The notes under the pieces are model-generated. The model was not told where the DNA came from and searched no databases. It saw nothing but the letters and a program-made list of their open reading frames with translations. Of a stretch of 64,000 nucleotides of DNA, positions 1-64,000 are shown piece by piece (positions within the stretch are counted from its first letter, which is position 1; each line of letters opens with the position of its first letter). Made by a program: the position numbers and the translations under genes. Source of the DNA: Comamonas granuli NBRC 101663 (lineage in GTDB: Bacteria; Pseudomonadota; Gammaproteobacteria; Burkholderiales; Burkholderiaceae_C); the NCBI RefSeq assembly GCF_000739995.1, contig NZ_BBJX01000013.1, positions 1 through 64,000 of the forward strand, written 5' to 3'.

Positions 1-436
1 TGCCGCCAAGGAGATCAAGCAGCTCATCGGCGCCAGCGCCGAGCGCGTGGAGGCGGGTTCGGCCCTGGTGGACCGCGCCGGCTCCACCATGCAGGAGGTG
101 GTGCAGGCCATCCGCCGTGTGGCCGACATCGTGGGCGAGATCAGCGCCGCCAGCAGTGAGCAGAGCACGGGCGTGGCCCAGGTGGGCGAGGCCATCACGC
201 AGATGGACCAGGCCACGCAGCAAAACGCCGCGCTGGTCGAGCAAAGCGCGGCTGCTGCGGGCAGCCTGCGCAACCAGGCCGCGCAGCTCGTGCAGACCAT
301 GTCCATCTTCCACACCGGCACGGGCAGCAGCGCCGCGGCGCGCGCGCTCATGGACCGCACCGCCGCCGAGCCCGTGCAGGCTGCGGCGGCCCCGGCGGCC
401 CTGGCGGGGCAGGGCGCGCAGCGCCGGCTGCGCTGA
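1..436 (+). CDS. Methyl-accepting chemotaxis protein, C-terminal fragment (cut by window edge)
   Basis: Only the last ~144 codons are in the window; the frame is open from base 2 and ends in TGA at 434-436. The visible part is the descending arm of the cytoplasmic coiled-coil signalling domain: AAKEIKQLI near the start, then EISAASSEQSTGVAQVGEAI and QNAALVEQSAAA. These are class-typical MCP motifs that contact CheA/CheW. A variable Ala-rich tail follows. It closely resembles the end of the complete chemoreceptor at 53320-55317. No methylation pentapeptide such as NWETF is seen at the extreme C-terminus. The ligand-binding part lies upstream of the window, so the stimulus is unknown. Confidence 0.93.
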   Translation, partial: AAKEIKQLIGASAERVEAGSALVDRAGSTMQEVVQAIRRVADIVGEISAASSEQSTGVAQVGEAITQMDQATQQNAALVEQSAAAAGSLRNQAAQLVQTMSIFHTGTGSSAAARALMDRTAAEPVQAAAAPAALAGQGAQRRLR

Positions 437-467
437 GAGCCGGCGCCGGGCCCGGGGCGGCGGCGCG

Positions 468-1181
468 TCAGCGCCCCAGTGCGGCGAGCGAATCCACCCA
501 GGCGTCGGCGTCCACGCTGCGCGCGCTCTGGCCGTGGTTGTAGCCGTAGGTCACCAGCACCACGGGGCAGCCGGCGGCGCGCGCGGCCTGGGCGTCGTTG
601 CTCGAATCGCCCACCATCAGCGTGCGTGCGGGCTGCGTGCCCAGGGCCTCGCAGGTCATCAGCAGGGGCAGCGGGTCGGGCTTCTTGCGCGCGAAGCTGT
701 CGCCGCCGAAGACCCGCTCGAAATGCGGCGCCAGGCCCTTGGCCTGCAGCAGCGGCTCGGCAAAGGCGCGCGGCTTGTTGGTCAGGCAGGCCAGGCGCAG
801 GCCCGCCGCGCGCAGCGCCGCCAGCCCTTCTGCCGCCCCGGGGTAGACGCGCGCATGCGTGCCGTTGATGCGCCGGTAGTGGCGTTGGTAGCTCTCCCAG
901 GCAGCGGGGTACAACGCTTCGATTTCTGTAGCTGCAGGCGCTTGCCCTGATTGGGCCAGAACGTGCTCAAGCACTGAACGCAGCAAATGCTCCGAGCCCT
1001 TGCCGACCCGGTGGGCGACGGCGGCGGGGGCGATGCCGGGCAGGCCCAGGTCCTGCAGCATGCCGCCCAGGGCGGCGGCGAAATCGCCCAGCGTATCGAC
1101 CAGGGTGCCATCGAGGTCCACGATGGCGGCGTCCAGGCGCGCGCGCAGCGCGCCAGCGCCGAGCAGGAGCGGGGCGTTCAC
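468..1181 (-). CDS. gph: Phosphoglycolate phosphatase (HAD superfamily)
   Basis: The predicted 237-residue protein dephosphorylates 2-phosphoglycolate. HAD motif I is DLDGTLVDT near residue 20, motif II is the LTNKPRAF segment, motif III is KKPDPLPL and motif IV is [12 protein letters not shown], so all catalytic Asp and Lys positions are present. The likely start is GTG at 1181, overlapping the rpe stop by 2 bases (GCGTGA), which implies translational coupling with rpe; that pairing is common in beta-proteobacteria. Within the cap domain, bases ~921-975 match, in antisense, the dispersed palindromic repeat of this genome, so residues around [16 protein letters not shown] may be repeat-derived. 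Confidence 0.93.
921..975 (+). repeat. Palindromic repeat copy inside gph (antisense)
   Basis: TGTAGCTGCAGGCGCTTG matches the family core with a few changes. It lies in the cap-domain coding region of gph without breaking its frame. Confidence 0.5.
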
Positions 1182-1858
1182 GCCAGTTGCGCGCGCATGG
1201 CGCCGATCACGCTCTGGTAGTCGGGCTTGCCGAAGATGGCGCTGCCCGCGACGAAGGTGTCGGCCCCGGCGTCGGCCACGCGGCGGATGTTGTCCTGCTT
1301 GATGCCGCCGTCCACCTCCAGGCGGATGTCCTTGCCGCAGGCGTCGATGCGCCGGCGCACGGCCTCGATCTTGCGCAGCGCCATGTCGATGAAGCTCTGC
1401 CCGCCAAAGCCCGGGTTCACGCTCATGATGAGGATGAGGTCGATGTCCTCGATCACCCAGTCGAGCACGTCCAGCGGCTCGGCCGGGTTGAACACCAGCC
1501 CGGGCCGCACGCCCTTGGCGCGCAGGGCCTGGATGCTGCGGTGCACATGCCGGCTCGCGTCGGGGTGGAAGCTGATGTAGTCCGCCCCCGCGTCGGCAAA
1601 GGCGGCGGCCAGCGCGTCCACGGGCTCGATCATGAGGTGCACGTCGATGGGCACGGCCTGGCCCGCGGGCGTCACCGCGTGGGGCTTGAGGGCCTGGCAG
1701 ACCATGGGGCCGAAGGTGAGGTTGGGCACGTAATGGTTGTCCATCACGTCGAAATGGATCCAGTCGGCACCGGCGGCGATGACGCTGCGCACCTCCTCGC
1801 CCAGGCGGGCGAAGTCGGCAGACAGGATCGAAGGGGCAATGCGGTAGGTGGGGCTCAT
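1178..1858 (-). CDS. rpe: Ribulose-phosphate 3-epimerase
   Basis: The 226-residue TIM-barrel enzyme interconverts ribulose 5-phosphate and xylulose 5-phosphate (pentose phosphate pathway; also Calvin cycle where present). It opens with [20 protein letters not shown] and contains the metal-binding and catalytic motifs [35 protein letters not shown] and EVDGGI. ATG at 1858 gives the family-standard N-terminus; longer in-frame extensions run into apaG sequence and are rejected. It is divergent from apaG with only ~30 bp between the two start codons, so promoters must lie very close to or inside the neighbouring gene. It is followed directly by gph. Confidence 0.96.
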
Positions 1859-1888
1859 GGCGCAATTGTCGCAGTTACCATGCGCGCC

Positions 1889-2290
1889 ATGAGTCCCAAG
1901 CACGCTTTCACCGTCGAGGTCCAGCCGCAGTACCTGCCGCAGGAGTCCGCGCCCGGGCAAGGCATCTACCGCTTCGCGTACACCGTCACCGTCACCAACA
2001 CGGGCGCGGAGGCGGCGCAGCTCGTCGCGCGCCACTGGGTCATCAGCGACGCGCAGGGCCATACGCAGGAGGTGCGTGGCCTGGGCGTGGTGGGCCGCCA
2101 GCCCCTGCTGCAGCCCGGCGAGTCGTTCCAGTACACCAGCGGCTGCCCGCTGCGCACGCCCACGGGCACCATGCACGGCAGCTACCACTGCGTGGGCGCG
2201 GATGGCACGCCCTTCGAGGTGCCCATTGCCCTGTTCCTGCTGGAGGCCGCTGCCGACGGGGCGCCCGGCGCGCCGCGGGTGCTGCATTGA
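1889..2290 (+). CDS. apaG: ApaG family protein (DUF525)
   Basis: The 133-residue protein matches the ApaG/DUF525 beta-sandwich family. It has [14 protein letters not shown] at the N-terminus, then [10 protein letters not shown], the GxGVVGxQPxLxPGExFxYTSG core and the MHGSY motif. In enterobacteria apaG is linked to ksgA/apaH; the biochemical role is not settled. ATG at 1889 (MSPKHAF) is chosen over the in-frame ATG at 1880 because it matches the usual family start. The stop codon overlaps the ATG of the next gene by one base (TGATG), so the two are probably co-translated. Confidence 0.9.
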
Positions 2291-4281
2291 TGGCGGCTTG
2301 CGCGAACGCCCCGGTGCCGGTGGAGCTGGAGCTGCTGCTCGCGCGCCTGGACGCCAGCGCCCCCCTGGCCGAACGCCACCTCTGGCTGCTGGACCTGCTC
2401 GCCTGGGTGCGCGGCCCGGCCGATGCGGTGCCGGCCGCCTGCGCGCGCGTGCACGCCTTCGTCGATGCCGTGCAGGCCCACCCGGCGGTGCAGCAGCGCC
2501 TGCAGGCCTGGTGGCAGGCCCTGGCCGAGACGGTGGACATCACCACCTTGCTGGCCGACTTCGGCTTTGCCGCGCGCAACGCCATGTTCAGCGAGATCGG
2601 TGAGCGCCTGCGCCGCAAGCTCCTGCCCGGCAGCCCCGAGACCATCGACGCCTCGGAGCTGTTCGCCCTGGCGCTGCCCACGGCGTTCGATGCCCAGTGG
2701 CTGGCCGCGCTGCCCGAGGACCTGGTGCAGCGCCTGGTGCCCCTGCTCGCCGGGCCCGGCAGCACGGGCCTGGCCTGGAAGACCGCGCTGCTCGACGCCA
2801 TCACCTACTGCGCGGGGCAGATCCTCTCGACCGGCTTTGCGCCCGACCTGCGCCTGCGCATGAGCGAGGCGGCGCGCGAGTCCCAGCCCTTCCATGCGCT
2901 GATCCGCGACGTGGAGAGCCTGCGCGTGGAGGTGCTGCACGGCCTGCGCACGCCCGAGCGGCTGGACGCGGCCGCTCAGCGCCTGCGCGAGCGGCTCGAC
3001 GCCTGCCGCGCCGCGGTCAACTCGGTGTACCCGCATTTCGCGGACAACGGCATCTCCGTGGGCCTGGTGTTTCGCATGCGCCAGTTGCGCGAGCGCATCC
3101 TGCGCGTGCGCGCGCTGCTCGACTGCGTGCTCTCGCCCACCCCGGCGCACAGCGCGGCGCAGTTGCTGGCGCAACTGGTCAAGGTCGGGCGCGAGCGGCG
3201 CAGCCTGCGCGTGCTGCTGGCGGCCAATACCTCGCTGCTGGCGGCCAAGGTGGCCGAGCGCAGCGCCGAGACGGGCGAGCACTACATCACGCGCACGGCC
3301 GCCGAGTACCGCAGCATGCTGGGCCAGGCCGCGGGCGGCGGCGCGGTGATGGCCTTCACCACGCTCATCAAGTTCGGCCTGTACGCGCTGGCGCTCTCGG
3401 CCTTCTGGGGCGGGTTTGCCGCCGGCATGAACTACGCGCTGAGTTTCGTGCTCATCCAGTTGCTGCATTTCACCGTGGCGACCAAGCAGCCCGCGATGAC
3501 GGCCCCGGCCATGGCCGCCAAGCTCAAGGACCTGGGCCGCGCCGGGGCGGTGGAGTCCTTCGTCGACGAAGTCACGCACCTGGTGCGCTCGCAGGTGGCC
3601 GCCGTGCTGGGCAACGTGCTGGTGGTGTTCCCGGCGGCGCTGGCGCTGTCCCTGCTGTGGGGCGCGCTGTGGGGCCAGCCGCCCCTGGGCGCGGACCAGG
3701 CCCGGCATGTGCTCGATGCGCTGCACCTGCTCGGGCCCTCGCTGCTGTTCGCGGCCTACACCGGCGTGCTGCTGTTTGCCTCCAGCATCGTCGCCGGCTG
3801 GGCGGAAAACGCCTTCGTGCTGCTGCGCCTGGACTCGGCCCTGCGCTACCACCCGCGCAGCACGCGCTGGCTGGGCGCGGCGCGCGCGGCGCGCTGGGCG
3901 CGCTTTCTGCGGGCGAACATTTCCGGCTTTGCCGCCAATATCTCGCTGGGCTTCATGCTCGGGCTCACGCCGGCCGTCGCGGGCTTCTTCGGCCTGGGGC
4001 TGGATGCGCGCCACGTGACGCTCTCCTCGGGCCAGATCGGCGTGGCCAGCGCCACGCTGGGCTGGGACGCGCTGCACCTGGGGGCCTTCTGGTGGGCCGT
4101 GGCCATGATCCCGTTCAACGGCGCGCTCAACGTGGCCGTGAGCTTCTACCTGGCCTTTCACCTGGCGCTGCGCGCGCAGAACGTCAGCGGCGTGGAGCGC
4201 TCACGCATATACACTGCCATCCGTGCGCGCTTGCGCACCGCTCCCTGGAGCTTTTTTCTGCCTGAACGCCGCCGCGCCTGA
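2290..4281 (+). CDS. SpecificRecomb-family (COG4389) membrane protein, named 'site-specific recombinase'
   Basis: The 663-residue protein resembles the Gcr/'site-specific recombinase' family of beta-proteobacteria. The N-terminal half is helical and soluble-looking (helices around LDLLAWVRG and [13 protein letters not shown]-like segments). The C-terminal half holds several hydrophobic helices (near [58 protein letters not shown] and [20 protein letters not shown]). I see no tyrosine-recombinase RHRY set and no serine-recombinase active site, so the family name may mislead and a membrane role is more consistent with the sequence. ATG at 2290 overlaps the apaG stop. Confidence 0.7.
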
Positions 4282-4433
4282 TGGCCGCGGCCGCGCCCCG
4301 CCTGGTGGGGCGCGCATTCAGGTCATCGCCCGGGCGGCCTGCGCCCCGGGGCCGCCGCTGCGCAGGCCCCGCCCGCCGCAGCCTCCGGCCCGCCCTGCCG
4401 GGCTCTACCCGAACGACGGAGAGGACGTACCGC

Positions 4434-5693
4434 ATGAATGAACTGATGAACTTCTGGGCGCAGTGGCTGCGCCCCTCGGCCGGACTGCCCACGGTGCAGT
4501 GGTCCCTGCTGCTGGCCGTGGCCGCGGCCACGGGCTACCTGCTGCAGCGCCATGTGGGCCTGCCCAAGGTGGTGGGCTATTCGCTGGTGGGCACGGTGGC
4601 GGGCCTGGCGGGCTTCAGCGGCGCGGTCTGGCCGCTGCAGGGCATAGGCCTGTTCCTGCTGGAGCTGGGCATCGCCGTGGTGCTGTTCGAGTGCGGCGGG
4701 CGCATCCCGCTGCGCTGGTTCCGCCACAACCCCATGGTGCTGGTGCAAAGCGTGGTCGAGTCGGCGCTGACCTATTTCGCCGTGTTCTGGGTGCTGCTGT
4801 GGCTGGACGTGCCGGTGCGCGCCGCCGGGCCGCTGGCCATCGTGGCGCTGGCCGCCTCGCCCGCAGTGCTCACGCGCGTGGTGGCCGACACGCAGGCCGC
4901 CGGGCCGGTGACCGAGCGCGCCATCGTGCTGGCCAGCCTCTCCACGCTGTACGCGCTCACGCTGGGCAGCGCGCGCGCCGAGCTCATCAACCGCAGCAGC
5001 GTCACCCTGCTCGATACGCTCTCGCCGGTGCTGGTCGTGCTGGGCGTCTCCATCGCCGTGGCGGCCCTGCTGGCGCTGGTGCTGCGCGCGGCGCTGCGCT
5101 TCATGAGCCCGACGAGCGAGAACACCGCCATGCTGCTGCTCGCGCTCGTGGCCGCGGCCACGGCGGTGGCCACGCACATGGGCGGTTCGGCGCCGCTGGC
5201 GGCGCTGCTGGCGGGCATGCTGCTCAAGCAGGTGCACCCGCGCCCCTGGGCCTGGCCGCGCCAGCTCGGCACGGCCTCCGCGCTGCTGACCATGCTGATG
5301 TTCGTGCTCGTTTCCACCGTGGCCGCGCAGGCCGACTGGAGCGCCCCCGTGGCCGGCGTGGTGCTGGCCCTGATCGCCGTGCGCCTGCTGGCCAAGGCCG
5401 TGGGCGTGGGCCTGGGCAACGTGGGCAGCGGCGCGAGCTGGCTGCAGGCGCTGTGGCTGGGCTGCGCGATGACGCCCATGTCGGCCATCGCGCTGCTCAT
5501 CGCCTCGCAGTTCGCGCTGGCCTCGCCCTCCACCGGGCACCTGATCGCGCGCGTGGCGCTGCCGGCCATCCTGCTCATGGAGGTGCTGGGCGCCATCATC
5601 GCCACCGTGGCCGTCTACCGTGCGGGCGAAAGCTCCAAACCCTGGGCGCCGCTGGCGCGCATCCGCAAGGAAGGAGAACACCATGAGCCTTGA
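4434..5693 (+). CDS. CPA2-type cation:proton antiporter (KefB/RosB-like)
   Basis: The 419-residue protein is almost entirely hydrophobic with about 12 predicted membrane segments, as in monovalent cation:proton antiporter-2 proteins. Typical features are [37 protein letters not shown] and the later [19 protein letters not shown] stretch. There is no C-terminal TrkA-N (Rossmann) domain, so it is a transport core only. ATG at 4434 follows the purine-rich GGAGAGG at ~4419; an upstream in-frame extension to 4281 is low-complexity and lacks family character. Its last 11 bases overlap the next gene. The transported ion (K+ or Na+) cannot be read from sequence. Confidence 0.78.
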
Positions 5694-6798
5694 GGCCTTC
5701 CACCAATCCGCGCCGCTGACGCTGGGCGTCGAGCTGGAACTGCAGCTCGTGAACACGCACAACTACGACCTGGCGCCCTACGCGGCCGACATGCTGCGCC
5801 TGATGCACAAAATCCCCCTGCCCGGCAGCGTGGTGCCCGAGATGACGAACAGCATGATCGAAATCTCCACCGGCGTGTGCCACAGCAGCAGCGAGGTGCT
5901 GGGGCAGCTCACGCAGATCCGCGACGCGCTGGTGCGCTGCGCCGACAAGCTCAACATCGCCGTGGCCGGCGGCGGCACGCACCCGTTCCAGCAGTGGCAC
6001 GAGCGGCGCATCTACGACAAGCCGCGCTTCCAGGAGCTCTCGCAGCTCTACGGCTATCTCTCCAAGCAGTTCACCATCTTCGGCCAGCACGTGCACATCG
6101 GCTGCCCCGACGCCGACGCCGCGCTGCTCATGCTGCACCGCATGAGCCGCTATATCCCGCACTGCATCGCGCTGTCGGCCTCCAGCCCCTATGTGCAGGG
6201 GCACGACACGCAGTTCGACTCGGCGCGGCTCAACTCGGTGTTTGCCTTCCCGCTGTCGGGCCGCGCGCCCTTCGTGCTCACCTGGGACGATTTCGGCCGG
6301 TTCTTCGACAAGATGACGCGCACCGGCGTGGTCAAGAGCATGAAGGACTTCTACTGGGACATCCGCCCCAAGCCCGAGTACGGCACCATAGAGATCCGCG
6401 TGTTCGACACGCCGCTCACCATCGAGAAGGCAGCGGCGCTGTCGGGCTTCGTGCAGTCGCTGGCCGCCTGGTTCCTGGCCGAGCAGCCCTTCCAGCCCGC
6501 GGAGGACGACTACCTAGTCTACACCTACAACCGCTTCCAGGCCTGCCGCTTCGGCCTGGAGGCCGTGTACGTGGACCCGGCCACGGGCGAGCACATGCCG
6601 CTGCGCGAGCACCTGCTGCGCACGCTCGAGCAGATCGCCCCGCACGCCCAGGCGCATGGCGCCACGGCCGCGCTGCACCTGCTGGCGGGCGACGCCCAGG
6701 CCGGCGAGAACGACGCACGCTGGCTGCGCGGCTGCCAGCGCGAGGAGCAGCTCCTGGCCGAGGTGAGCCGCCAGGCGGCGCTGCGCTTTCGCGGGTGA
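5683..6798 (+). CDS. ybdK: YbdK-type carboxylate-amine ligase (glutamate-cysteine ligase family 2)
   Basis: The 371-residue protein belongs to the COG2170/YbdK group, which shows weak glutamate-cysteine ligase activity in E. coli. Seen motifs: [12 protein letters not shown] (ATP-grasp-like GCS2 start), [59 protein letters not shown] and the C-terminal CRFGLEA segment. ATG at 5683 lies 6-7 bases after AAGGAG and 11 bases inside the antiporter gene, so translation is likely coupled. The pairing with a CPA2 antiporter recalls glutathione-gated Kef systems, but a glutathione link here is inference only. thiL starts 15 bp downstream. Confidence 0.88.
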
Positions 6799-6813
6799 AG
6801 GCGGTGCACACCC

Positions 6814-7797
6814 ATGGGTGAATTCGACCTCATTGCGCGCCATTTCACGCGCCCCGTGCCGCCCGGCGGTGCGGCGGTACTGGGCGTGGGCGACGACTGC
6901 GCACTGCTCGCGCCGCGGCCGGGCATGCACCTGGCCGTCTCCAGCGACATGCTGGTCGAGGGGCGGCATTTCTTCCCCGACGTGGACCCCGAGGCCCTGG
7001 GCCACAAGGCGCTGGCGGTGAACCTGTCCGACCTGGCCGCCTGCGGCGCGCGCCCGCTGGCCTTCACGCTGGCGCTGGCCCTGCCGCAGGCCGACGATGC
7101 CTGGCTGGCCGCGTTCGCGCGCGGCCTGCTGCGCCTGGCCGATGCGCACGGTTGCGCGCTCGTGGGCGGCGACACCACGCGCGGGCCGCTCAATATCTGC
7201 ATCACCGTGCTGGGCGAAGTGCCGGCGGGCCAGGCCCTGCTGCGCAGCGGCGCGCGCGCGGACGAGGACATCTGGGTCAGCGGCAGCCTGGGCGATGCGC
7301 GCGCGGCGCTGTGCGCCCTGCAGGGCCAGGCCGCCTTGCCCCCGCAACTGCTGCAGGCGGCGCGCCAGCGCCTGGAGCGCCCCACGCCGCGCGTGGCCCT
7401 GGGACAGGCGCTGCGCGGCATCGCCAGCAGCGCGCTGGATGTGAGCGACGGCCTGCTCGGCGACCTGGGCCACATCCTGCGGGCCTCGGGCGTGGGGGCC
7501 TGCATCGACACCTCCAGGACTATCGAATTGATAGCTATTGGCGCTCAAGCAGCAAGCGCTGGAACCCATTTTGACCCCGAATTTCTGCACCAGTGCACGC
7601 TCGCCGGGGGGGACGACTACGAGCTGCTGTTCACCGCCCCCGCCGCGGCGCGCGCCGCCGTGCAGGCCGCCGCCCAGGGCTGCGGCACGCCGGTGGCGCG
7701 CATCGGCCGCACCGAGGCGCAGCCCGGGCTGCGCCTGGTCGACGGCCAGGGGCGCGCCGTGCCCGGGCGCTTTGCGTCCTTCGACCACTTCGCCTGA
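6814..7797 (+). CDS. thiL: Thiamine-monophosphate kinase
   Basis: The 327-residue enzyme phosphorylates thiamine monophosphate to thiamine diphosphate. It has the PurM-like fold signatures GVGDDCALL, SSDMLVEGRHFF, NLSDLAACGARP, GGDTTRGP, VSGSLGDARAAL, SALDVSDGLLGDLGHIL and GGDDYELLF. Between DLGHILRASGVG and GGDDYELLF the usual loop is replaced by a segment (TIELIAIGAQAASAGTHFD) encoded by a near-consensus copy of the genome's palindromic repeat at ~7521-7575; the reading frame is maintained. Often thiL sits next to pgpA; here four genes separate them. Confidence 0.95.
   Translation: MGEFDLIARHFTRPVPPGGAAVLGVGDDCALLAPRPGMHLAVSSDMLVEGRHFFPDVDPEALGHKALAVNLSDLAACGARPLAFTLALALPQADDAWLAAFARGLLRLADAHGCALVGGDTTRGPLNICITVLGEVPAGQALLRSGARADEDIWVSGSLGDARAALCALQGQAALPPQLLQAARQRLERPTPRVALGQALRGIASSALDVSDGLLGDLGHILRASGVGACIDTSRTIELIAIGAQAASAGTHFDPEFLHQCTLAGGDDYELLFTAPAAARAAVQAAAQGCGTPVARIGRTEAQPGLRLVDGQGRAVPGRFASFDHFA
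7521..7575 (+). repeat. Palindromic repeat copy inside thiL (sense)
   Basis: ATTGATAGCTATTGGCGCTC, AAGCAGCAAGCGCTGG and CCCATTTTGAC follow the family order: core, CAAGCGCT arm and terminal CCATTTTGAC. It encodes an in-frame loop of ~18 residues in thiL. Confidence 0.75.
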
Positions 7798-7811
7798 AGG
7801 CGCGCCGCGGT

Positions 7812-8708
7812 TCAGGCCGCCGACCGGGCCTCCAGCAGCCGCAGCACCAGCGGGTGCGCCACACGCCGCTCGGTGCTGATGGCGAAGTAGTGCTCCTCCA
7901 CGCCGTCGCAGGTGCCCACCAGCCGCACGCCGGTGCGCTGCTCCAGGGCCTGCTGCGCGGCCACGGCGCCGGGGAACACGCCCAGCCCGGAGGCGCCGAA
8001 GGCCTCCAGCAGGGCGTTGTCCTCGAACTCGCCCACGATGCGCGGGCGCAGGCCCTTGTGGGCCAGCCACTGGTCGAGCTGGCCGCGCACGGTGGCGTGC
8101 GCCGTGGGCAGCAGCACGGGCACCTGCTGCAGCGCCGCCGGGAAGTCCTGCGCCGCCTGCGCCCACCAGCAGGGCGCCGCATACCAGCCCATGGCCGCGC
8201 GGCCCAGCGGGTGGTTGTGCACGCGCAGGTGCGGGCGGAACGGCGCCGGGTGGTCAGCGAGCACCACATCCAGGCGCTGCAGCGCCAGGTCGGCCAGCAG
8301 GTCGGCCATTTCGCCCTCGTGGCAGACCAGGCGCAGGCCCGGCACCTCCAGCACCGGGTGCAGCAGGCGCTGCACCTCGGGCTTGGGCAGGCCGTCGGCA
8401 ATGCCCACCACCAGCCGCACGGCAGGCTGCTGCGCCTGGGCGCGCACCAGCTCGGGTAGGGCCTCGCCCAGGGGAAAGATCTGCTCGGCCTGGCGCAGCG
8501 CCACCACGCCCGCCTCGGTCAGGGCCAGTCCGCGCCCCGCGGGGCGCAGCAACTGGCAGCCCAGGTCGCGCTCGAGCTCGCGCACCTGGGCGCTGACGGT
8601 CTGCACCGCCATGTCCAGCCGCGCCGCCGCGCGCGACATGCTGCCCTCGCGGGCCACGCGCCAGAAGTAGTACAGATGCCGGTAATTGAAGGGCAGGGGA
8701 TGGTTCAT
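7812..8708 (-). CDS. nhaR: LysR-family regulator, NhaR-like
   Basis: The 298-residue regulator has an N-terminal winged helix-turn-helix (FNYRHLYYFWRVAREGSMSR, then AVQTVSAQVRELERDLG) characteristic of NhaR, followed by a LysR substrate-binding domain. NhaR activates Na+/H+ antiporter genes in enterobacteria; here no nhaA is adjacent. A CPA2 antiporter gene lies about 2 kb away on the other strand. It is divergent from the BI-1/YccA gene with 102 bp between the start codons, and LysR-type proteins often regulate the divergent neighbour, so that membrane gene is a candidate target (inference). It converges on thiL with 14 bp between their stops. Confidence 0.82.
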   Translation of the reverse strand: MNHPLPFNYRHLYYFWRVAREGSMSRAAARLDMAVQTVSAQVRELERDLGCQLLRPAGRGLALTEAGVVALRQAEQIFPLGEALPELVRAQAQQPAVRLVVGIADGLPKPEVQRLLHPVLEVPGLRLVCHEGEMADLLADLALQRLDVVLADHPAPFRPHLRVHNHPLGRAAMGWYAAPCWWAQAAQDFPAALQQVPVLLPTAHATVRGQLDQWLAHKGLRPRIVGEFEDNALLEAFGASGLGVFPGAVAAQQALEQRTGVRLVGTCDGVEEHYFAISTERRVAHPLVLRLLEARSAA

Positions 8709-8810
8709 ATTCAGATATTACCGAAGTCAAATTCATATTTCATCTGCTTTTTTCTGTAGATCAATGGCCTTACCTTCGCTCCATTCCTTGTTTTTCTGGA
8801 GACCTGTTCC
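8709..8810. promoter_or_regulatory. AT-rich divergent intergenic region between nhaR-like and BI-1/YccA genes
   Basis: This 102-bp gap is markedly AT-rich compared with its surroundings, with stretches such as TTCATATTCAGATATTACC and CAAATTCATATTTCATC. It must hold promoters for both flanking genes and a likely LysR-type site (T-N11-A dyads are present but not diagnostic). No unambiguous -35/-10 pair was assigned. Confidence 0.4.
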
Positions 8811-9488
8811 ATGAACGCCCCTTCGATCCGCCGCCTGGACGCCGCGCACTCCGGCCTGGCTGCCACGCTGTCCACGCACCGCGTGCTGCGCAATACCTAC
8901 GCCCTGCTGTCGCTCACGCTGCTGCTGAGCGCCGCCGTGGCCAGTCTGTCGGCCGCGCTGCGCCTGCCGCATCCGGGCCTGCTGCTCACGCTGGTGGGCT
9001 ATTTCGGCCTGCTGTTCTTCATCCACAAGCAGCAGAACAGCGGCTGGGCCGTGGCGGGCGTGTTCGCCCTCACCGGCTTCATGGGCTACACCCTGGGGCC
9101 GGTGCTGGCCGCACAACTGGCGCTGCCGGGCGGCGCGCAGACCATTGCGCTGGCCCTGGGCGCCACGGGCGCGACCTTCCTCGCGCTCTCGGGCTGGGTG
9201 CTGGCCACGCGCCGCGACTTCAGCTTCCTGGGCGGCTTCTTGTTCGCGGGCATGGTGATCGCCATCCTCGCGGGGCTGGCCGCCATGTTCTTCCAGATGC
9301 CTGCGCTGGGCCTGGCGGTGTCGGCCATGGTCGCGCTGCTCTCGGCCGGGCTGATCCTGTTCGAGACCAGCCGCATCGTGAACGGCGGCGAGACCAACTA
9401 CGTGCTCGCCACCGTGGGCCTGTTCGTCTCGCTGTTCAACCTGTTCACCAGCCTGCTGAGCCTGTTCGGCCTCGGCGGCAACGACTGA
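8811..9488 (+). CDS. Bax inhibitor-1/YccA family membrane protein
   Basis: The 225-residue integral membrane protein has seven hydrophobic segments, as in BI-1/YccA. It contains VLRNTYALLSLTLLLSAAVA near the N-terminus, GFMGYTLGPVLA, FSFLGGFLFAGMVIAILAG, and the C-terminal FETSRIVNGGETNYVLATV signature with its conserved acidic and polar residues. In E. coli YccA binds and modulates the FtsH protease; bacterial relatives are also described as pH-sensitive calcium channels. A purine-rich GGAGAC run lies just upstream of the ATG. The gene downstream follows after 25 bp and may be co-transcribed. Confidence 0.88.
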   Translation: MNAPSIRRLDAAHSGLAATLSTHRVLRNTYALLSLTLLLSAAVASLSAALRLPHPGLLLTLVGYFGLLFFIHKQQNSGWAVAGVFALTGFMGYTLGPVLAAQLALPGGAQTIALALGATGATFLALSGWVLATRRDFSFLGGFLFAGMVIAILAGLAAMFFQMPALGLAVSAMVALLSAGLILFETSRIVNGGETNYVLATVGLFVSLFNLFTSLLSLFGLGGND

Positions 9489-9513
9489 TCGCATTCTTGC
9501 CAAGGAGTACCCC

Positions 9514-9963
9514 ATGACCCCCGTTTCCCTGCCCCGCACGGCCGCCGCCGTCATCGCCGTGAGCATGGCGGCCTTCGCCCTGTCCACGCCCGCGCACGCC
9601 AAGCGCCTGGGCGGCGGCGCGCGCAGCATGGCCCCGGCGCGCATCGGCCAGGCGCCGGCCAAGCCCGTGCCGCCCGCCGCGCCGCAGGCACCGGCCGCGG
9701 CCGCACCTGCCGCCGCCCCGGCGCCGGCCGCAGCGCCCGCCGCCCGCGGCCCCGGCCTGATGGGCACCATGGGCGCCGCCGCCGTGGGCGCCGTGGCCGG
9801 CACCATGGCCGGCAATGCCCTGGCGGGCAGCGCCGCGCCCCAGGACCCCCAGGCCGCCAAGCAGGCCGAGGCCCAGGCCGCCGAGAAAGAGGCCCAGGAG
9901 CTGCAGCGCAAGGCCGACGAGGCCAAGGCCAAGGCGGCTGCCGCGCGCGCGGCGGCGCAGTAA
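9514..9963 (+). CDS. Small secreted Ala/Pro-rich protein with Tim44-like N-terminus
   Basis: I do not recognise a full family. The 149 residues comprise a signal peptide ending at STPAHA, then AKRLGGGARSMAP. That motif resembles the mature N-terminus of bacterial Tim44-domain proteins (RLGGG-x-S-x-G). Next come a Pro/Ala-rich linker, a Gly/Ala hydrophobic stretch (LMGTMGAAAVGAVAGTMAGN), and a charged Ala/Lys/Glu helix from about residue 110 that should form a coiled coil. The Tim44 globular domain itself is absent, so it could be a truncated relative or an independent envelope protein. AAGGAG precedes the ATG. It lies 25 bp after the BI-1/YccA gene. Confidence 0.6.
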   Translation: MTPVSLPRTAAAVIAVSMAAFALSTPAHAKRLGGGARSMAPARIGQAPAKPVPPAAPQAPAAAAPAAAPAPAAAPAARGPGLMGTMGAAAVGAVAGTMAGNALAGSAAPQDPQAAKQAEAQAAEKEAQELQRKADEAKAKAAAARAAAQ

Positions 9964-10079
9964 GGCCGGGGCGCGCGATGCGCCCCCGATACTGCACCGG
10001 CACACCGGGGCATGCGCCAGGCCCGGGGCGCTGGCGCACAATGGCGGGCTGAGAAAAACCACCACCGCACCGACCGGCC

Positions 10080-10556
10080 ATGTACACACGCATCCTCGTT
10101 CCCATCGACGGCAGCCCCACCTCCGACCGCGCGCTGGAAGAAGCCAGCCAGCTCGCCCTGCTCACCGGCGCGCAGGTGCGCCTGCTGCACATCGTGGGCC
10201 CCGCTGGGCAGGTGCGCGGCTTTCCGCGCCCCGATGCCCCCGCCGCCCCCGACCTGGCCCAGGCGCGCGCGCAAGGGCAGGCCCTGCTCGCCCGGGCGCG
10301 TGAGCAACTGGCGGGCGCGGGCGTAGCCACCGACGCCGAACTGATCGAACAGCGTGACGCCAGCGTGGCGCGCCTGGTGGTCGAGTACGCCAGCGACTGG
10401 GGCGCCTCGCTCATCGTGCTGGGCACGCAGGGCAAGCACGGCATCGAGCGCATGCTGCTGGGCAGCGACGCCGAGCAGATCGCGCGCTACGCCGCCATGC
10501 CCGTGCTGCTCGTGCGCCGGCCCCCCAAGGGCGGCGCCCGGGCCGCCAGCGCCTGA
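10080..10556 (+). CDS. Universal stress protein (UspA family)
   Basis: The 158-residue single-domain USP starts with [20 protein letters not shown]. It ends with the ATP-binding signature G-x2-G-x9-G-(S/T): the sequence [20 protein letters not shown] fits this, so it is probably of the ATP-binding UspFG/MJ0577 type. Such proteins accumulate under growth arrest and oxidative stress. The stop codon overlaps the pgpA start (TGATG), implying co-translation, which is an unusual pairing functionally. Confidence 0.92.
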
Positions 10557-11077
10557 TGGCCGGCGCTGGCGCGCCCGCGCCCACCCGTCCGGGCGTGCGC
10601 TTTCTGCTCGCGCACCCGGCGCATTTCCTGGCGCTGGGCGCGGGCGCGGGCCTCTCGCCCGTGGCGCCCGGCACCGTGGGCACGCTGTGGGCGTGGCTGG
10701 CCTTCGGCGTGCTGCAGCGCTGGTTCCCCACGCCGCTGGCCATGGGCCTGTGCCTGGGCGCGAGCACGCTCGTGGGCTGGTGGGCCTGCACGCTCACGGC
10801 GCGCCACATGGGCGTGGCCGACCCGGGCAGCATCGTCTGGGACGAGATCGTCGCCTTCTGGCTGGTGCTGTGGCTGGCCATGCCCATGGGCTGGGCGGGG
10901 CAGAGCGCGGCCTTTGCGCTGTTTCGCTTCTTCGATGCGGCCAAGCCCGGCCCCGTGGCCTGGGCCGACGGCCTGTTCAAGGGCCTGGGCTGGCGCGGCG
11001 GCTGGGGCATTTTGTTCGACGACTTCGTCGCCGCCTTTTGCACGCTGCTGGTGATTGCGCTGTGGAGGTTCGCATGA
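10556..11077 (+). CDS. pgpA: Phosphatidylglycerophosphatase A
   Basis: The 173-residue inner-membrane enzyme removes phosphate from phosphatidylglycerophosphate in phospholipid synthesis. It shows the PgpA core: [34 protein letters not shown] with the conserved [17 protein letters not shown] and [12 protein letters not shown] (conserved DD), with about four membrane segments. It overlaps the preceding stress-protein stop by one base and the pncC start by four bases (ATGA), so usp-pgpA-pncC reads as one coupled operon. Confidence 0.93.
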
Positions 11078-11610
11078 GCGCTGATGCTGCGCCTGGTATG
11101 CTATCGAATCAGGAGCTACTGGCGCTGGATGGACAAGCGCTGGAGCCCCTTTTGCTGCATATTGCCGCGCGGCTGCAGGCGCGCGGCCAGATGCTGGCGG
11201 CGGCCGAGAGCTGCACGGGCGGCCTGATCGCCGGGGCCTGCACCCACCTGGCGGGCTCCAGCCTATGGTTCGAGCGCGGCTTCGTGAGCTATTCCAACGC
11301 CGCCAAGACCGAGCTGCTGGGCGTGGACCCGGCCCTGATCGCGCGGCACGGCGCCGTGAGCGAGCCCGTGGCGCGCGCCATGGCCGAGGGGGCGCTGGCG
11401 CGCTCGCCCGCCCAGGCCAGCCTGGCGGTGACGGGCGTGGCCGGGCCCGGGGGCGGCAGCCCGGACAAGCCCGTGGGCACGGTGTGGTTCGCCTGGTGCG
11501 TGGACGGGCGCACGCACAGCCAGTGCCAGCACTTTGCCGGCGGCCGCGCCGCCGTGCGCGCGGCCACGGTGGCGCACGCGCTGGAGCGGCTGGGCGCGTT
11601 ACTCGGCTGA
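11074..11610 (+). CDS. pncC: Nicotinamide-nucleotide amidase (CinA C-terminal domain)
   Basis: The 178-residue stand-alone CinA C-terminal protein deamidates NMN to NaMN in pyridine nucleotide recycling. Core motifs are [13 protein letters not shown] (catalytic Ser region), GGFVSYSN-like [52 protein letters not shown] and RAAVRAATV. The first ~30 residues ([17 protein letters not shown]) precede the normal family start and are encoded by a palindromic repeat copy at ~11099-11156, so the N-terminal extension appears repeat-derived. The gene's end overlaps queA tail-to-tail by 12 bp. Confidence 0.92.
11099..11156 (+). repeat. Palindromic repeat copy at the 5' end of pncC (sense)
   Basis: GGAGCTACTGGCGCTGGATG then GACAAGCGCTGGAGCCCCTT matches the family through its second arm. 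It encodes the N-terminal extension of PncC. Confidence 0.75.
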
Positions 11611-12702
11611 GCGCGCCAGCAGCATGGCGTCGCCATAGCTGAAGAAGCGGTAGCGCTGCGCCACCGCGTGCCGGTACAGCGCCATCACGTGCTCGTAGCC
11701 GGCAAAGGCGCTCACCAGCATCATCAGCGTGCTCTTGGGCAGGTGGAAGTTGGTCACCAGCAGGTCCACGACCTGGAAGCGAAAGCCCGGGGTGATGAAG
11801 ATGTCGGTCTCGCCCGTGGTGGCGCCGCTGCGCGCCCAGGATTCCAGCGTGCGCACCGTGGTCGTGCCCACGGCCACCACGCGCCCGCCGCGCTGGCGGC
11901 AGCGCTCCAGCGCGGCCAGCGTGGCCGGCGGGATCTCGTACCACTCGCTGTGCATGCGGTGCTCGGCCAGGTTCTCGGTCTTGACGGGCTGGAAGGTGCC
12001 CGCGCCCACGTGCAGCGTCACGCTGGCCTGCTGCACGCCCAGCGCGGCCAGTTGCGCGAGCACGCCGGCGTCGAAATGCAGGGCCGCCGTGGGCGCGGCC
12101 ACGGCGCCGGGGGCGCGTGCGAACACGGTCTGGTAGCGCTCGGCGTCCGCGGCGGCGTCGGGGTCGTGGTCCGCGTTCTGCTGGCGCTCGATGTAGGGCG
12201 GCAGCGGCAGGTGGCCGTGCCGCTCCATCAGCTCCCAGGGGCTCTCGCCCTTCGGGCCGTACAGGGCAAAGCGAAACAGCGGCCCGTCGGCGTCCGGCCA
12301 GCGCGCGAGCAGCCGGGCGTCGAAGCCGCCGCCGCCCAGCCCGCCGGCCAGGTGCACCGTGGCGCCGGGCAGGGGCTTCTTGCTCACCTTCATGTGGGCC
12401 ACGACTTCGTTGCCCGCGAGCACGCGCTCGATCAGCAGCTCCAGCTTGCCGCCGCTGGCCTTCTCGCCGAACAGGCGCGCCGGCACCACGCGCGTGTCGT
12501 TGAAGACGAGCAGGTCGCCGCTGCGCAGCAGTGGCGGCAGCTCGCGGAAGATGCGGTCCGCAGGCTGGGGGTCGCGGCCGTCGAGCAGGCGGGCGCTGCT
12601 GCGTTCGGCGGCGGGGTGCTGGGCGATGAGTTCAGGGGGCAGCGAAAAATCGAAGTCGCTGAGCGTGTAGGCGCGCGCGGCGCCGGGGGCAGGGTGGGGC
12701 AT
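11599..12702 (-). CDS. queA: S-adenosylmethionine:tRNA ribosyltransferase-isomerase
   Basis: The 367-residue enzyme transfers and isomerises the ribosyl moiety of SAM onto preQ1-modified tRNA to form epoxyqueuosine. It begins [18 protein letters not shown] and contains [53 protein letters not shown] and [15 protein letters not shown], which are all QueA hallmarks. ATG at 12702 gives [14 protein letters not shown]; further upstream in-frame sequence is low-complexity. tgt is not adjacent in this window. It overlaps pncC tail-to-tail by 12 bp. Confidence 0.96.
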
Positions 12703-12804
12703 GGGGCTTGAGGGCCGGACGGGCCCGTTCCAAGAACAAAGAGCGCCATTGTGGCAAAAGGCGTGCGCCCGCACGGGGCCGGCGGCCACCGCGGGCCGCG
12801 GCAC

Positions 12805-14085
12805 TCACCAGGGCTGGCCTTCGATGCCGCTCCAGAGCGTGTGCAGGTCGGGGAAGCGCCATTTCTCGGGGTCTTCGCGCGCCACGATGCGGTCGTTGCA
12901 GCCGGGCGCGGCCAGGTTGATGGCCTCGGGCGGGAAGCGCAGGCCCGACTTGGTGGAGAAGAACACGCGCACCTTGGGGGTCACGAGCGAGGCGCTGTTC
13001 TGCTCCAGCACCACGCCGATGCGCCCGGACTCCAGGCGCACGAGCGAGCCCACGGGATAGATGCCTATGCCCTTGACGAAGGCCTGGAACAGGCGCGGGT
13101 CGAAATGGCCGCGCGTCCAGTCGGCCATGCGGCGGATGGACTCGGCCGGGTCCCAGCCGCGCTTGTAGGGCCGGTCGGAGGTGATGGCGTCGTAGACATC
13201 GCAGATGGCGGCCATGCGCGCGATGGTGCTCAGCTTGTCGGCGCCCAGGCGGTCGGGGTAGCCCGAGCCGTCCATCTTCTCGTGGTGGTGCAGGCAGGCG
13301 TCGAGCACGGCGGGCTCGGCGCCCTGGCCCTCGCGCAGCATCTTCCAGCCTTCGAGCGGGTGGCTCTTGACGAGCGTGAACTCCGCGTCGGTCAGCTTGC
13401 CCGGCTTGTTGAGCACGGCCAGCGGGATGGCGGCCTTGCCCAGGTCGTGCAGCAGCCCGGCCAGGCCGGCGGTGCGCGTCTGGGTGTCGTTCAGGCCGAT
13501 CTGGCGCGCCAGCGCCACCATCAGGGCGCACACGGCCACCGAGTGCATGTAGGTGTATTCGTCGGCCGTCTTCAGGCGCGCCAGGCTGATGAGCGCGCCC
13601 GGGTTGCGCGCCACCGAGTCGGCGATGTCCTGCACCAGGCCGGAGGCCGCCTCGGCGTCCACGGCCTTGCCCATGCGCGCCTCCTGGAACATGGACATCA
13701 CGGCCACCTTGGACTGGTTGCAGATCCTGGCCGCGCGCTGCAGCTCGGCCTGCGTGCTGGTGGGGCGCAGGTCGCGCTGGGGCGGCGGGGGCTGCTCGGG
13801 TTCGGTCACCTTGAACGGGGGCAGGTCGGCGAGCTGGCCGAAGTCGGTCTGGATGCGCTCCTCGACCTCCTCGGGCGAGAGCGCGGGGCGGCCGCGCGCC
13901 ACGTCCTTGCCGCGGTCGGTGTCTATCCATACCTCCCGCACCGAGGTGGCGCGGATGCGCTCGAGGTCCTTGGGGTCGTTGAGCACGAACTTCGTGCGCC
14001 AGAAGGGGTGGTCCATCCACGAGCCGCAGAACTCGTGCAGGTACATGCCCAGGGTCAGGTCTTCCACATGAATGCGCTTGAGCAT
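12805..14085 (-). CDS. HD-GYP domain protein, probable cyclic-di-GMP phosphodiesterase
   Basis: The 426-residue protein has an N-terminal DUF3391-type region (RIHVEDLTLGMYLHEFCGSW), a Pro-rich linker (EQPPPPQRD), then an HD-GYP domain from about residue 165. Metal and signature residues are intact: HSVAVCALM, LLHDLGKAAIP (HDxGK), HPLEGW, HHHEKMDGSGYPDRL (the HHE..GYP motif) and ICDVYDAITSDRPYK. It should hydrolyse c-di-GMP to GMP, affecting motility and biofilm. ATG at 14085 is preferred over the longer form at 14130 because MLKRIHVEDL matches family starts. It is divergent from recG. Confidence 0.92.
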   Translation of the reverse strand: MLKRIHVEDLTLGMYLHEFCGSWMDHPFWRTKFVLNDPKDLERIRATSVREVWIDTDRGKDVARGRPALSPEEVEERIQTDFGQLADLPPFKVTEPEQPPPPQRDLRPTSTQAELQRAARICNQSKVAVMSMFQEARMGKAVDAEAASGLVQDIADSVARNPGALISLARLKTADEYTYMHSVAVCALMVALARQIGLNDTQTRTAGLAGLLHDLGKAAIPLAVLNKPGKLTDAEFTLVKSHPLEGWKMLREGQGAEPAVLDACLHHHEKMDGSGYPDRLGADKLSTIARMAAICDVYDAITSDRPYKRGWDPAESIRRMADWTRGHFDPRLFQAFVKGIGIYPVGSLVRLESGRIGVVLEQNSASLVTPKVRVFFSTKSGLRFPPEAINLAAPGCNDRIVAREDPEKWRFPDLHTLWSGIEGQPW

Positions 14086-14183
14086 GGTGCGGTAGCGAAG
14101 GGGATACAAAAAAATACAGTTCCCCGCCATGGTAGTCTTTTTCGCTCCGCCCCGTCCGCACTGCCGCTTCCTTTCGACTCCCG

Positions 14184-16277
14184 ATGCCTGCCGCCCCCAG
14201 CCCCGCCCAGCAGGCCCTGCGCAAGCTGGGCCTGACGCGCGACATCGACCTGGCCCTGCACCTGCCGCTGCGCTACGAGGACGAGACGCGCATCACCCCC
14301 CTGCAGAGCGCGCGCGACGGCGCGGTGGTGCAGATCGAGGCCACGGTCACCGCCAGCGAGGTGCAGTTGCGCCCGCGCCGCCAGCTCCTGGTGCACGTGG
14401 ACGACGGCACCGGCACCTGCGAGCTGCGCTTCTTCAGCTTCTACCCCTCGCAGCTCAAGACCATGGCCGTGGGCGCGCGCCTGCGCATCCGCGGCGAGGT
14501 CAAGGGCGGCTTCTGGGGGCGGCAGATGCTGCACCCGGCGGTGCGCGCTGCCCACGGCGCGCTGCCCACGGCGCTCACGCCGGTCTACCCCAGCACCGCC
14601 AGCCTGCCCCAGCCCTACCTGCGCCGCGCCATCGCCACCGCGCTGCAGCGCGCCGACCTGTCCGACACCCTGCCGCCCGGGGTCGCGCCGCCGCTGGTGC
14701 GGGTTTGGGGTCAAAATGGCCCGCAGAGCCCGTACAGCCTGCGCGAGGCGCTATTGTTTTTGCACCACCCGGCACCCGAGGTGGCCCTGGCCACGCTCGA
14801 AGACCACAGCCACCCGGCCTGGCAGCGCCTCAAGGCCGAGGAGCTGCTGGCCCAGCAGCTCAGTCAGCAGCAGTCGCGCCTGGCGCGCAGCCGCCTGCGC
14901 GCCCCGGTGCTGCGCGCGCCGCACGCTGCGCCGGCCGCCCCGCTGCATGCGCAACTGCTCGCCCAGCTCCCCTTTGCCCTCACGGCCGCGCAGCAGCGCG
15001 TGGACGGCGAGATCGCCGCCGACCTCGCGCGCCCCGTGCCCATGCACCGCCTGCTGCAGGGCGACGTGGGCGCGGGCAAGACCGTGGTGGCCGCGCTGGC
15101 GGCCTGCCGCGCCATGGACGCGGGCTGGCAGTGCGCGCTCATGGCGCCCACGGAAATCCTGGCCGAGCAGCACTTTGCCAAGCTGGTCGGCTGGTTGGAG
15201 CCGCTGCTGGCCGCCAGCGGCCGCCGCGTGGCCTGGCTGTCGGGCGGGCAGAAGAAGAAGGAGCGCGCCGCCATGCTGGCGCTGGTGGAGAGCGGCGCGG
15301 CCGCGCTGGTGGTGGGCACGCATGCCGTGATCCAGGAGCAGGTGCGCTTCCAAAACCTGGCGCTGGCCATCATCGACGAGCAGCACCGCTTCGGCGTGGC
15401 GCAGCGCCTGGAACTGCGCCGCAAGCTGCAGGCGCAGGGCATGGAGCCGCACCTGCTGATGATGAGCGCCACGCCCATCCCGCGCACCCTGGCCATGAGC
15501 TACTACGCCGACCTGGACGTCTCGGTGATCGACGAGCTGCCGCCGGGGCGCACGCCCATCGTCACCAAGCTGATCGCCGACAGCCGGCGCGACGAGGTGA
15601 TCGCGCGCATCGCCGCGCAGGTGGCCGCCGGGCGGCAGGTGTACTGGGTGTGCCCGCTGATCGAGGAGAGCGAGGCGCTGGACCTGTCCAACGCCACGGC
15701 CACGCATGCCGAGCTCAGCGCGGCCCTGCCCGGTGCGATGGTGGGCCTGCTGCACTCGCGCATGCCCGCGGCCGAGAAGAAGGCGGTCATGGCGCAGTTC
15801 AGCGGCGGGCAGATGGGCGTGCTGGTGAGCACCACGGTGATCGAGGTGGGCGTGGATGTGCCCAACGCCTCGCTCATGGTCATCGAGCATGCCGAGCGCT
15901 TCGGCCTGTCGCAGCTGCACCAGTTGCGCGGGCGCGTGGGGCGCGGCGCGGCCGCCTCGGCCTGCGTGCTGCTCTATGCCACGAACGACAGCGGCCGCCT
16001 GGGCGAGACCGCGCGCGAGCGCCTGCGCGCCATGCTGGAGACGAACGACGGCTTCGAGATCGCCCGGCGCGACCTGGAGATCCGCGGGCCGGGCGAGTTC
16101 CTGGGCGCGCGCCAGTCGGGCGATGCGCTCTTGCGCTTTGCCGACCTGGCCACGGACGCGCCGCTGCTCGAATGGGCCCGCGCGCTGGCGCCGCAGATGC
16201 TCGCGCAGCACCCGGAGCTGGCCGCCCGGCATGTGGCGCGCTGGCTCGGCGGCAAGGCCGACTACCTCAAGGCGTAG
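14184..16277 (+). CDS. recG: ATP-dependent DNA helicase RecG
   Basis: The 697-residue fork-regression helicase has an N-terminal wedge/OB domain (ATVTASEVQLRPRRQLLVHV, CELRFFSFYPSQ) and superfamily 2 motor motifs: GDVGAGKTVVAA (Walker A), APTEILAEQH, IIDEQHRFG (DExH-like DEQH), MMSATPIPRTLAMSYY, VYWVCPLIEESE, LLHSRMP, TTVIEVGVDVPNA and QLHQLRGRVGRG. The length is normal for the family. It converges on the following GGDEF/EAL gene, overlapping it by 11 bp at the 3' ends. Confidence 0.97.
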   Translation: MPAAPSPAQQALRKLGLTRDIDLALHLPLRYEDETRITPLQSARDGAVVQIEATVTASEVQLRPRRQLLVHVDDGTGTCELRFFSFYPSQLKTMAVGARLRIRGEVKGGFWGRQMLHPAVRAAHGALPTALTPVYPSTASLPQPYLRRAIATALQRADLSDTLPPGVAPPLVRVWGQNGPQSPYSLREALLFLHHPAPEVALATLEDHSHPAWQRLKAEELLAQQLSQQQSRLARSRLRAPVLRAPHAAPAAPLHAQLLAQLPFALTAAQQRVDGEIAADLARPVPMHRLLQGDVGAGKTVVAALAACRAMDAGWQCALMAPTEILAEQHFAKLVGWLEPLLAASGRRVAWLSGGQKKKERAAMLALVESGAAALVVGTHAVIQEQVRFQNLALAIIDEQHRFGVAQRLELRRKLQAQGMEPHLLMMSATPIPRTLAMSYYADLDVSVIDELPPGRTPIVTKLIADSRRDEVIARIAAQVAAGRQVYWVCPLIEESEALDLSNATATHAELSAALPGAMVGLLHSRMPAAEKKAVMAQFSGGQMGVLVSTTVIEVGVDVPNASLMVIEHAERFGLSQLHQLRGRVGRGAAASACVLLYATNDSGRLGETARERLRAMLETNDGFEIARRDLEIRGPGEFLGARQSGDALLRFADLATDAPLLEWARALAPQMLAQHPELAARHVARWLGGKADYLKA

Positions 16278-19047
16278 GAGGGGTGTTGCCGGCGGGCGGG
16301 CGGGTGGCCAGGTGGGCCGCCTCCCAGGCCTCGATGGGCATGGGCCGGCCCAGCAGGTAGCCCTGGCAGAACTGGCAGCCGTGCTCGACGAGGAAGGCAC
16401 GGTGCTCCGCCGTCTCCACGCCCTCGGCGACGATCTCCAGCCCCAGCGCATCGCTCATCACCAGGATGGCGCGCACGATGGCGTTGCTGGTGTTGTCGCT
16501 CAGCATGTCGTGGATGAAGGACTGGTCGATCTTGATCTGGTCGAAGGGCAGGCGCTTGAGGTAGGACAGCGAGGAGTAGCCCGTGCCGAAATCGTCCAGC
16601 GCGAAGCGCATGCCCAGCCCGCGCAACTGGTGCATGCGCTCGATGGTGGTTTCGGTGTCGTCCAGGATGGCGCTCTCGGTCAGCTCCAGCTTGAGTCCGC
16701 CGGCGTCGATGCGGTGGCGCTCGATGGCGGCGCGCACCTGGGCTGCGAAATCGGCCTGGTGGAACTGCCGCGCGCTCACGTTGATCGCCAGCGTCAGGTG
16801 GCGCGTGGCGCTCTGGCTTTGCCAGCGGGCGAGCTGGCGGCACGCGGTGTCGAGCACCCACTGGCCCATGGGCACGATCAGGCCGGTCTCCTCGGCCAGC
16901 GGGATGAACGCGGCGGGCGAAATCAGCTTGCCGTCGGCGCCGATCCAGCGGATCAGCGCCTCGGCGCCCACCACGGCGCCGTGCTGGTCCACCTGCACCT
17001 GGTAGAACATCTGGAAGGCCTGGATCTCGATGGCGTCGCGCAGCGCCATCTCCAGGGCGGCGCGCGCATCGACGGCGGCCTGCATGGGCGCGTCGAAGAA
17101 CAGCATGCCGTTGCCGCCCTCGTCCTTGGCGCGGTAGAGCGCCACCTCGGCCTGCTTGAGCAGGGTGTCGGGCGCGGGCGTGCCGGCGCCGAAGAAGGCC
17201 ATGCCCATGCTGGTGGTGGCGTAGAGCCGCCGGGCATCCCCCAGGTCGTAGGGGGCGGCGAGCACCTGGTGCACGTTGCGGGCGATGGCCTGGGCCCGTT
17301 CCGCGGCGCCGCCGATGTCGGGCACGATGATGCCGAAGGTGTTGCTGCCCAGGCGCGCCACGGTGCTGCCCGCGCCGGTGCAGCCCTGGATGCGCCGCGC
17401 CATCTCGCGCAGCAGCCAGTCGCCCGTGGCGTGCCCGCGCGTGTCGTTGATCTGCTTGAAGCGGTCGATGTCGATCAGCAGCAGCAGGCCCTGGGACGGG
17501 CCCTGCGCGCTGGCCGCGACGGCCTGCTGCAGGTGATCGTGCAGCAGGGCGCGGTTGGGCAGGCCGGTGAGCGCGTCGTAGTAGGCGAGCTGGTGGACCA
17601 GCGCCTCCGACTGCTTGCGCTGCGTGATGTCCTCCTTGGTGGACACATAGTGCGTGACCTGGCCGTCCCCGTCGAAGATGGGGGCGATGGTGGCCATCTC
17701 CACATAGGTGCTGCCGTCCTTGCGGGTGTTGATGAGCTCGCCACTCCACACCTTGCCCGCCTTGAGCGCCCCCCACATGGCGGCGTAGGTGGCGGGCGGG
17801 GTGAGGCCGCGGTTGAGGATGCGCGGGTTGCGTCCCAGCACCTCCGCGCGCGTGTAGCCCGTGGAGCGCAGAAAGGCGTCGTTCACGTACTGGATGCGCG
17901 CCTCGGTGTCGGTGATGATGATGGCCTCGGGGCTTTGCTCCACGGCGGTGGAGAGGCGGCGCAGGTCCACGTCGCGCTTTTGCAGCTCGCTGGCCATGTG
18001 GTTGATGCCCTGCTCGACGGCGCGCAGCTCGCGCACGCGCGAGAGGCGCCGGATGCGCGTCTGCAGGCGGCCGGCGGCCACGCTGTCGATGGCGGCCGTG
18101 ATCTGGCGTGTCCAGGTCTCGGTCAGGCCATAGATGTAGTAGCGCGCCGCCAGCGCCGACACCAGCGCGATGCCGGCCAGCAGCAGGATGCGCCACCAGA
18201 ACCCCTGGTCGATGCGCGCCACCGTGCGGTCCAGCGGCGCACCGATGGCCACGAGCAGCGGCGTGCGGGAAAAGTGCGGCGTCCCGATGCCGTACATGCG
18301 GCGGTTGCCGTCCAGCCCCTCGATTTCGCCGATGCGCCGGCCCTCCCGCAGCGCCTGCAGGAACGGCGCGGCCCCCGCCGCCGGCTGCTGCGTGACCGGC
18401 GGGCGGCTGGCCGCCGGGTGGTAGGAGAGCACCGTGCCGGTATCGCTGAGCAAAAAGGCGTTCCAGCCCTCGGGCAGCTGGAACTCGGCGATCAGCTTGT
18501 CGAACCAGCCGAGCTGGATGGAGGCGAACAGCACCGCCTGGAGCGTGCCGTCGGCCGCGCGCACCGGGTAGCCGAACACCATGCCGGGCTTGCGGGAGAT
18601 CCGCCCGGTGACGAATTCGCCCGAGGTGATGCTGTTGCCGGCCCGGGCGTCCTGGAACCAGGCGCGGTCGCTCACCGAGACGGGGGCCGGCGCCGGGCGG
18701 GCGCTGCAGAACACCGTGCCGTCGGGCAGGGCCGCCCCGAGGTTGGCGAAATCCTCCATGGACTGCAGCAGGCGCTGCGCCAGGCCGGAGCAGTCCTGGG
18801 GGTCGAGCGACTGCAGGTTGTCGGCGCGCGCCATGATCTGGAAGGTCTGGCGCATGCTGCGCAGGGCGGCGTCCTCGGTCAGGCGCGCCGCCGCGAGCAT
18901 GCGCGAGACCTCGCTCTCCAGCGCCGCGATGGCGTCCTGGCGCCGTTCGCGGTAGTCGAAGAAGGCCATCAGGAAGACCGGAAGGCAGGCCATGCCGATG
19001 ACCACCCACAAACGCAGGTGCAGGGACCGGGGTGTACGCAAAGCCAT
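16267..19047 (-). CDS. Membrane sensor with PAS, degenerate GGDEF and EAL domains
   Basis: This 926-residue protein has an N-terminal membrane helix (~10-28), a periplasmic dCache-like sensor (~30-285), a second membrane helix (near WWRILLLAGIALVSALAARY), a HAMP-like linker, a PAS domain (SPEAIIITDTEARIQYVN), a GGDEF-fold domain and an EAL domain. The diguanylate cyclase site near residue ~566 reads LGSNTF instead of GGDEF, so synthesis of c-di-GMP is unlikely. The EAL domain looks active: [36 protein letters not shown] and KIDQSFI. The likely role is a ligand- and redox-responsive phosphodiesterase with the GGDEF fold as a possible GTP sensor (inference). It converges on recG. Confidence 0.92.
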   Translation of the reverse strand: MALRTPRSLHLRLWVVIGMACLPVFLMAFFDYRERRQDAIAALESEVSRMLAAARLTEDAALRSMRQTFQIMARADNLQSLDPQDCSGLAQRLLQSMEDFANLGAALPDGTVFCSARPAPAPVSVSDRAWFQDARAGNSITSGEFVTGRISRKPGMVFGYPVRAADGTLQAVLFASIQLGWFDKLIAEFQLPEGWNAFLLSDTGTVLSYHPAASRPPVTQQPAAGAAPFLQALREGRRIGEIEGLDGNRRMYGIGTPHFSRTPLLVAIGAPLDRTVARIDQGFWWRILLLAGIALVSALAARYYIYGLTETWTRQITAAIDSVAAGRLQTRIRRLSRVRELRAVEQGINHMASELQKRDVDLRRLSTAVEQSPEAIIITDTEARIQYVNDAFLRSTGYTRAEVLGRNPRILNRGLTPPATYAAMWGALKAGKVWSGELINTRKDGSTYVEMATIAPIFDGDGQVTHYVSTKEDITQRKQSEALVHQLAYYDALTGLPNRALLHDHLQQAVAASAQGPSQGLLLLIDIDRFKQINDTRGHATGDWLLREMARRIQGCTGAGSTVARLGSNTFGIIVPDIGGAAERAQAIARNVHQVLAAPYDLGDARRLYATTSMGMAFFGAGTPAPDTLLKQAEVALYRAKDEGGNGMLFFDAPMQAAVDARAALEMALRDAIEIQAFQMFYQVQVDQHGAVVGAEALIRWIGADGKLISPAAFIPLAEETGLIVPMGQWVLDTACRQLARWQSQSATRHLTLAINVSARQFHQADFAAQVRAAIERHRIDAGGLKLELTESAILDDTETTIERMHQLRGLGMRFALDDFGTGYSSLSYLKRLPFDQIKIDQSFIHDMLSDNTSNAIVRAILVMSDALGLEIVAEGVETAEHRAFLVEHGCQFCQGYLLGRPMPIEAWEAAHLATRPPAGNTPPTP

Positions 19048-19139
19048 GGTGGGTGCATCATAAGAGGCATGCGGGGCGCCCGCACCCGGGGCAGGGACGC
19101 CGGTCTCTGGCGCGCCGGAATCTTTACACTGCCATCCTC

Positions 19140-20105
19140 ATGACCCTCACCGAACTCAAATACATCGTGGCCGTGGCACGCGAGAAGCACTTCGGCCGCG
19201 CGGCCGAGGCCTGCTACGTATCGCAGCCCACCTTGTCGGTCGCCGTCAAGAAGCTGGAGGAGGAGCTCGACGTCAAGCTCTTCGAGCGCAGCGCGAGCGA
19301 GGTCAGCGTCACGCCGCTGGGCGAGGAGATCGTGCGCCAGGCGCAAAGCGTGCTGGAGCAGGCCGCCGCCATCAAGGAAATCGCCAAGCGCGGCAAGGAC
19401 CCGCTGGCCGGCGCGCTGACGCTGGGGGTGATCTACACCATCGGCCCCTACCTGCTGCCCGACCTGGTGCGCCAGGCCATCAAGCGCACGCCGCAGATGC
19501 CGCTGATGCTGCAGGAGAACTTCACCATCAAGCTGCTGGAGATGCTGCGCACGGGCGAGATCGACTGCGCCATCCTGGCCGAGCCCTTTCCCGACACGGG
19601 CCTGGCCATCGCGCCGCTGTACGACGAGCCCTTCATGGCCGCGCTGCCCAGTCACCACCCGCTGGCACAGCACAAGAGCGTGTCGGCGCACGAGCTCAAG
19701 GGCGAGAACATGTTGCTGCTGGGTGCCGGGCACTGCTTTCGCGACCATGTGCTGGAGGTCTGCCCCGAATTCGCGCGCTTTGCCAGCAATGCCGAGGGCA
19801 TCCGCAAGACCTTCGAGGGCTCCTCGCTGGAGACCATCAAGCACATGGTGGCCGCGGGCATGGGCGTGACGCTGGTGCCGCGCCTGGCCGTGCCGCGCGA
19901 CGCGCTGCAGAGCACGGCGCGCCGGCGCAAGAGCGACGAGCCGCACATCTGCTACCTGCCCATCCAGGAGTCCGACGGCAGCGCCCCGCCCACGCGCCGC
20001 GTGGTGCTCGCCTGGCGGCGCAGCTTCACGCGCTACGAGGCGATTGCCGCGCTGCGCAATGCCATCTACGCCTGCGAGCTGCCCGGCGTCACGCGCCTGA
20101 GCTGA
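19140..20105 (+). CDS. oxyR: Hydrogen peroxide-sensing LysR regulator OxyR
   Basis: The 321-residue LysR protein begins MTLTELKYIVAVAREKHFGR with the HTH SQPTLSVAVKKLEEEL. The redox pair is present in GHCFRDHVLEVC: two Cys separated by eight residues, as for C199 and C208 of E. coli OxyR, with the surrounding GAGHCFRD signature. It should therefore form the regulatory disulfide on peroxide exposure. ATG at 19140 gives the family N-terminus. It lies directly upstream of dps, a classic OxyR-controlled gene, separated by 102 bp containing a strong inverted repeat. Confidence 0.95.
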   Translation: MTLTELKYIVAVAREKHFGRAAEACYVSQPTLSVAVKKLEEELDVKLFERSASEVSVTPLGEEIVRQAQSVLEQAAAIKEIAKRGKDPLAGALTLGVIYTIGPYLLPDLVRQAIKRTPQMPLMLQENFTIKLLEMLRTGEIDCAILAEPFPDTGLAIAPLYDEPFMAALPSHHPLAQHKSVSAHELKGENMLLLGAGHCFRDHVLEVCPEFARFASNAEGIRKTFEGSSLETIKHMVAAGMGVTLVPRLAVPRDALQSTARRRKSDEPHICYLPIQESDGSAPPTRRVVLAWRRSFTRYEAIAALRNAIYACELPGVTRLS

Positions 20106-20160
20106 GAAGGTGTGAACGAACCCACCATGCCCGAGCAGGCCGGATTCATTCACACCTTCT
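20105..20160. repeat. 12-bp perfect inverted repeat between oxyR and dps
   Basis: AGAAGGTGTGAA at 20105-20116 is repeated in inverted orientation as TTCACACCTTCT at 20149-20160, with a 32-bp spacer. It begins on the last base of the oxyR stop. No T-run follows, so it is not a standard intrinsic terminator; it could be a hairpin that attenuates readthrough or an operator for dps. It does not match the ATAG-N7-CTAT OxyR tetranucleotides. Confidence 0.6.
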
Positions 20161-20207
20161 GAGTGCGCATGCGCTACAGTGAACCCACCGCCTGAAAGGA
20201 GTGAACC

Positions 20208-20708
20208 ATGGCCAAAGCCCCCAAGACCACCGCACCCGCCATCCACATCGGCATCAGCGAGAAGGACCGCGCCGCCATCGCCCAGGGCCTGGCGCGCCTG
20301 CTGGCCGACACCTACACCCTGTACCTGACCACGCACAACTTCCACTGGAACGTGACCGGGCCCATGTTCAACACCCTGCACGCCATGTTCATGGGGCAGT
20401 ACACCGAGCTGTGGAACGCGGTGGACCCGATCGCCGAGCGCATCCGTTCGCTGGGCCATGTGGCGCCGGGCTCGTACGCCGAGTTCGGCAAGCTCGCCAG
20501 CGTGCCCGACGCGCCGGCCAAGCCGCCCAAGGCGCTGGAGATGGTGCGCGTGCTGGTCGAGGGCCACGAGGCCGTGGCGCGCACCGCGCGCAGCCTGTTC
20601 CCGCTGGTGGACAAGGCCAGCGACGAGCCCACGGCCGACCTGCTCACCCAGCGCCTCGCGGTGCACGAGCAGACCGCCTGGATGCTGCGCTCCCTGCTAG
20701 AAGATTGA
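20208..20708 (+). CDS. dps: Dps-family ferritin-like DNA-protecting protein
   Basis: The 166-residue four-helix protein oxidises and stores iron using peroxide and protects DNA. It has the ferroxidase helix pair [20 protein letters not shown] and [16 protein letters not shown] with the conserved His, Asp and Glu ligands at the dimer interface, and [12 protein letters not shown] near the end. The N-terminus carries Lys and Thr residues that may aid DNA binding. GAAAGGAG precedes the ATG. Its last codons and stop (LLED-TGA) lie in a degenerate copy of the palindromic repeat, which merges into the terminator. Confidence 0.95.
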
Positions 20709-20749
20709 TAGCTTGTAGCGCTGGCTGCACAAGGGCTTCGGCCCTTTTT
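20698..20749 (+). terminator. Intrinsic terminator of dps embedded in a palindromic repeat copy
   Basis: AAGGGC-TTCG-GCCCTT (20730-20745) is a stable UUCG-capped hairpin followed by a T-run through 20749. Immediately upstream, GATTGATAGCTTGTAGCGC matches the dispersed repeat core, and the dps stop codon TGA lies inside it. ubiA begins 26 bp later and therefore needs its own promoter or readthrough. Confidence 0.85.
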
Positions 20750-20774
20750 TCTTTGTTTTTCCGGATACCCCGCG

Positions 20775-21638
20775 ATGCCCCTGCGTGAGCGCCTGGCCCT
20801 GTACCTGAACCTGATCCGCTTCGACCGCCCCGCCGGCTGGCTGGTGCTCGTGTGGCCTACGCTGGTGGCGCTGTGGGCGGCGGCGGGGGGCTTTCCGGGC
20901 TGGCACTTGCTGGCGGTGTTCGTGGCGGGCACGGTGCTCATGCGCAGCGCCGGCTGCTGCATCAACGACATCGCCGACCGCGACTTCGACCGCCACGTCA
21001 AGCGCACCCAGGCGCGCCCCATCACCACGGGGCGCATCTCCGTCAAAGAGGCGGCCCTGCTGGGCGCGGTGCTGGCGCTGGTGGCGTTCGCCCTCGTGCT
21101 CACCACCCGCTGGGAGGCGGTGGCCTGGTCGGTGCCCGCGGTGCTGTGCACCATCCTCTACCCGTTCACCAAGCGCTTCTTCGCCATGCCGCAGGCCTTT
21201 CTGGGCCTGGCGTTCAACTTCGGCATCGTCATCGCCTTTGCCGCCGTGCAGGGGCAGGTGCCGGGCACGGCCTGGGTGCTGTGGCTGGCCAACCTGTGCC
21301 TGGTGCTGGCCTACGACACCGAGTACGCCATGGTGGACCGCGACGACGACCTGAAGATCGGTATCCGCACCTCGGCCATCACGCTGGGGCGCTGGGACGT
21401 GGCGGGCGTCATGCTGTGCTTCGCCCTCAGCCTCGCGCTCACGGCCGCGGCGCTGTGGCCGCTGGTGCCGGGCTGGCCGCTGGCGCTGGGCCTGGGCGCG
21501 GCGGCGGCGCAGGTGCTGTGGCATTACACGCTCATCCGCCAGCGCACGCGGCAGGGGTGTTTTACCGCCTTCAGCCAAAGCCACTGGATAGGCGCCGCCC
21601 TGTTCGCCGGGGTGGCGCTGGGCTGGGCCCTGAAGTAA
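20775..21638 (+). CDS. ubiA: 4-hydroxybenzoate octaprenyltransferase
   Basis: The 287-residue integral membrane prenyltransferase carries out the second step of ubiquinone synthesis. It has eight to nine membrane helices and both Asp-rich prenyl-pyrophosphate/Mg2+ motifs: [16 protein letters not shown] (NDxxDxxxD) and [17 protein letters not shown] (second DxxxD). [20 protein letters not shown] at the N-terminus is typical. No ubiC lies beside it in this window. It converges on proC with 11 bp between the stops. Confidence 0.96.
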
Positions 21639-21649
21639 CGCGGGCGGCC

Positions 21650-22474
21650 CTAGCGGCCGAACTCCGCCGCCAGCTCCTGCGCGCGCTGTTCGGCCGCGCG
21701 GATGGCCGCAATGAAATGCTCGGGCACATGCTGCGCCTGCAGGTGGCTGATGGCCGCGTGCGTGGTGCCGCCCTTGCTGGTGACGCGCTGGCGCAGCACC
21801 TCGGGGCCTTCGTCCGAGCGCGCCGCCAGCTCGGCCGCGCCCTGGAAGGTGGCCACGGCCAGCCGGTAGGCCTGGTCGGCGGGCAGGCCCATGTCCACGC
21901 CGGCCTGGGTCATGGCCTCCAGGAACAGGAACACATAGGCGGGCCCCGAGCCCGAGAGCGCGGTCACGGCGTCGAGCTGCGCCTCGCGCTCGACCCACAG
22001 CGTCTGGCCCGTGCTCTGCGCCACCTGCTCGGCCAGGCGCCGGCCGGCGGCGTCCACCTGCGGGCGCGCGAACAGCGCCGTCATGCCCATGCCCACCAGC
22101 GCGGGGGTGTTGGGCATGCTGCGCACGATGCGCTCGCTGCCCAGCCAGCGCGTGATGCTGTCGCTGGTGATGCCCGCGGCCACGCTCAGGTGCAAGGCCT
22201 GCGCGGTGTGCGGCGCGGCGGCCTGGGCGGCTGCGTGGAAGGTTTGCGGCTTGACGGCCCACACCACCAGGCCCGCGCGCGCCAGCGCCGCCGTGGGCGC
22301 GCTGTGCGCGGCAATGCCCCAGCGCTGCTGGAGCGCGGCGCGGGTGGGCTCCAGGGGCTCGACCACGTCGATCTGGCTGGCGGGCAGGCCGCGCTGGAGC
22401 AGGCCGCCGATGATGGCGCCGGCCATGTTGCCGCCGCCGATGAAGGCTATGGGGGGAAAGGTGTCGTGCGTCAT
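21650..22474 (-). CDS. proC: Pyrroline-5-carboxylate reductase
   Basis: The 274-residue NAD(P)H-dependent enzyme makes proline from pyrroline-5-carboxylate. It begins PPIAFIGGGNMAGAIIGGLL (Rossmann GxGxMA) and contains VWAVKPQ, SVAAGI, RSMPNTPALVGMGMTAL, AVTALSGSGPAYVFLFLEAM and SKGGTTHAAI, the C-terminal substrate-site signature. ATG at 22474 is preferred over 22495, since the extra seven residues are not family-like. It lies downstream of glpK on the same strand, separated by 147 bp containing an inverted pair of palindromic repeats. Confidence 0.96.
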   Translation of the reverse strand: MTHDTFPPIAFIGGGNMAGAIIGGLLQRGLPASQIDVVEPLEPTRAALQQRWGIAAHSAPTAALARAGLVVWAVKPQTFHAAAQAAAPHTAQALHLSVAAGITSDSITRWLGSERIVRSMPNTPALVGMGMTALFARPQVDAAGRRLAEQVAQSTGQTLWVEREAQLDAVTALSGSGPAYVFLFLEAMTQAGVDMGLPADQAYRLAVATFQGAAELAARSDEGPEVLRQRVTSKGGTTHAAISHLQAQHVPEHFIAAIRAAEQRAQELAAEFGR

Positions 22475-22528
22475 GGCGGGCATTGTGCGCCACATGGGCG
22501 CCGCGGCGCCGGTCGGGGGCGGCGCTCT

Positions 22529-22625
22529 TGAAACAATAGCTGCTTGCGCAGGTTATTCAAAGAATTCAGATAAGAACTGGCCTGAAAACCTCTTGCAGCC
22601 TGCGCAGGCAGCTATCGTTTTTCAG
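22529..22625. repeat. Inverted pair of palindromic repeats between glpK and proC
   Basis: AATAGCTGCTTGCGCAGG (~22535-22552) and the opposing CCTGCGCAGGCAGCTATC (~22598-22617) can pair over about 15 bp with one mismatch across an A/T-rich loop. The glpK stop codon lies at the right edge. The structure is likely a transcription terminator for glpK and is a two-copy member of the dispersed family. Confidence 0.7.
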
Positions 22626-24121
22626 GATTCGGGCAGCGTGGCCTGGGCCACGGCATGCTCCCAGCGCGCCATGAGCGACTGCGCCTGCGCGCGGGGCAGG
22701 GTGGGCACGAAGCGGCGCTCGGCGCGCCACAGGTCCGACAGCTCGGCCGTGCTGGCGTACACGCCGCTGGCCAGGCCCGCGAGGTAGGCCGCACCCAAGG
22801 CCGTGGTCTCCACCACGGCCGGGCGCACCACGGGGATGCCCAGCAGGTCGGCCTGGAACTGCATGAGCAGGTCGTTGACGCAGGCGCCGCCGTCCACGCG
22901 CAGCTCGGACACCGGGCTGCCGCCCGCGGCCACGGCGTCGCGGCCCATGGCGGCGAGCAGGGCGGCGCTCTGGTAGGCGATGGATTCGAGCGCGGCGCGC
23001 GCGATGTGCGCAATGGTGGTGCCGCGCGTGAGCCCGGTGATGGTGCCGCGCGCCTCGGGCTTCCAGTAGGGGGCGCCCAGGCCGGTGAAGGCGGGCACCA
23101 TCATCACGCCGCCCGAGTCGGGCACGCTCTCGGCGAGCGCCTGCACCTCGGAGCTGGCCGAGATGGCGCGCAGCCCGTCGCGCAGCCACTGCACCACGGC
23201 GCCGCCGACGAACACGCTGCCCTCCAGCGCAAAGGCCGGCTGGGCCGTGGGCTGGGCGGCGCTGGTGGTGATCAGGCCGTTGTGGCTGCTCTGGAACTGG
23301 CCGCCCGTGTGCATGAGCATGAAGCAGCCCGTGCCGTAGGTGTTCTTGGCCATGCCGGCGGAGAAGCAGGCCTGGCCGAACAGGGCGCTTTGCTGGTCGC
23401 CCGCCACGCCGCCGATGGCGATGGGGCCGCCCAGCAGGTCGGCCTGGGTGCGGCCGAAGTCGCTGGCCGAGGGCAGCACCTCGGGCAGCAGCGAACGCGG
23501 AATGCGCAGCAGGTCGAGCAGCTCCTGGTCCCATTGGTTGGTGTGCACGTTCAGCAGCATGGTGCGGCTGGCGTTGGAGACGTCCGTCACGTGGCGCTGG
23601 CCGCCCGTGAGCTGCCAGATGAGCCAGCTGTCGACCGTGCCGAAGGCCAGCTCGCCGCGCTCGGCCGCCGCGCGCGCGCCGCCCACGTGGTCCAGCAGCC
23701 ACTGCAGCTTGGTGCCCGAGAAGTAGGCGTCCACCAGCAGCCCGGTCTTGGCCTGGATGGTGGCGGCATGGCCCTGGGCGCGCAGTTGTGCGCAGGCGGG
23801 CTCGGCGCGCCGGTCCTGCCAGACGATGGCGTGGTGCACGGGCTGGCCGGTCTTGCGGTTCCACAGCACGGTGGTCTCGCGCTGGTTGGTGATGCCCAGC
23901 GCGCGCACCTCGCTTGCGGCAATGCCGGCCTGCGCCAGGGCCTCGCGCGCCGTGGCGAGCTGCGTGCGCCAGATCTCCAGGGGGTCGTGCTCCACCCAGC
24001 CGGGCTGCGGGTAGATCTGGGGCAGCTCGCGCTGGGCCTGCGCGACGATGCGGCCGCGCTCGTCGAACACGATGCTGCGCGAGCTGGAGGTGCCCTGGTC
24101 GAGTGCAAGCAGGTAGGTCAT
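22622..24121 (-). CDS. glpK: Glycerol kinase
   Basis: The 499-residue FGGY-family kinase phosphorylates glycerol to sn-glycerol 3-phosphate. Motifs include [17 protein letters not shown] (phosphate 1), [69 protein letters not shown] and [20 protein letters not shown]. Its length matches E. coli GlpK. The glpR gene begins upstream on the same strand with a 21-bp gap, so glpR-glpK is an operon divergent from the glycerol transporter genes. The end lies against a repeat hairpin. Confidence 0.97.
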
Positions 24122-24142
24122 GGGAAGGCGTGGGGAATAGGG

Positions 24143-24910
24143 TCAGTCGGTGGCCACGACCAGCTGCACGTCGGCGTTTCCGAGCAGGGCGGGGAAGGGC
24201 TCGGGCGGCGGCGCGTCGGTGAACAGGCGGTCGATCTGGTCGAGCGTGGCCAATTGCACCATGGCCGGGCGGTTGAACTTGCTGTGGTCGGCGGCGAGCC
24301 AGACCTCGCGCGCGTGCTCCACGATGGTCTGCGCCACCTTCACCTCGCGGTAGTCGAAGTCGCGCAGCGTGCCGTCGTCCTCGATGCCCGAGATGCCGAT
24401 GATGGCGATGTCCACGCGGAACTGGCGGATGAAGTCCACCGCCGCCTCGCCCACGATGCCGCCGTCGCGCGTGCGCACCACGCCGCCGGCGACGATGACC
24501 TCGCAGTCCGGGTTGCCGCACAGGATGGCCGCCACGTTGAGGTTGTTGGTGATCACGCGCAGGCCCTGGTGGCGCAGCAGCGCCTTGGCGATGGCCTCGG
24601 TCGTGGTGCCGATGTTCAGGATCAGCGAGCAGTGGTGCGGCACCTGCGCGGCCACGGCGCGCGCGATGCGCGCCTTGCCCTCGGAGTTGAGCGTCTCGCG
24701 CTGGTTGTGGGCGATGTTCTCCACGGTGGAGCTGGGCAGGCGCACGCCGCCGTGAAAGCGCGAGAGCAGGCCCTGCTCGGCCAGGCGCTGCACGTCGCGC
24801 CGCACGGTCTGCAGGGTCACGCCCAGGGTCTCGGCCAATTGCTCGACTGTGGCCGACTTGCGCTCGCGCAGCTCTTCCAGCAACTGGATCTGGCGGGGAT
24901 TGGTGTTCAC
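24143..24910 (-). CDS. glpR: DeoR-family glycerol regulon repressor
   Basis: The 255-residue DeoR-type repressor starts with GTG (VNTNPRQIQLLEELRERKSA) and has the HTH TVEQLAETLGVTLQTVRRDV, followed by the DeoRC sugar-phosphate sensor domain (LNIGTTTEAIAKALL, NNLNVAAILC, VAGGVVRTRDGGIVGEAA, GISGIEDDGTLRDFD). It should bind DNA until glycerol 3-phosphate accumulates. Its position, with glpK behind and glpSTPQUV-glpD divergent, makes it the obvious regulator of both units. Confidence 0.93.
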   Translation of the reverse strand: MNTNPRQIQLLEELRERKSATVEQLAETLGVTLQTVRRDVQRLAEQGLLSRFHGGVRLPSSTVENIAHNQRETLNSEGKARIARAVAAQVPHHCSLILNIGTTTEAIAKALLRHQGLRVITNNLNVAAILCGNPDCEVIVAGGVVRTRDGGIVGEAAVDFIRQFRVDIAIIGISGIEDDGTLRDFDYREVKVAQTIVEHAREVWLAADHSKFNRPAMVQLATLDQIDRLFTDAPPPEPFPALLGNADVQLVVATD

Positions 24911-25098
24911 GCTGAGGAGGGAGGGGGTGGTGATTCTGCTACTGTAAAACGAAAAAAAAAGAAAAAATTAAGGGAAAACCATAGGGCAATGCGCGCAAAA
25001 AAGAACAAAAATGAAAAAATACGAACATCAACGCGCTGTCCCGGGTCTGCCCATGGCCCAGGACGGGGCCGCGGCAGCCCGCCGCCTGGGGTAAGCAC
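24911..25098. promoter_or_regulatory. Divergent glpR/glpS control region with candidate GlpR sites
   Basis: This 188-bp gap is strikingly A-rich on the plus strand within otherwise GC-rich DNA. Two A/T-flanked CGAA elements, GTAAAACGAAAAA at ~24944-24956 and AAAATACGAACATC at ~25015-25028, resemble DeoR/GlpR half-sites (TTCGTTTT/AACGAA type) and lie about 70 bp apart, which would allow looping. Promoters for both glpRK and the transporter operon must be here; no confident -35/-10 was assigned. Confidence 0.5.
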
Positions 25099-26178
<1,080 letters not shown>

Positions 26179-26179
26179 C

Positions 26180-28141
<1,962 letters not shown>

Positions 28142-28149
<8 letters not shown>

Positions 28150-28954
28150 CAAGCGCTTCCAGAAACGCACGCTGTTTCTCATCGCCTACCTGGTGTTCGC
28201 CATCCTGCCCATCTACTGGATGGTGAACATGAGCTTCAAGACCAACGAGGAGATCCTGTCGAGCTTCTCGCTCTGGCCCCAGCACTTCACCTGGGACAAC
28301 TACAAGACCATCTTCACCGACGAGAGCTGGTATTCGGGCTACATCAACAGCCTGATCTACGTGGCCATCAACATGGTCATCGCCCTCACCGTGGCGCTGC
28401 CCGCGGCCTATGCGTTCAGCCGCTACCAGTTCCTGGGCGACAAGCATGTGTTCTTCTGGCTGCTGACCAACCGCATGACGCCGCCGGCGGTGTTCCTGCT
28501 GCCGTTCTTCCAGCTCTACACCACCGTGGGGCTGATGGACACGCACATCGCCGTCGCCCTGGCGCACCTCTTGTTCAACGTGCCGCTGGCGGTGTGGATC
28601 CTGGAGGGCTTCATGAGCGGCATCCCGCGCGAGATCGACGAGACGGCGTACATCGACGGCTACTCGTTCCCGCGCTTCTTCCTCACGATCTTCCTGCCGC
28701 TCATCAAGGCCGGCGTGGGCGTGGCGGCGTTCTTCTGTTTCATGTTCTCGTGGGTGGAGCTGCTGCTGGCGCGCACGCTCACCAGCGTGAACGCCAAGCC
28801 CATCGTCGCCACCATGACGCGCACCGTGAGCGCCAGCGGCATGGACTGGGCGACGCTGGCCGCCGCCGGGGTGCTGACCATCGTGCCCGGGGCGATCGTC
28901 ATCTGGTTTGTGCGCCATTACATCGCCAAGGGCTTTGCCATGGGGAGGGTGTGA
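28142..28954 (+). CDS. glpQ: Glycerol ABC transporter permease GlpQ
   Basis: The 270-residue MalG-type permease has six membrane helices, with the EAA motif EIDETAYIDGYSFPRFFLTI and the preceding LLFNVPLAVWILEGFMSG helix. An N-terminal FLIAYLVFAILPIYWMVNMS helix follows a short cytoplasmic start. It pairs with GlpP to form the membrane channel. This glpQ is a permease and should not be confused with the glycerophosphodiester phosphodiesterase of the same symbol in E. coli. Confidence 0.92.
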
Positions 28955-28955
28955 C

Positions 28956-29264
28956 ATGTTCGAGTGGATGGCCTGGACCACGCCGGTGGCCGTTTTCTTC
29001 ACCTGCATCGCCCTCATGCTGATCGCCATGACGGTGTGGGAAATCCGCTCTCCCACCGTGGAGCGCAAGGGCTTTCTGCCCATGGCCACCACGCGCGGCG
29101 ACCGCCTGTTCATCGGCCTGCTCACGGCCGCCTACATCAACCTCGCCTGGGTGGGCCTGGGCGAGAAGATGGCCCAGTGGTTCTCCCTGGAGGCCGAGCC
29201 CTCGGTGTGGATCAGCTTCGTGCTCTCCATGCTGGTGCTGGCGCTGGTGCTGCGCAAAGGCTGA
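28956..29264 (+). CDS. glpU: Small membrane protein GlpU (DUF2160)
   Basis: The 102-residue protein has three hydrophobic helices (WTTPVAVFFTCIALMLIAMT, LFIGLLTAAYINLAWVGLG, WISFVLSMLVLALVL) and the conserved WEIRSPTVERKGFLPMATTRGDR loop of DUF2160. It sits between the permeases and the binding protein exactly as glpU does in Rhizobium glycerol operons. It is presumably an accessory membrane subunit; its biochemical role is unknown. ATG at 28956 starts right after the glpQ stop. Confidence 0.85.
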   Translation: MFEWMAWTTPVAVFFTCIALMLIAMTVWEIRSPTVERKGFLPMATTRGDRLFIGLLTAAYINLAWVGLGEKMAQWFSLEAEPSVWISFVLSMLVLALVLRKG

Positions 29265-29370
29265 TATGAAAACGATAGCTGCCAGCGCTTGCTGAAAGAG
29301 CATTTCAGATTGTTTTTGCTTTGGAAATGGCTTTTGGTAAGCGCCAGCAGCTCTGATTTTGATAGTAGCA
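29265..29370. repeat. Inverted pair of palindromic repeats between glpU and glpV
   Basis: ACGATAGCTGCCAGCGCTTGC (starts ~29272) faces AAGCGCCAGCAGCTC...TTTTGATAGTAGC (~29339-29369), giving a long imperfect hairpin with an A/T-rich loop. Because it sits mid-operon, before the gene for the abundant binding protein, it may attenuate transcription or stabilise mRNA segments. Confidence 0.7.
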
Positions 29371-29443
29371 AAGGGCCGACCCGTTCCTCCCCCGAGGTCA
29401 CAGGCCCATCCAACGATGGGGAGTCTGATGTGAGGAGACAACA

Positions 29444-31177
<1,734 letters not shown>

Positions 31178-31259
31178 TCGCACTGCACACCCCTGAGCGG
31201 CAGCGCCGCTTCCCCCCGTCCGCGCAGCGCCGGTTGCGTGGGCCGGGGGGACACCATGG

Positions 31260-32870
31260 ATGACCGAGATGACCACAGACTCCCCCGCACCCACCCGGCG
31301 CGCTGAACTGCTCGAGCGCCTGTCCGAGCCCATCACCTATGACCTGGCGGTCATCGGTGGCGGTGCCACGGGCCTGGGCGTGGCGCTCGATGCCGCGGTG
31401 CGGGGCTTTTCCGTGGTGCTGGTGGAATCGCACGACTTTGCCAAGGGCACCTCCTCGCGCGCCACCAAGCTGGTGCACGGCGGCGTACGCTACCTGGCCC
31501 AGGGCAATATCGCCCTGGTGCGCGAGGCTCTGCACGAGCGCACCACGCTCCTGCGCAACGCCCCGCACCTGGCGCAGCCGCTGGCCTTTGTCATGCCCTC
31601 CTACCGCTGCTGGGAAACGCCTTTCTACGGCGCGGGCCTCAAGATGTACGACGCCCTGGCCGGCAGCGCCGGCCTGGGCGCCACCGAATTCCTCGGGGTG
31701 CAGCGCACCCTGCAATGCCTGCCCACCGTGCGCCCGCAGGGCCTCAAGGGCGGCGTCAAATACTGGGACGGGCAGTTCGACGACGCCCGCCTGGCCCTGG
31801 CCCTGGCGCGCACGGCGGCGCGGCACGGCGCCCTGCTGGTGAACTACTGCGCCGCCCGCCAGTTGGTGCACGAGGGCGGCCGCGTGAGCGGCCTGCTGTG
31901 CCAAGACCAGGAAACCGGCACCACCTACCCGGTGCGTGCGCGCTGCGTGGTCAACGCCACCGGCGTCTGGGTGGACGCCCTGCGCCAGCAGGACAGCCAG
32001 GCCCTGGGCCGCACGGCCCAGCCCATCGTGGCGCCGAGCCAGGGCGTGCACGTGGTCGTGGACCGCGAGTTCCTCCCCACCGACCACGCGCTCATGGTTC
32101 CCAAGACCGCCGACGGCCGCGTGCTGTTCGCCGTGCCCTGGCTGGGCAAGGTCATCCTGGGCACCACCGACAGCCCGCGCCCCGACCTCGAGCGCGAGCC
32201 CGAACCCTTTGCCGAGGAACTGCGCTTCATCTTGGGCGAGTCCGCGCGCTACCTGAGCCGCGCGCCCACGGCGCAGGACATCCGCAGCATCTGGGTCGGC
32301 CTGCGCCCCCTGGTCAAACCCCAGGACGACGACGGCAACCACACCAAGAGCCTGAGCCGCGAGCACACCGTGCTCGTCAGCCGCAGCGGCCTGGTCACGG
32401 TGACCGGCGGCAAATGGACCACCTACCGCGCCATGGCCGAAGACGTGCTGGCCAAATGCTTCGCCGACGGCCTGCTCCCGGCGCGGCCCGCGGGCGCCAC
32501 CGCCCACCTGCCGCTGGTCGGCACGCCCCAGGAGCCGGTGAGCCACCGCATGTGCGAGCCCCAGGGCTGGCATTCCTATGGCGCGGAGCAGGGCGCCGTC
32601 CAGGCCCTGCCGGGGGCGGACCATGCCCTGGGCGGCGGCGTGGCCGAGGCCATGGTACGCTTCGCCGCCCGCTACGAGTACGCCCGCACCGTCGAGGACG
32701 TGCTCGCCCGGCGCCGCCGCCTGCTGTTCCTCGACGCCCGCCTCGCCATGGACGCCGCCCCCGCCGTGGCGCAGGTGCTGCAGCAGGAAACGGGCGCCGA
32801 TCCCGGCCTGGAGCCCTTCCTGGCCCTGGCCCGGCGCTACATGGGCCAGGGCAGCGCCGCCGTCGCGTAA
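31260..32870 (+). CDS. glpD: Glycerol-3-phosphate dehydrogenase (FAD, quinone-linked)
   Basis: The 536-residue flavoprotein oxidises sn-glycerol 3-phosphate to dihydroxyacetone phosphate, passing electrons to quinone at the inner membrane. It has the FAD-binding LAVIGGGATGLGVALDAAVR, SRATKLVHGGVRYL, VVNATGVWVDAL, the VPWLGKVILGTTDSP segment, and GGKWTTYRAMAEDVL near the C-terminal DAO_C domain (FAARYEYARTVEDVLARRRRLLF). ATG at 31260 is one of two close in-frame starts (31260, 31269). It completes the glycerol pathway together with glpK. Confidence 0.95.
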   Translation: MTEMTTDSPAPTRRAELLERLSEPITYDLAVIGGGATGLGVALDAAVRGFSVVLVESHDFAKGTSSRATKLVHGGVRYLAQGNIALVREALHERTTLLRNAPHLAQPLAFVMPSYRCWETPFYGAGLKMYDALAGSAGLGATEFLGVQRTLQCLPTVRPQGLKGGVKYWDGQFDDARLALALARTAARHGALLVNYCAARQLVHEGGRVSGLLCQDQETGTTYPVRARCVVNATGVWVDALRQQDSQALGRTAQPIVAPSQGVHVVVDREFLPTDHALMVPKTADGRVLFAVPWLGKVILGTTDSPRPDLEREPEPFAEELRFILGESARYLSRAPTAQDIRSIWVGLRPLVKPQDDDGNHTKSLSREHTVLVSRSGLVTVTGGKWTTYRAMAEDVLAKCFADGLLPARPAGATAHLPLVGTPQEPVSHRMCEPQGWHSYGAEQGAVQALPGADHALGGGVAEAMVRFAARYEYARTVEDVLARRRRLLFLDARLAMDAAPAVAQVLQQETGADPGLEPFLALARRYMGQGSAAVA

Positions 32871-32908
32871 GCGCAACGCCATCGGCGGCCCGATGCCCGC
32901 CAAGGTGC

Positions 32909-32937
32909 TTGACACGCCGTCTGCACCTTGCCATAAT
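32909..32937 (+). promoter_or_regulatory. Sigma70-type promoter for the rplN ribosomal block
   Basis: TTGACA at 32909-32914 and CATAAT at 32932-32937 are separated by exactly 17 bp, giving 6/6 and 5/6 matches to consensus. The position is 130 bp upstream of rplN and just after glpD, so this block is expressed independently of the S10 genes. Confidence 0.85.
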
Positions 32938-32981
32938 CGCGTGCTTCGCTGAGAAAAAGGCGAACTTTCTGCCCAGGAAAG

Positions 32982-33002
32982 CCCCGCAAATGGTTTGCGG
33001 GG
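32982..33002 (+). promoter_or_regulatory. Perfect 9-bp hairpin in the rplN leader
   Basis: CCCCGCAAA-TGG-TTTGCGGGG forms a tight stem-loop in the mRNA leader, 64 bp before rplN. A near-identical core, CCGCAA-TGGT-TTGCGG, occurs at 39618-39633 ahead of rpsD. No T-run follows, so autoregulation or processing is more likely than simple termination. Confidence 0.6.
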
Positions 33003-33066
33003 TGGACAACGGGCCCAAGACTGACTGTGGGGCGCGAGCCTTGCGGTACAAGTTGGGAATATTGAA

Positions 33067-33435
33067 ATGATCCAGACAGAAACTCGGTTAGACGTTGCCG
33101 ACAATACCGGCGCGAAGTCCGTCCTGTGCATCAAGGTGCTGGGGGGTTCCAAGCGCCGCTATGCCAGCGTGGGCGACATCATCAAGGTCACCGTCAAGGA
33201 GGCAGCGCCTCGTGGCCGTGTGAAAAAGGGCGAAATCTACAGCGCCGTCGTGGTGCGCACCGCCAAGGGCATTCGCCGTGGCGATGGTTCGCTCGTCAAA
33301 TTCGATGGCAACGCAGCCGTGTTGCTCAACGCAAAGCTGGAGCCCATCGGCACCCGCATCTTCGGACCCGTCACGCGCGAACTGCGCAGCGAGCGCTTCA
33401 TGAAGATCGTGTCCCTGGCTCCCGAAGTTCTCTGA
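33067..33435 (+). CDS. rplN: 50S ribosomal protein L14
   Basis: The 122-residue uL14 protein matches end to end: [20 protein letters not shown], the [20 protein letters not shown] core, [19 protein letters not shown] and FGPVTRELR. It binds 23S rRNA at the 30S interface. It is the first gene of the block here; rpsQ and the S10 genes that usually precede it are not in the window, and glpD sits upstream instead. Confidence 0.98.
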
Positions 33436-33445
33436 AGGACGCGCC

Positions 33446-33766
33446 ATGAACAAGATTCGCAAGGGCGACGAGATCATCGTGATCGCAGGCCGCGACAAGG
33501 GCAAGCGTGGCACCGTCACGCTGCGTGCGGACGACTCCCATGTGGTGGTCGAGGGCATCAACCTCGTCAAGAAGCACGTCAAGCCCAACCCCATGAAGGG
33601 CACGACCGGCGGCATCGTCGAGAAGGCCATGCCCATCCACCAGTCGAACGTGGCCATCTTCAATGCTGCGACCGGCAAGGCCGATCGCGTGGGCATCAAG
33701 GTCCAGGCCGATGGCACGCGCGTTCGCGTGTTCAAGTCCAGCGGCGCCGAAATCAAGACCGCGTGA
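33446..33766 (+). CDS. rplX: 50S ribosomal protein L24
   Basis: The 106-residue uL24 protein has the KOW motif [19 protein letters not shown] and [15 protein letters not shown], with the [18 protein letters not shown] continuation. It initiates 50S assembly at the 5' end of 23S rRNA. It lies 10 bp after rplN and 10 bp before rplE. Confidence 0.98.
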
Positions 33767-33776
33767 GGTGTAAGAA

Positions 33777-34316
33777 ATGGCACGACTCCAACAACACTAC
33801 CGCGAGAAAGTCGCACCCGAACTGATGAAGAAGTTCGGCTACACCTCGCCCATGCAGGTGCCCCGCCTGACCAAGATCACGCTCAACATGGGCGTGAGCG
33901 AGGCTGTGGCTGACAAGAAGGTCATGGACAACGCCGTGGCCGATCTGACCAAGATCGCCGGCCAGAAGCCTGTGGTCACCAAGGCCAAGAAGGCTATCGC
34001 CGGTTTCAAGATCCGCGAAGGCCAGGCCATCGGCTGCATGGTCACGCTGCGCGGCGTGCGCATGTACGAATTCCTGGATCGCTTCGTCACCGTGGCCCTG
34101 CCGCGCGTGCGTGACTTCCGTGGTGTCTCCGGCCGCGCCTTCGATGGCCGTGGCAACTACAACATCGGTGTCAAAGAGCAGATCATCTTCCCCGAAATCG
34201 AGTACGACAAGGTCGACGCTCTGCGGGGTCTGAACATCAGCATCACCACCACGGCACAGACCGACGAAGAGTGCAAGGCACTGCTCGCGGGCTTCCGTTT
34301 CCCGTTCAAGAACTGA
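33777..34316 (+). CDS. rplE: 50S ribosomal protein L5
   Basis: The 179-residue uL5 protein binds 5S rRNA and contacts the P-site tRNA. It starts [20 protein letters not shown] and contains [16 protein letters not shown], the [20 protein letters not shown] segment and [18 protein letters not shown]. It is tightly packed between rplX and rpsN. Confidence 0.98.
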
Positions 34317-34324
34317 GGCGGCGT

Positions 34325-34630
34325 ATGGCAAAGAAAGCTTTGATCGAGCGCGAACTCAAGCGCGAAAAACTGGCCGCCAAGTACGCAGCCAAGTACGCAG
34401 AACTCAAGGGCATCGCCGGTGACGCCAAGCGCACCGACGAAGAGCGCGAAGCCGCCCGCCTGGGTCTGCAAAAGCTCCCGCGCAACGCGAACCCCACGCG
34501 CCAGCGCAACCGTTGCGAGATCACGGGTCGCCCCCGCGGCACGTTCCGCCAGTTCGGTCTGGGACGCGCCAAGATCCGTGAAATGGCCTTTGCCGGTGAC
34601 ATCCCCGGTGTCACCAAGGCAAGCTGGTAA
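34325..34630 (+). CDS. rpsN: 30S ribosomal protein S14
   Basis: The 101-residue uS14 is the long, zinc-free (C-minus) form: [20 protein letters not shown] and the C-terminal [20 protein letters not shown] and KASW end, without the CxxC pairs of the short form. It belongs to the 30S head. ATG at 34325 follows the rplE stop by 8 bp. Confidence 0.98.
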
Positions 34631-34652
34631 GGCCTAGCAGGAGAGATACAAA

Positions 34653-35048
34653 ATGAGCATGAGTGATCCCATTGCTGACCTGCTGACCCGCATCCGCAAT
34701 GCGCAGATGGTGTCCAAGGCCACGGTGACGGTGCCCTCTTCCAAGGTGAAGGTGGCCATCGCCCAGGTGCTGAAGGACGAAGGCTACATCGACGGCTTCC
34801 AGGTGAAGACCGAAGGTGGCAAATCCGAAATCGAAATCGCGCTGAAGTACTACGCCGGCCGTCCCGTGATCGAGCGTATCGAGCGCGTGAGCCGTCCTGG
34901 CCTGCGCGTGTACAAGGGCCGTGATTCCATTCCTCAGGTCATGAACGGCCTGGGTGTGGCCATCGTCACGACCCCCAAGGGTGTGATGACCGATCGCAAG
35001 GCGCGCGCCACCGGTGTCGGCGGCGAAGTGCTTTGCTACGTCGCCTGA
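34653..35048 (+). CDS. rpsH: 30S ribosomal protein S8
   Basis: The 131-residue uS8 has [16 protein letters not shown] and the C-terminal [17 protein letters not shown] motif. It binds the central domain of 16S rRNA. In E. coli it is the autoregulator of the spc operon by binding mRNA near the rplE start. AGGAGAG lies 9 bp before ATG. Confidence 0.98.
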
Positions 35049-35073
35049 CGCGAGGCATGGAGGAAATACTGAA

Positions 35074-35607
35074 ATGTCCCGAGTAGCAAAACAACCCGTG
35101 ACCATCCCCGCTGGCGTGGATGTGTCCATCAAGGATGACCAGATCTCCGTCAAAGGCGCTGGTGGTACCCTGTCCCTGGCCCAGAACGTGCTGGTCAAGG
35201 TCGTGAACGACGGTGGCAAGCTGAGCTTCGAGCCGATCAACGACTCGCGCGAGGCCAACGCCATGAGCGGCACCATCCGCCAGCTGGTCAACAACATGGT
35301 GGTCGGTGTGAGCAAGGGCTTCGAGAAGAAGCTCAGCCTGGTGGGCGTGGGCTTCAAGGCCGCCGCCGCAGGCAGCAAGCTCAACCTGGCCATTGGTTTT
35401 TCGCACCCCGTGAACATCGAGATGCCTGCCGGCATCTCGGTGGCAACGCCCACGCCGACGGAAATCGTCGTCAAGGGTGCCGACCGCCAGGCCGTGGGCC
35501 AGGTGGCTGCCAATATTCGTGCTGTTCGTCCGCCCGAGCCCTACAAGGGCAAGGGTATCCGCTATGCGGACGAGAAGATCACGATCAAAGAGACCAAGAA
35601 GAAGTAA
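35074..35607 (+). CDS. rplF: 50S ribosomal protein L6
   Basis: The 177-residue uL6 has two homologous beta domains, with [20 protein letters not shown] at the start, [20 protein letters not shown] in the middle and the conserved [18 protein letters not shown] near the end. ATG at 35074 is the family start; the ORF extension upstream runs into rpsH. It sits near the GTPase-associated region of the 50S. Confidence 0.98.
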
Positions 35608-35618
35608 GGAGCTGCAGT

Positions 35619-35984
35619 ATGTTGAGCAAGAAAGAGCAGCGTCTTCGCCGTGCCCGCCAGACCCGCATTCGCATTGCGCAGCAAGGCATTGCGCGTCTGA
35701 CGGTCAATCGCACCAACCTGCACATCTACGCTGCCGTCATCTCCGGCGACGGCAGCCGCGTGCTGGCCAGCGCCTCCACCGTCGAGGCCGAGATCCGCTC
35801 TGCCCTGGGCGGTTCCGGCAAGGGCGGCAATGCGGCCGCGGCCCAGATCATCGGCAAGCGCATCGCCGAAAAGGCCAAGGCTGCCGGCATTGAAAAGGTG
35901 GCATTTGATCGTGCAGGCTTTGCCTACCACGGCCGCGTCAAGGCTCTGGCTGACGCCGCCCGCGAAGCAGGCCTGCAGTTCTAA
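35619..35984 (+). CDS. rplR: 50S ribosomal protein L18
   Basis: The 121-residue uL18 binds 5S rRNA with L5. It begins [20 protein letters not shown] and ends [20 protein letters not shown] with GLQF, the typical terminus. It has a GGAG site upstream and lies between rplF and rpsE. Confidence 0.98.
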
Positions 35985-36001
35985 GCGGATCGGATTACAA
36001 A

Positions 36002-36520
36002 ATGGCTAAATTTCAACCCCGAGTGCAAGACGAAGGTCGCGACGACGGCTTGCGCGAAAAGATGATCGCGGTCAACCGCGTCACCAAGGTCGTCAAGGGT
36101 GGTCGCATTCTTGGTTTTGCTGCGCTGACCGTGGTCGGCGACGGCGACGGCCGCGTCGGCATGGGCAAGGGCAAGTCCAAGGAAGTGCCTGCCGCCGTGC
36201 AAAAGGCCATGGAAGAAGCGCGTCGCAACATGGTCAAGGTGTCGCTCAAGAACGGCACCATCCACCACCAGGTCACCGGCCACCACGGCTCGGCTTCCGT
36301 GATGATGGCGCCGGCCCCCAAGGGTACCGGCATCATCGCCGGCGGCCCCATGCGCGCCGTTTTCGAGGTGATGGGCATGACCGACATCGTCGCCAAGAGC
36401 CATGGCTCGTCGAACCCCTACAACATGGTTCGCGCCACGTTCGACGCACTCAACAAGTCCACCACGGCCGCCGAAGTCGCTGCCAAGCGTGGCAAGTCGG
36501 TCGAAGACCTCTTTGCCTGA
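36002..36520 (+). CDS. rpsE: 30S ribosomal protein S5
   Basis: The 172-residue uS5 has [20 protein letters not shown] (double-stranded RNA-binding fold), [20 protein letters not shown] and [16 protein letters not shown]. It affects decoding fidelity and mRNA unwinding at the entry tunnel. Confidence 0.98.
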
Positions 36521-36533
36521 CAGGAGAACCCGG

Positions 36534-36716
36534 ATGTCTACGCAACAAACCGTCAAGGTTCAGCTCGTGCGCAGCCCTATCGGCACCAAGGAGTCGCACC
36601 GCGCTACCGTGCGCGGCCTCGGCTTGCGCAAGCTCAACAGCGTCAGCGAACTGCAGGATACCCCTGCCGTGCGCGGCATGATCAACAAGATCAGCTATCT
36701 GGTCAAAATCCTCTGA
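36534..36716 (+). CDS. rpmD: 50S ribosomal protein L30
   Basis: The 60-residue uL30 reads [20 protein letters not shown] and [20 protein letters not shown], with the normal length. ATG at 36534 follows AGGAGAA. The gene lies between rpsE and rplO, as in most bacteria. Confidence 0.97.
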
Positions 36717-36726
36717 GAGGTTGATG

Positions 36727-37158
36727 ATGGAACTCAATAGCATCAAGCCTGCAGCGGGTGCCAAGCACGCCAAGCGCCGTGTGGGCCGCGGCATCGGTTC
36801 CGGCCTGGGCAAGACCGCAGGTCGTGGCCACAAGGGCCAGAAGTCGCGTGCAGGCGGCTACCACAAGGTGGGCTTTGAAGGCGGTCAGATGCCGCTGCAG
36901 CGCCGCCTGCCCAAGCGCGGCTTCAAGTCGCACCTGCTGCAATTCAACGCCGAAGTGACGCTCGCCGCGCTCGACAAGCTCGGCCTGCCCGAAGTCGATC
37001 TGCTGGCCCTCAAGCAGGCAGGCCTGGTGGGCCAGCTCGCCAGGACCGTGAAGATCATCAAGACCGGTTCGATCTCCAAGGCCGTCAAGCTCAGTGGCAT
37101 CGGTGCCACGGCAGGTGCCAAGGCTGCCATCGAGGCGGCTGGCGGTTCCCTCGCCTGA
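36727..37158 (+). CDS. rplO: 50S ribosomal protein L15
   Basis: The 143-residue uL15 has the Gly/Arg/Lys-rich N-terminus ([38 protein letters not shown]) and [18 protein letters not shown]. Two adjacent in-frame ATGs (36724, 36727) exist; 36727 gives the family-standard MELN start with suitable spacing from GAGAGG. Confidence 0.98.
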
Positions 37159-37177
37159 GTCGCTGGAGTATTGATTC

Positions 37178-38491
37178 GTGGCAACGAACGCAGCCTCCAT
37201 TGCAAAAACCGGCAAGTACGGTGACCTGCGTCGCCGGCTGGTCTTTTTGCTGCTGGCTTTGGTCGTCTACCGCATTGGTGCGCACATCCCCGTGCCGGGC
37301 ATCGACCCGGCGCAGCTCAAGCAGCTCTTCAGCGGGCAGCAGGGCATCCTGAACCTGTTCAACATGTTCTCGGGCGGGGCGCTCTCGCGGTTCACCGTGT
37401 TTGCCTTGGGGATCATGCCGTACATCTCGGCATCGATCATCATGCAGCTGATGACCTACGCCGTCCCGACCTTCGAGCAATTGAAGAAAGAGGGAGAGGC
37501 TGGCCGCCGCAAGATCACGCAGTACACGCGCTATGGCACCCTGGGCCTGGCCATTTTCCAGTCGCTGGGCATTGCCGTGGCGCTGGAGGGCACGGCGGGT
37601 CTGGTGCTGGCGCCGGGCTTCGGTTTCCGTCTCACCACCGTGGTCAGCCTGACCACCGGCACCATGTTCCTCATGTGGCTGGGCGAGCAGATCACCGAGC
37701 GCGGTCTGGGCAACGGCATCTCCATCCTGATTTTCGGAGGGATTGCCGCCGGACTGCCGAGCTCCATCGGCGGGCTGCTGGAGCTGGTGCGCACGGGTGC
37801 CATGAGCATCATCGCTGCCATCTTCATCGTGCTCATCGTGGGCCTCGTGACCTACTTCGTGGTGTTCGTGGAACGCGGGCAGCGCAAGATTCTCGTGAAC
37901 TATGCACGGCGCCAGGTCGGCAACAAGGTGTATGGCGGGCAATCGTCCCACCTGCCCCTGAAGCTGAACATGGCTGGCGTGATTCCGCCGATCTTTGCGT
38001 CGTCCATCATTCTGCTGCCCGCAACGGTCGTCAACTGGTTCAGTTCGGGTGAATCGATGCGCTGGCTCAAGGACATCTCGGGTGCGCTCACCCCTGGTCA
38101 GCCGATCTACGTGATGTTCTATGCCGCTGCCATCATCTTCTTCTGTTTCTTCTACACGGCCCTGGTGTTCAACAGCCGGGAGACTGCAGACAACCTGAAG
38201 AAGAGCGGCGCATTCATCCCGGGCATCCGCCCGGGCGAACAGACGGCGCGCTACATTGATAAAATCCTGCTCCGTTTGACCTTGATGGGCGCGATCTACA
38301 TCACGTTCGTGTGCTTGCTGCCCGAATTCTTGATCATCAAGTACAACGTTCCGTTCTATTTTGGCGGCACGTCCCTGCTGATCATCGTGGTGGTGACCAT
38401 GGATTTCATGGCCCAGGTGCAGAACTATCTGATGTCCCAGCAGTACGAGTCCTTGCTGAAGAAGGCCAGTTTCAAACCTGTGGGCATGTAG
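37178..38491 (+). CDS. secY: Protein translocase subunit SecY
   Basis: The 437-residue ten-helix channel of the Sec translocon starts at GTG (37178). Signatures include [20 protein letters not shown], the plug/TM2 region [47 protein letters not shown] and the C-terminal cytoplasmic loops with [19 protein letters not shown]. Downstream, infA is absent; a 146-bp gap with hairpins leads to rpmJ. Confidence 0.98.
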
Positions 38492-38575
38492 CCTTCCCCC
38501 ACCGGGGAAGGCCGGAAAACAAGGGTGCACCTGGAACCAACCGGTGCAGATTGAGTGGAAAGCCCGGCATTCATC
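38492..38575 (+). promoter_or_regulatory. Cluster of three hairpins between secY and rpmJ
   Basis: Directly after the secY stop, CCTTCCCC-CACC-GGGGAAGG forms a perfect 8-bp stem. It is followed by a TGCACC...GGTGCA stem (~38525-38550) and GCCCG...CGGGC (~38561-38578). None has a U-tract. They may adjust expression between secY and the rpmJ-alpha segment or mark the site of a lost infA. Confidence 0.55.
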
Positions 38576-38637
38576 GGGCGCAAGAGTGTTTCAGGCAGAG
38601 CTTGCCGGAGCGCTAGATCTGGTTTTAGGAGAATGAA

Positions 38638-38751
38638 ATGAGAGTTTCGGCTTCGGTCAAGAAAATCTGCCGCAACTGCAAGATCATCCGCCGCAAGGGT
38701 GTGGTGCGCGTGATCTGCACGGACCAGCGCCATAAGCAGCGCCAGGGTTGA
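38638..38751 (+). CDS. rpmJ: 50S ribosomal protein L36 (zinc form)
   Basis: The 37-codon gene reads [20 protein letters not shown] then [17 protein letters not shown] and stop. The zinc-ribbon residues C-x2-C...C...H are all present, so it is the C-plus form. The ATG follows TTTTAGGAGAATGAA. It is 24 bp before rpsM. Confidence 0.97.
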
Positions 38752-38775
38752 TTCAGAACATATTAGAGGACGCAT

Positions 38776-39141
38776 ATGGCACGTATCGCTGGTATCAATA
38801 TTCCGCCGCATCAGCATGCCGAGATCGGTCTGACTGCCATCTATGGCATCGGCCGCACCCGCGCGCGCAAGATCTGCGAAGCCTGCGGCATCGCGTATTC
38901 GAAGAAGATCAAGGATCTGACGGACGGCGATCTCGAGAAAATCCGCGACCAGATCGCCCAGTTCACCATCGAAGGTGACCTGCGCCGCGAGACCACGATG
39001 AACATCAAGCGCCTGATGGACATCGGCTGCTACCGTGGTTTCCGTCACCGCCGTGGTCTGCCCGTGCGGGGCCAGCGCACCCGCACCAATGCACGTACCC
39101 GCAAGGGCCCGCGCAAGGCTGCTGCTGCACTGAAGAAGTAA
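38776..39141 (+). CDS. rpsM: 30S ribosomal protein S13
   Basis: The 121-residue uS13 begins [20 protein letters not shown] and has [17 protein letters not shown], then [20 protein letters not shown] and a Lys-rich tail. It contacts P-site tRNA and 16S rRNA in the head. Confidence 0.98.
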
Positions 39142-39159
39142 GAAGTTTGAAAGACTCCT

Positions 39160-39564
39160 ATGGCCAAGTCTCCTGCCAATAACGCCGCACAGCGCGTGCG
39201 CAAAAAGGTCCGCAAGAACGTGTCGGACGGCATCGCCCACGTGCATGCATCGTTCAACAACACCATCATCACCATCACCGATCGCCAGGGCAACGCCTTG
39301 TCCTGGGCGTCTTCGGGTGGTCAGGGCTTCAAGGGTTCGCGCAAGTCGACGCCTTTTGCCGCCCAGGTGGCCTCTGAAATGGCCGGCCGTGCCGCCATGG
39401 AGCAGGGCATCAAGAACCTGGATGTTGAAATCAAGGGTCCCGGCCCCGGCCGTGAATCCTCGGTGCGCGCCCTGGGCGCGCTGGGTATCCGCATCACCTC
39501 GATCTCCGACGTGACGCCGGTTCCCCACAACGGCTGCCGCCCGCAAAAGCGCCGCCGTATCTGA
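39160..39564 (+). CDS. rpsK: 30S ribosomal protein S11
   Basis: The 134-residue uS11 has [40 protein letters not shown] and the invariant C-terminus [13 protein letters not shown]. It forms the platform at the mRNA exit region. Confidence 0.98.
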
Positions 39565-39617
39565 TCGTTGATGAAGCCCACCGCCGCCTGTGAACGCTCC
39601 GGCGACCCAGGCGGCTC

Positions 39618-39633
39618 CCGCAATGGTTTGCGG
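39618..39633 (+). promoter_or_regulatory. Hairpin upstream of rpsD sharing the rplN-leader core
   Basis: CCGCAA-TGGT-TTGCGG precedes rpsD by 24 bp. It differs from the inner part of the rplN leader hairpin (32982-33002) by one A in the first arm. In E. coli, S4 (rpsD product) represses the alpha operon translationally, so a structured site here could be regulatory. Confidence 0.5.
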
Positions 39634-39657
39634 TAGTTGACATAAAAGGATATTCAA

Positions 39658-40281
39658 GTGGCACGTTATCTCGGCCCCAAGGCCAAACTCTCCCGCCGCG
39701 AAGGCACCGACCTGTTCCTCAAGAGCGCGCGCCGCTCGATTGCCGACAAGTGCAAGTTCGAAGCCAAGCCCGGCCAGCATGGGCGCATCTCGGGTGCGCG
39801 CACTTCCGACTTCGGCCTGCAACTGCGCGAAAAGCAGAAGGTCAAGCGCATGTATGGCGTGATGGAAAAGCAGTTCCGCCGCTACTTCGAGGAAGCCGAC
39901 CGCCGCAAGGGCAACACCGGCTCGAACCTGCTGTCGCTGCTGGAGTGCCGCCTGGACAATGTGGTGTACCGCATGGGCTTTGGCTCCACCCGCGCCGAAG
40001 CGCGCCAGCTCGTCTCGCACAAGGCCATTCTGGTGAACGGTCAGGCCGTGAATATCCCCTCGTTCCTGGTGAAGACGGGTGACGTCGTTTCCGTGCGCGA
40101 GAAGTCCAAGAAGCAGGCGCGCGTGGTCGAAGCCCTGCAACTGGCACAGCAAGTGGGCATGCCCGCCTGGGTCGAGGTGAATGCCGACAAGGCAGAGGGT
40201 GTCTTCAAGAAGGTGCCGGACCGCGATGAATTTGGCGCCGACATCAACGAATCGCTGATCGTCGAACTGTACTCTCGCTGA
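39658..40281 (+). CDS. rpsD: 30S ribosomal protein S4
   Basis: The 207-residue uS4 starts at GTG ([20 protein letters not shown]) and has the zinc-free N-terminus plus the S4 RNA-binding domain [20 protein letters not shown] and [20 protein letters not shown]. It is a primary 16S rRNA binder and, in E. coli, the alpha-operon repressor. Confidence 0.98.
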
Positions 40282-40393
40282 TCCGCGGGCTGTCGCAGTC
40301 AATCCAACGTACCTGTACCGCGAGGCATCGCGGTACAGGCGCTTCACCAGCCTTACCGGTGTAACGAGCTGGGGGTATTGAGAGGAAGTCTGA

Positions 40394-41386
40394 ATGCAAA
40401 CAAATCTGCTGAAGCCCAAGACGATCCAGGTCGAGCAACTGGGCCCCAACAAGGCCAAGGTGGAGCTGGAGCCTTTCGAGCGCGGGTATGGCCACACGCT
40501 GGGCAACGCCATCCGGCGCGTGCTGCTCTCGTCCATGGTGGGTTATGCAGCAACGGAAGTGACCATCGCCGGCGTGCTCCACGAGTACTCGTCGATCGAT
40601 GGCGTGCAGGAGGATGTGGTCAACATCCTGCTCAACCTCAAGGGCGTGGTGTTCAAGCTGCACAACCGCGATGAGGTCACGCTGAGCCTGCGCAAGGACG
40701 GCGAAGGCGTGGTCACCGCGCGTGACATCCAGACCCCGCACGACGTCGAGATCATCAATCCCGACCATGTCATTGCCCATCTCTCCAAGGATGGCAAGCT
40801 GGACATGCAGATCAAGGTCGAGAAGGGCCGCGGCTACGTGCCCGGCAACCAGCGCCGCTATGGCGATGAGTCGAACAAGACCATCGGCCGCATCGTGCTG
40901 GACGCTTCGTTCTCGCCCATCCGCCGCGTGAGCTACACGGTCGAGAGCGCCCGTGTGGAGCAGCGTACCGACCTGGACAAACTGGTGCTGGAGATCGAGA
41001 CCAGCGGCGCCATTTCTGCCGAAGAGGCGGTGCGCGCTTCGGCCAAGATCCTGGTGGAGCAGCTCGCGGTGTTCGCGCAGCTCGACGGTGGCGACATCTT
41101 CGAGGCGCCTGCCTCGGGTGCGCGTTCCTCGGGTGCGACCTTCGATCCGATTCTGCTGCGTCCGGTGGACGAGCTCGAGCTCACGGTGCGCTCGGCCAAC
41201 TGCCTCAAGGCAGAGAACATCTACTACATCGGCGACCTGATCCAGCGTACCGAGAACGAGCTGCTCAAGACCCCCAACCTGGGCCGCAAGTCGCTCAACG
41301 AGATCAAGGAAGTTTTGGCTTCGCGCGGCCTCACGCTGGGCATGAAGCTGGAGAACTGGCCCCCCGCCGGTCTCGACAAACGTTGA
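40394..41386 (+). CDS. rpoA: RNA polymerase alpha subunit
   Basis: The 330-residue subunit has the assembly domain ([40 protein letters not shown]) and the C-terminal domain that binds UP elements and activators ([40 protein letters not shown]). The 112-bp gap before it contains GGTACAGGCGCTTC and GCGGTACAGG-type repeats but no clear promoter. Confidence 0.98.
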
Positions 41387-41474
41387 TTTATAATCCGCGG
41401 TTCTTTTTCAGAACCTGTGCTCCGGGCAGTACCTGATACGGCTGCCCGCTTTAATTACTTACAAGGAAAGCACC

Positions 41475-41879
41475 ATGCGCCACGGAAACGGCCTTCGCAA
41501 ACTCAATCGCACCAGCTCGCACCGCAAGGCGATGCTGCAGAACATGATGAACTCGCTCATCGAGCACGAGGCCATCAAGACCACCCTGCCCAAGTCCAAG
41601 GAACTGCGCCGCGTGATCGAGCCCATGATCACCCTGGCCAAGGTCGACAGCGTTGCCAACCGCCGCCTGGCTTTTGACCGCCTGCGCGACCGCGACAGCG
41701 TGACCAAGCTGTTCAATGAGCTGGGCCCGCGCTTCAAGACCCGTCCCGGTGGCTACACCCGCATTCTGAAAATGGGTTTCCGCGTGGGTGACAACGCTCC
41801 CATGGCGCTGATCGAACTGGTCGAGCGCGCAGAAGATGCAGCGCCCGCAGCAGATGCTGGCGCAGCAGCCGAAAAGTAA
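41475..41879 (+). CDS. rplQ: 50S ribosomal protein L17
   Basis: The 134-residue bL17 starts [20 protein letters not shown] and has [30 protein letters not shown] and [20 protein letters not shown], with an acidic/Ala-rich tail. It is the last gene of the alpha operon, followed after 14 bp by tRNA-fMet. Confidence 0.98.
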
Positions 41880-41881
41880 GC

Positions 41882-41887
41882 TATAAT
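41882..41887 (+). promoter_or_regulatory. Candidate -10 element of tRNA-fMet
   Basis: A consensus TATAAT hexamer ends 6 bp before the mature tRNA 5' end, right after the rplQ stop. No good -35 is visible inside the rplQ tail, so this may be an extended or weak promoter, or the tRNA may be co-transcribed with rplQ. Confidence 0.4.
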
Positions 41888-41893
41888 CTTAGT

Positions 41894-41971
<78 letters not shown>

Positions 41972-41997
41972 TAAAATAGCGGTACTCGCTAACAGTA

Positions 41998-42024
41998 AAC
42001 GCCCACTTCTCAGTGGGCGTTTTT
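41998..42024 (+). terminator. Intrinsic terminator after tRNA-fMet (island copy)
   Basis: AACGCCCACT-TCTC-AGTGGGCGTT-like stem followed by TTTTT. A second, slightly different copy with the same stem lies beyond attR at 48008-48035. The element thus appears to have carried its own copy of the tRNA terminator. Confidence 0.88.
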
Positions 42025-42027
42025 GTT

Positions 42028-42067
42028 TGTGCCCTAGTTGTGCCCATTCTGTGCCCCTCTTGTGCCC
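42028..42067 (+). repeat. Four TGTGCCC repeats with exact 11-bp period (candidate integrase arm sites)
   Basis: TGTGCCC occurs at 42028-42034, 42039-42045, 42050-42056 and 42061-42067. The spacing of one helical turn puts all copies on the same DNA face, next to attL and near the integrase gene. This is what arm-type binding sites of a tyrosine integrase in an attP region would look like. Confidence 0.65.
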
Positions 42068-42178
42068 ACGCAGATTTGGCCGATCACGATTTTGACCATT
42101 GGGTAGATTTGGCTAATTTCACAGCTATGACTGACTCTTCAAGGCTGATTACAGCCGCTCGGAGTTGAGACTCGAACG

Positions 42179-42205
42179 ACCGGCTGCTCCAGAAGCAGCC
42201 GGTCA
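42179..42205. repeat. 11-bp perfect hairpin downstream of the integrase gene
   Basis: GACCGGCTGCT and AGCAGCCGGTC pair perfectly around a 5-nt loop, 44 bp past the integrase stop. On the minus strand it is not followed by a U-tract. It may be a weak terminator for the integrase transcript. Confidence 0.45.
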
Positions 42206-42248
42206 TTGGCAGCTAGCGCTTTCGTCTCATCGATTGCGGCGACTGCCC

Positions 42249-42871
42249 TTAAATTTCCGTTTGCTCGGAAATCTCCAGGGCATCATCAACCTCGATGCCA
42301 AGGTACCTGACCGTTGATTCCAGCTTTGAGTGCCCAAGGAGCAATTGCACTGCGCGCAGATTCTTTGTTCGTCGGTAAATCAGCGTTGCCTTGGTCCTTC
42401 GCATGGAGTGTGTGCCGTAGTCCGCGCGGTCCAGTCCAAGGTCGTCGACCCAATGCCCAAGAATTCTGGCGTACTGTCGGGTTTCAAGATGAGGTGAATC
42501 GTGGAGCCTGCTTGGAAACAGGAATTGTTCTGACTTCAGCCCGGCCTGTTTGATCCACGTCTGCAGGGCGTCTCGGGTGGTCTGTGTGATTTCGAATTGC
42601 ACCGGACGCTGAGTCTTGCTCTGCATGACGATGACACGTGTGGCCATCTGATCTCCATGGCACACGTCCCGGACCTTGAGGGCCACAAGGTCGCATGCGC
42701 GCAGCTTGCTGTCGATGCCTAGGTTGAACAGTGCAGCTCACGCACCCGACCTTCAATCTGGAGGCGGACATGCAGCGCCCAAATGTCCTTCAGCTTAAAA
42801 GGTGCCTTTTGCCCGACGATCTTTCCCTTGTTCCACGGCTCGCGATGATCGGCATTACCTGCGGTTTTCAT
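42249..42871 (-). pseudogene. Tyrosine recombinase/integrase, frameshifted
   Basis: Starting from ATG at 42871, the first frame gives MKTAGNADHREPWNKGKIVG and continues to RVRELHCST, then TAG. A shift by one base at ~42733 restores LFNLGIDSKLRACDLVALKV and the rest to 42249. A single missing base (CTGCACTG where CTGGCACTG is expected) explains this. The reconstituted ~207-residue protein is a short-type integrase with Arg in KLRACD, HSMRR, LGHSKLE and catalytic Tyr in VRYLG. The C-terminal 145 residues remain open but lack the first Arg segment in frame with a good start. It is probably inactive. Confidence 0.85.
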
Positions 42872-43167
42872 GATGGTCTCCCACCGAGTTGAGGGCTTTA
42901 TAGGATGCGCCCTCGCATCGTTAGATTACCGTCTATTACCCGCAGCTAGCGAACAATGTGCAGCGCTCGGCGTCGACGTCCGACACAGACATCGCCGATG
43001 TACCCGGTATGCGCTGCACCGAATCGGGTGATCTGTCCGTCATGACGCGCATAGGCTCGAGTGCCCCGCACCAATCGCATGGAGATTGACCGGAGCCATC
43101 AGAGTCGTCGTCTACATGCTCCCTCCATCAGGTAACAGATGAGAGAAGCCTCAAGTATTTGACGGAA
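42872..43167. other. Intergenic stretch between integrase and cusA-like gene
   Basis: No gene, tRNA or strong repeat is seen in these 296 bp. Base composition is less GC-rich than the flanking chromosome, as expected of island DNA. It lies downstream of the cusA-like stop and upstream of the integrase start on the same strand, so the integrase promoter should be here; none was assigned with confidence. Confidence 0.5.
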
Positions 43168-46100
43168 TTAGGCCACCACGCTTTTTAGTTTCCATTGTTT
43201 GACCAGGCCGTAGATCGCCGGAATCACCGCCAGCGTGAGCACGGTCGAAGAAATCATCCCGCCCACCATCGGGGCAGCGATACGGCTCATCACTTCCGAG
43301 CCGGTGCCCGTCCCCCACAGGATGGGCAGCAGGCCCGCCATGATGGCGACCACGGTCATCATCTTGGGGCGCACCCGCTCGACCGCGCCTTCCATGATGG
43401 CTTCGTAGAGATCGGCCACGCCAGGCTCCTTGTTTTCCGATCGGCGCCGGGCCTGAATCTCTTCCCAGGCATGGTCGAGGTAGATCAGCATGATGACGCC
43501 CGTCTCTGCTGCCACCCCGGCCAGTGCGATGAAGCCCACCGCGACAGCCACCGACATGTTGTAGCCCAGCCACCACATAAGCCAGATGCCCCCCACAAGG
43601 GCAAACGGCACCGACAGCATGACGATCAAGGTTTCGGTCAGGCGCTTGAAGTTCAGGTACAGCAGCAGGAAGATGATGAGCAAGGTGACCGGGATGACGA
43701 CCTTCATCTTCTGCACCGCGCGCTCCATGGATTCGAACTGGCCGCTCCAGGTGGCGTAGTAGCCGGGCGGGAACTGAACTTGCTCGTTCACGGCCTTGCG
43801 CGCGTCGGCCACATAACCGCCGATGTCGCGGTCCCGGATGTCGACAAAGATATAGGCCGACAGCAGCGCGTTTTCGGTACGGATGCCGGGTGCCCCCTTG
43901 GCGACTTCCACGCGCGCCACCTGTCCCAGCGGGACCATGGCGCCGTCCATGGTGGGCACCAGCACTTCACGGGCGATCTGCTGCGGGTCGGCGCGCAGCT
44001 CGCGCGGGTAGCGCACCGTCACGCCAAAGCGCTCGCGGCCTTCCACCGTGGTGGTCACCATTTCGCCGCCCAGGGCCGTGCCAATGACATCCTGCAGCTC
44101 TCCTACCCCCAGGCCGTAGCGTGCCAGTTGCGCCCGGTCGGGTTCGATATTGAGGTAAAAGCCCCCGGTGATGCGTTCCGCGAACGCCGAGGTCGTTCCG
44201 GGCACCTGCTTGACCACGGTCTCGATCTCGCGCGCCAGGCGCTCCATCTCGCCCAGGTCCTTGCCGAAGACCTTGATGCCAATGGGCGTGCGGATGCCGG
44301 TGGAAAGCATGTCGATGCGGGCCTTGATGGGCATGGTCCAGGCGTTGGACACGCCAGGAAACTGCAGTGCCTGGTCCAACTCCGCGATCAGCTTGTCGAT
44401 CGTCATGCCCGTGCGCCACTCGGACTCCGGCTTGAGGTTGATGACGGTTTCGAACATCTCGGTCGGTGCCGGGTCCGTGGCCGTGTTGGCGCGCCCGGCT
44501 TTGCCGTACACCGACGCCACCTCGGGGAAGCTCTTGATGATCTTGTTCTGCGTCTGCATCAGCTCGGCCGCCTTGGTGATGGACATCCCGGGCAGCGACG
44601 CGGGCATGTACAGCAGCGTGCCTTCGTTGAGCGTGGGCATGAACTCCGAGCCGAGCTGGCTGGCGGGGTAGAACGACACGCCCAGCACGATGATCGACGT
44701 GGCAACCGTCAGTTTCTTCCACCGCATCACGGCGGCGATGATGGGACGGTAGATCCAGATGAGGAACCGGTTCACCGGGTTGCGTGCCTCCGGCATGATG
44801 CGCCCACGGATGAACAGCATCATCAGCACGGGCACCAGCGTCACCGACAGTAGCGCGGCACCGGCCATGGCAAAGGTTTTGGTATAGGCCAGTGGCGAGA
44901 ACAGGCGGCCTTCCTGCGACTCCAGCGTGAACACCGGCAGGAAGGACACGGTGATGATGAGCAGCGAGAAGAACAAAGCCGGGCCCACCTCCTTGCAGGC
45001 GGCAATCATGGCTTCCACGCGATCGGTGTTGGTGTGCTCCTCGGGCAGGCGCTCCAGGTGCTTGTGGGCGTTCTCGATCATGACGATGGCCGCGTCCACC
45101 ATGGCACCGATGGCAATGGCGATGCCCCCCAGGCTCATCAGGTTGGAGTTCATGCCCAGGAGGCGCATGGAGATGAAGGCGATCAGCACCCCCACCGGGA
45201 GCATCAGGATCGCCACCAAGGCTGAGCGCACATGCATCAGAAAGACCACGCAGACCAGCGCGACGATCAGGCTTTCTTCGATCAGTGTGCGCTTGAGCGT
45301 TTCAATCGCGCGGTGAATCAGGTCGGAGCGGTCGTACACCGCCTCGATGGTGACACCCTGCGGCAGGCCGGTCGACACCTCGGCGATCTTCTCCTTCAGG
45401 TTGTGAATCACTTCCAGCGCGTTCTGGCCGTAGCGCGCCATGGCGATGCCCGAGACCACCTCGCCCTCGCCATTGAGCTCCGTCAGACCCCGGCGCTCGT
45501 CGGGCGCCAACTCCACGCGGGCGATGTCACGGATGAGAACCGGCGTGCCCTTGTCGGCCTTGACCACCAGGTTCTCGATGTCGCCAACGCCGCGCAGGTA
45601 GCCCTTGCCGCGCACCATGTACTCGGTCTCGGCCATCTCCACCACGCGGCCGCCCACGTCTCGGTTGGAGTCGCGCACCACCTGCGACACCTTGGCCAAG
45701 GGAATACCGTAGGCGCGCAGCTTCACCGGGTCGACGGTGATCTGGTAGGTCTGCACGAAGCCGCCGATCGACGCCACCTCGGCCACGCCATGGGCCTTGG
45801 TGAGCTGGTAGCGCAGGTACCAATCCTGCAGCGTGCGCAGCTCGGCCAGGGTCTTGTCCTTGGCCAGCAGCGCATACTGGTAGACCCAGCCCACGCCGGT
45901 GGCGTCTGGCCCGATCTGCGGCGTCACGCCCTTGGGCATGCGCCCGGCGGCGAAGTTGAGGTATTCGAGCACGCGCGAGCGGGCCCAGTAGATGTCGGTG
46001 CCGTCCTCGAAAATGATGTAGACGAACGAGGCGCCGAAGAAGGAGAAGCCGCGCACCACCTTGGACTTGGGGACCGACAGCATGGAGGTGGTCAGCGGGT

Positions 46101-46299
46101 ACGTGACCTGGTCCTCGACCACCTGCGGGGCCTGGCCCGGGTATTCGGTGTAGACGATGACCTGTACGTCCGACAAGTCCGGCAGCGCGTCCAGCGGCGT
46201 CTTGAGCACGGCATAGACACCGCCGACGATGACGAACAGGGTCGCCAGCAGCACCAGGAAACGGTTTCTCCCCGACCAGTCAATGATCTTCGCAAGCAT
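43168..46299 (-). CDS. cusA: CusA/SilA-type heavy-metal RND efflux pump
   Basis: The 1043-residue inner-membrane HME-RND pump exports Cu+/Ag+ from periplasm or cytoplasm when joined to CusB and CusC. It starts MLAKIIDWSGRNRFLVLLAT, with PLDALPDLSDVQVIVYTEYP, the proton-relay helix GGIAIAIGAMVDAAIVMIEN (conserved Asp), a periplasmic Met-rich cleft, and twelve membrane helices ending near VIPAIYGLVKQW. Length and frame are intact. Just 15 bp upstream ends the transposase-cusB chimera. No cusC is present and cusB lacks its N-terminus, so a working tripartite pump would need partners from elsewhere. Confidence 0.95.
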   Translation of the reverse strand: MLAKIIDWSGRNRFLVLLATLFVIVGGVYAVLKTPLDALPDLSDVQVIVYTEYPGQAPQVVEDQVTYPLTTSMLSVPKSKVVRGFSFFGASFVYIIFEDGTDIYWARSRVLEYLNFAAGRMPKGVTPQIGPDATGVGWVYQYALLAKDKTLAELRTLQDWYLRYQLTKAHGVAEVASIGGFVQTYQITVDPVKLRAYGIPLAKVSQVVRDSNRDVGGRVVEMAETEYMVRGKGYLRGVGDIENLVVKADKGTPVLIRDIARVELAPDERRGLTELNGEGEVVSGIAMARYGQNALEVIHNLKEKIAEVSTGLPQGVTIEAVYDRSDLIHRAIETLKRTLIEESLIVALVCVVFLMHVRSALVAILMLPVGVLIAFISMRLLGMNSNLMSLGGIAIAIGAMVDAAIVMIENAHKHLERLPEEHTNTDRVEAMIAACKEVGPALFFSLLIITVSFLPVFTLESQEGRLFSPLAYTKTFAMAGAALLSVTLVPVLMMLFIRGRIMPEARNPVNRFLIWIYRPIIAAVMRWKKLTVATSIIVLGVSFYPASQLGSEFMPTLNEGTLLYMPASLPGMSITKAAELMQTQNKIIKSFPEVASVYGKAGRANTATDPAPTEMFETVINLKPESEWRTGMTIDKLIAELDQALQFPGVSNAWTMPIKARIDMLSTGIRTPIGIKVFGKDLGEMERLAREIETVVKQVPGTTSAFAERITGGFYLNIEPDRAQLARYGLGVGELQDVIGTALGGEMVTTTVEGRERFGVTVRYPRELRADPQQIAREVLVPTMDGAMVPLGQVARVEVAKGAPGIRTENALLSAYIFVDIRDRDIGGYVADARKAVNEQVQFPPGYYATWSGQFESMERAVQKMKVVIPVTLLIIFLLLYLNFKRLTETLIVMLSVPFALVGGIWLMWWLGYNMSVAVAVGFIALAGVAAETGVIMLIYLDHAWEEIQARRRSENKEPGVADLYEAIMEGAVERVRPKMMTVVAIMAGLLPILWGTGTGSEVMSRIAAPMVGGMISSTVLTLAVIPAIYGLVKQWKLKSVVA

Positions 46300-46314
46300 G
46301 GTGTTTCCCGAGGA

Positions 46315-47634
46315 TCAGTTGTGGCCGGCGTGCGGATTGGCCGTGGTTTTGCCACGGGGCTTGGCGGCGGTGATCACCCACTCGCCCTGGCCGCGTTCGA
46401 CGAATTCGAACGCCACCGCCGCGCCCGGTTGGAGGTCCTTCAGCAAGGCACTGTTCGCCACCTTGAACTCCATGGACATGGCCGGCCATTTGAGGCTGGC
46501 CACCGGGCCATGCGCCAGGGTGACCGTGGAGGTTTTGGTGTCGACCTCCTCCACCGTGCCTTCGGCTTGGTGGCCCACGCCGGTGACGGCCTGGGTACTG
46601 GTGGAACCCTCCGTGGGGATTTGCGCACCGTGTCCTGCATGTCCCAGGCTCCCGACGGCAGCCTTGAGGTTGCTTTCCGCATCGATGAGGAAGTTGGCGG
46701 CCACCACCACCATCTCGCCATCCCGCACGCCCTCGATGATTTCGATGCGGTCCTCGCTGCGGGCACCGACCTTCACGTCACGGGGCTCGAAACGGCCCTC
46801 CTGGAGTTGCACCAGCACGATCTGGCGCGTGCCGCTGTCGATGTCCGCGCCCAGCGTGATCGTGATGGGCTCATCGCCCGGTAGCGCCTGGCGCGCATCG
46901 TTGATCATGGCCTTGGCCGCTTCGCGCTCTGCATGCCCGTCAGCCTGAGTGACCACGGCGCTGACCACCAGTCCATGGCGGTTGTCAGTAAGCGTGTGGC
47001 CCATAAAGCGCAACTCGCTGGCCGTTTTGCCCTTGCGGTACAGCCGTGCGTCCCCGTCCGTGGTGGATTCATGGGTGTCGTTGCTGCGCTTTTGGTCTTT
47101 GAAGTCGCCCGCGTCGGTATCGTCGTCGCCCTGGCGGTCTTTGCGCACAAAGCTCTTGTGGCCCGCCCAGGCCTGGATCAGGGTGCCGTCCACGCTGAAG
47201 TGTTCGCCCGAGAGCAGTTCCTGTTCCTGGGCTTGCTGCACGATCTGGTTGAAGAACTCGATGACCGCATCGTGCTCGATCAGGCGTTCGCGGTTCTTGC
47301 TGAAGACGGTGGGCACCCAGACCGCATCGTCCATGGCCAGGCCAATGAACCAGCGAAACAGCAGGTTGTATTGGGTCTGCTCCATGAGCTGGCGTTCTGA
47401 GCGTACGCTGTAGAGCACCTGAATGAGCATGGCGCGCAGCAGCTTCTCGGGGGCAATGCTGGGGCGCCCGCCCTTGATGTCGGCCGCATACATCTGAGCG
47501 AACAACTCGTCCATACTCGCCAAGGCCTTGTTGACCATCATGCGGATCACGCGCAAAGGATGGTCTGCGGGCACGAAGTCATCGAGGTGGCGCATGGTGA
47601 ACAGGCTCTCGGTGAAGGTGTCGGCTCCGCGCAT
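46315..47634 (-). CDS. In-frame chimera: IS transposase N-terminus fused to CusB tail with CusF-like domain
   Basis: The 439-residue open frame joins two unrelated proteins. Residues ~1-264 are the DUF772-type transposase of IS5/IS1182-like elements (FVPADHPLRVIRMMVNKALA, GRPSIAPEKLLRAMLIQVLY, LLSGEHFSVDGTLIQAW with the first catalytic Asp), ending at ITLGAD, where the second Asp would follow. Residues ~265-439 are the CusB end (IDSGTRQIVLVQLQEGRFEP, DGEMVVVAANFLIDAES) plus a CusF-like domain VTLAHGPVASLKWPAMSMEF, in which the His, Trp and two Met copper ligands are intact. The CusB signal/anchor and hairpin domains are missing, so efflux function is doubtful. The IS promoter may now drive cusA. 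Confidence 0.85.
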   Translation of the reverse strand: MRGADTFTESLFTMRHLDDFVPADHPLRVIRMMVNKALASMDELFAQMYAADIKGGRPSIAPEKLLRAMLIQVLYSVRSERQLMEQTQYNLLFRWFIGLAMDDAVWVPTVFSKNRERLIEHDAVIEFFNQIVQQAQEQELLSGEHFSVDGTLIQAWAGHKSFVRKDRQGDDDTDAGDFKDQKRSNDTHESTTDGDARLYRKGKTASELRFMGHTLTDNRHGLVVSAVVTQADGHAEREAAKAMINDARQALPGDEPITITLGADIDSGTRQIVLVQLQEGRFEPRDVKVGARSEDRIEIIEGVRDGEMVVVAANFLIDAESNLKAAVGSLGHAGHGAQIPTEGSTSTQAVTGVGHQAEGTVEEVDTKTSTVTLAHGPVASLKWPAMSMEFKVANSALLKDLQPGAAVAFEFVERGQGEWVITAAKPRGKTTANPHAGHN

Positions 47635-47735
47635 GGATGGCTTGTCTGGTGGTTCGGGGGAATGTCTCGATTGTCCTGCCTCGGTGGCAGGCGCAGAGGG
47701 TTGGCGGGGAGTATTTCAGCAGCCTGCTAATGAGG
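46843..47735 (-). mobile_element. Truncated IS (IS5/IS1182-like), one end present
   Basis: The left part of an insertion sequence: the transposase start at 47634 and an outer end near 47719-47735, where CAGCAGCCTGCTAA (inverted, TTAGCAGGCTGCTGAAATAC) resembles a terminal inverted repeat. The other end and the last third of the transposase (second Asp, Glu) were lost at the cusB junction, ~46843. Confidence 0.7.
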
Positions 47736-47939
47736 CGGCGGCGATAAGGCTTGAATGCATGCCCAATGGTCGGGCGTAGGCCGATGCCAGTGAAGCAGCG
47801 CATGAAGCCCAGCGTGACAATTTTGGATGTAGAGAGGGGTCAATAGGGGCACTGTGTCACAGCTGACATCCCCATTTATAGAGGAGGAGCACGCACCCAC
47901 ACGATTGAAACCGAACGACCTACTCGTATGGTTTGTGGC
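47736..47939. other. Non-coding island DNA between IS end and attR
   Basis: About 200 bp without a supported gene. An antisense open frame containing DLNLRPLGYE overlaps the tRNA fragment and is a known type of false protein. Nothing else is recognised. Confidence 0.5.
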
Positions 47940-47985
47940 CTCATAACCCAAAGGTCGGAGGTTCAAATCCTTCTCGCGCAACCAA
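47940..47985 (+). repeat. attR: 46-bp copy of the tRNA-fMet 3' end
   Basis: Identical to 41926-41971, from CTCATAACCC through CCA plus one A. It lacks the 5' half of the tRNA (D-arm sequence absent just upstream), so it is an attachment-site remnant and not a tRNA gene. Confidence 0.93.
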
Positions 47986-48007
47986 ACACAGCAGCTTGCT
48001 GCACACA

Positions 48008-48035
48008 GAACGCCCACTTTGCAGTGGGCGTTTTT
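48008..48035 (+). terminator. Original tRNA-fMet terminator, now beyond attR
   Basis: AACGCCCACT-TTGC-AGTGGGCGTT followed by TTTTG. It has the same stem as 41998-42024 with a different loop. This is probably the chromosomal terminator displaced by the island. Confidence 0.85.
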
Positions 48036-48103
48036 GTTGGTGCGTCCTGGAGCGGCATACGGGCGGCGGTTCGGCGCGCTCTTGGCACTCCTACAATAGC
48101 CGC

Positions 48104-48490
48104 ATGTCGACTCCGCGACGCCACCGCCGGTTTGCCAGCATGCTGCTGGCCTCCTTCACCGTGGTGCTGGTGGCGGCCCTGGTGGCGCCCTGGCTGCGCA
48201 CGGCCGATGCAGCGGAGCGCATTTGTTCTGCACAGCCACAGGTCCAGTGGCGTGTGGTGGCCTGGCAGGGCGCGGGAGAGCCTTCTTCGGGCACCCATGG
48301 GATCGATTGCCCCTTGTGCCCACCCCTGTGGGCGCCGCAATCCGCGGCGCCGCGGCTGCAGTTGCAGACCCCGGGGGTATGCGCGGCGCCCGTGCACTGG
48401 GCTGCCGCCCCCCAGGGGAGCGTTCCCCGCAAGGCACACAGGGCGCGGGCCCCTCCGCGCGCGTGGTTGCCGCTGGCTGGATGGGCGTGA
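48104..48490 (+). CDS. DUF2946-like exported protein
   Basis: The 128-residue protein has an Arg-rich N-terminus, a signal/anchor helix (FASMLLASFTVVLVAALVAP) and the motif GIDCPLCPPLWAP, which resembles the HCPxC motif of DUF2946 proteins. Those often lie near copper transport and PCu(A)C genes in proteobacteria, and here a PCu(A)C gene follows 178 bp downstream. A Pro/Arg-rich tail follows. The function is unknown; copper handling is inferred from the Cys pair and the neighbour. Confidence 0.6.
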   Translation: MSTPRRHRRFASMLLASFTVVLVAALVAPWLRTADAAERICSAQPQVQWRVVAWQGAGEPSSGTHGIDCPLCPPLWAPQSAAPRLQLQTPGVCAAPVHWAAAPQGSVPRKAHRARAPPRAWLPLAGWA

Positions 48491-48533
48491 CGTTCCGGGC
48501 AGGCGAGCCCGCGCTGCGCTCTCATCCAGGGCT

Positions 48534-48590
48534 GCTATTTTTTCGATAGCTGCTTGCGCTTGATAGAAGAGCCTTAGAGTCATATTTCAC
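48534..48590 (+). repeat. Palindromic repeat copy upstream of the PCu(A)C gene
   Basis: Contains CGATAGCTGCTTGCGCTTGA followed by TAGAAGAGCC, one of the best matches to the family. It lies between the DUF2946-like and PCu(A)C genes and could separate their transcripts. Confidence 0.7.
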
Positions 48591-48668
48591 CTAAATTGTG
48601 TGCGGTGTGCCCACCCGGGTTGCCGGTGTGTGCTGTCCGCCACGGATGAACGAAGTTTTGGAGTTTCC

Positions 48669-49163
48669 ATGTACGTTGCACGCATTGCCACCCCCTTGAT
48701 TGCTGCGCTCACCCTGTGGGCAGGCGCCGCCCATGCACAGTCCTCCGCACCTGTTGCCGCCGATGGCGTCTGGGTCCGGTCCAGTGTGCAGGGGCAAAAA
48801 GCCACCGGCGCCTTCATGCGCCTGACGGCGCAGGAGTCCACGCGCCTGGTGGGTGCGGCCTCGCCCGTCGCCGGCGTGGTCGAGGTCCACGAGATGAAGA
48901 TGGAGGGCGATGTCATGAAGATGCGCGCCATTGCCGGCTTGGAGCTTCCCGCGGGCAAGTCCGTGGAACTCAAACCGGGCGGCTACCACGTGATGCTCAT
49001 GGACCTCAAGCAGCCCCTGGCCAAGGGGGATTCCGTGCCGCTGACCCTGGTGTTCAAGAATGCCCAGGGCGTCGAGAGCAAGCTGGAGCTCCAGGCGCCG
49101 GTGGCGGCGCAGGGTGCCGCCGCGGCCCATGGGGGCGGGCACGGCATGCACCAGCACAAGTAA
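48669..49163 (+). CDS. Periplasmic copper chaperone PCu(A)C
   Basis: The 164-residue protein has a signal peptide (cleavage near AAHAQ) and the exact Cu(I)-binding pattern H-x10-M-x21-H-x-M: His74, Met85, His107 and Met109 (VEVHEMKMEG ... GYHVMLM). PCu(A)C proteins deliver copper to cytochrome oxidase subunits, especially under low copper. A C-terminal His/Gly tail (HGGGHGMHQHK) may add metal binding. It is just outside the copper-efflux island, giving two copper systems within 6 kb. Confidence 0.92.
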   Translation: MYVARIATPLIAALTLWAGAAHAQSSAPVAADGVWVRSSVQGQKATGAFMRLTAQESTRLVGAASPVAGVVEVHEMKMEGDVMKMRAIAGLELPAGKSVELKPGGYHVMLMDLKQPLAKGDSVPLTLVFKNAQGVESKLELQAPVAAQGAAAAHGGGHGMHQHK

Positions 49164-49176
49164 GGCGCTGCCCCCT

Positions 49177-49203
49177 CGCAGGCCGGCACGGCACCGGCCT
49201 GCG
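49177..49203 (+). terminator. Hairpin after the PCu(A)C gene
   Basis: CGCAGGCCGG and CCGGCCTGCG form a perfect 10-bp stem with a 7-nt loop 13 bp past the stop. There is no U-tract, so termination would be weak or Rho-assisted. Confidence 0.4.
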
Positions 49204-49292
49204 GGGCCCGCCCGGGGCCGCGCCCGTGGCGGAAGGGACCATTGTTGGAGTAAGCTGTCCGCATCGTCAATTCCCAACCCACCGGAGTGGCC

Positions 49293-50129
49293 ATGAGCGA
49301 CGCATCCCCCCTTGGTTTCGGCAAGTTCGTACCAGGCTTCGAGTTCCTCCAGAACCTGGCCAAAGGCGCATCGAGCAATATCCCGCAACTGCCCAGCCTG
49401 GCCAACTGGGTGGCCCCCACGATCAGCGTGGAGGAGCTGGAAAAGCGCATCGAGGAGCTCAAGTCGGTCCAGTTCTGGCTGGAGCAGAACTCGCGCGCCC
49501 TGGCGGCGACCATCCAGGCGTTGGAGGTGCAGAAGATGACCCTGGCCACGCTCAAGGGCATGAACTTCAGCGTGGGCGATGTCGCCAACGCCTTCAAGCT
49601 CAAGACGGCGGACACCGTGATGGAGGGCGTGCACAAGGCGGGTGAAACCCTGGCGCATGCGGCGCAGGCCGTCTCGGGCGCAGCCAGCCGCGTGGTGGAA
49701 AAGGCAGCGCCGGAGGCTGCCGCGCCTGCGCCAGCCGCGAAAAGGGCCAAGGCCGGGGCGCGCAGCAAGCCCAAGGCAGCGGCGGCCGCCGCACCGGGCC
49801 TGGTCGATCCCATGCAGTGGTGGGGCGCCTTGACGCAGCAGTTCCAGCACATCGCCGCCAACGCCATGAAGGATGCGGCCAAGCAAACCGCGCTGGACAC
49901 CACCCGCAACATGGCCACCGGGCTCGCCAAAGAGGCCTTGAAGACTGCCACCGGCATGGCAGCGCGGGGCGTGCAGAGTGTGCAGGGCGCCGCCCGGCGA
50001 GCCGCTGCCACGCCGGCTGCGCAACCCGCCCAGGCTCCGCGCGCCAAGGCAGGGCCGGCCCGCAAACCCGCGGCCCGCAAGACGGCGCCACGCGCCGCCG
50101 CCAAGGCCCCGGCGCGCAAGAAGGGCTGA
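49293..50129 (+). CDS. phaM: PhaM-type PHB granule-associated regulatory protein
   Basis: The 278-residue protein matches PhaM of Ralstonia: GFGKFVPGFEFLQNLAKGAS, LPSLANWVAPTISVEELEKR and KSVQFWLEQNSRALAATIQA, which form the granule/PhaC-binding helical part. The C-terminus is Ala/Lys/Pro-rich (PARKPAARKT and RAAAKAPARKKG), resembling histone-like DNA-binding tails that tie PHB granules to the nucleoid. It activates PHB synthase in Ralstonia. ATG at 49293 follows CCGGAG. No pha synthase genes lie in the window. Confidence 0.88.
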   Translation: MSDASPLGFGKFVPGFEFLQNLAKGASSNIPQLPSLANWVAPTISVEELEKRIEELKSVQFWLEQNSRALAATIQALEVQKMTLATLKGMNFSVGDVANAFKLKTADTVMEGVHKAGETLAHAAQAVSGAASRVVEKAAPEAAAPAPAAKRAKAGARSKPKAAAAAAPGLVDPMQWWGALTQQFQHIAANAMKDAAKQTALDTTRNMATGLAKEALKTATGMAARGVQSVQGAARRAAATPAAQPAQAPRAKAGPARKPAARKTAPRAAAKAPARKKG

Positions 50130-50279
50130 GTGCCGGCGGGCGCGCCCCGTTGCGCCCGCGATTGATTGCCTTTGCAGGCGCGCTGTCCCGGGCTGCCGGG
50201 TCCCGTGCGGTGCATGCTGCTTGCACGGCGGCGCGCCGCACGCGGGCAAGGCCGCTTTCTTCTCCGGGAGACCCCGTCC

Positions 50280-52412
50280 TTGTGGAACATCTTTCGCCAA
50301 TCGATCCGCACCCAGCTGCTGTTCCTGCTGTGCGTGGCCCTGCTGCCACTGCTGGCCCTGCTGTTCTTTCAGAACCATCGCGAACGCGCCGATGCGCGCA
50401 ACGATGCCTTTGCGCGTGTCCGCATGGTGGCCGAGCAGACGGCGCAGCGGCTGAACCAGTATCTGGTCGATCATGAGGGGGTGCTCGCGCGCATCGCCGC
50501 GCGTCCCGGAGTGCGCGCGCTGGATGGGCAGGCCTGCGATCCCCTGATCCATGAGTTCGTGCGCCTTTTCCCGGAGTACACCAATCTCGCCGTGCAGGAC
50601 CTGCAGGGGGGTAATGACGGCTCGTTCCTCGAGCGCAAATTCACGCCCGAGATGCTGGAGCGGGTGCCCGGTTACCTGCAGGCGCACGCGGCCGACGGCA
50701 TGACCGTGGGTGGGGCGGTCTGGGGCCCTGTGTCGGGCCGTTGGGTGGCCAGCCTGTTCTACCCGGTGCGCGACGCGCAGAACCGCACCGCGGGGCTGAT
50801 GCGCCTGCCCATGGATCTGCGGGTCCTGAGCGAGCGCCTGCTGCCGCTGGTACCGGCGGGCACGCTGGTGGTGGTGGCCGACGCACAAGGCCGCATCCTG
50901 ATGCGCTCGCGCGACCCGCAGGACTGGATGGGCCGCCCGGTATCGGACGCCATGCGCGCGCTGGCCGAGAACCCGGGCCGGGGTGCCTGGGCCGCCGTCC
51001 CTGGCGTTGACGGCGTAGAGCGCCTTTATGCCGTGGCCGCCGTGCCCCGTGCGCACTGGACGGTGTACACCGGCGTGCGGGCGGACGAGGTCTTTGCACC
51101 TTCGCATGCGTCTTTTGCACGCGGGCTCGCGCTGGCCGCCGGCTTTGCCTGCCTGGCGCTGCTGCTCGCCTGGCGCATCGCGCAGCGCATCGTGCGGCCC
51201 ATCGACGCCCTGCACCAGACCACATCGCAGGTGGCCGCTGGACAGGCCCAGGCCCGCGTGGCCATCGATGGCGGTGCCCGCGAGCTGCAGGCCGTAGCCG
51301 CAGAGTTCAACCGCATGCTCGACAGCCGCGAGCGTGCCCTGCAGGAGCTTGCCGACAGCGAGTCGCGGTTTCGCACGCTGTCCGATCTTTCCTCGGACTG
51401 GTACTGGGAGCAGGATGCGCAGCACCGCATCGTGCGTCTGGATGGCCGCGTGGCGGAAGGAACGGGCCTGCCCGAGCAGGTCTACCTGGGCAAGACGCGC
51501 TGGTAGGTGCCGGCCCTCAACCTGACCGAGCAGGATTGGGCGGCGCACCGCGCGGTGCTGCAGGCGCGCCAGCCCTTTCGCAATTTCATCATCCAGCGGC
51601 GCGACGCCCAAGGGGCGATTCGCTGGGGCGCGGTCAGCGGCGCCCCCGTCTTCGATGACCAGGGACAGTTCTGCGGCTACCGTGGCGTGGGGCGCGACAT
51701 GACCCAGGCCAAGCGACAGGAGCAGGACCGCCTGGGCCTGGCGCTGCACATCGAGGAGCTTTCGCGCCGGCTGGTGCACACGCAGGAGGAGATCCGCCGC
51801 CGTTTTTCGCGCGAACTGCACGACCGCACCAGCCCGAACCTGGCGGCGCTGCGCATCAGCCTGGACATGCTCAGCCGCACCGCGCCGGCAGAGGGCGGCA
51901 CCGCCGAGACCGGGGAGCGCCTGGAGGACATGCGCGCGCTGATCGAGGACACGACGCAGAGCGTGCGCGAGATCTGCGCCGAGCTGCATCCTTCCGTCCT
52001 CGACCGGGGCGGCTTGCTGGCCGTGGTGCGCAGCTATGCCAGCCAGTTTGCCCGGCGCACCGGCATGCAGGTGCACGTGTGCTGCGCGCATGGCGAGGTG
52101 CGCCTGGCTCCGGAGCGCGAGCTGGCGCTGTTTCGCATCGTGCAGGAGGCCATGACCAACAGCGCCAAGCATGCCCAGGCCAGGACCATCACCGTGCAGA
52201 TGCAGCTCCTCGTGGCGCCGCTGACCCTGTGCGTCAGTGACGACGGTCTGGGTTTCGACGTGGAGCAGGCCATGCGCGAGCGCCGCACGGGCGGGCTGGG
52301 CCTGATCAATATGCGCGAGACGGCGGAATTTGCCGGCGGACGCCTGAGCCTGCACTCCGCGCCGGGGGCGGGAACGCGCATCTGTGTTGAAATCTCGCCC
52401 GCGTGTGCATGA
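50280..52412 (+). pseudogene. Sensor histidine kinase (NarX/HPK7 type) split by an in-frame amber stop
   Basis: The reading frame runs from TTG at ~50280 (after GGGAG) to 52412 with one TAG at 51504-51506. Part one has a membrane helix (TQLLFLLCVALLPLLALLFF), a periplasmic dCache-like sensor, a second helix, HAMP and the start of a PAS domain ending GKTRW. Part two continues the PAS (VPALNLTEQDWAAH), then HisKA_3 with FSRELHDRTSPNLAALR and HATPase_c (EAMTNSAKHA, DDGLGFD, GGLGLINMRE). A GAG-to-TAG change would explain the stop. Start codons further upstream (ATG at 50211) are possible. Unless suppressed, membrane sensor and kinase core are separated. Confidence 0.85.
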
Positions 52413-52446
52413 GACCAGCGACCCGAGGACGCAGAAAGCCAGGCCG

Positions 52447-53088
52447 ATGAAGACCCCGATCCTGTTGGCAGACGATCACCAGCTGTTCCGCGAGGCGCTG
52501 CGCCACCTGCTCGACTCGCAGCCCGACATGGTGGTGGCCGGACAGGTCGGCAGCGGCCTGCAGGTGCTGGAGCAGGCCCGTGCCTGCCAGGCGCAGGTCG
52601 TGTGCATGGATATCAGCATGCCCGGCATGGATGGCACCGAGGTCACGCGCAGCCTGCTGGCGGCCTTGCCGCAGGTCAAGGTGATTGCCTTGTCGGCCTA
52701 CTCCGACCAGCAGTACGTGCTGGACATGCTGCAAGCGGGCGCCGTGGGCTATGTGACCAAGGCCGAGGCCAGCGACGAGCTCTTGCGTGCGATCCGTGCC
52801 GTGCTGCGCGGCTGCACCTACCTGTGCCCGGACGTGGCCGGTGCCGTGGCCAGCGCGGTCACGGGCCAGGGCGCTGCCGGGGTGCCGCGCACGCGCCTGG
52901 GCATGCGCGAGCGTCAGGTACTCAAGCTCGTCGCCGAGGGACATACCTCGGGCCAGATCGGAGAGATACTCAGCATCGCCCCGTCCACGGTGGATGTGCA
53001 CCGGCGCAACATCATGCGCAAGCTCGACCTGCACAGCGTGGCCGAATTGACCCGCTACGTCATCCAGAACGAACGCGCGGCGCGTTGA
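52447..53088 (+). CDS. NarL/LuxR-family response regulator
   Basis: The 213-residue regulator has a receiver domain with acidic pocket DDHQ, phospho-Asp in VVCMDISMPGMDG, Ser/Lys switch residues (ALSAYSDQ, VTKAEA), and a LuxR-type HTH (GMRERQVLKLVAEGHTSGQI, APSTVDVHRRNIMRKLDLHS). It lies 34 bp after the kinase gene and is its evident partner. Because the kinase gene is interrupted, it may be orphaned or use another kinase. Confidence 0.93.
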   Translation: MKTPILLADDHQLFREALRHLLDSQPDMVVAGQVGSGLQVLEQARACQAQVVCMDISMPGMDGTEVTRSLLAALPQVKVIALSAYSDQQYVLDMLQAGAVGYVTKAEASDELLRAIRAVLRGCTYLCPDVAGAVASAVTGQGAAGVPRTRLGMRERQVLKLVAEGHTSGQIGEILSIAPSTVDVHRRNIMRKLDLHSVAELTRYVIQNERAAR

Positions 53089-53135
53089 GGCATCGTGCAC
53101 GCGCCGCGGGAGGCGGTCGCTTCTTGTGTGACAGC

Positions 53136-53176
53136 TTTACTACCGGTCTTCAGGTATTTAGAATACCCGTACCGGG
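53136..53176 (+). promoter_or_regulatory. Candidate promoter with overlapping dyad upstream of the chemoreceptor
   Basis: TTTACT (53136) and TAGAAT (53159) are 17 bp apart. The -10 lies in the perfect dyad GGTATT-TAG-AATACC (53153-53167). TACC heptamer-like elements (TACCGGT at 53141, TACCCGT at 53164, TACCGGG at 53170) resemble NarL-type heptamers. The adjacent LuxR-type regulator is a possible ligand. Confidence 0.35.
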
Positions 53177-53319
53177 GAATGTTTCAATTTGTGTCACATC
53201 AATACAGTTGCATTTCCGATGGATGTGCGCGCCCATCCTCTTGCGGCCCAGCGGCCCAGGGAATACAAAGTCTCCTGGCGAAACTCCGCCCCCACTGACC
53301 GCTTCACCACACCACGCGC

Positions 53320-55317
53320 ATGTCAAACCTCCTGCACCGACTGGGCCTGGCCCAGAAGTTCACCGTTCTCGGCCTGCTGGCCCTGTGCATGGTCGCCTTG
53401 CCCACCGTGCTCTACCTGCAGCGCGCCTTTGCCGATGTGGCGCTGGCGCAGCGCCAGGTGCAGGGTGGCCGGGTCGTGGGTGAAGTCAACCGCGTGGTCC
53501 AGTCCATGCAGGTGCACCGCGGGCTGTCGGCGGGCATGCTCAGCGGCAATGCCGCATTGGAGCAGCGCCGCCCGGGCGTGAGCGCAGGCCTCACGCAGGC
53601 CATGGACAAAGTCGAGCAGGTGCTCAAAGAGGTCCAGGCGCCGGCGTCCATCCAGGCGCAGTGGGCAGAGCGCCGCCAGGCCTGGGCCGGCCTGGAGCCG
53701 GCGGTGGCGGGCCGCCAGTTGTCGGTGGATGAAAGCACGCAAAAGCACACGCAACTGGTCACGTCCACCCTGCTGTTCGGCGACGCCGTGATGGACGCCT
53801 TCGGCCTGTCGCTGGACTCCGACCTCGCCACCCACATGCTCTCGCGCGCCAGCCTGGTCAACGCCATGCAAATGACCGAGTACCTGGGCCAGATGCGCGC
53901 GCGCGGCACGGCCCTGCTCACCCAGGGGGAAATCACCCCCCAGGGGCGTGCGGCGCTGCAGGCCTTGCACCGCCTGGCCCAGCAGGCCCAGGGTGACTGG
54001 TCGCGCAACCTGGGCAAGGCCGCAGCGGCCGATGCACGCATCCGCACCGGCCTGGAGGCGGCGGCGCGCCAGCAGAGCGAGGCCGTGGGCGCCACCCTGG
54101 GCCTGGCGCAAAAGGAGCTGATCGACGCCGCGCAGGCGGGCCTGCAGCCGGATGTGTACTTTGACAATTTCACGCGCACCATCGACGGCATCTACCGTTT
54201 CAACGCGGACGCCATGGCCGTGCTCAGCCAGGTGCTGAAAGAACAGGCCAGCCAGGCCAGCCGCCTGGCCTACGGCATGCTGGTGCTGCTCTTCGTGGGC
54301 ATGGCCGGCGCAGTGGCGCTGGCACTGGCATTTGTGCGCAGCATCACCGGGCCGGTGCGCCAGGCCGTGGGGCTGGCGCAGGCCGTGGCCGGGGGCGACC
54401 TGACCGGCCGCATCGACGTGCAGGGGACGAACGAAATCGCCCGCTTCATGCAGACGCTCATGGAAATGCAAGGCCACCTGGGGGGCGTGGTGGGCCGGGT
54501 GCGCGAGGGTGCGCACGGCGTGGCCACGGCGAGCATGCAGATCGCCCAAGGCAACCACGACCTGGCAGCGCGCACCGAAAGCCAGGCCAGCGCGCTGGAG
54601 CAGACGGCGGCCGCCATGGAGCAGCTCAACTCCACGGTGCGCCAGAACGCCGATAGCGCTGCGCAGGCCAACCAGCTCTCGCAAAGCGCGAGCACCGTTG
54701 CGGAGCGCGGGGGCACAGTGGTGGCGCAGGTGGTCGAGACCATGAAGGGCATCAACGACAGCTCGCGCAAGATCGCCGACATCATCCAGGTGATCGACTC
54801 CATCGCCTTCCAGACCAACATCCTGGCGCTCAACGCTGCCGTCGAGGCGGCGCGCGCCGGCGAGCAGGGCAAGGGTTTTGCCGTCGTGGCCGGCGAAGTG
54901 CGCAGCCTGGCGCAGCGCTCGGCCCAGGCAGCCAAGGAGATCAAGCAGCTCATCAGCGCCAGCGTCGAACGCGTGGAACAGGGCACGGCGCAGGTCGATC
55001 AGGCCGGTGCGACCATGCACGAGGTGGTGCAGGCCATCCAGCGCGTCACCCAGCTCATGAACCAGATCAGCACCGCCAGCCATGAGCAAAGCATGGGGGT
55101 CTCGCAGGTGGGTGAGGCGGTGACCCACCTCGACCAGGTGACGCAGCAGAACGCCGCCCTCGTGGAGGAGATGGCTTCGGCTGCCGACAGCCTCAAGCTG
55201 CAGGCGCAGGATCTGGTGGCCGTGGTCGATGTATTCCGCCTGCAAGGGGGACGCTCCCTGGCGGGGGCGGCCGAGCGAGGTGGCGCCGGACCCGCGCCGC
55301 TGCTGGCGTTGGAATGA
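53320..55317 (+). CDS. Methyl-accepting chemotaxis protein with NIT-like sensor
   Basis: The 665-residue chemoreceptor has two membrane helices (~13-33 and ~318-342), a periplasmic helical domain with [19 protein letters not shown], similar to the RGLS core of nitrate/nitrite-sensing NIT domains, a HAMP domain, and a long signalling coiled coil with the hairpin tip [20 protein letters not shown] and [20 protein letters not shown]. The C-terminus closely resembles the fragment at the window start. Its stop overlaps the ATG of the c-di-GMP gene by 4 bp. The ligand assignment is tentative. Confidence 0.92.
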
Positions 55318-58300
55318 ACGCAGACACCGCTGGCCTGAACCCGGCCGAGGTGCCCCAGGGCACCCCGGCTTCCGCGCGCCATTTCGCCTGGCTGCTCGTC
55401 GCCCTGGCCCTGGTGTTGCCGCTGACCGGCTGGCTGGTCGTCAGCATCCAGGGGCCCCACGCCGAGCGCGAGGCCTACGCCAGCCTCTGGTCCATCGCCC
55501 GGCTCAAGACCGACCAGATCGAGAACTGGCTGGGCGAGCGGCACAAGAATGCCGAGCTGCTCGCGGCCGATGCCCTTTTTGCCCAGCATGTGCAGCGCAT
55601 GCTCGAGAAGCCGGCGCACAGCCTGGCCGATCAGGCCGCCGTGCTGCAGCGCTTTGCCCTGTTGCGCACGGCTTTCGATTACGACCGCATCGAGCTCTTC
55701 GCCCCCGATGGGCGGCGGGTGGCCATGGTCGGCGGCGATTGGGAGGAGTCCGGCCAGGCCGTGCAGCTTCCCGCGCCCACGGCTCCGGGGGCGCGCACGG
55801 TGCGCATGCTCATGCAGCCCGGTGAGCACGGCGACGCGCTGCTGCAGTGGCAGTTGCCCGTGCAGGATCTCAGTGGCCCGCAGGGACGCCTGGTGGCCTG
55901 GGTGCGCATGGGCATCTCGTCCCGGCGTTTCCTGTTTCCTGTGATCCAGACCTGGCCCACCTCCAGCGCCAGCGGCGAGACCCTGCTCGTGCGGCGCGAC
56001 GGCGACCAGGTGGTGTTCATGAACGAATTGCGCCACCGCAGCGGCACCGCCATGACGCTGCAATTGCCCATGGCGCGCCAGGACCTTCCGGCCGCCGTGG
56101 CGCTGCGCGCCAGTGGCGACGGCCAGGTGCGCGGCCACGACCACCGCGACATCGAGGTGCTGGCGGCCTACCGCCCCGTGGCTGGAACCGACTGGCGCGT
56201 GGTGGCGAAGATCGACCGGGCCGAGGTGCTGGCCCCCGTGCACGTGCTGGCCTGGTGGGTCGTGGGCGTGACCAGCCTGGCCATGCTGGCGCTGGCGGTG
56301 GTGCTGGCGCTGTTCTGGCGTCAGATCCGCCTGAACCAGCAGTGGCAGTCGTGGGCGCAGAAGGCGCGCTCGGACCGCATGATGGAGCAGTTCTTTGCCC
56401 TGCCTTTCATCGGCATTGCCACCGTGGACCTGCGGCGCCAGCAGTGGGAGCGCGTGAACCCGCATTTCTGCGCCATCGTGGGCCTGGAGCCCGAGCGCAT
56501 GCTGCAGATGCGCTGGGGTGATCTGGTGGCGCCGGAAGACGACGCCCAGGACCGCAAGGGCTTTGCACGCGTGGCCCTGGGCCGCGACGAGGTCTACGCC
56601 GTGGACCGCAGGATACGCCGCGGGGACGGCACGCACGCCTGGGTCAATCTGCAATTGCGCCGCCTGCCGGCCCTGCAGGAAGGTGAGCCGGGGAAGTGCG
56701 TGGTCATGCTGGAGGACATCACCCCGCGTGTGCGTGCCGAGGCGCGCATCCAGCGCCAGGCGCGCCTGTATGCGGCGCTGAGTGCCTGCAACCAGGCCAT
56801 CGTGCAAAGCTCGACCGAGGCGGCGCTGTTTGCGCGCATCTGCGAGACGGCGGTGCGCCTGGGCGGCATGCAGGCGGCCTGGATAGGACGGCAGGTACCG
56901 GGCTCGGAGGCGCTGGTGGCGGTGGCAGCCGCGGGCGCGGCGGCCCAGACGCTGCCGGGCCAGGGCACGGCGCGCACGGCCTGGCGCGAGGACCGTGCCG
57001 TCTGGATCGAGGACCTGCCGGGCGTGGCCCCCACGGTGGCCATTGCCCTGCATTGCGCGGGCAAGGTGGATGCGGTGTTCGTGCTCGTGGCCGAGCCCTC
57101 GCAGACCTTCGACGAGGACGCCCGGCGCCTGCTGCTGGAGATGGCCACCGACGTGGACTTCGCGCTGGGCTATTTTGCCCACGAGCGCCAGCGCAAGCAC
57201 ACCGAGAAGATGCTGCGCCAGTCGCAACAGCAGCTCGAACTCGTGCTCAAGGGCTCGACCGACGCCCCCTGGGACTGGGACCTGCGCGCGCAGCGGCTCG
57301 ATTTCTCGCCCCAGGGGTGGCACATGCTGGGCTACGGGCCGGACGACATGCCCCAGGGCCCGGTGCGCGTGCGCGCGCATGTGCACCCGCAGGACTTGCC
57401 GCTGCTGCGCGCCCAGCGCGAGCACCTGAAGGATGCGGGCCTGTCGGTGGTGGTGCAGGACCTGCGCCTGCGCCACAAGAACGGCCACTATGTGCCGGTG
57501 CTGGCGCGTGGCTATGTCTCGCGCGACAAGATGGGCCGCCCCGTGCGCGTGACGGGCACGGCCATGGACCAGACGCTGCAGCGCCAGACCCACCAACTGG
57601 AGGAGCTGCGCGCCCAGGCCCTGGAGCTCATTGCCAGTGAGAGCGACCTCCAGCGCATCCTGGTGCAACTGGTGGAGCGGCTGGAGATCCTGCTGCCCAC
57701 GGACCGGGCGCTCGTGTGGCTGCTGGACGAGCCCAGCGGCGCCCTGCTGCCGCGTGCGAGCGCCGCCCTCACGTCGCTGCTCGATGATGCCCGTGCCGTG
57801 CAGCCCGTGGAGGGCGACCGCGGCCGCTGGGGCCGGGTGGCCTTCACCGAGGCCGGCGAGGGCCTGCCCGCGGTGGAGAACACGCACCTGCGCACGCTGG
57901 TGCAGTCCATGGCGCGCGCGCGCAGCCTGCCGGGTTGCTACACCCTGCCCATCCGCGCCGACAACGGCGCGCTGCTGGGCGTGCTCGACGTGTACCAGCG
58001 CCGCCAGCACGCCATACCCGAGCACGACCGCGCGCTGCTGCGCCGCATCGGCCACTACATGGGCAGCGCCATCCAGCGCAAGACCTTCGAGGAGCAGGAA
58101 CGCCTGGCGGCCGAGGTGTTCTCGCACAGCCACGACGGCATCATGGTGACCGATGCGCACCACAAGATCCTGCTGGTCAACCCCGCGTTCACCGCCATCA
58201 CGGGCTACGAGCCCCAGGATGTGGTCGGGCGCAACCCGCGGCTGCTGTCCTCGGGGCGGCATGGCGGTGACTTCTACGGCGCCATGTGGCGGCGCCTTGG

Positions 58301-59837
58301 CGAGCATGGACTGTGGCAGGGCGAGATCTGGAACCAGCGCAAGAACGGCGAGGTCTACCCCGAGTGGCTCACCATCAGCCGCGTGACCGACGCCGAAGGC
58401 CAGGTCACGCACTACATCGCCATCTTCTCGGACGTGAGCCAGCGCAAGGCCGACGAGCAGCGCATCCGCTGGATGGCGCACTTCGACCTGCTCACCGGCC
58501 TGCCCAACCGTGCCCTGCTGGCCGACCGCTTCGTGCATGCCGTGGGCATGGCCGAGCGCGGCAAGGAGCCCATGGCGCTGATGTTCCTGGACCTGGACCA
58601 CTTCAAGCACATCAATGACTCGCTGGGCCACGGGGCGGGCGACGAGCTGCTGGTGAACGTGGCGCGGCGCATGCGCGAGCTGGTGCGCGAGCAGGACACC
58701 GTCGCGCGCATGGGGGGCGATGAATTCGTGCTGCTGCTGCCGGGCACCGACAAGGACGGCGCGGCCCAACTGGCGCGCCGCCTGCTCGACACCGTGGCCG
58801 CGCCCATCCACATCCGCGAGCACGATCTCATGGTCACGCCCTCGGTGGGCATCGCCATGTACCCGGAGGACGGCTCCGCCCTGGAAACCCTGCTGCAGCA
58901 TGCCGACGTGGCCATGTACCGCGCCAAGCAGGACGGACGCAACGCCTTCCACTTCTTCCTGCCGGACATGCAGGCCCACGCGGCGCGCGCGCTCGAAATG
59001 GAGGGCGCGCTGCGCCGCGCGCTGGAGGGCGGGCAACTGCAGCTGCACTACCAGCCGCAATGCCGCCTGCGCGATGGCCGCATCGTGGGCGTGGAGGCGC
59101 TCATCCGCTGGCAGCACCCCGAATGGGGCATGGTCTCGCCCGCCGAATTCATCCCGCTGGCGGAAAAGCGCGGGCAGATCCTGGCCATCGGTGAATGGGT
59201 GCTGCGCACGGCCGTGCAGCAACTGGCCCAGTGGCAGCGCGCCGGGCTGCCCGACGAGCTCACCATGGCAGTGAACCTCTCGGCCGTGCAGTTCCGCCAC
59301 CCCGACCTGCCGGGCCTGGTGACCCAGGTGCTGCAGGAATACGGCGTGGAGCCCGGCTGCCTGGAACTGGAGCTGACCGAGGGCGTCGCCAGCGACGACC
59401 CCGAACGCGCCGTGGGCATCATGGCCGACCTGCATGCGCGCGGCGTGCGTATGTCCATCGACGACTTCGGCACGGGCTATTCGTCTCTGAGCTACCTCAA
59501 GCGCTTCCAGGTGTACAAGCTCAAGATCGACCGTTCCTTCGTGCGCGACATCATCGAGGACGCCGAGGACAAGGCCATCGTCAGCGCCATCATCCGCATG
59601 GCCGCCAGCCTGGGCCTGCAGACCATCGCCGAGGGCGTGGAGACCGAGGCGCAGCGCCAGGTCCTGCAGGAACAGGGCTGCGACGAGATCCAGGGCTACC
59701 TGTTCAGCCGCCCGCTGCCTGCGCCCGCGTGCGAGCAGCTCATGCGCGAGCGGCTGGGCGCCGCGGCCCCGCCGCCGGCCGGACGCCTCACGCCGCCTGC
59801 AGGTGCGGTCCAGGCTGCGCTGCCGCCATCCCGGTGA
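55314..59837 (+). CDS. Large membrane PAS/GAF sensor with GGDEF and EAL domains
   Basis: The 1507-residue protein has a membrane helix (~25-45), a periplasmic dCache-like sensor, a second helix (~310-335), then PAS, GAF, PAS, GAF and PAS modules, a GGDEF domain ([29 protein letters not shown] near residue 1133) and an EAL domain ([14 protein letters not shown] near 1260, [44 protein letters not shown]). Both catalytic sites look intact, so synthesis or hydrolysis may be switched by signals. Translational coupling to the chemoreceptor (ATGA overlap) ties motility sensing to c-di-GMP. It overlaps dadA tail-to-tail by 50 bp. Confidence 0.93.
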
Positions 59838-61092
59838 ACGCGAAATCGACCTCGGGCACGCGGCCGCTCACAATGTCGGCCAGGGCCTTGCCCGAACCGC
59901 AGGAATGCGTCCAGCCCAGCGTGCCGTGGCCGGTGTTGAGGAACAGGTTGGGCAGGTGGGTGCGGCCGATCAGCGGCACGTTGCTGGGCGTGGCAGGGCG
60001 CAGGCCCGTCCAGAACTGCGCCTGTTCGGTGTGGCCGGCGCCCGGAAAGAGCTGCTCCACCCGGCGCACGATGGCCTGGCAGCGCGTGGCGTTGAGCTCG
60101 CGGCCGTAGCCATTGAGTTCGGCCGTGCCCGCAATGCGCAAGCGGTCGCCCTGCGCGCTGGTATAGCGCGAGAACACCAGCTTGAACTCATCGTCCGTGA
60201 GGCTGACCTCGTGCGCCAGGCGCGCGTCCTTGACCGGAATGGTCACGGAATAGCCCTTGGCCGGGTAGATGGGCAGCTTGAGGCCCAGCGGCCGCGCCAG
60301 CAGCGGGCTGAACGAGCCCAGGGCGAGCACATAGGCGTCGGCGCGCACGCGCTCGAAGCGTCCCTCGGCATTGGTCAGCTCCACATGGTCGATGGCGCCG
60401 CCCGCCGTGCGCAGCGCGGTGATGTGTTCGCCCAGGCGAAAGTGCACGCCCGCTTGCATGCAGAGCGTGGCCAGTTCGCGTGCAAACAGGTTGGCGTCGC
60501 CCGATTCGTCTTCCGCCGTGTAGGTCGCGCCGGCCAGCCGGGGACGGATGTGCGCCAGCGCCGGCTCGATGCGCACGGCCTCGTCGGCGTCGATGACGCG
60601 GCGCTCGCAGCCGAGCTGGCGCATTTGCTCGGCCGGGGCCAGGGCGGCGTCGAACTCCTTGGCGCTGGTGTAGAAATGCAGAATGCCCTGCGTGCGCTGC
60701 TCGTACTGGATGCCCGTGTCGCGGCGCAGTTGTTGCAGCGCAGCGCGGCTGAAGGTGCCCAGGTTGACGATCTGGCGGATGTTGTGGCGCGTGCGCGCGG
60801 GCGTGCAGTTGCGCAGAAAGGACAGGCACCACAGCCACTGGTGCAGATCGGCGCGCATGCGAAACAGCAGGGGCGCATCCTCCTGCCCCAGCCACTGGAG
60901 CACCTTGAGTGGCGCGCTGGGGTTGGCCCAGGGTTCGGCGTGGCTGACGGACACCTGCCCGCCGTTGGCAAAGCTGGTTTCTGCGCCGGGCGCGGCCTGG
61001 CGGTCGATGACGGTCACTTCGTGGCCGAGTTGCTGCAGGTAGTAGGCCGAGGAGACGCCGAGCAAGCCGGCGCCGAGAACGATCACGCGCAT
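59788..61092 (-). CDS. dadA: FAD-dependent D-amino-acid dehydrogenase (DadA-like)
   Basis: The 434-residue flavoenzyme starts MRVIVLGAGLLGVSSAYYLQ (FAD-binding GxGxxG) and contains QLGHEVTVIDRQ, ETSFANGGQVSVSHAEPWAN, WTGLRPATPSNVPLIG and HGTLGWTHSCGSGKALAD, which are DadA hallmarks. Such enzymes deaminate D-amino acids (D-Ala, sometimes glycine-like substrates) and feed electrons to quinones. A tandem glycine riboswitch ~100 nt upstream implies glycine-responsive expression, so glycine or a related amino acid may be a substrate or precursor. Confidence 0.93.
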   Translation of the reverse strand: MRVIVLGAGLLGVSSAYYLQQLGHEVTVIDRQAAPGAETSFANGGQVSVSHAEPWANPSAPLKVLQWLGQEDAPLLFRMRADLHQWLWCLSFLRNCTPARTRHNIRQIVNLGTFSRAALQQLRRDTGIQYEQRTQGILHFYTSAKEFDAALAPAEQMRQLGCERRVIDADEAVRIEPALAHIRPRLAGATYTAEDESGDANLFARELATLCMQAGVHFRLGEHITALRTAGGAIDHVELTNAEGRFERVRADAYVLALGSFSPLLARPLGLKLPIYPAKGYSVTIPVKDARLAHEVSLTDDEFKLVFSRYTSAQGDRLRIAGTAELNGYGRELNATRCQAIVRRVEQLFPGAGHTEQAQFWTGLRPATPSNVPLIGRTHLPNLFLNTGHGTLGWTHSCGSGKALADIVSGRVPEVDFAFTGMAAAQPGPHLQAA

Positions 61093-61114
61093 TTTGAGAG
61101 CCTTTCAAGGTTCT

Positions 61115-61160
61115 AGCGCCCGGCGGGCGCGCGCGACCAGCTATTGAAAAAATAGCAGAC
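61115..61160 (-). repeat. Palindromic repeat copy in the dadA leader
   Basis: On the minus strand GCTATTTTTTCAATAGCTG matches the 5' part of the family (compare GCTATTTTTTCGATAGCTG upstream of the PCu(A)C gene). It lies between the riboswitch and the dadA start, where the GCTATT/AATAGC stem could act in the expression platform. Confidence 0.55.
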
Positions 61161-61194
61161 AGCCAGCGTGCATGGGCCGGGCTGCCGCTCCCCC

Positions 61195-61375
61195 TGTCCT
61201 TGTACCTGAGAGATTCACCGCGGGCTGCTCCAGCCTGCGGTTTGCTCCTTCGGTGCGCCACGGTGGTGGCGGCTCTCCAGACGGCGATGGTATGGGTGCA
61301 GTACGGTACCTGAGCGTGTATGGGAGATTGCGCCTTCGGTGGGGTGTTGACACCCGCTCTCCTGCGGCGCCCATT
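61195..61375 (-). promoter_or_regulatory. Tandem glycine riboswitch upstream of dadA
   Basis: On the minus strand two aptamers follow each other. The first has GGAGAGCGGG, CACCGAAGGCGCAA and the end CGCTCAGGTACC. The second has GGAGAGCCGCC, GCACCGAAGGAGCAAACC and ATCTCTCAGGTAC. The (A)CCGAAGG..GCAA and CTCAGGTA blocks are the conserved glycine-riboswitch core, and the pair with a short linker is the classic cooperative arrangement. The downstream gene is the DadA-like dehydrogenase at 61092. Confidence 0.95.
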
Positions 61376-61463
61376 CTAGGGCGGCCCCGGCGGTTGCGGC
61401 GCTGCGCCGGGGCTTATGCGCGGCAATGCTTGCTTATGGGGCCGCGCCCGCCCGTGGCCGGGC

Positions 61464-61853
61464 TCAGCGCCGGTAGGGGTTGTTCGGGTCGCGGTCGTAG
61501 CGGTTGGGTACGCCGTCGCCATCGCGGTCGCGCCGGCGCTGCTCGCGCTCCCAGTGGCCGCGCTGCATCTGCCAGTGGCCGTTGTGCTCCTGCCAGGCGG
61601 GCGGGCGGTACACATGGCCCGGGCGCGCCTTGACCCAGTAGCCTTCCACCCAGACATAGCCGTGGCGGCGCCATTCCCAATGGCCGGGAACCCAGGCCAT
61701 GCCGCGGCGCGGCGGTGGCGCCACCTGGTGGCGGGGCGGGGGTGGTGCCGTCTGGATGATGACCGTGGCCTCGGTGCGCGCCTGGGCGGCCGGGGCGGCG
61801 GCGCACAGCGCCAGCACGGTCAGGGCGGCGGCGGTGGTGGTGTAGCGGGACAT
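61464..61853 (-). CDS. YXWGXW-repeat envelope protein
   Basis: The 129-residue protein has a signal peptide (TTTAAALTVLALCAAAPAAQA) and YXWGXW-type repeats rich in Trp/Tyr/His (GMAWVPGHWEWRRHGYVWVE, GYWVKARPGHVYRPP, NGHWQMQRGHWE). Its C-terminal RDRDGDGVPNRYDRDPNNP resembles a calcium-binding thrombospondin type-3 loop. ATG at 61853 follows TGAGGAGAACACC. The family function is unknown. It lies upstream of the riboswitch on the same strand. Confidence 0.8.
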   Translation of the reverse strand: MSRYTTTAAALTVLALCAAAPAAQARTEATVIIQTAPPPPRHQVAPPPRRGMAWVPGHWEWRRHGYVWVEGYWVKARPGHVYRPPAWQEHNGHWQMQRGHWEREQRRRDRDGDGVPNRYDRDPNNPYRR

Positions 61854-61991
61854 GGTGTTCTCCTCACAAAATGGATTCCGTGCGGAACCCGGTGCCTGCA
61901 TGGTGCAGGCCGCATGTCAATTCTGTGTAGTGCGTGTGCGAAGGGGTGTGAGCAGATGTGAGCTGTACTGGCACCGCCGACTGAAAATAAA

Positions 61992-62043
61992 GTAAAAATG
62001 GGCTTTGGCGCTTGATCGACAAGCGCAAGCAGCTACAGAAACC
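61992..62043 (-). repeat. Palindromic repeat copy upstream of the zinc-ribbon membrane protein gene
   Basis: On the minus strand GTAGCTGCTTGCGCTTGTCG is followed by ATCAAGCGCCAAAGCCCATT, a full-length match to the family including the internal CGCTTG/CAAGCG arms. It ends ~26 bp before the next ATG. Confidence 0.75.
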
Positions 62044-62068
62044 ATAGTAATCTGAGCAAAGGTATTCC

Positions 62069-63142
62069 ATGAGCAAAGCACTGCGCCTGTCCGAGAAGTG
62101 GTTTCGCCGCGGCCTGTGGCTGGTGGCGGTGGTGTTTGCCGGTTTTTTGATCGGCCTGGGCGGCACCATCGTGGGCGATCTGCCCAAGGTCGAGACGCCG
62201 CTGCAGATGGACGACTTCCTGGACAAGCCGGTGGCCCAGGCATTGCGTGAGCAGGTGCGCACGGCCCAGCAGGCGCAGCAGGATGCCCAGGCCGCGCTGG
62301 AGCAGGCCCAGTTGCAGCGCAGCAAGGCGCGCAGCGAAAGCCAGGCAGCGCGTGAGACCTTCAACAACTGGCTGGCCGCGCGCAGCGTGACGCAGCGCGC
62401 CGAGCACGACCCCGAGGTGCTGGCGCGCACCCAGGCGCTCGATGCCCTCAAGCAGGCCGAGCGCGGCACGCAGCAGGCCGTCGAGGCGCAGCAGCAGGCG
62501 CTGCTCGATGCGCGCCAGGCGGCTGCGGCGGCGCAGCAGCAGCTCAACAAGCTCGAATCGGCGGCCTCCGAAAAACTGCACGCCGAGCGCCGCAAGGTGG
62601 AACTGCGCGTATTCCTCTACCGCCTGGCGCTCACGCTGCCGCTGCTGGTGGCGGCCGGCTGGCTGTTCGTGAAGAAGCGCAAGGGCACCTACTGGCCCTT
62701 TGTCTGGGGCTTCATCTTCTTCGCGCTGTTCGCCTTCTTCGTCGAGCTCGTGCCCTACCTGCCGAGCTATGGCGGCTACGTGCGCTACATCGTGGGCATC
62801 GCCGTGACTGCGCTGGTGGGGCGCTACGCCATCCTGGCGCTGAACCGTTACCTGGAGCGCCAGAAGCAGGCCGAGGCCTTGCCCGACCAGGAGCGGCGCA
62901 AGGAGCTGGGCTACGACGTGGCCCTGGCGCGCCTGGCCAAGAACGTGTGTCCCGGCTGCGAGCGGCCCGTGGACCTGAAGAACGAGGCCATCGATTTCTG
63001 CCCGCATTGCGGCATCGGCCTGTTCGACCGCTGCGGCCACTGCCGCACGCGCAAGAGCGCGTTTGCCCGCTTCTGCCACGCCTGCGGGACATCCAGCCAG
63101 AAGGCAGGGTCTGCGCCTACATTGCCTGCCGACCCGGCGTGA
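62069..63142 (+). CDS. Membrane protein with coiled coil and C-terminal zinc ribbons
   Basis: I do not recognise a named family. The 357 residues comprise an N-terminal helix (~16-34), a long Gln/Ala/Arg-rich coiled coil (~55-180) that is probably periplasmic, three further membrane helices (~190-275), and a cytoplasmic C-terminus with two zinc ribbons: CPGCERPVDLKNEAIDFCPHCG and CGHCRTRKSAFARFCHACG (CxxC pairs). A sensory or scaffold role is conceivable. It precedes a DUF3597 gene by 80 bp. Confidence 0.75.
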   Translation: MSKALRLSEKWFRRGLWLVAVVFAGFLIGLGGTIVGDLPKVETPLQMDDFLDKPVAQALREQVRTAQQAQQDAQAALEQAQLQRSKARSESQAARETFNNWLAARSVTQRAEHDPEVLARTQALDALKQAERGTQQAVEAQQQALLDARQAAAAAQQQLNKLESAASEKLHAERRKVELRVFLYRLALTLPLLVAAGWLFVKKRKGTYWPFVWGFIFFALFAFFVELVPYLPSYGGYVRYIVGIAVTALVGRYAILALNRYLERQKQAEALPDQERRKELGYDVALARLAKNVCPGCERPVDLKNEAIDFCPHCGIGLFDRCGHCRTRKSAFARFCHACGTSSQKAGSAPTLPADPA

Positions 63143-63222
63143 TAGAAAGGGCGCGGGCACTCGGTGGCTTGCGCGCCAGGGGGCTCGTCCGCATCCTGTT
63201 CAACATTACCTTGGGAGCAGTC

Positions 63223-63612
63223 ATGGGTTTTTTCTCCAACATCTTTGCCAAGATCTTCCCGTCGGCCAAAGCCGCCGAAGTCGTCGTAGCGCCACCGCCC
63301 GCCGCTCCGGCTGCCGCGGCAGCGCCTCCTGCCCCTTCGGCGCCACCGCCCATTCCGCTGGGGGATGTGGCCCCCATCCTGGATGCCATGCCGGGTGCCA
63401 AGGGGTTGAATTGGCGCACCTCCATCGTGGACTTGCTCAAGTTGCTGGGCCTGGACAGCAGCCTGGCGGCCCGCAAGGAACTGGCCCGCGAGTTGCTCTA
63501 CAACGGCAATGACGAGCCGGGCTCGGCCGCCTGGAACATCTGGCTGCACAAGCAGGTGATGCGCAGCATCGCCGCCAACGGCGGCACGCTGCCGCCCGAA
63601 CTGCGCGACTGA
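63223..63612 (+). CDS. DUF3597 family protein
   Basis: The 129-residue protein starts MGFFSNIFAKIFPSAKAAEV, has a Pro/Ala-rich linker, then the DUF3597 domain: VAPILDAMPGAKGLNWRTSI, VDLLKLLGLDSSLAARKELA and SAAWNIWLHKQVMRSIAANG. The domain has a LysM-associated-like helical fold of unknown function. ATG at 63223 follows TTGGGAGCAG. Confidence 0.85.
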   Translation: MGFFSNIFAKIFPSAKAAEVVVAPPPAAPAAAAAPPAPSAPPPIPLGDVAPILDAMPGAKGLNWRTSIVDLLKLLGLDSSLAARKELARELLYNGNDEPGSAAWNIWLHKQVMRSIAANGGTLPPELRD

Positions 63613-63681
63613 ACCGCGCTGCGCGCCGCGCTCGGCGCGCCTGTGAGTCCCTGTACCCAGACAAGGCCGCGGCGCGGACCG

Positions 63682-63774
63682 CTGGCTGAGGGCGTACCCG
63701 CAGCAGCAGGTCAATACGTGGAACTACATGCAGGCAATCCCGATGGAGTAACTGCACGAATGGCGCCGCCCGGG
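63682..63774 (+). other. Possible gene remnant between the DUF3597 and binding-protein genes
   Basis: An open stretch reads WLRAYPQQQVNTWNYMQAIP then ME-stop, and continues in the same frame as LHEWRRPGEAS-stop. Composition is protein-like, but there is no start codon with a ribosome site and no recognised family. It is a low-confidence decayed fragment. Confidence 0.25.
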
Positions 63775-63820
63775 TGAGGCGTCATAGGCTCTCGCACCCC
63801 TACAGCCACAGGAGACAGCG

Positions 63821-64000
63821 ATGAGTCAGCAGAGCGAATGGGCGTTGCGTGCAAGCCGTGCCCCGAACGACATCCCCGCATGGATCCGGCTGCGCCGGGC
63901 CCTGCTGCGCGCAGGAGGCATGGGCCTGGCCGCCACCGCGCTGGCGCTGCCCGTGTCCTGGGCCCGGGCGGCGGATATCGTCATCGGCCAGATCGCGCCG
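63821..64000 (+). CDS. ABC transporter periplasmic binding protein (Leu/Ile/Val type), 5' end only
   Basis: The first 60 codons are in the window. An Arg-rich N-region with RLRRALLRAGG (possible Tat-like twin Arg) precedes a hydrophobic signal core (MGLAATALALPVSWARA), then the mature start ADIVIGQIAP, which matches periplasmic binding-protein family 6 (LivJ-type) openings. A GGAGACAG site lies 5 bp before the ATG. The substrate cannot be inferred. Confidence 0.75.
   Translation, partial: MSQQSEWALRASRAPNDIPAWIRLRRALLRAGGMGLAATALALPVSWARAADIVIGQIAP

What the first reader, a model, noticed from the sequence alone, without database searches (positions are those of the whole stretch)
921..62043. 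Dispersed palindromic repeat family, with copies accommodated in frame inside three conserved genes
About eleven copies share a core near GATAGCTGCTTGCGCTTGAT, then a complementary GACAAGCGCT arm and a GAGCCCATTTTGAC end. Intergenic copies: dps terminator (20698), a pair at 22529-22625, a pair at 29265-29370, 48534, 61115, 61992. Intragenic copies: gph (antisense), thiL and pncC (sense). In thiL and pncC the repeat translates into peptide that replaces a loop or extends the N-terminus, with the flanking enzyme motifs intact. This recalls the Rickettsia palindromic elements, which insert peptides into proteins. The repeat has no transposase, so it is probably mobilised in trans or spread long ago.
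Basis: partly seen in the sequence, partly recalled or inferred. Interest (0 to 1): 0.8.

Follow-up and report, generated by a model that had tools for sequence, protein, structure and literature searches.

The report
Genome-wide DNA motif overwriting essential genes
Many bacteria of the family Comamonadaceae carry hundreds of copies of one 66-letter near-palindromic DNA motif, some lying inside essential genes without lengthening them much and kept in shape as DNA, which points to an unrecognised process that writes and maintains the motif in place rather than to ordinary jumping DNA.

Summary
The repeat is real and larger than the window suggests: 12 copies here, 155 in the 864 kb examined (about 630 if extrapolated to the 3.5-Mb genome). 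It occurs across Comamonadaceae, was not above background in 146 sampled genomes of other families of the order, and is at or near background in some Comamonadaceae such as Paracidovorax. The unit is about 66 nt with dyad symmetry and A/T tracts; inverted doublets of about 110 nt also occur. In the sample 38 of 155 copies lie inside genes, mostly in two reading frames. The thiL copy sits at one place and frame in 65 of 80 relatives. Silent sites in copies stay AT-rich where the family lives (ThiL GC3 0.39, flank 0.89) and are GC-rich where it is lost (0.88). In-gene copies follow their genus's dialect. So copies are static, kept as DNA and evolve in concert. The best mechanism, inferred and not shown, is uptake-sequence-like drive; RAYT/REPIN and protein-binding-site models are live rivals.

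The parts
914..975 (+). weak copy inside gph (gene 468-1181, minus strand), antisense to the gene, frame 'anti 2'
   Evidence: 28.4 bits; gph assigned; no orthologous copy was recovered from the fetched loci
7517..7578 (+). copy inside thiL (6814-7797), sense, frame 'sense 0'; encodes TIELIAIGAQAASAGTHFDP
   Evidence: 52.6 bits; ThiL; same place and frame in 65 of 80 relatives; +7 residues against 3MCQ; loop in the model
11098..11159 (+). copy at the 5' end of pncC, sense; would encode N-terminal [18 protein letters not shown] if translation starts upstream; my gene caller put the start after the copy (11152)
   Evidence: 50.7 bits; PncC; a copy above 15 bits before the PncC motif in 31 of 46 loci, none in the Paracidovorax and Xenophilus loci
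   Evidence: 33.3 bits; orthologues not examined
   Evidence: 49.0 bits
22522..22583 (+). left arm of an inverted doublet between the ProC-like gene (21650-22495, minus) and the GlpK-like gene (22622-24121, minus); gene names from reading the translations
   Evidence: 26.1 bits; +/- offset 46 nt
22568..22629 (-). right arm of the same doublet
   Evidence: 38.1 bits
29261..29322 (+). left arm of an inverted doublet between called genes 28956-29264 and 29444-31177
   Evidence: 54.7 bits; offset 46 nt
29307..29368 (-). right arm of the same doublet
   Evidence: 33.7 bits
48532..48593 (+). intergenic copy with the exact core
   Evidence: 56.9 bits; exact core
61097..61158 (-). intergenic copy between called gene 59788-61092 (minus) and the glycine riboswitch 61184-61290 (minus)
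   Evidence: 39.7 bits; riboswitch
61989..62050 (-). intergenic copy upstream of called gene 62069-63142, highest score in the window
   Evidence: 64.7 bits

Best explanation
What it is (well supported): a Comamonadaceae-wide, positionally static family of about 66-nt imperfect palindromes (A/T tract, TAGCTGCTNGCGCTTG, short loop, CAAGCGCTNGAGGCC, A/T tract), plus about 110-nt inverted doublets, that also overlies coding sequence in tolerated reading frames and is kept as DNA and homogenised within lineages. How it most likely works (inferred): the motif is a recognition signal that biases DNA exchange in its own favour, like the DNA uptake sequences of Neisseriaceae and Pasteurellaceae. Alleles nearer the lineage's motif are taken up or recombined preferentially, so existing sites are written and rewritten in place, in genes as well as between them. 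A change of the receptor's specificity shifts all sites (dialects), and loss of the system lets all sites decay. Shown here: shared positions, little length change, frame bias, DNA-level maintenance, dialects, joint loss. Not shown: the receptor, the uptake, or any fitness effect.
For: Abundance: 264 strand-wise hits above 15 bits in 864 kb against 1 in two decoys, merged to 155 elements. Shared positions: thiL copy above 20 bits in 65 of 80 relatives and the window (the 80 are the best of 283 related stretches); a copy starting 780-844 nt past a ProC motif in 19 of 28 loci, in 0 of the 4 repeat-free ones. Little indel: Dxr 0, LpxB 0, CoaBC 0, MurG -2, MurE +4, AroA +5, ThiL +7, PepN +7, DapF +10 residues in or beside the copy; Dxr and LpxB also match in length two outgroup genomes each. 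Frames: 31 of 38 intragenic copies in two frames, p = 6e-6 against stop avoidance alone; 19 of 23 in three other genomes. DNA-level maintenance, GC3 element/flank in bearing genomes: ThiL 0.39/0.89, Dxr 0.42/0.81, DapF 0.42/0.87, LpxB 0.47/0.81; in repeat-free ones 0.88/0.91, 0.87/0.82, 0.74/0.92, 0.78/0.82. Dialects: thiL copies of Polaromonas and Acidovorax separate by log-odds from other genome copies (U 298 of 306, p = 2e-6). thiL score rises with copies per Mb (rho 0.60, n 24; 0.84, n 25). Spacing CV 0.84 against 1.00 (p about 0.02). One consensus query matched 1 of 50,697 phage records, and another covered 80% in 3 of 72,556 plasmid records. Uptake motifs too show an in-gene orientation bias and dialects (abstracts of PMC2346458, PMC3630211).
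Against: At about 66 nt, with copies scoring up to 68 bits, it is far longer than uptake motifs as I recall them (about 10-30 nt), and it has dyad symmetry. Arms covary within copies (z -7.3 in G000, -4.0 in A. temperans, only -1.8 and -1.2 in two Polaromonas, -2.6 for thiL orthologues), which an uptake motif does not need. The ComP_DUS pilin family does not track the repeat: it is in all 10 repeat-free genomes and 23 of 24 bearing ones. I know of no selective uptake in Comamonadaceae, and the 6 papers listed of 1,511 held no 'DNA uptake sequence'. A 22.8-kb gap without copies holds the core nuo genes, so spacing is only mildly even. L170 and L178 lost the thiL copy although their genomes (G177, G173) have 248 and 144 pattern hits. 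The window's own proC has no copy at the place shared by others. In one search two Acidovorax and one Polaromonas thiL copies have the wrong sign.
Confidence: 0.4

Rival explanations
1. A REPIN-like family dispersed and renewed by the RAYT (Y1 transposase) that these genomes carry; in-gene copies would be rare replacements of resident sequence.
For: One Y1_Tnp gene is in the window's genome; 27 of 27 relatives searched have a match, 26 over the cut-off, 23 of them with just one match. A copy overlaps or abuts its 3' end in 12 of the 22 loci where I could place the ORF, three of those under 16 bits. The 12 close pairs found are inverted at a constant 46-47-nt offset. Arms covary within copies. 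A CT dinucleotide is nearly fixed at the element's start.
Against: The gene's aligned core is intact in 4 repeat-free genomes. REPINs are described as extragenic (abstract); here 38 of 155 are intragenic with little length change. Shared positions and in-place dialect change are not expected of a hopping element. The RAYT-end copy is probably one inherited event, and about 2% of genes have a copy at their 3' end (17 for 771 called genes).
Confidence: 0.22
2. Binding sites of a chromosome-organising or replication protein, each site held by selection, with the whole set decaying when the protein is lost.
For: Dyad symmetry with A/T tracts, DNA-level constraint, joint loss, mildly even spacing, preference for gene 3' ends (22 copies for 40 convergent gaps, 84 for 263 codirectional, 10 for 85 divergent).
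Against: Holding so long a motif at several hundred sites by selection at each site is hard; copies in essential enzymes need separate justification; dialect shifts would require coordinated change at many sites.
Confidence: 0.2
3. Rickettsia-palindromic-element-like selfish insertions, ancient, now carried vertically.
For: In-frame copies in core enzymes with a preferred frame; an element-like stretch before PncC present or absent by lineage; linker copies whose length change I did not measure.
Against: Length changes of -2 to +10 rather than about +20; silent sites do not drift where the family is present; dialects.
Confidence: 0.1

Closest known systems
DNA uptake sequences of Neisseriaceae (DUS) and Pasteurellaceae (USS)
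   Same: hundreds of copies in and between genes; in-gene bias; lineage dialects (abstracts); inverted pairs near gene ends (recalled)
   Different: 66 nt with dyad symmetry instead of a short motif; no uptake shown; ComP_DUS homologues do not track it; outside the families known to me for uptake motifs
REP / REPIN elements with RAYT transposases
   Same: palindromic, inverted doublets at fixed spacing, depleted in genes, a RAYT gene with a copy at its end in 12 of 22 loci
   Different: many copies overlie coding sequence with little indel; positions shared by genera; RAYT persists without repeats
Rickettsia palindromic elements (RPE)
   Same: in-frame copies in conserved proteins, preferred frame, no own transposase
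   Different: little or no net insertion in the 9 proteins tested; DNA-level maintenance (RPE features recalled; only passing mentions read in PMC2694212)
BRE, Beta-proteobacterial repeat element (Hot et al. 2011, PMC3110155)
   Same: betaproteobacterial repeat, also in Comamonadaceae, some copies inside coding sequence
   Different: about 90 bp, 69% GC, often tandem, present in Bordetella and 4 copies in A. citrulli AAC00-1, whereas this motif has 0 pattern hits in P. citrulli DSM 17060; BRE's sequence is in a figure and was not compared

Membership tests
DUS/USS uptake sequences | hundreds of dispersed copies well above chance | tested here: met
DUS/USS uptake sequences | copies in genes with orientation or reading-frame bias | tested here: met
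DUS/USS uptake sequences | lineage dialects shared by copies | tested here: met
   (two genera compared)
DUS/USS uptake sequences | a cognate minor-pilin receptor that tracks the motif | tested here: inconclusive
   ComP_DUS family in 33 of 34 genomes, bearing or not
DUS/USS uptake sequences | motif-dependent DNA uptake | not testable with these tools
   needs an assay
DUS/USS uptake sequences | short motif (about 10-30 nt, recalled) | tested here: not met
   information spread over about 66 positions
REP/REPIN with RAYT | palindrome, with inverted doublets at fixed spacing | tested here: met
   doublets are 12 pairs among 155 elements
REP/REPIN with RAYT | extragenic location | tested here: not met
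   38 of 155 intragenic and 25 of 155 overlapping gene ends, though depleted relative to the 0.89 coding fraction
REP/REPIN with RAYT | RAYT gene flanked by the repeat | tested here: inconclusive
   12 of 22 loci have a copy at the RAYT 3' end; both ends in one (G153)
REP/REPIN with RAYT | repeat and RAYT are kept or lost together | tested here: not met
   RAYT core intact in 4 repeat-free genomes aligned
Rickettsia palindromic elements | insertion of a peptide relative to homologues lacking the element | tested here: not met
   9 proteins: -2 to +10 residues against about +20 expected; linker copies not tested
Rickettsia palindromic elements | in-frame copies in conserved proteins | tested here: met
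BRE (Hot et al. 2011) | sequence similarity to BRE | not testable with these tools
   the alignment is a figure that is not held; copy numbers and GC content disagree
Rfam RNA families | match to a described RNA | tested here: not met
   no Rfam match at any of the 12 copies, E up to 0.5

The most novel reading that the evidence does not exclude
A genome-wide drive or self-DNA recognition system of a bacterial family (Comamonadaceae), based on a long dyad-symmetric motif that overwrites and keeps rewriting coding DNA of essential enzymes in place, with its own dialects and lineage-wide losses, and with no described counterpart of this length that I know of.
Probability: 0.35. Interest if true: 0.86.

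Novelty: new variant of a known kind. Interest (0 to 1): 0.72.

Why it matters
If right, a large environmental family of bacteria has an unrecognised process that edits its own genes by a DNA motif, leaving motif-encoded stretches in enzymes such as Dxr, LpxB, CoaBC, DapF, AroA and MurE. It would give uptake biologists a new system outside the families where I know uptake motifs, offer repeated natural losses (Paracidovorax and others) for finding the responsible protein, and act as a chromosomal provenance mark, for example for an integron cassette. If the RAYT view is right instead, it would show REP-like elements surviving inside coding sequence.

Tried and rejected
Rfam: no family at any window copy. 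Conserved-RNA view: RNAalifold on 32 mixed copies gave only 2 pairs and column-pair counts show conserved mismatches; column-shuffle folding then showed real but uneven covariation, so a hairpin or dyad is retained in part. Receptor test with ComP_DUS: uninformative. Foreign-island test of the two largest copy-free gaps, 10 proteins in all: nuo genes in one, enzymes such as PEPCK in the other, so gaps are not simply mobile DNA. BRE set aside on copy number and GC content, not on sequence. MITE of a resident transposon: target duplications and flanking transposases were not sought. Literature, in the open-access library only: exact motif strings gave 0 papers and 1 unrelated paper; palindromic repeat plus family name gave 0; other searches returned long lists of which I saw only part (25 of 1,701, 20 of 29, 12 of 513, 6 of 6, 6 of 1,511) and in the rows seen only BRE was a described repeat of these bacteria; genus names have zero hits in PMC3733652 and PMC2817692. 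Absence here is not absence from print.

Caveats on my own numbers: gene calls come from a home-made hexamer caller. The matrix was trained on the genome it scans, with reversed and complemented decoys. The 9 proteins for length change were picked by me for having structures; a tenth (HscA) gave no alignment at the cut-off I set; some gaps counted lie a few residues beside the copy (PepN, DapF). For ThiL GC3, 40 of the 49 genomes with counts were used (32 bearing, 8 free); 9 with intermediate counts were left out (L140, L142, L145, L150, L173, L174, L175, L176, L177); in Dxr, DapF and LpxB intermediate genomes count as bearing, and 27 of 29, 29 of 30 and 29 of 30 loci were recovered. The Mann-Whitney, Spearman and Fisher values ignore shared ancestry; the Fisher test treats copies per gap as gaps hit. 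One search's dialect test had few non-thiL copies (31 and 11, probably many of them pncC) and was repeated with other copies, where only thiL copies above 20 bits entered (18 of 21 Polaromonas, 17 of 18 Acidovorax) and L133 belongs to a sampled genome.
Full report
1. The observation. The gph copy is the weakest by the first matrix. The genome (G000, 3.5 Mb) has 148 matches to ATAGCTGCTTGCGC with up to 1 mismatch and none to the reversed pattern. In 864 kb (the window plus 800 kb of other stretches) the retrained matrix gives 264 strand-wise hits above 15 bits against 1 in two decoys. Because the motif is nearly palindromic, strand hits were merged to 155 elements, about 630 if extrapolated to the genome.

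2. Anatomy. The 131 single elements have the consensus TTGCTATnnAaTtgATAGCTGCTnGCGCTTGCCngACAAGCGCTGnAGGCCnnTTTgACtcaAAA over about 66 nt. The two tracts are A-runs, T-runs or mixed. The 12 close pairs found are inverted with a start offset of 46 or 47 nt, making doublets of about 110 nt. Arms are imperfect and mismatches are conserved, yet copies fold better than column-shuffled copies: z -7.3 in G000 and -4.0 in A. temperans, -1.8 and -1.2 in two Polaromonas, -2.6 for thiL orthologues.

3. Where copies lie. Of 155, 92 are intergenic, 25 overlap gene ends (17 at 3' ends) and 38 are inside genes, far fewer than the 0.89 coding fraction would give. Intergenic copies favour gene 3' ends: 22 for 40 convergent gaps, 84 for 263 codirectional, 10 for 85 divergent (gaps of 60 nt or more). 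Intragenic copies fall mostly in two frames, 20 of 38 'anti 2' and 11 of 38 'sense 0'; stop avoidance alone would give about 8.6 and 10.6, with 7.8 expected and none seen in 'sense 1' (chi-square p = 6e-6). The 38 copies lie in 35 called genes. Thirty of these proteins were searched at a strict cut-off and 25 were named: CbiB, the KDO transferase (WaaA), RlmD, Dxr, LpxB, FolP, YgiQ, PepN, DnaX, EarP, MiaA, MutL, CoaBC, HscA, L-2-hydroxyglutarate oxidase, AceF, LpdA, MrpA, AroA-Cmk, acetoacetate-CoA ligase, CobS, MurG, MurD, MurE and DapF. ThiL and Gph were named; three were not searched.

4. Not simple insertions. Net length change in or beside the copy against solved homologues: Dxr 0, LpxB 0, CoaBC 0 against two structures, MurG -2, MurE +4, AroA +5, ThiL +7, PepN +7, DapF +10 (about 3 to 4 against repeat-free family members and one outgroup genome). 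A full element would add about 20 residues. HscA gave no alignment. In LpxB and Dxr, repeat-free genomes hold similar residues at the same length. In ThiL the element-encoded residues lie in a modelled loop; 245-250 are under pLDDT 50, as are 19-38 and the C-terminus, in a model of mean pLDDT 74.9.

5. Old and static. thiL carries a copy above 20 bits at one place and frame in 66 of 81 sequences (65 of 80 relatives plus the window) spanning Acidovorax, Simplicispira, Polaromonas, Rhodoferax, Ramlibacter, Diaphorobacter and others; 4 score 8.7-13.4 and 11 below zero. The 80 are the best of 283 related stretches found. DapF, Dxr, LpxB and pncC show the same pattern (pncC 31 of 46 above 15 bits). 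A copy starts 780-844 nt past a ProC motif in 19 of 28 loci read, not always in the same orientation, and in none of the 4 repeat-free genomes; the window's own proC has none there.

6. Distribution. In 150 genomes of the order, only family f1 (4 genomes) has any above background: G000 148 and G093 143, but G049 3 and G133 5; among the 146 others none exceeds 7, with controls up to 27. In 24 named genomes (25 asked, 1 not held) counts run from 356 (Simplicispira metamorpha) to 0 (Paracidovorax citrulli DSM 17060). In 25 more, with a looser pattern, L114, L127 and L130 have 25, 21 and 26 hits (controls 8, 12, 18), L165 and L180 11 each (controls 17, 19), while others reach 439. The LpxB of G133 still holds a 32-bit relic although its genome is nearly repeat-free, which argues for loss rather than primitive absence.

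7. Kept as DNA. Genomes were classed by genome-wide counts, not by the gene tested. GC3 of element codons against flank: ThiL bearing (n 32) 0.39/0.89, free (n 8) 0.88/0.91; Dxr 0.42/0.81 (19) and 0.87/0.82 (4); DapF 0.42/0.87 (22) and 0.74/0.92 (4); LpxB 0.47/0.81 (23) and 0.78/0.82 (4). Nine genomes of intermediate count were left out for ThiL. thiL score correlates with copies per Mb, rho 0.60 (24 genomes) and 0.84 (25 genomes). Exceptions: L170 and L178 lost the thiL copy in repeat-rich genomes.

8. Concerted evolution. Copies in Polaromonas and Acidovorax differ systematically in the inner arms (GCGCCCG...TGGGC in Polaromonas P2-4, CGCACGC...GTGCGC in P. glacialis, GCGCTT...AAGCGC in A. 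temperans). Log-odds from 200-kb samples of these three genomes, none of which includes thiL (its places are), separate 18 Polaromonas from 17 Acidovorax thiL copies (U 298 of 306, p = 2e-6; two Acidovorax and one Polaromonas copies have the wrong sign). Frame bias repeats there: 19 of 23 intragenic copies in the same two frames. The repeat-free G049 sample has 0 copies in 200 kb.

9. Candidate machinery. One Y1_Tnp gene is in G000; 27 of 27 relatives have a match, 26 over the cut-off, and four (G150, G154, G165, G166) have further matches. The aligned core is intact in bearing and in 4 repeat-free genomes alike (21 of 24 loci aligned). A copy overlaps or abuts its 3' end in 12 of 22 loci. ComP_DUS homologues are in 33 of 34 genomes and do not track the repeat.

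10. Reading. The descriptive claim (real, family-wide, static, overlaid, maintained as DNA, concerted) I hold at about 0.9. The mechanism is inferred: drive by biased DNA exchange explains in-place writing, frames, dialects and joint loss together, but the motif's length and symmetry are unlike known uptake motifs and no uptake has been shown. RAYT/REPIN and protein-site models each explain part. Papers: abstracts and outlines of PMC2346458, PMC3630211 and PMC3116915; section 14 of PMC3110155; passages of PMC2694212, PMC2755013, PMC3164672 and PMC2267715; zero-hit term searches of PMC3733652 and PMC2817692. What I say of RPE, USS length and RAYT biochemistry beyond these is recalled.

Noticed in passing
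L272:1501-1539 (E. coli plasmid NZ_MZ513635.1), inside DUF1010 CDS 1352-1642: A copy of the motif lies in the DUF1010 gene between dfrA12 and aadA2 in a class 1 integron. 1757 plasmid records match the 60-nt consensus, mostly enterobacterial; of the 14 enterobacterial rows among the 20 listed, 13 are annotated DUF1010. This suggests the cassette came from a Comamonadaceae chromosome. Described only.
   Followed up: partly
window 41894-41971 and 47936-47985: A tRNA-Met 3' end is repeated (50 nt, 98%) about 6 kb downstream, with a phage-integrase-family ORF, an AcrB-family efflux gene and an ORF with CusF and DUF772 transposase domains between: probably a small integrated metal-resistance island, without a copy of the motif inside.
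   Followed up: partly
window 61184-61290 (-): Glycine riboswitch directly next to the motif copy at 61097-61158.
   Followed up: no
L031:1159-1908 (-): RAYT-like Y1 transposase with relatives in the 27 Comamonadaceae genomes searched (26 over the cut-off), its core intact even in 4 genomes without repeats, so it may have a role apart from the repeats.
   Followed up: partly
L235 (G153): In Paenacidovorax caeni the RAYT gene is flanked on both sides: a copy at the 3' end and an inverted doublet at the 5' end.
   Followed up: no
G000 singles, A/T tracts at element positions 8-11 and 51-54: The tracts occur as A-runs, T-runs or mixed W, as if the small CTAT..ATAG loop had been inverted in some copies; possibly template switching at hairpins.
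   Followed up: no
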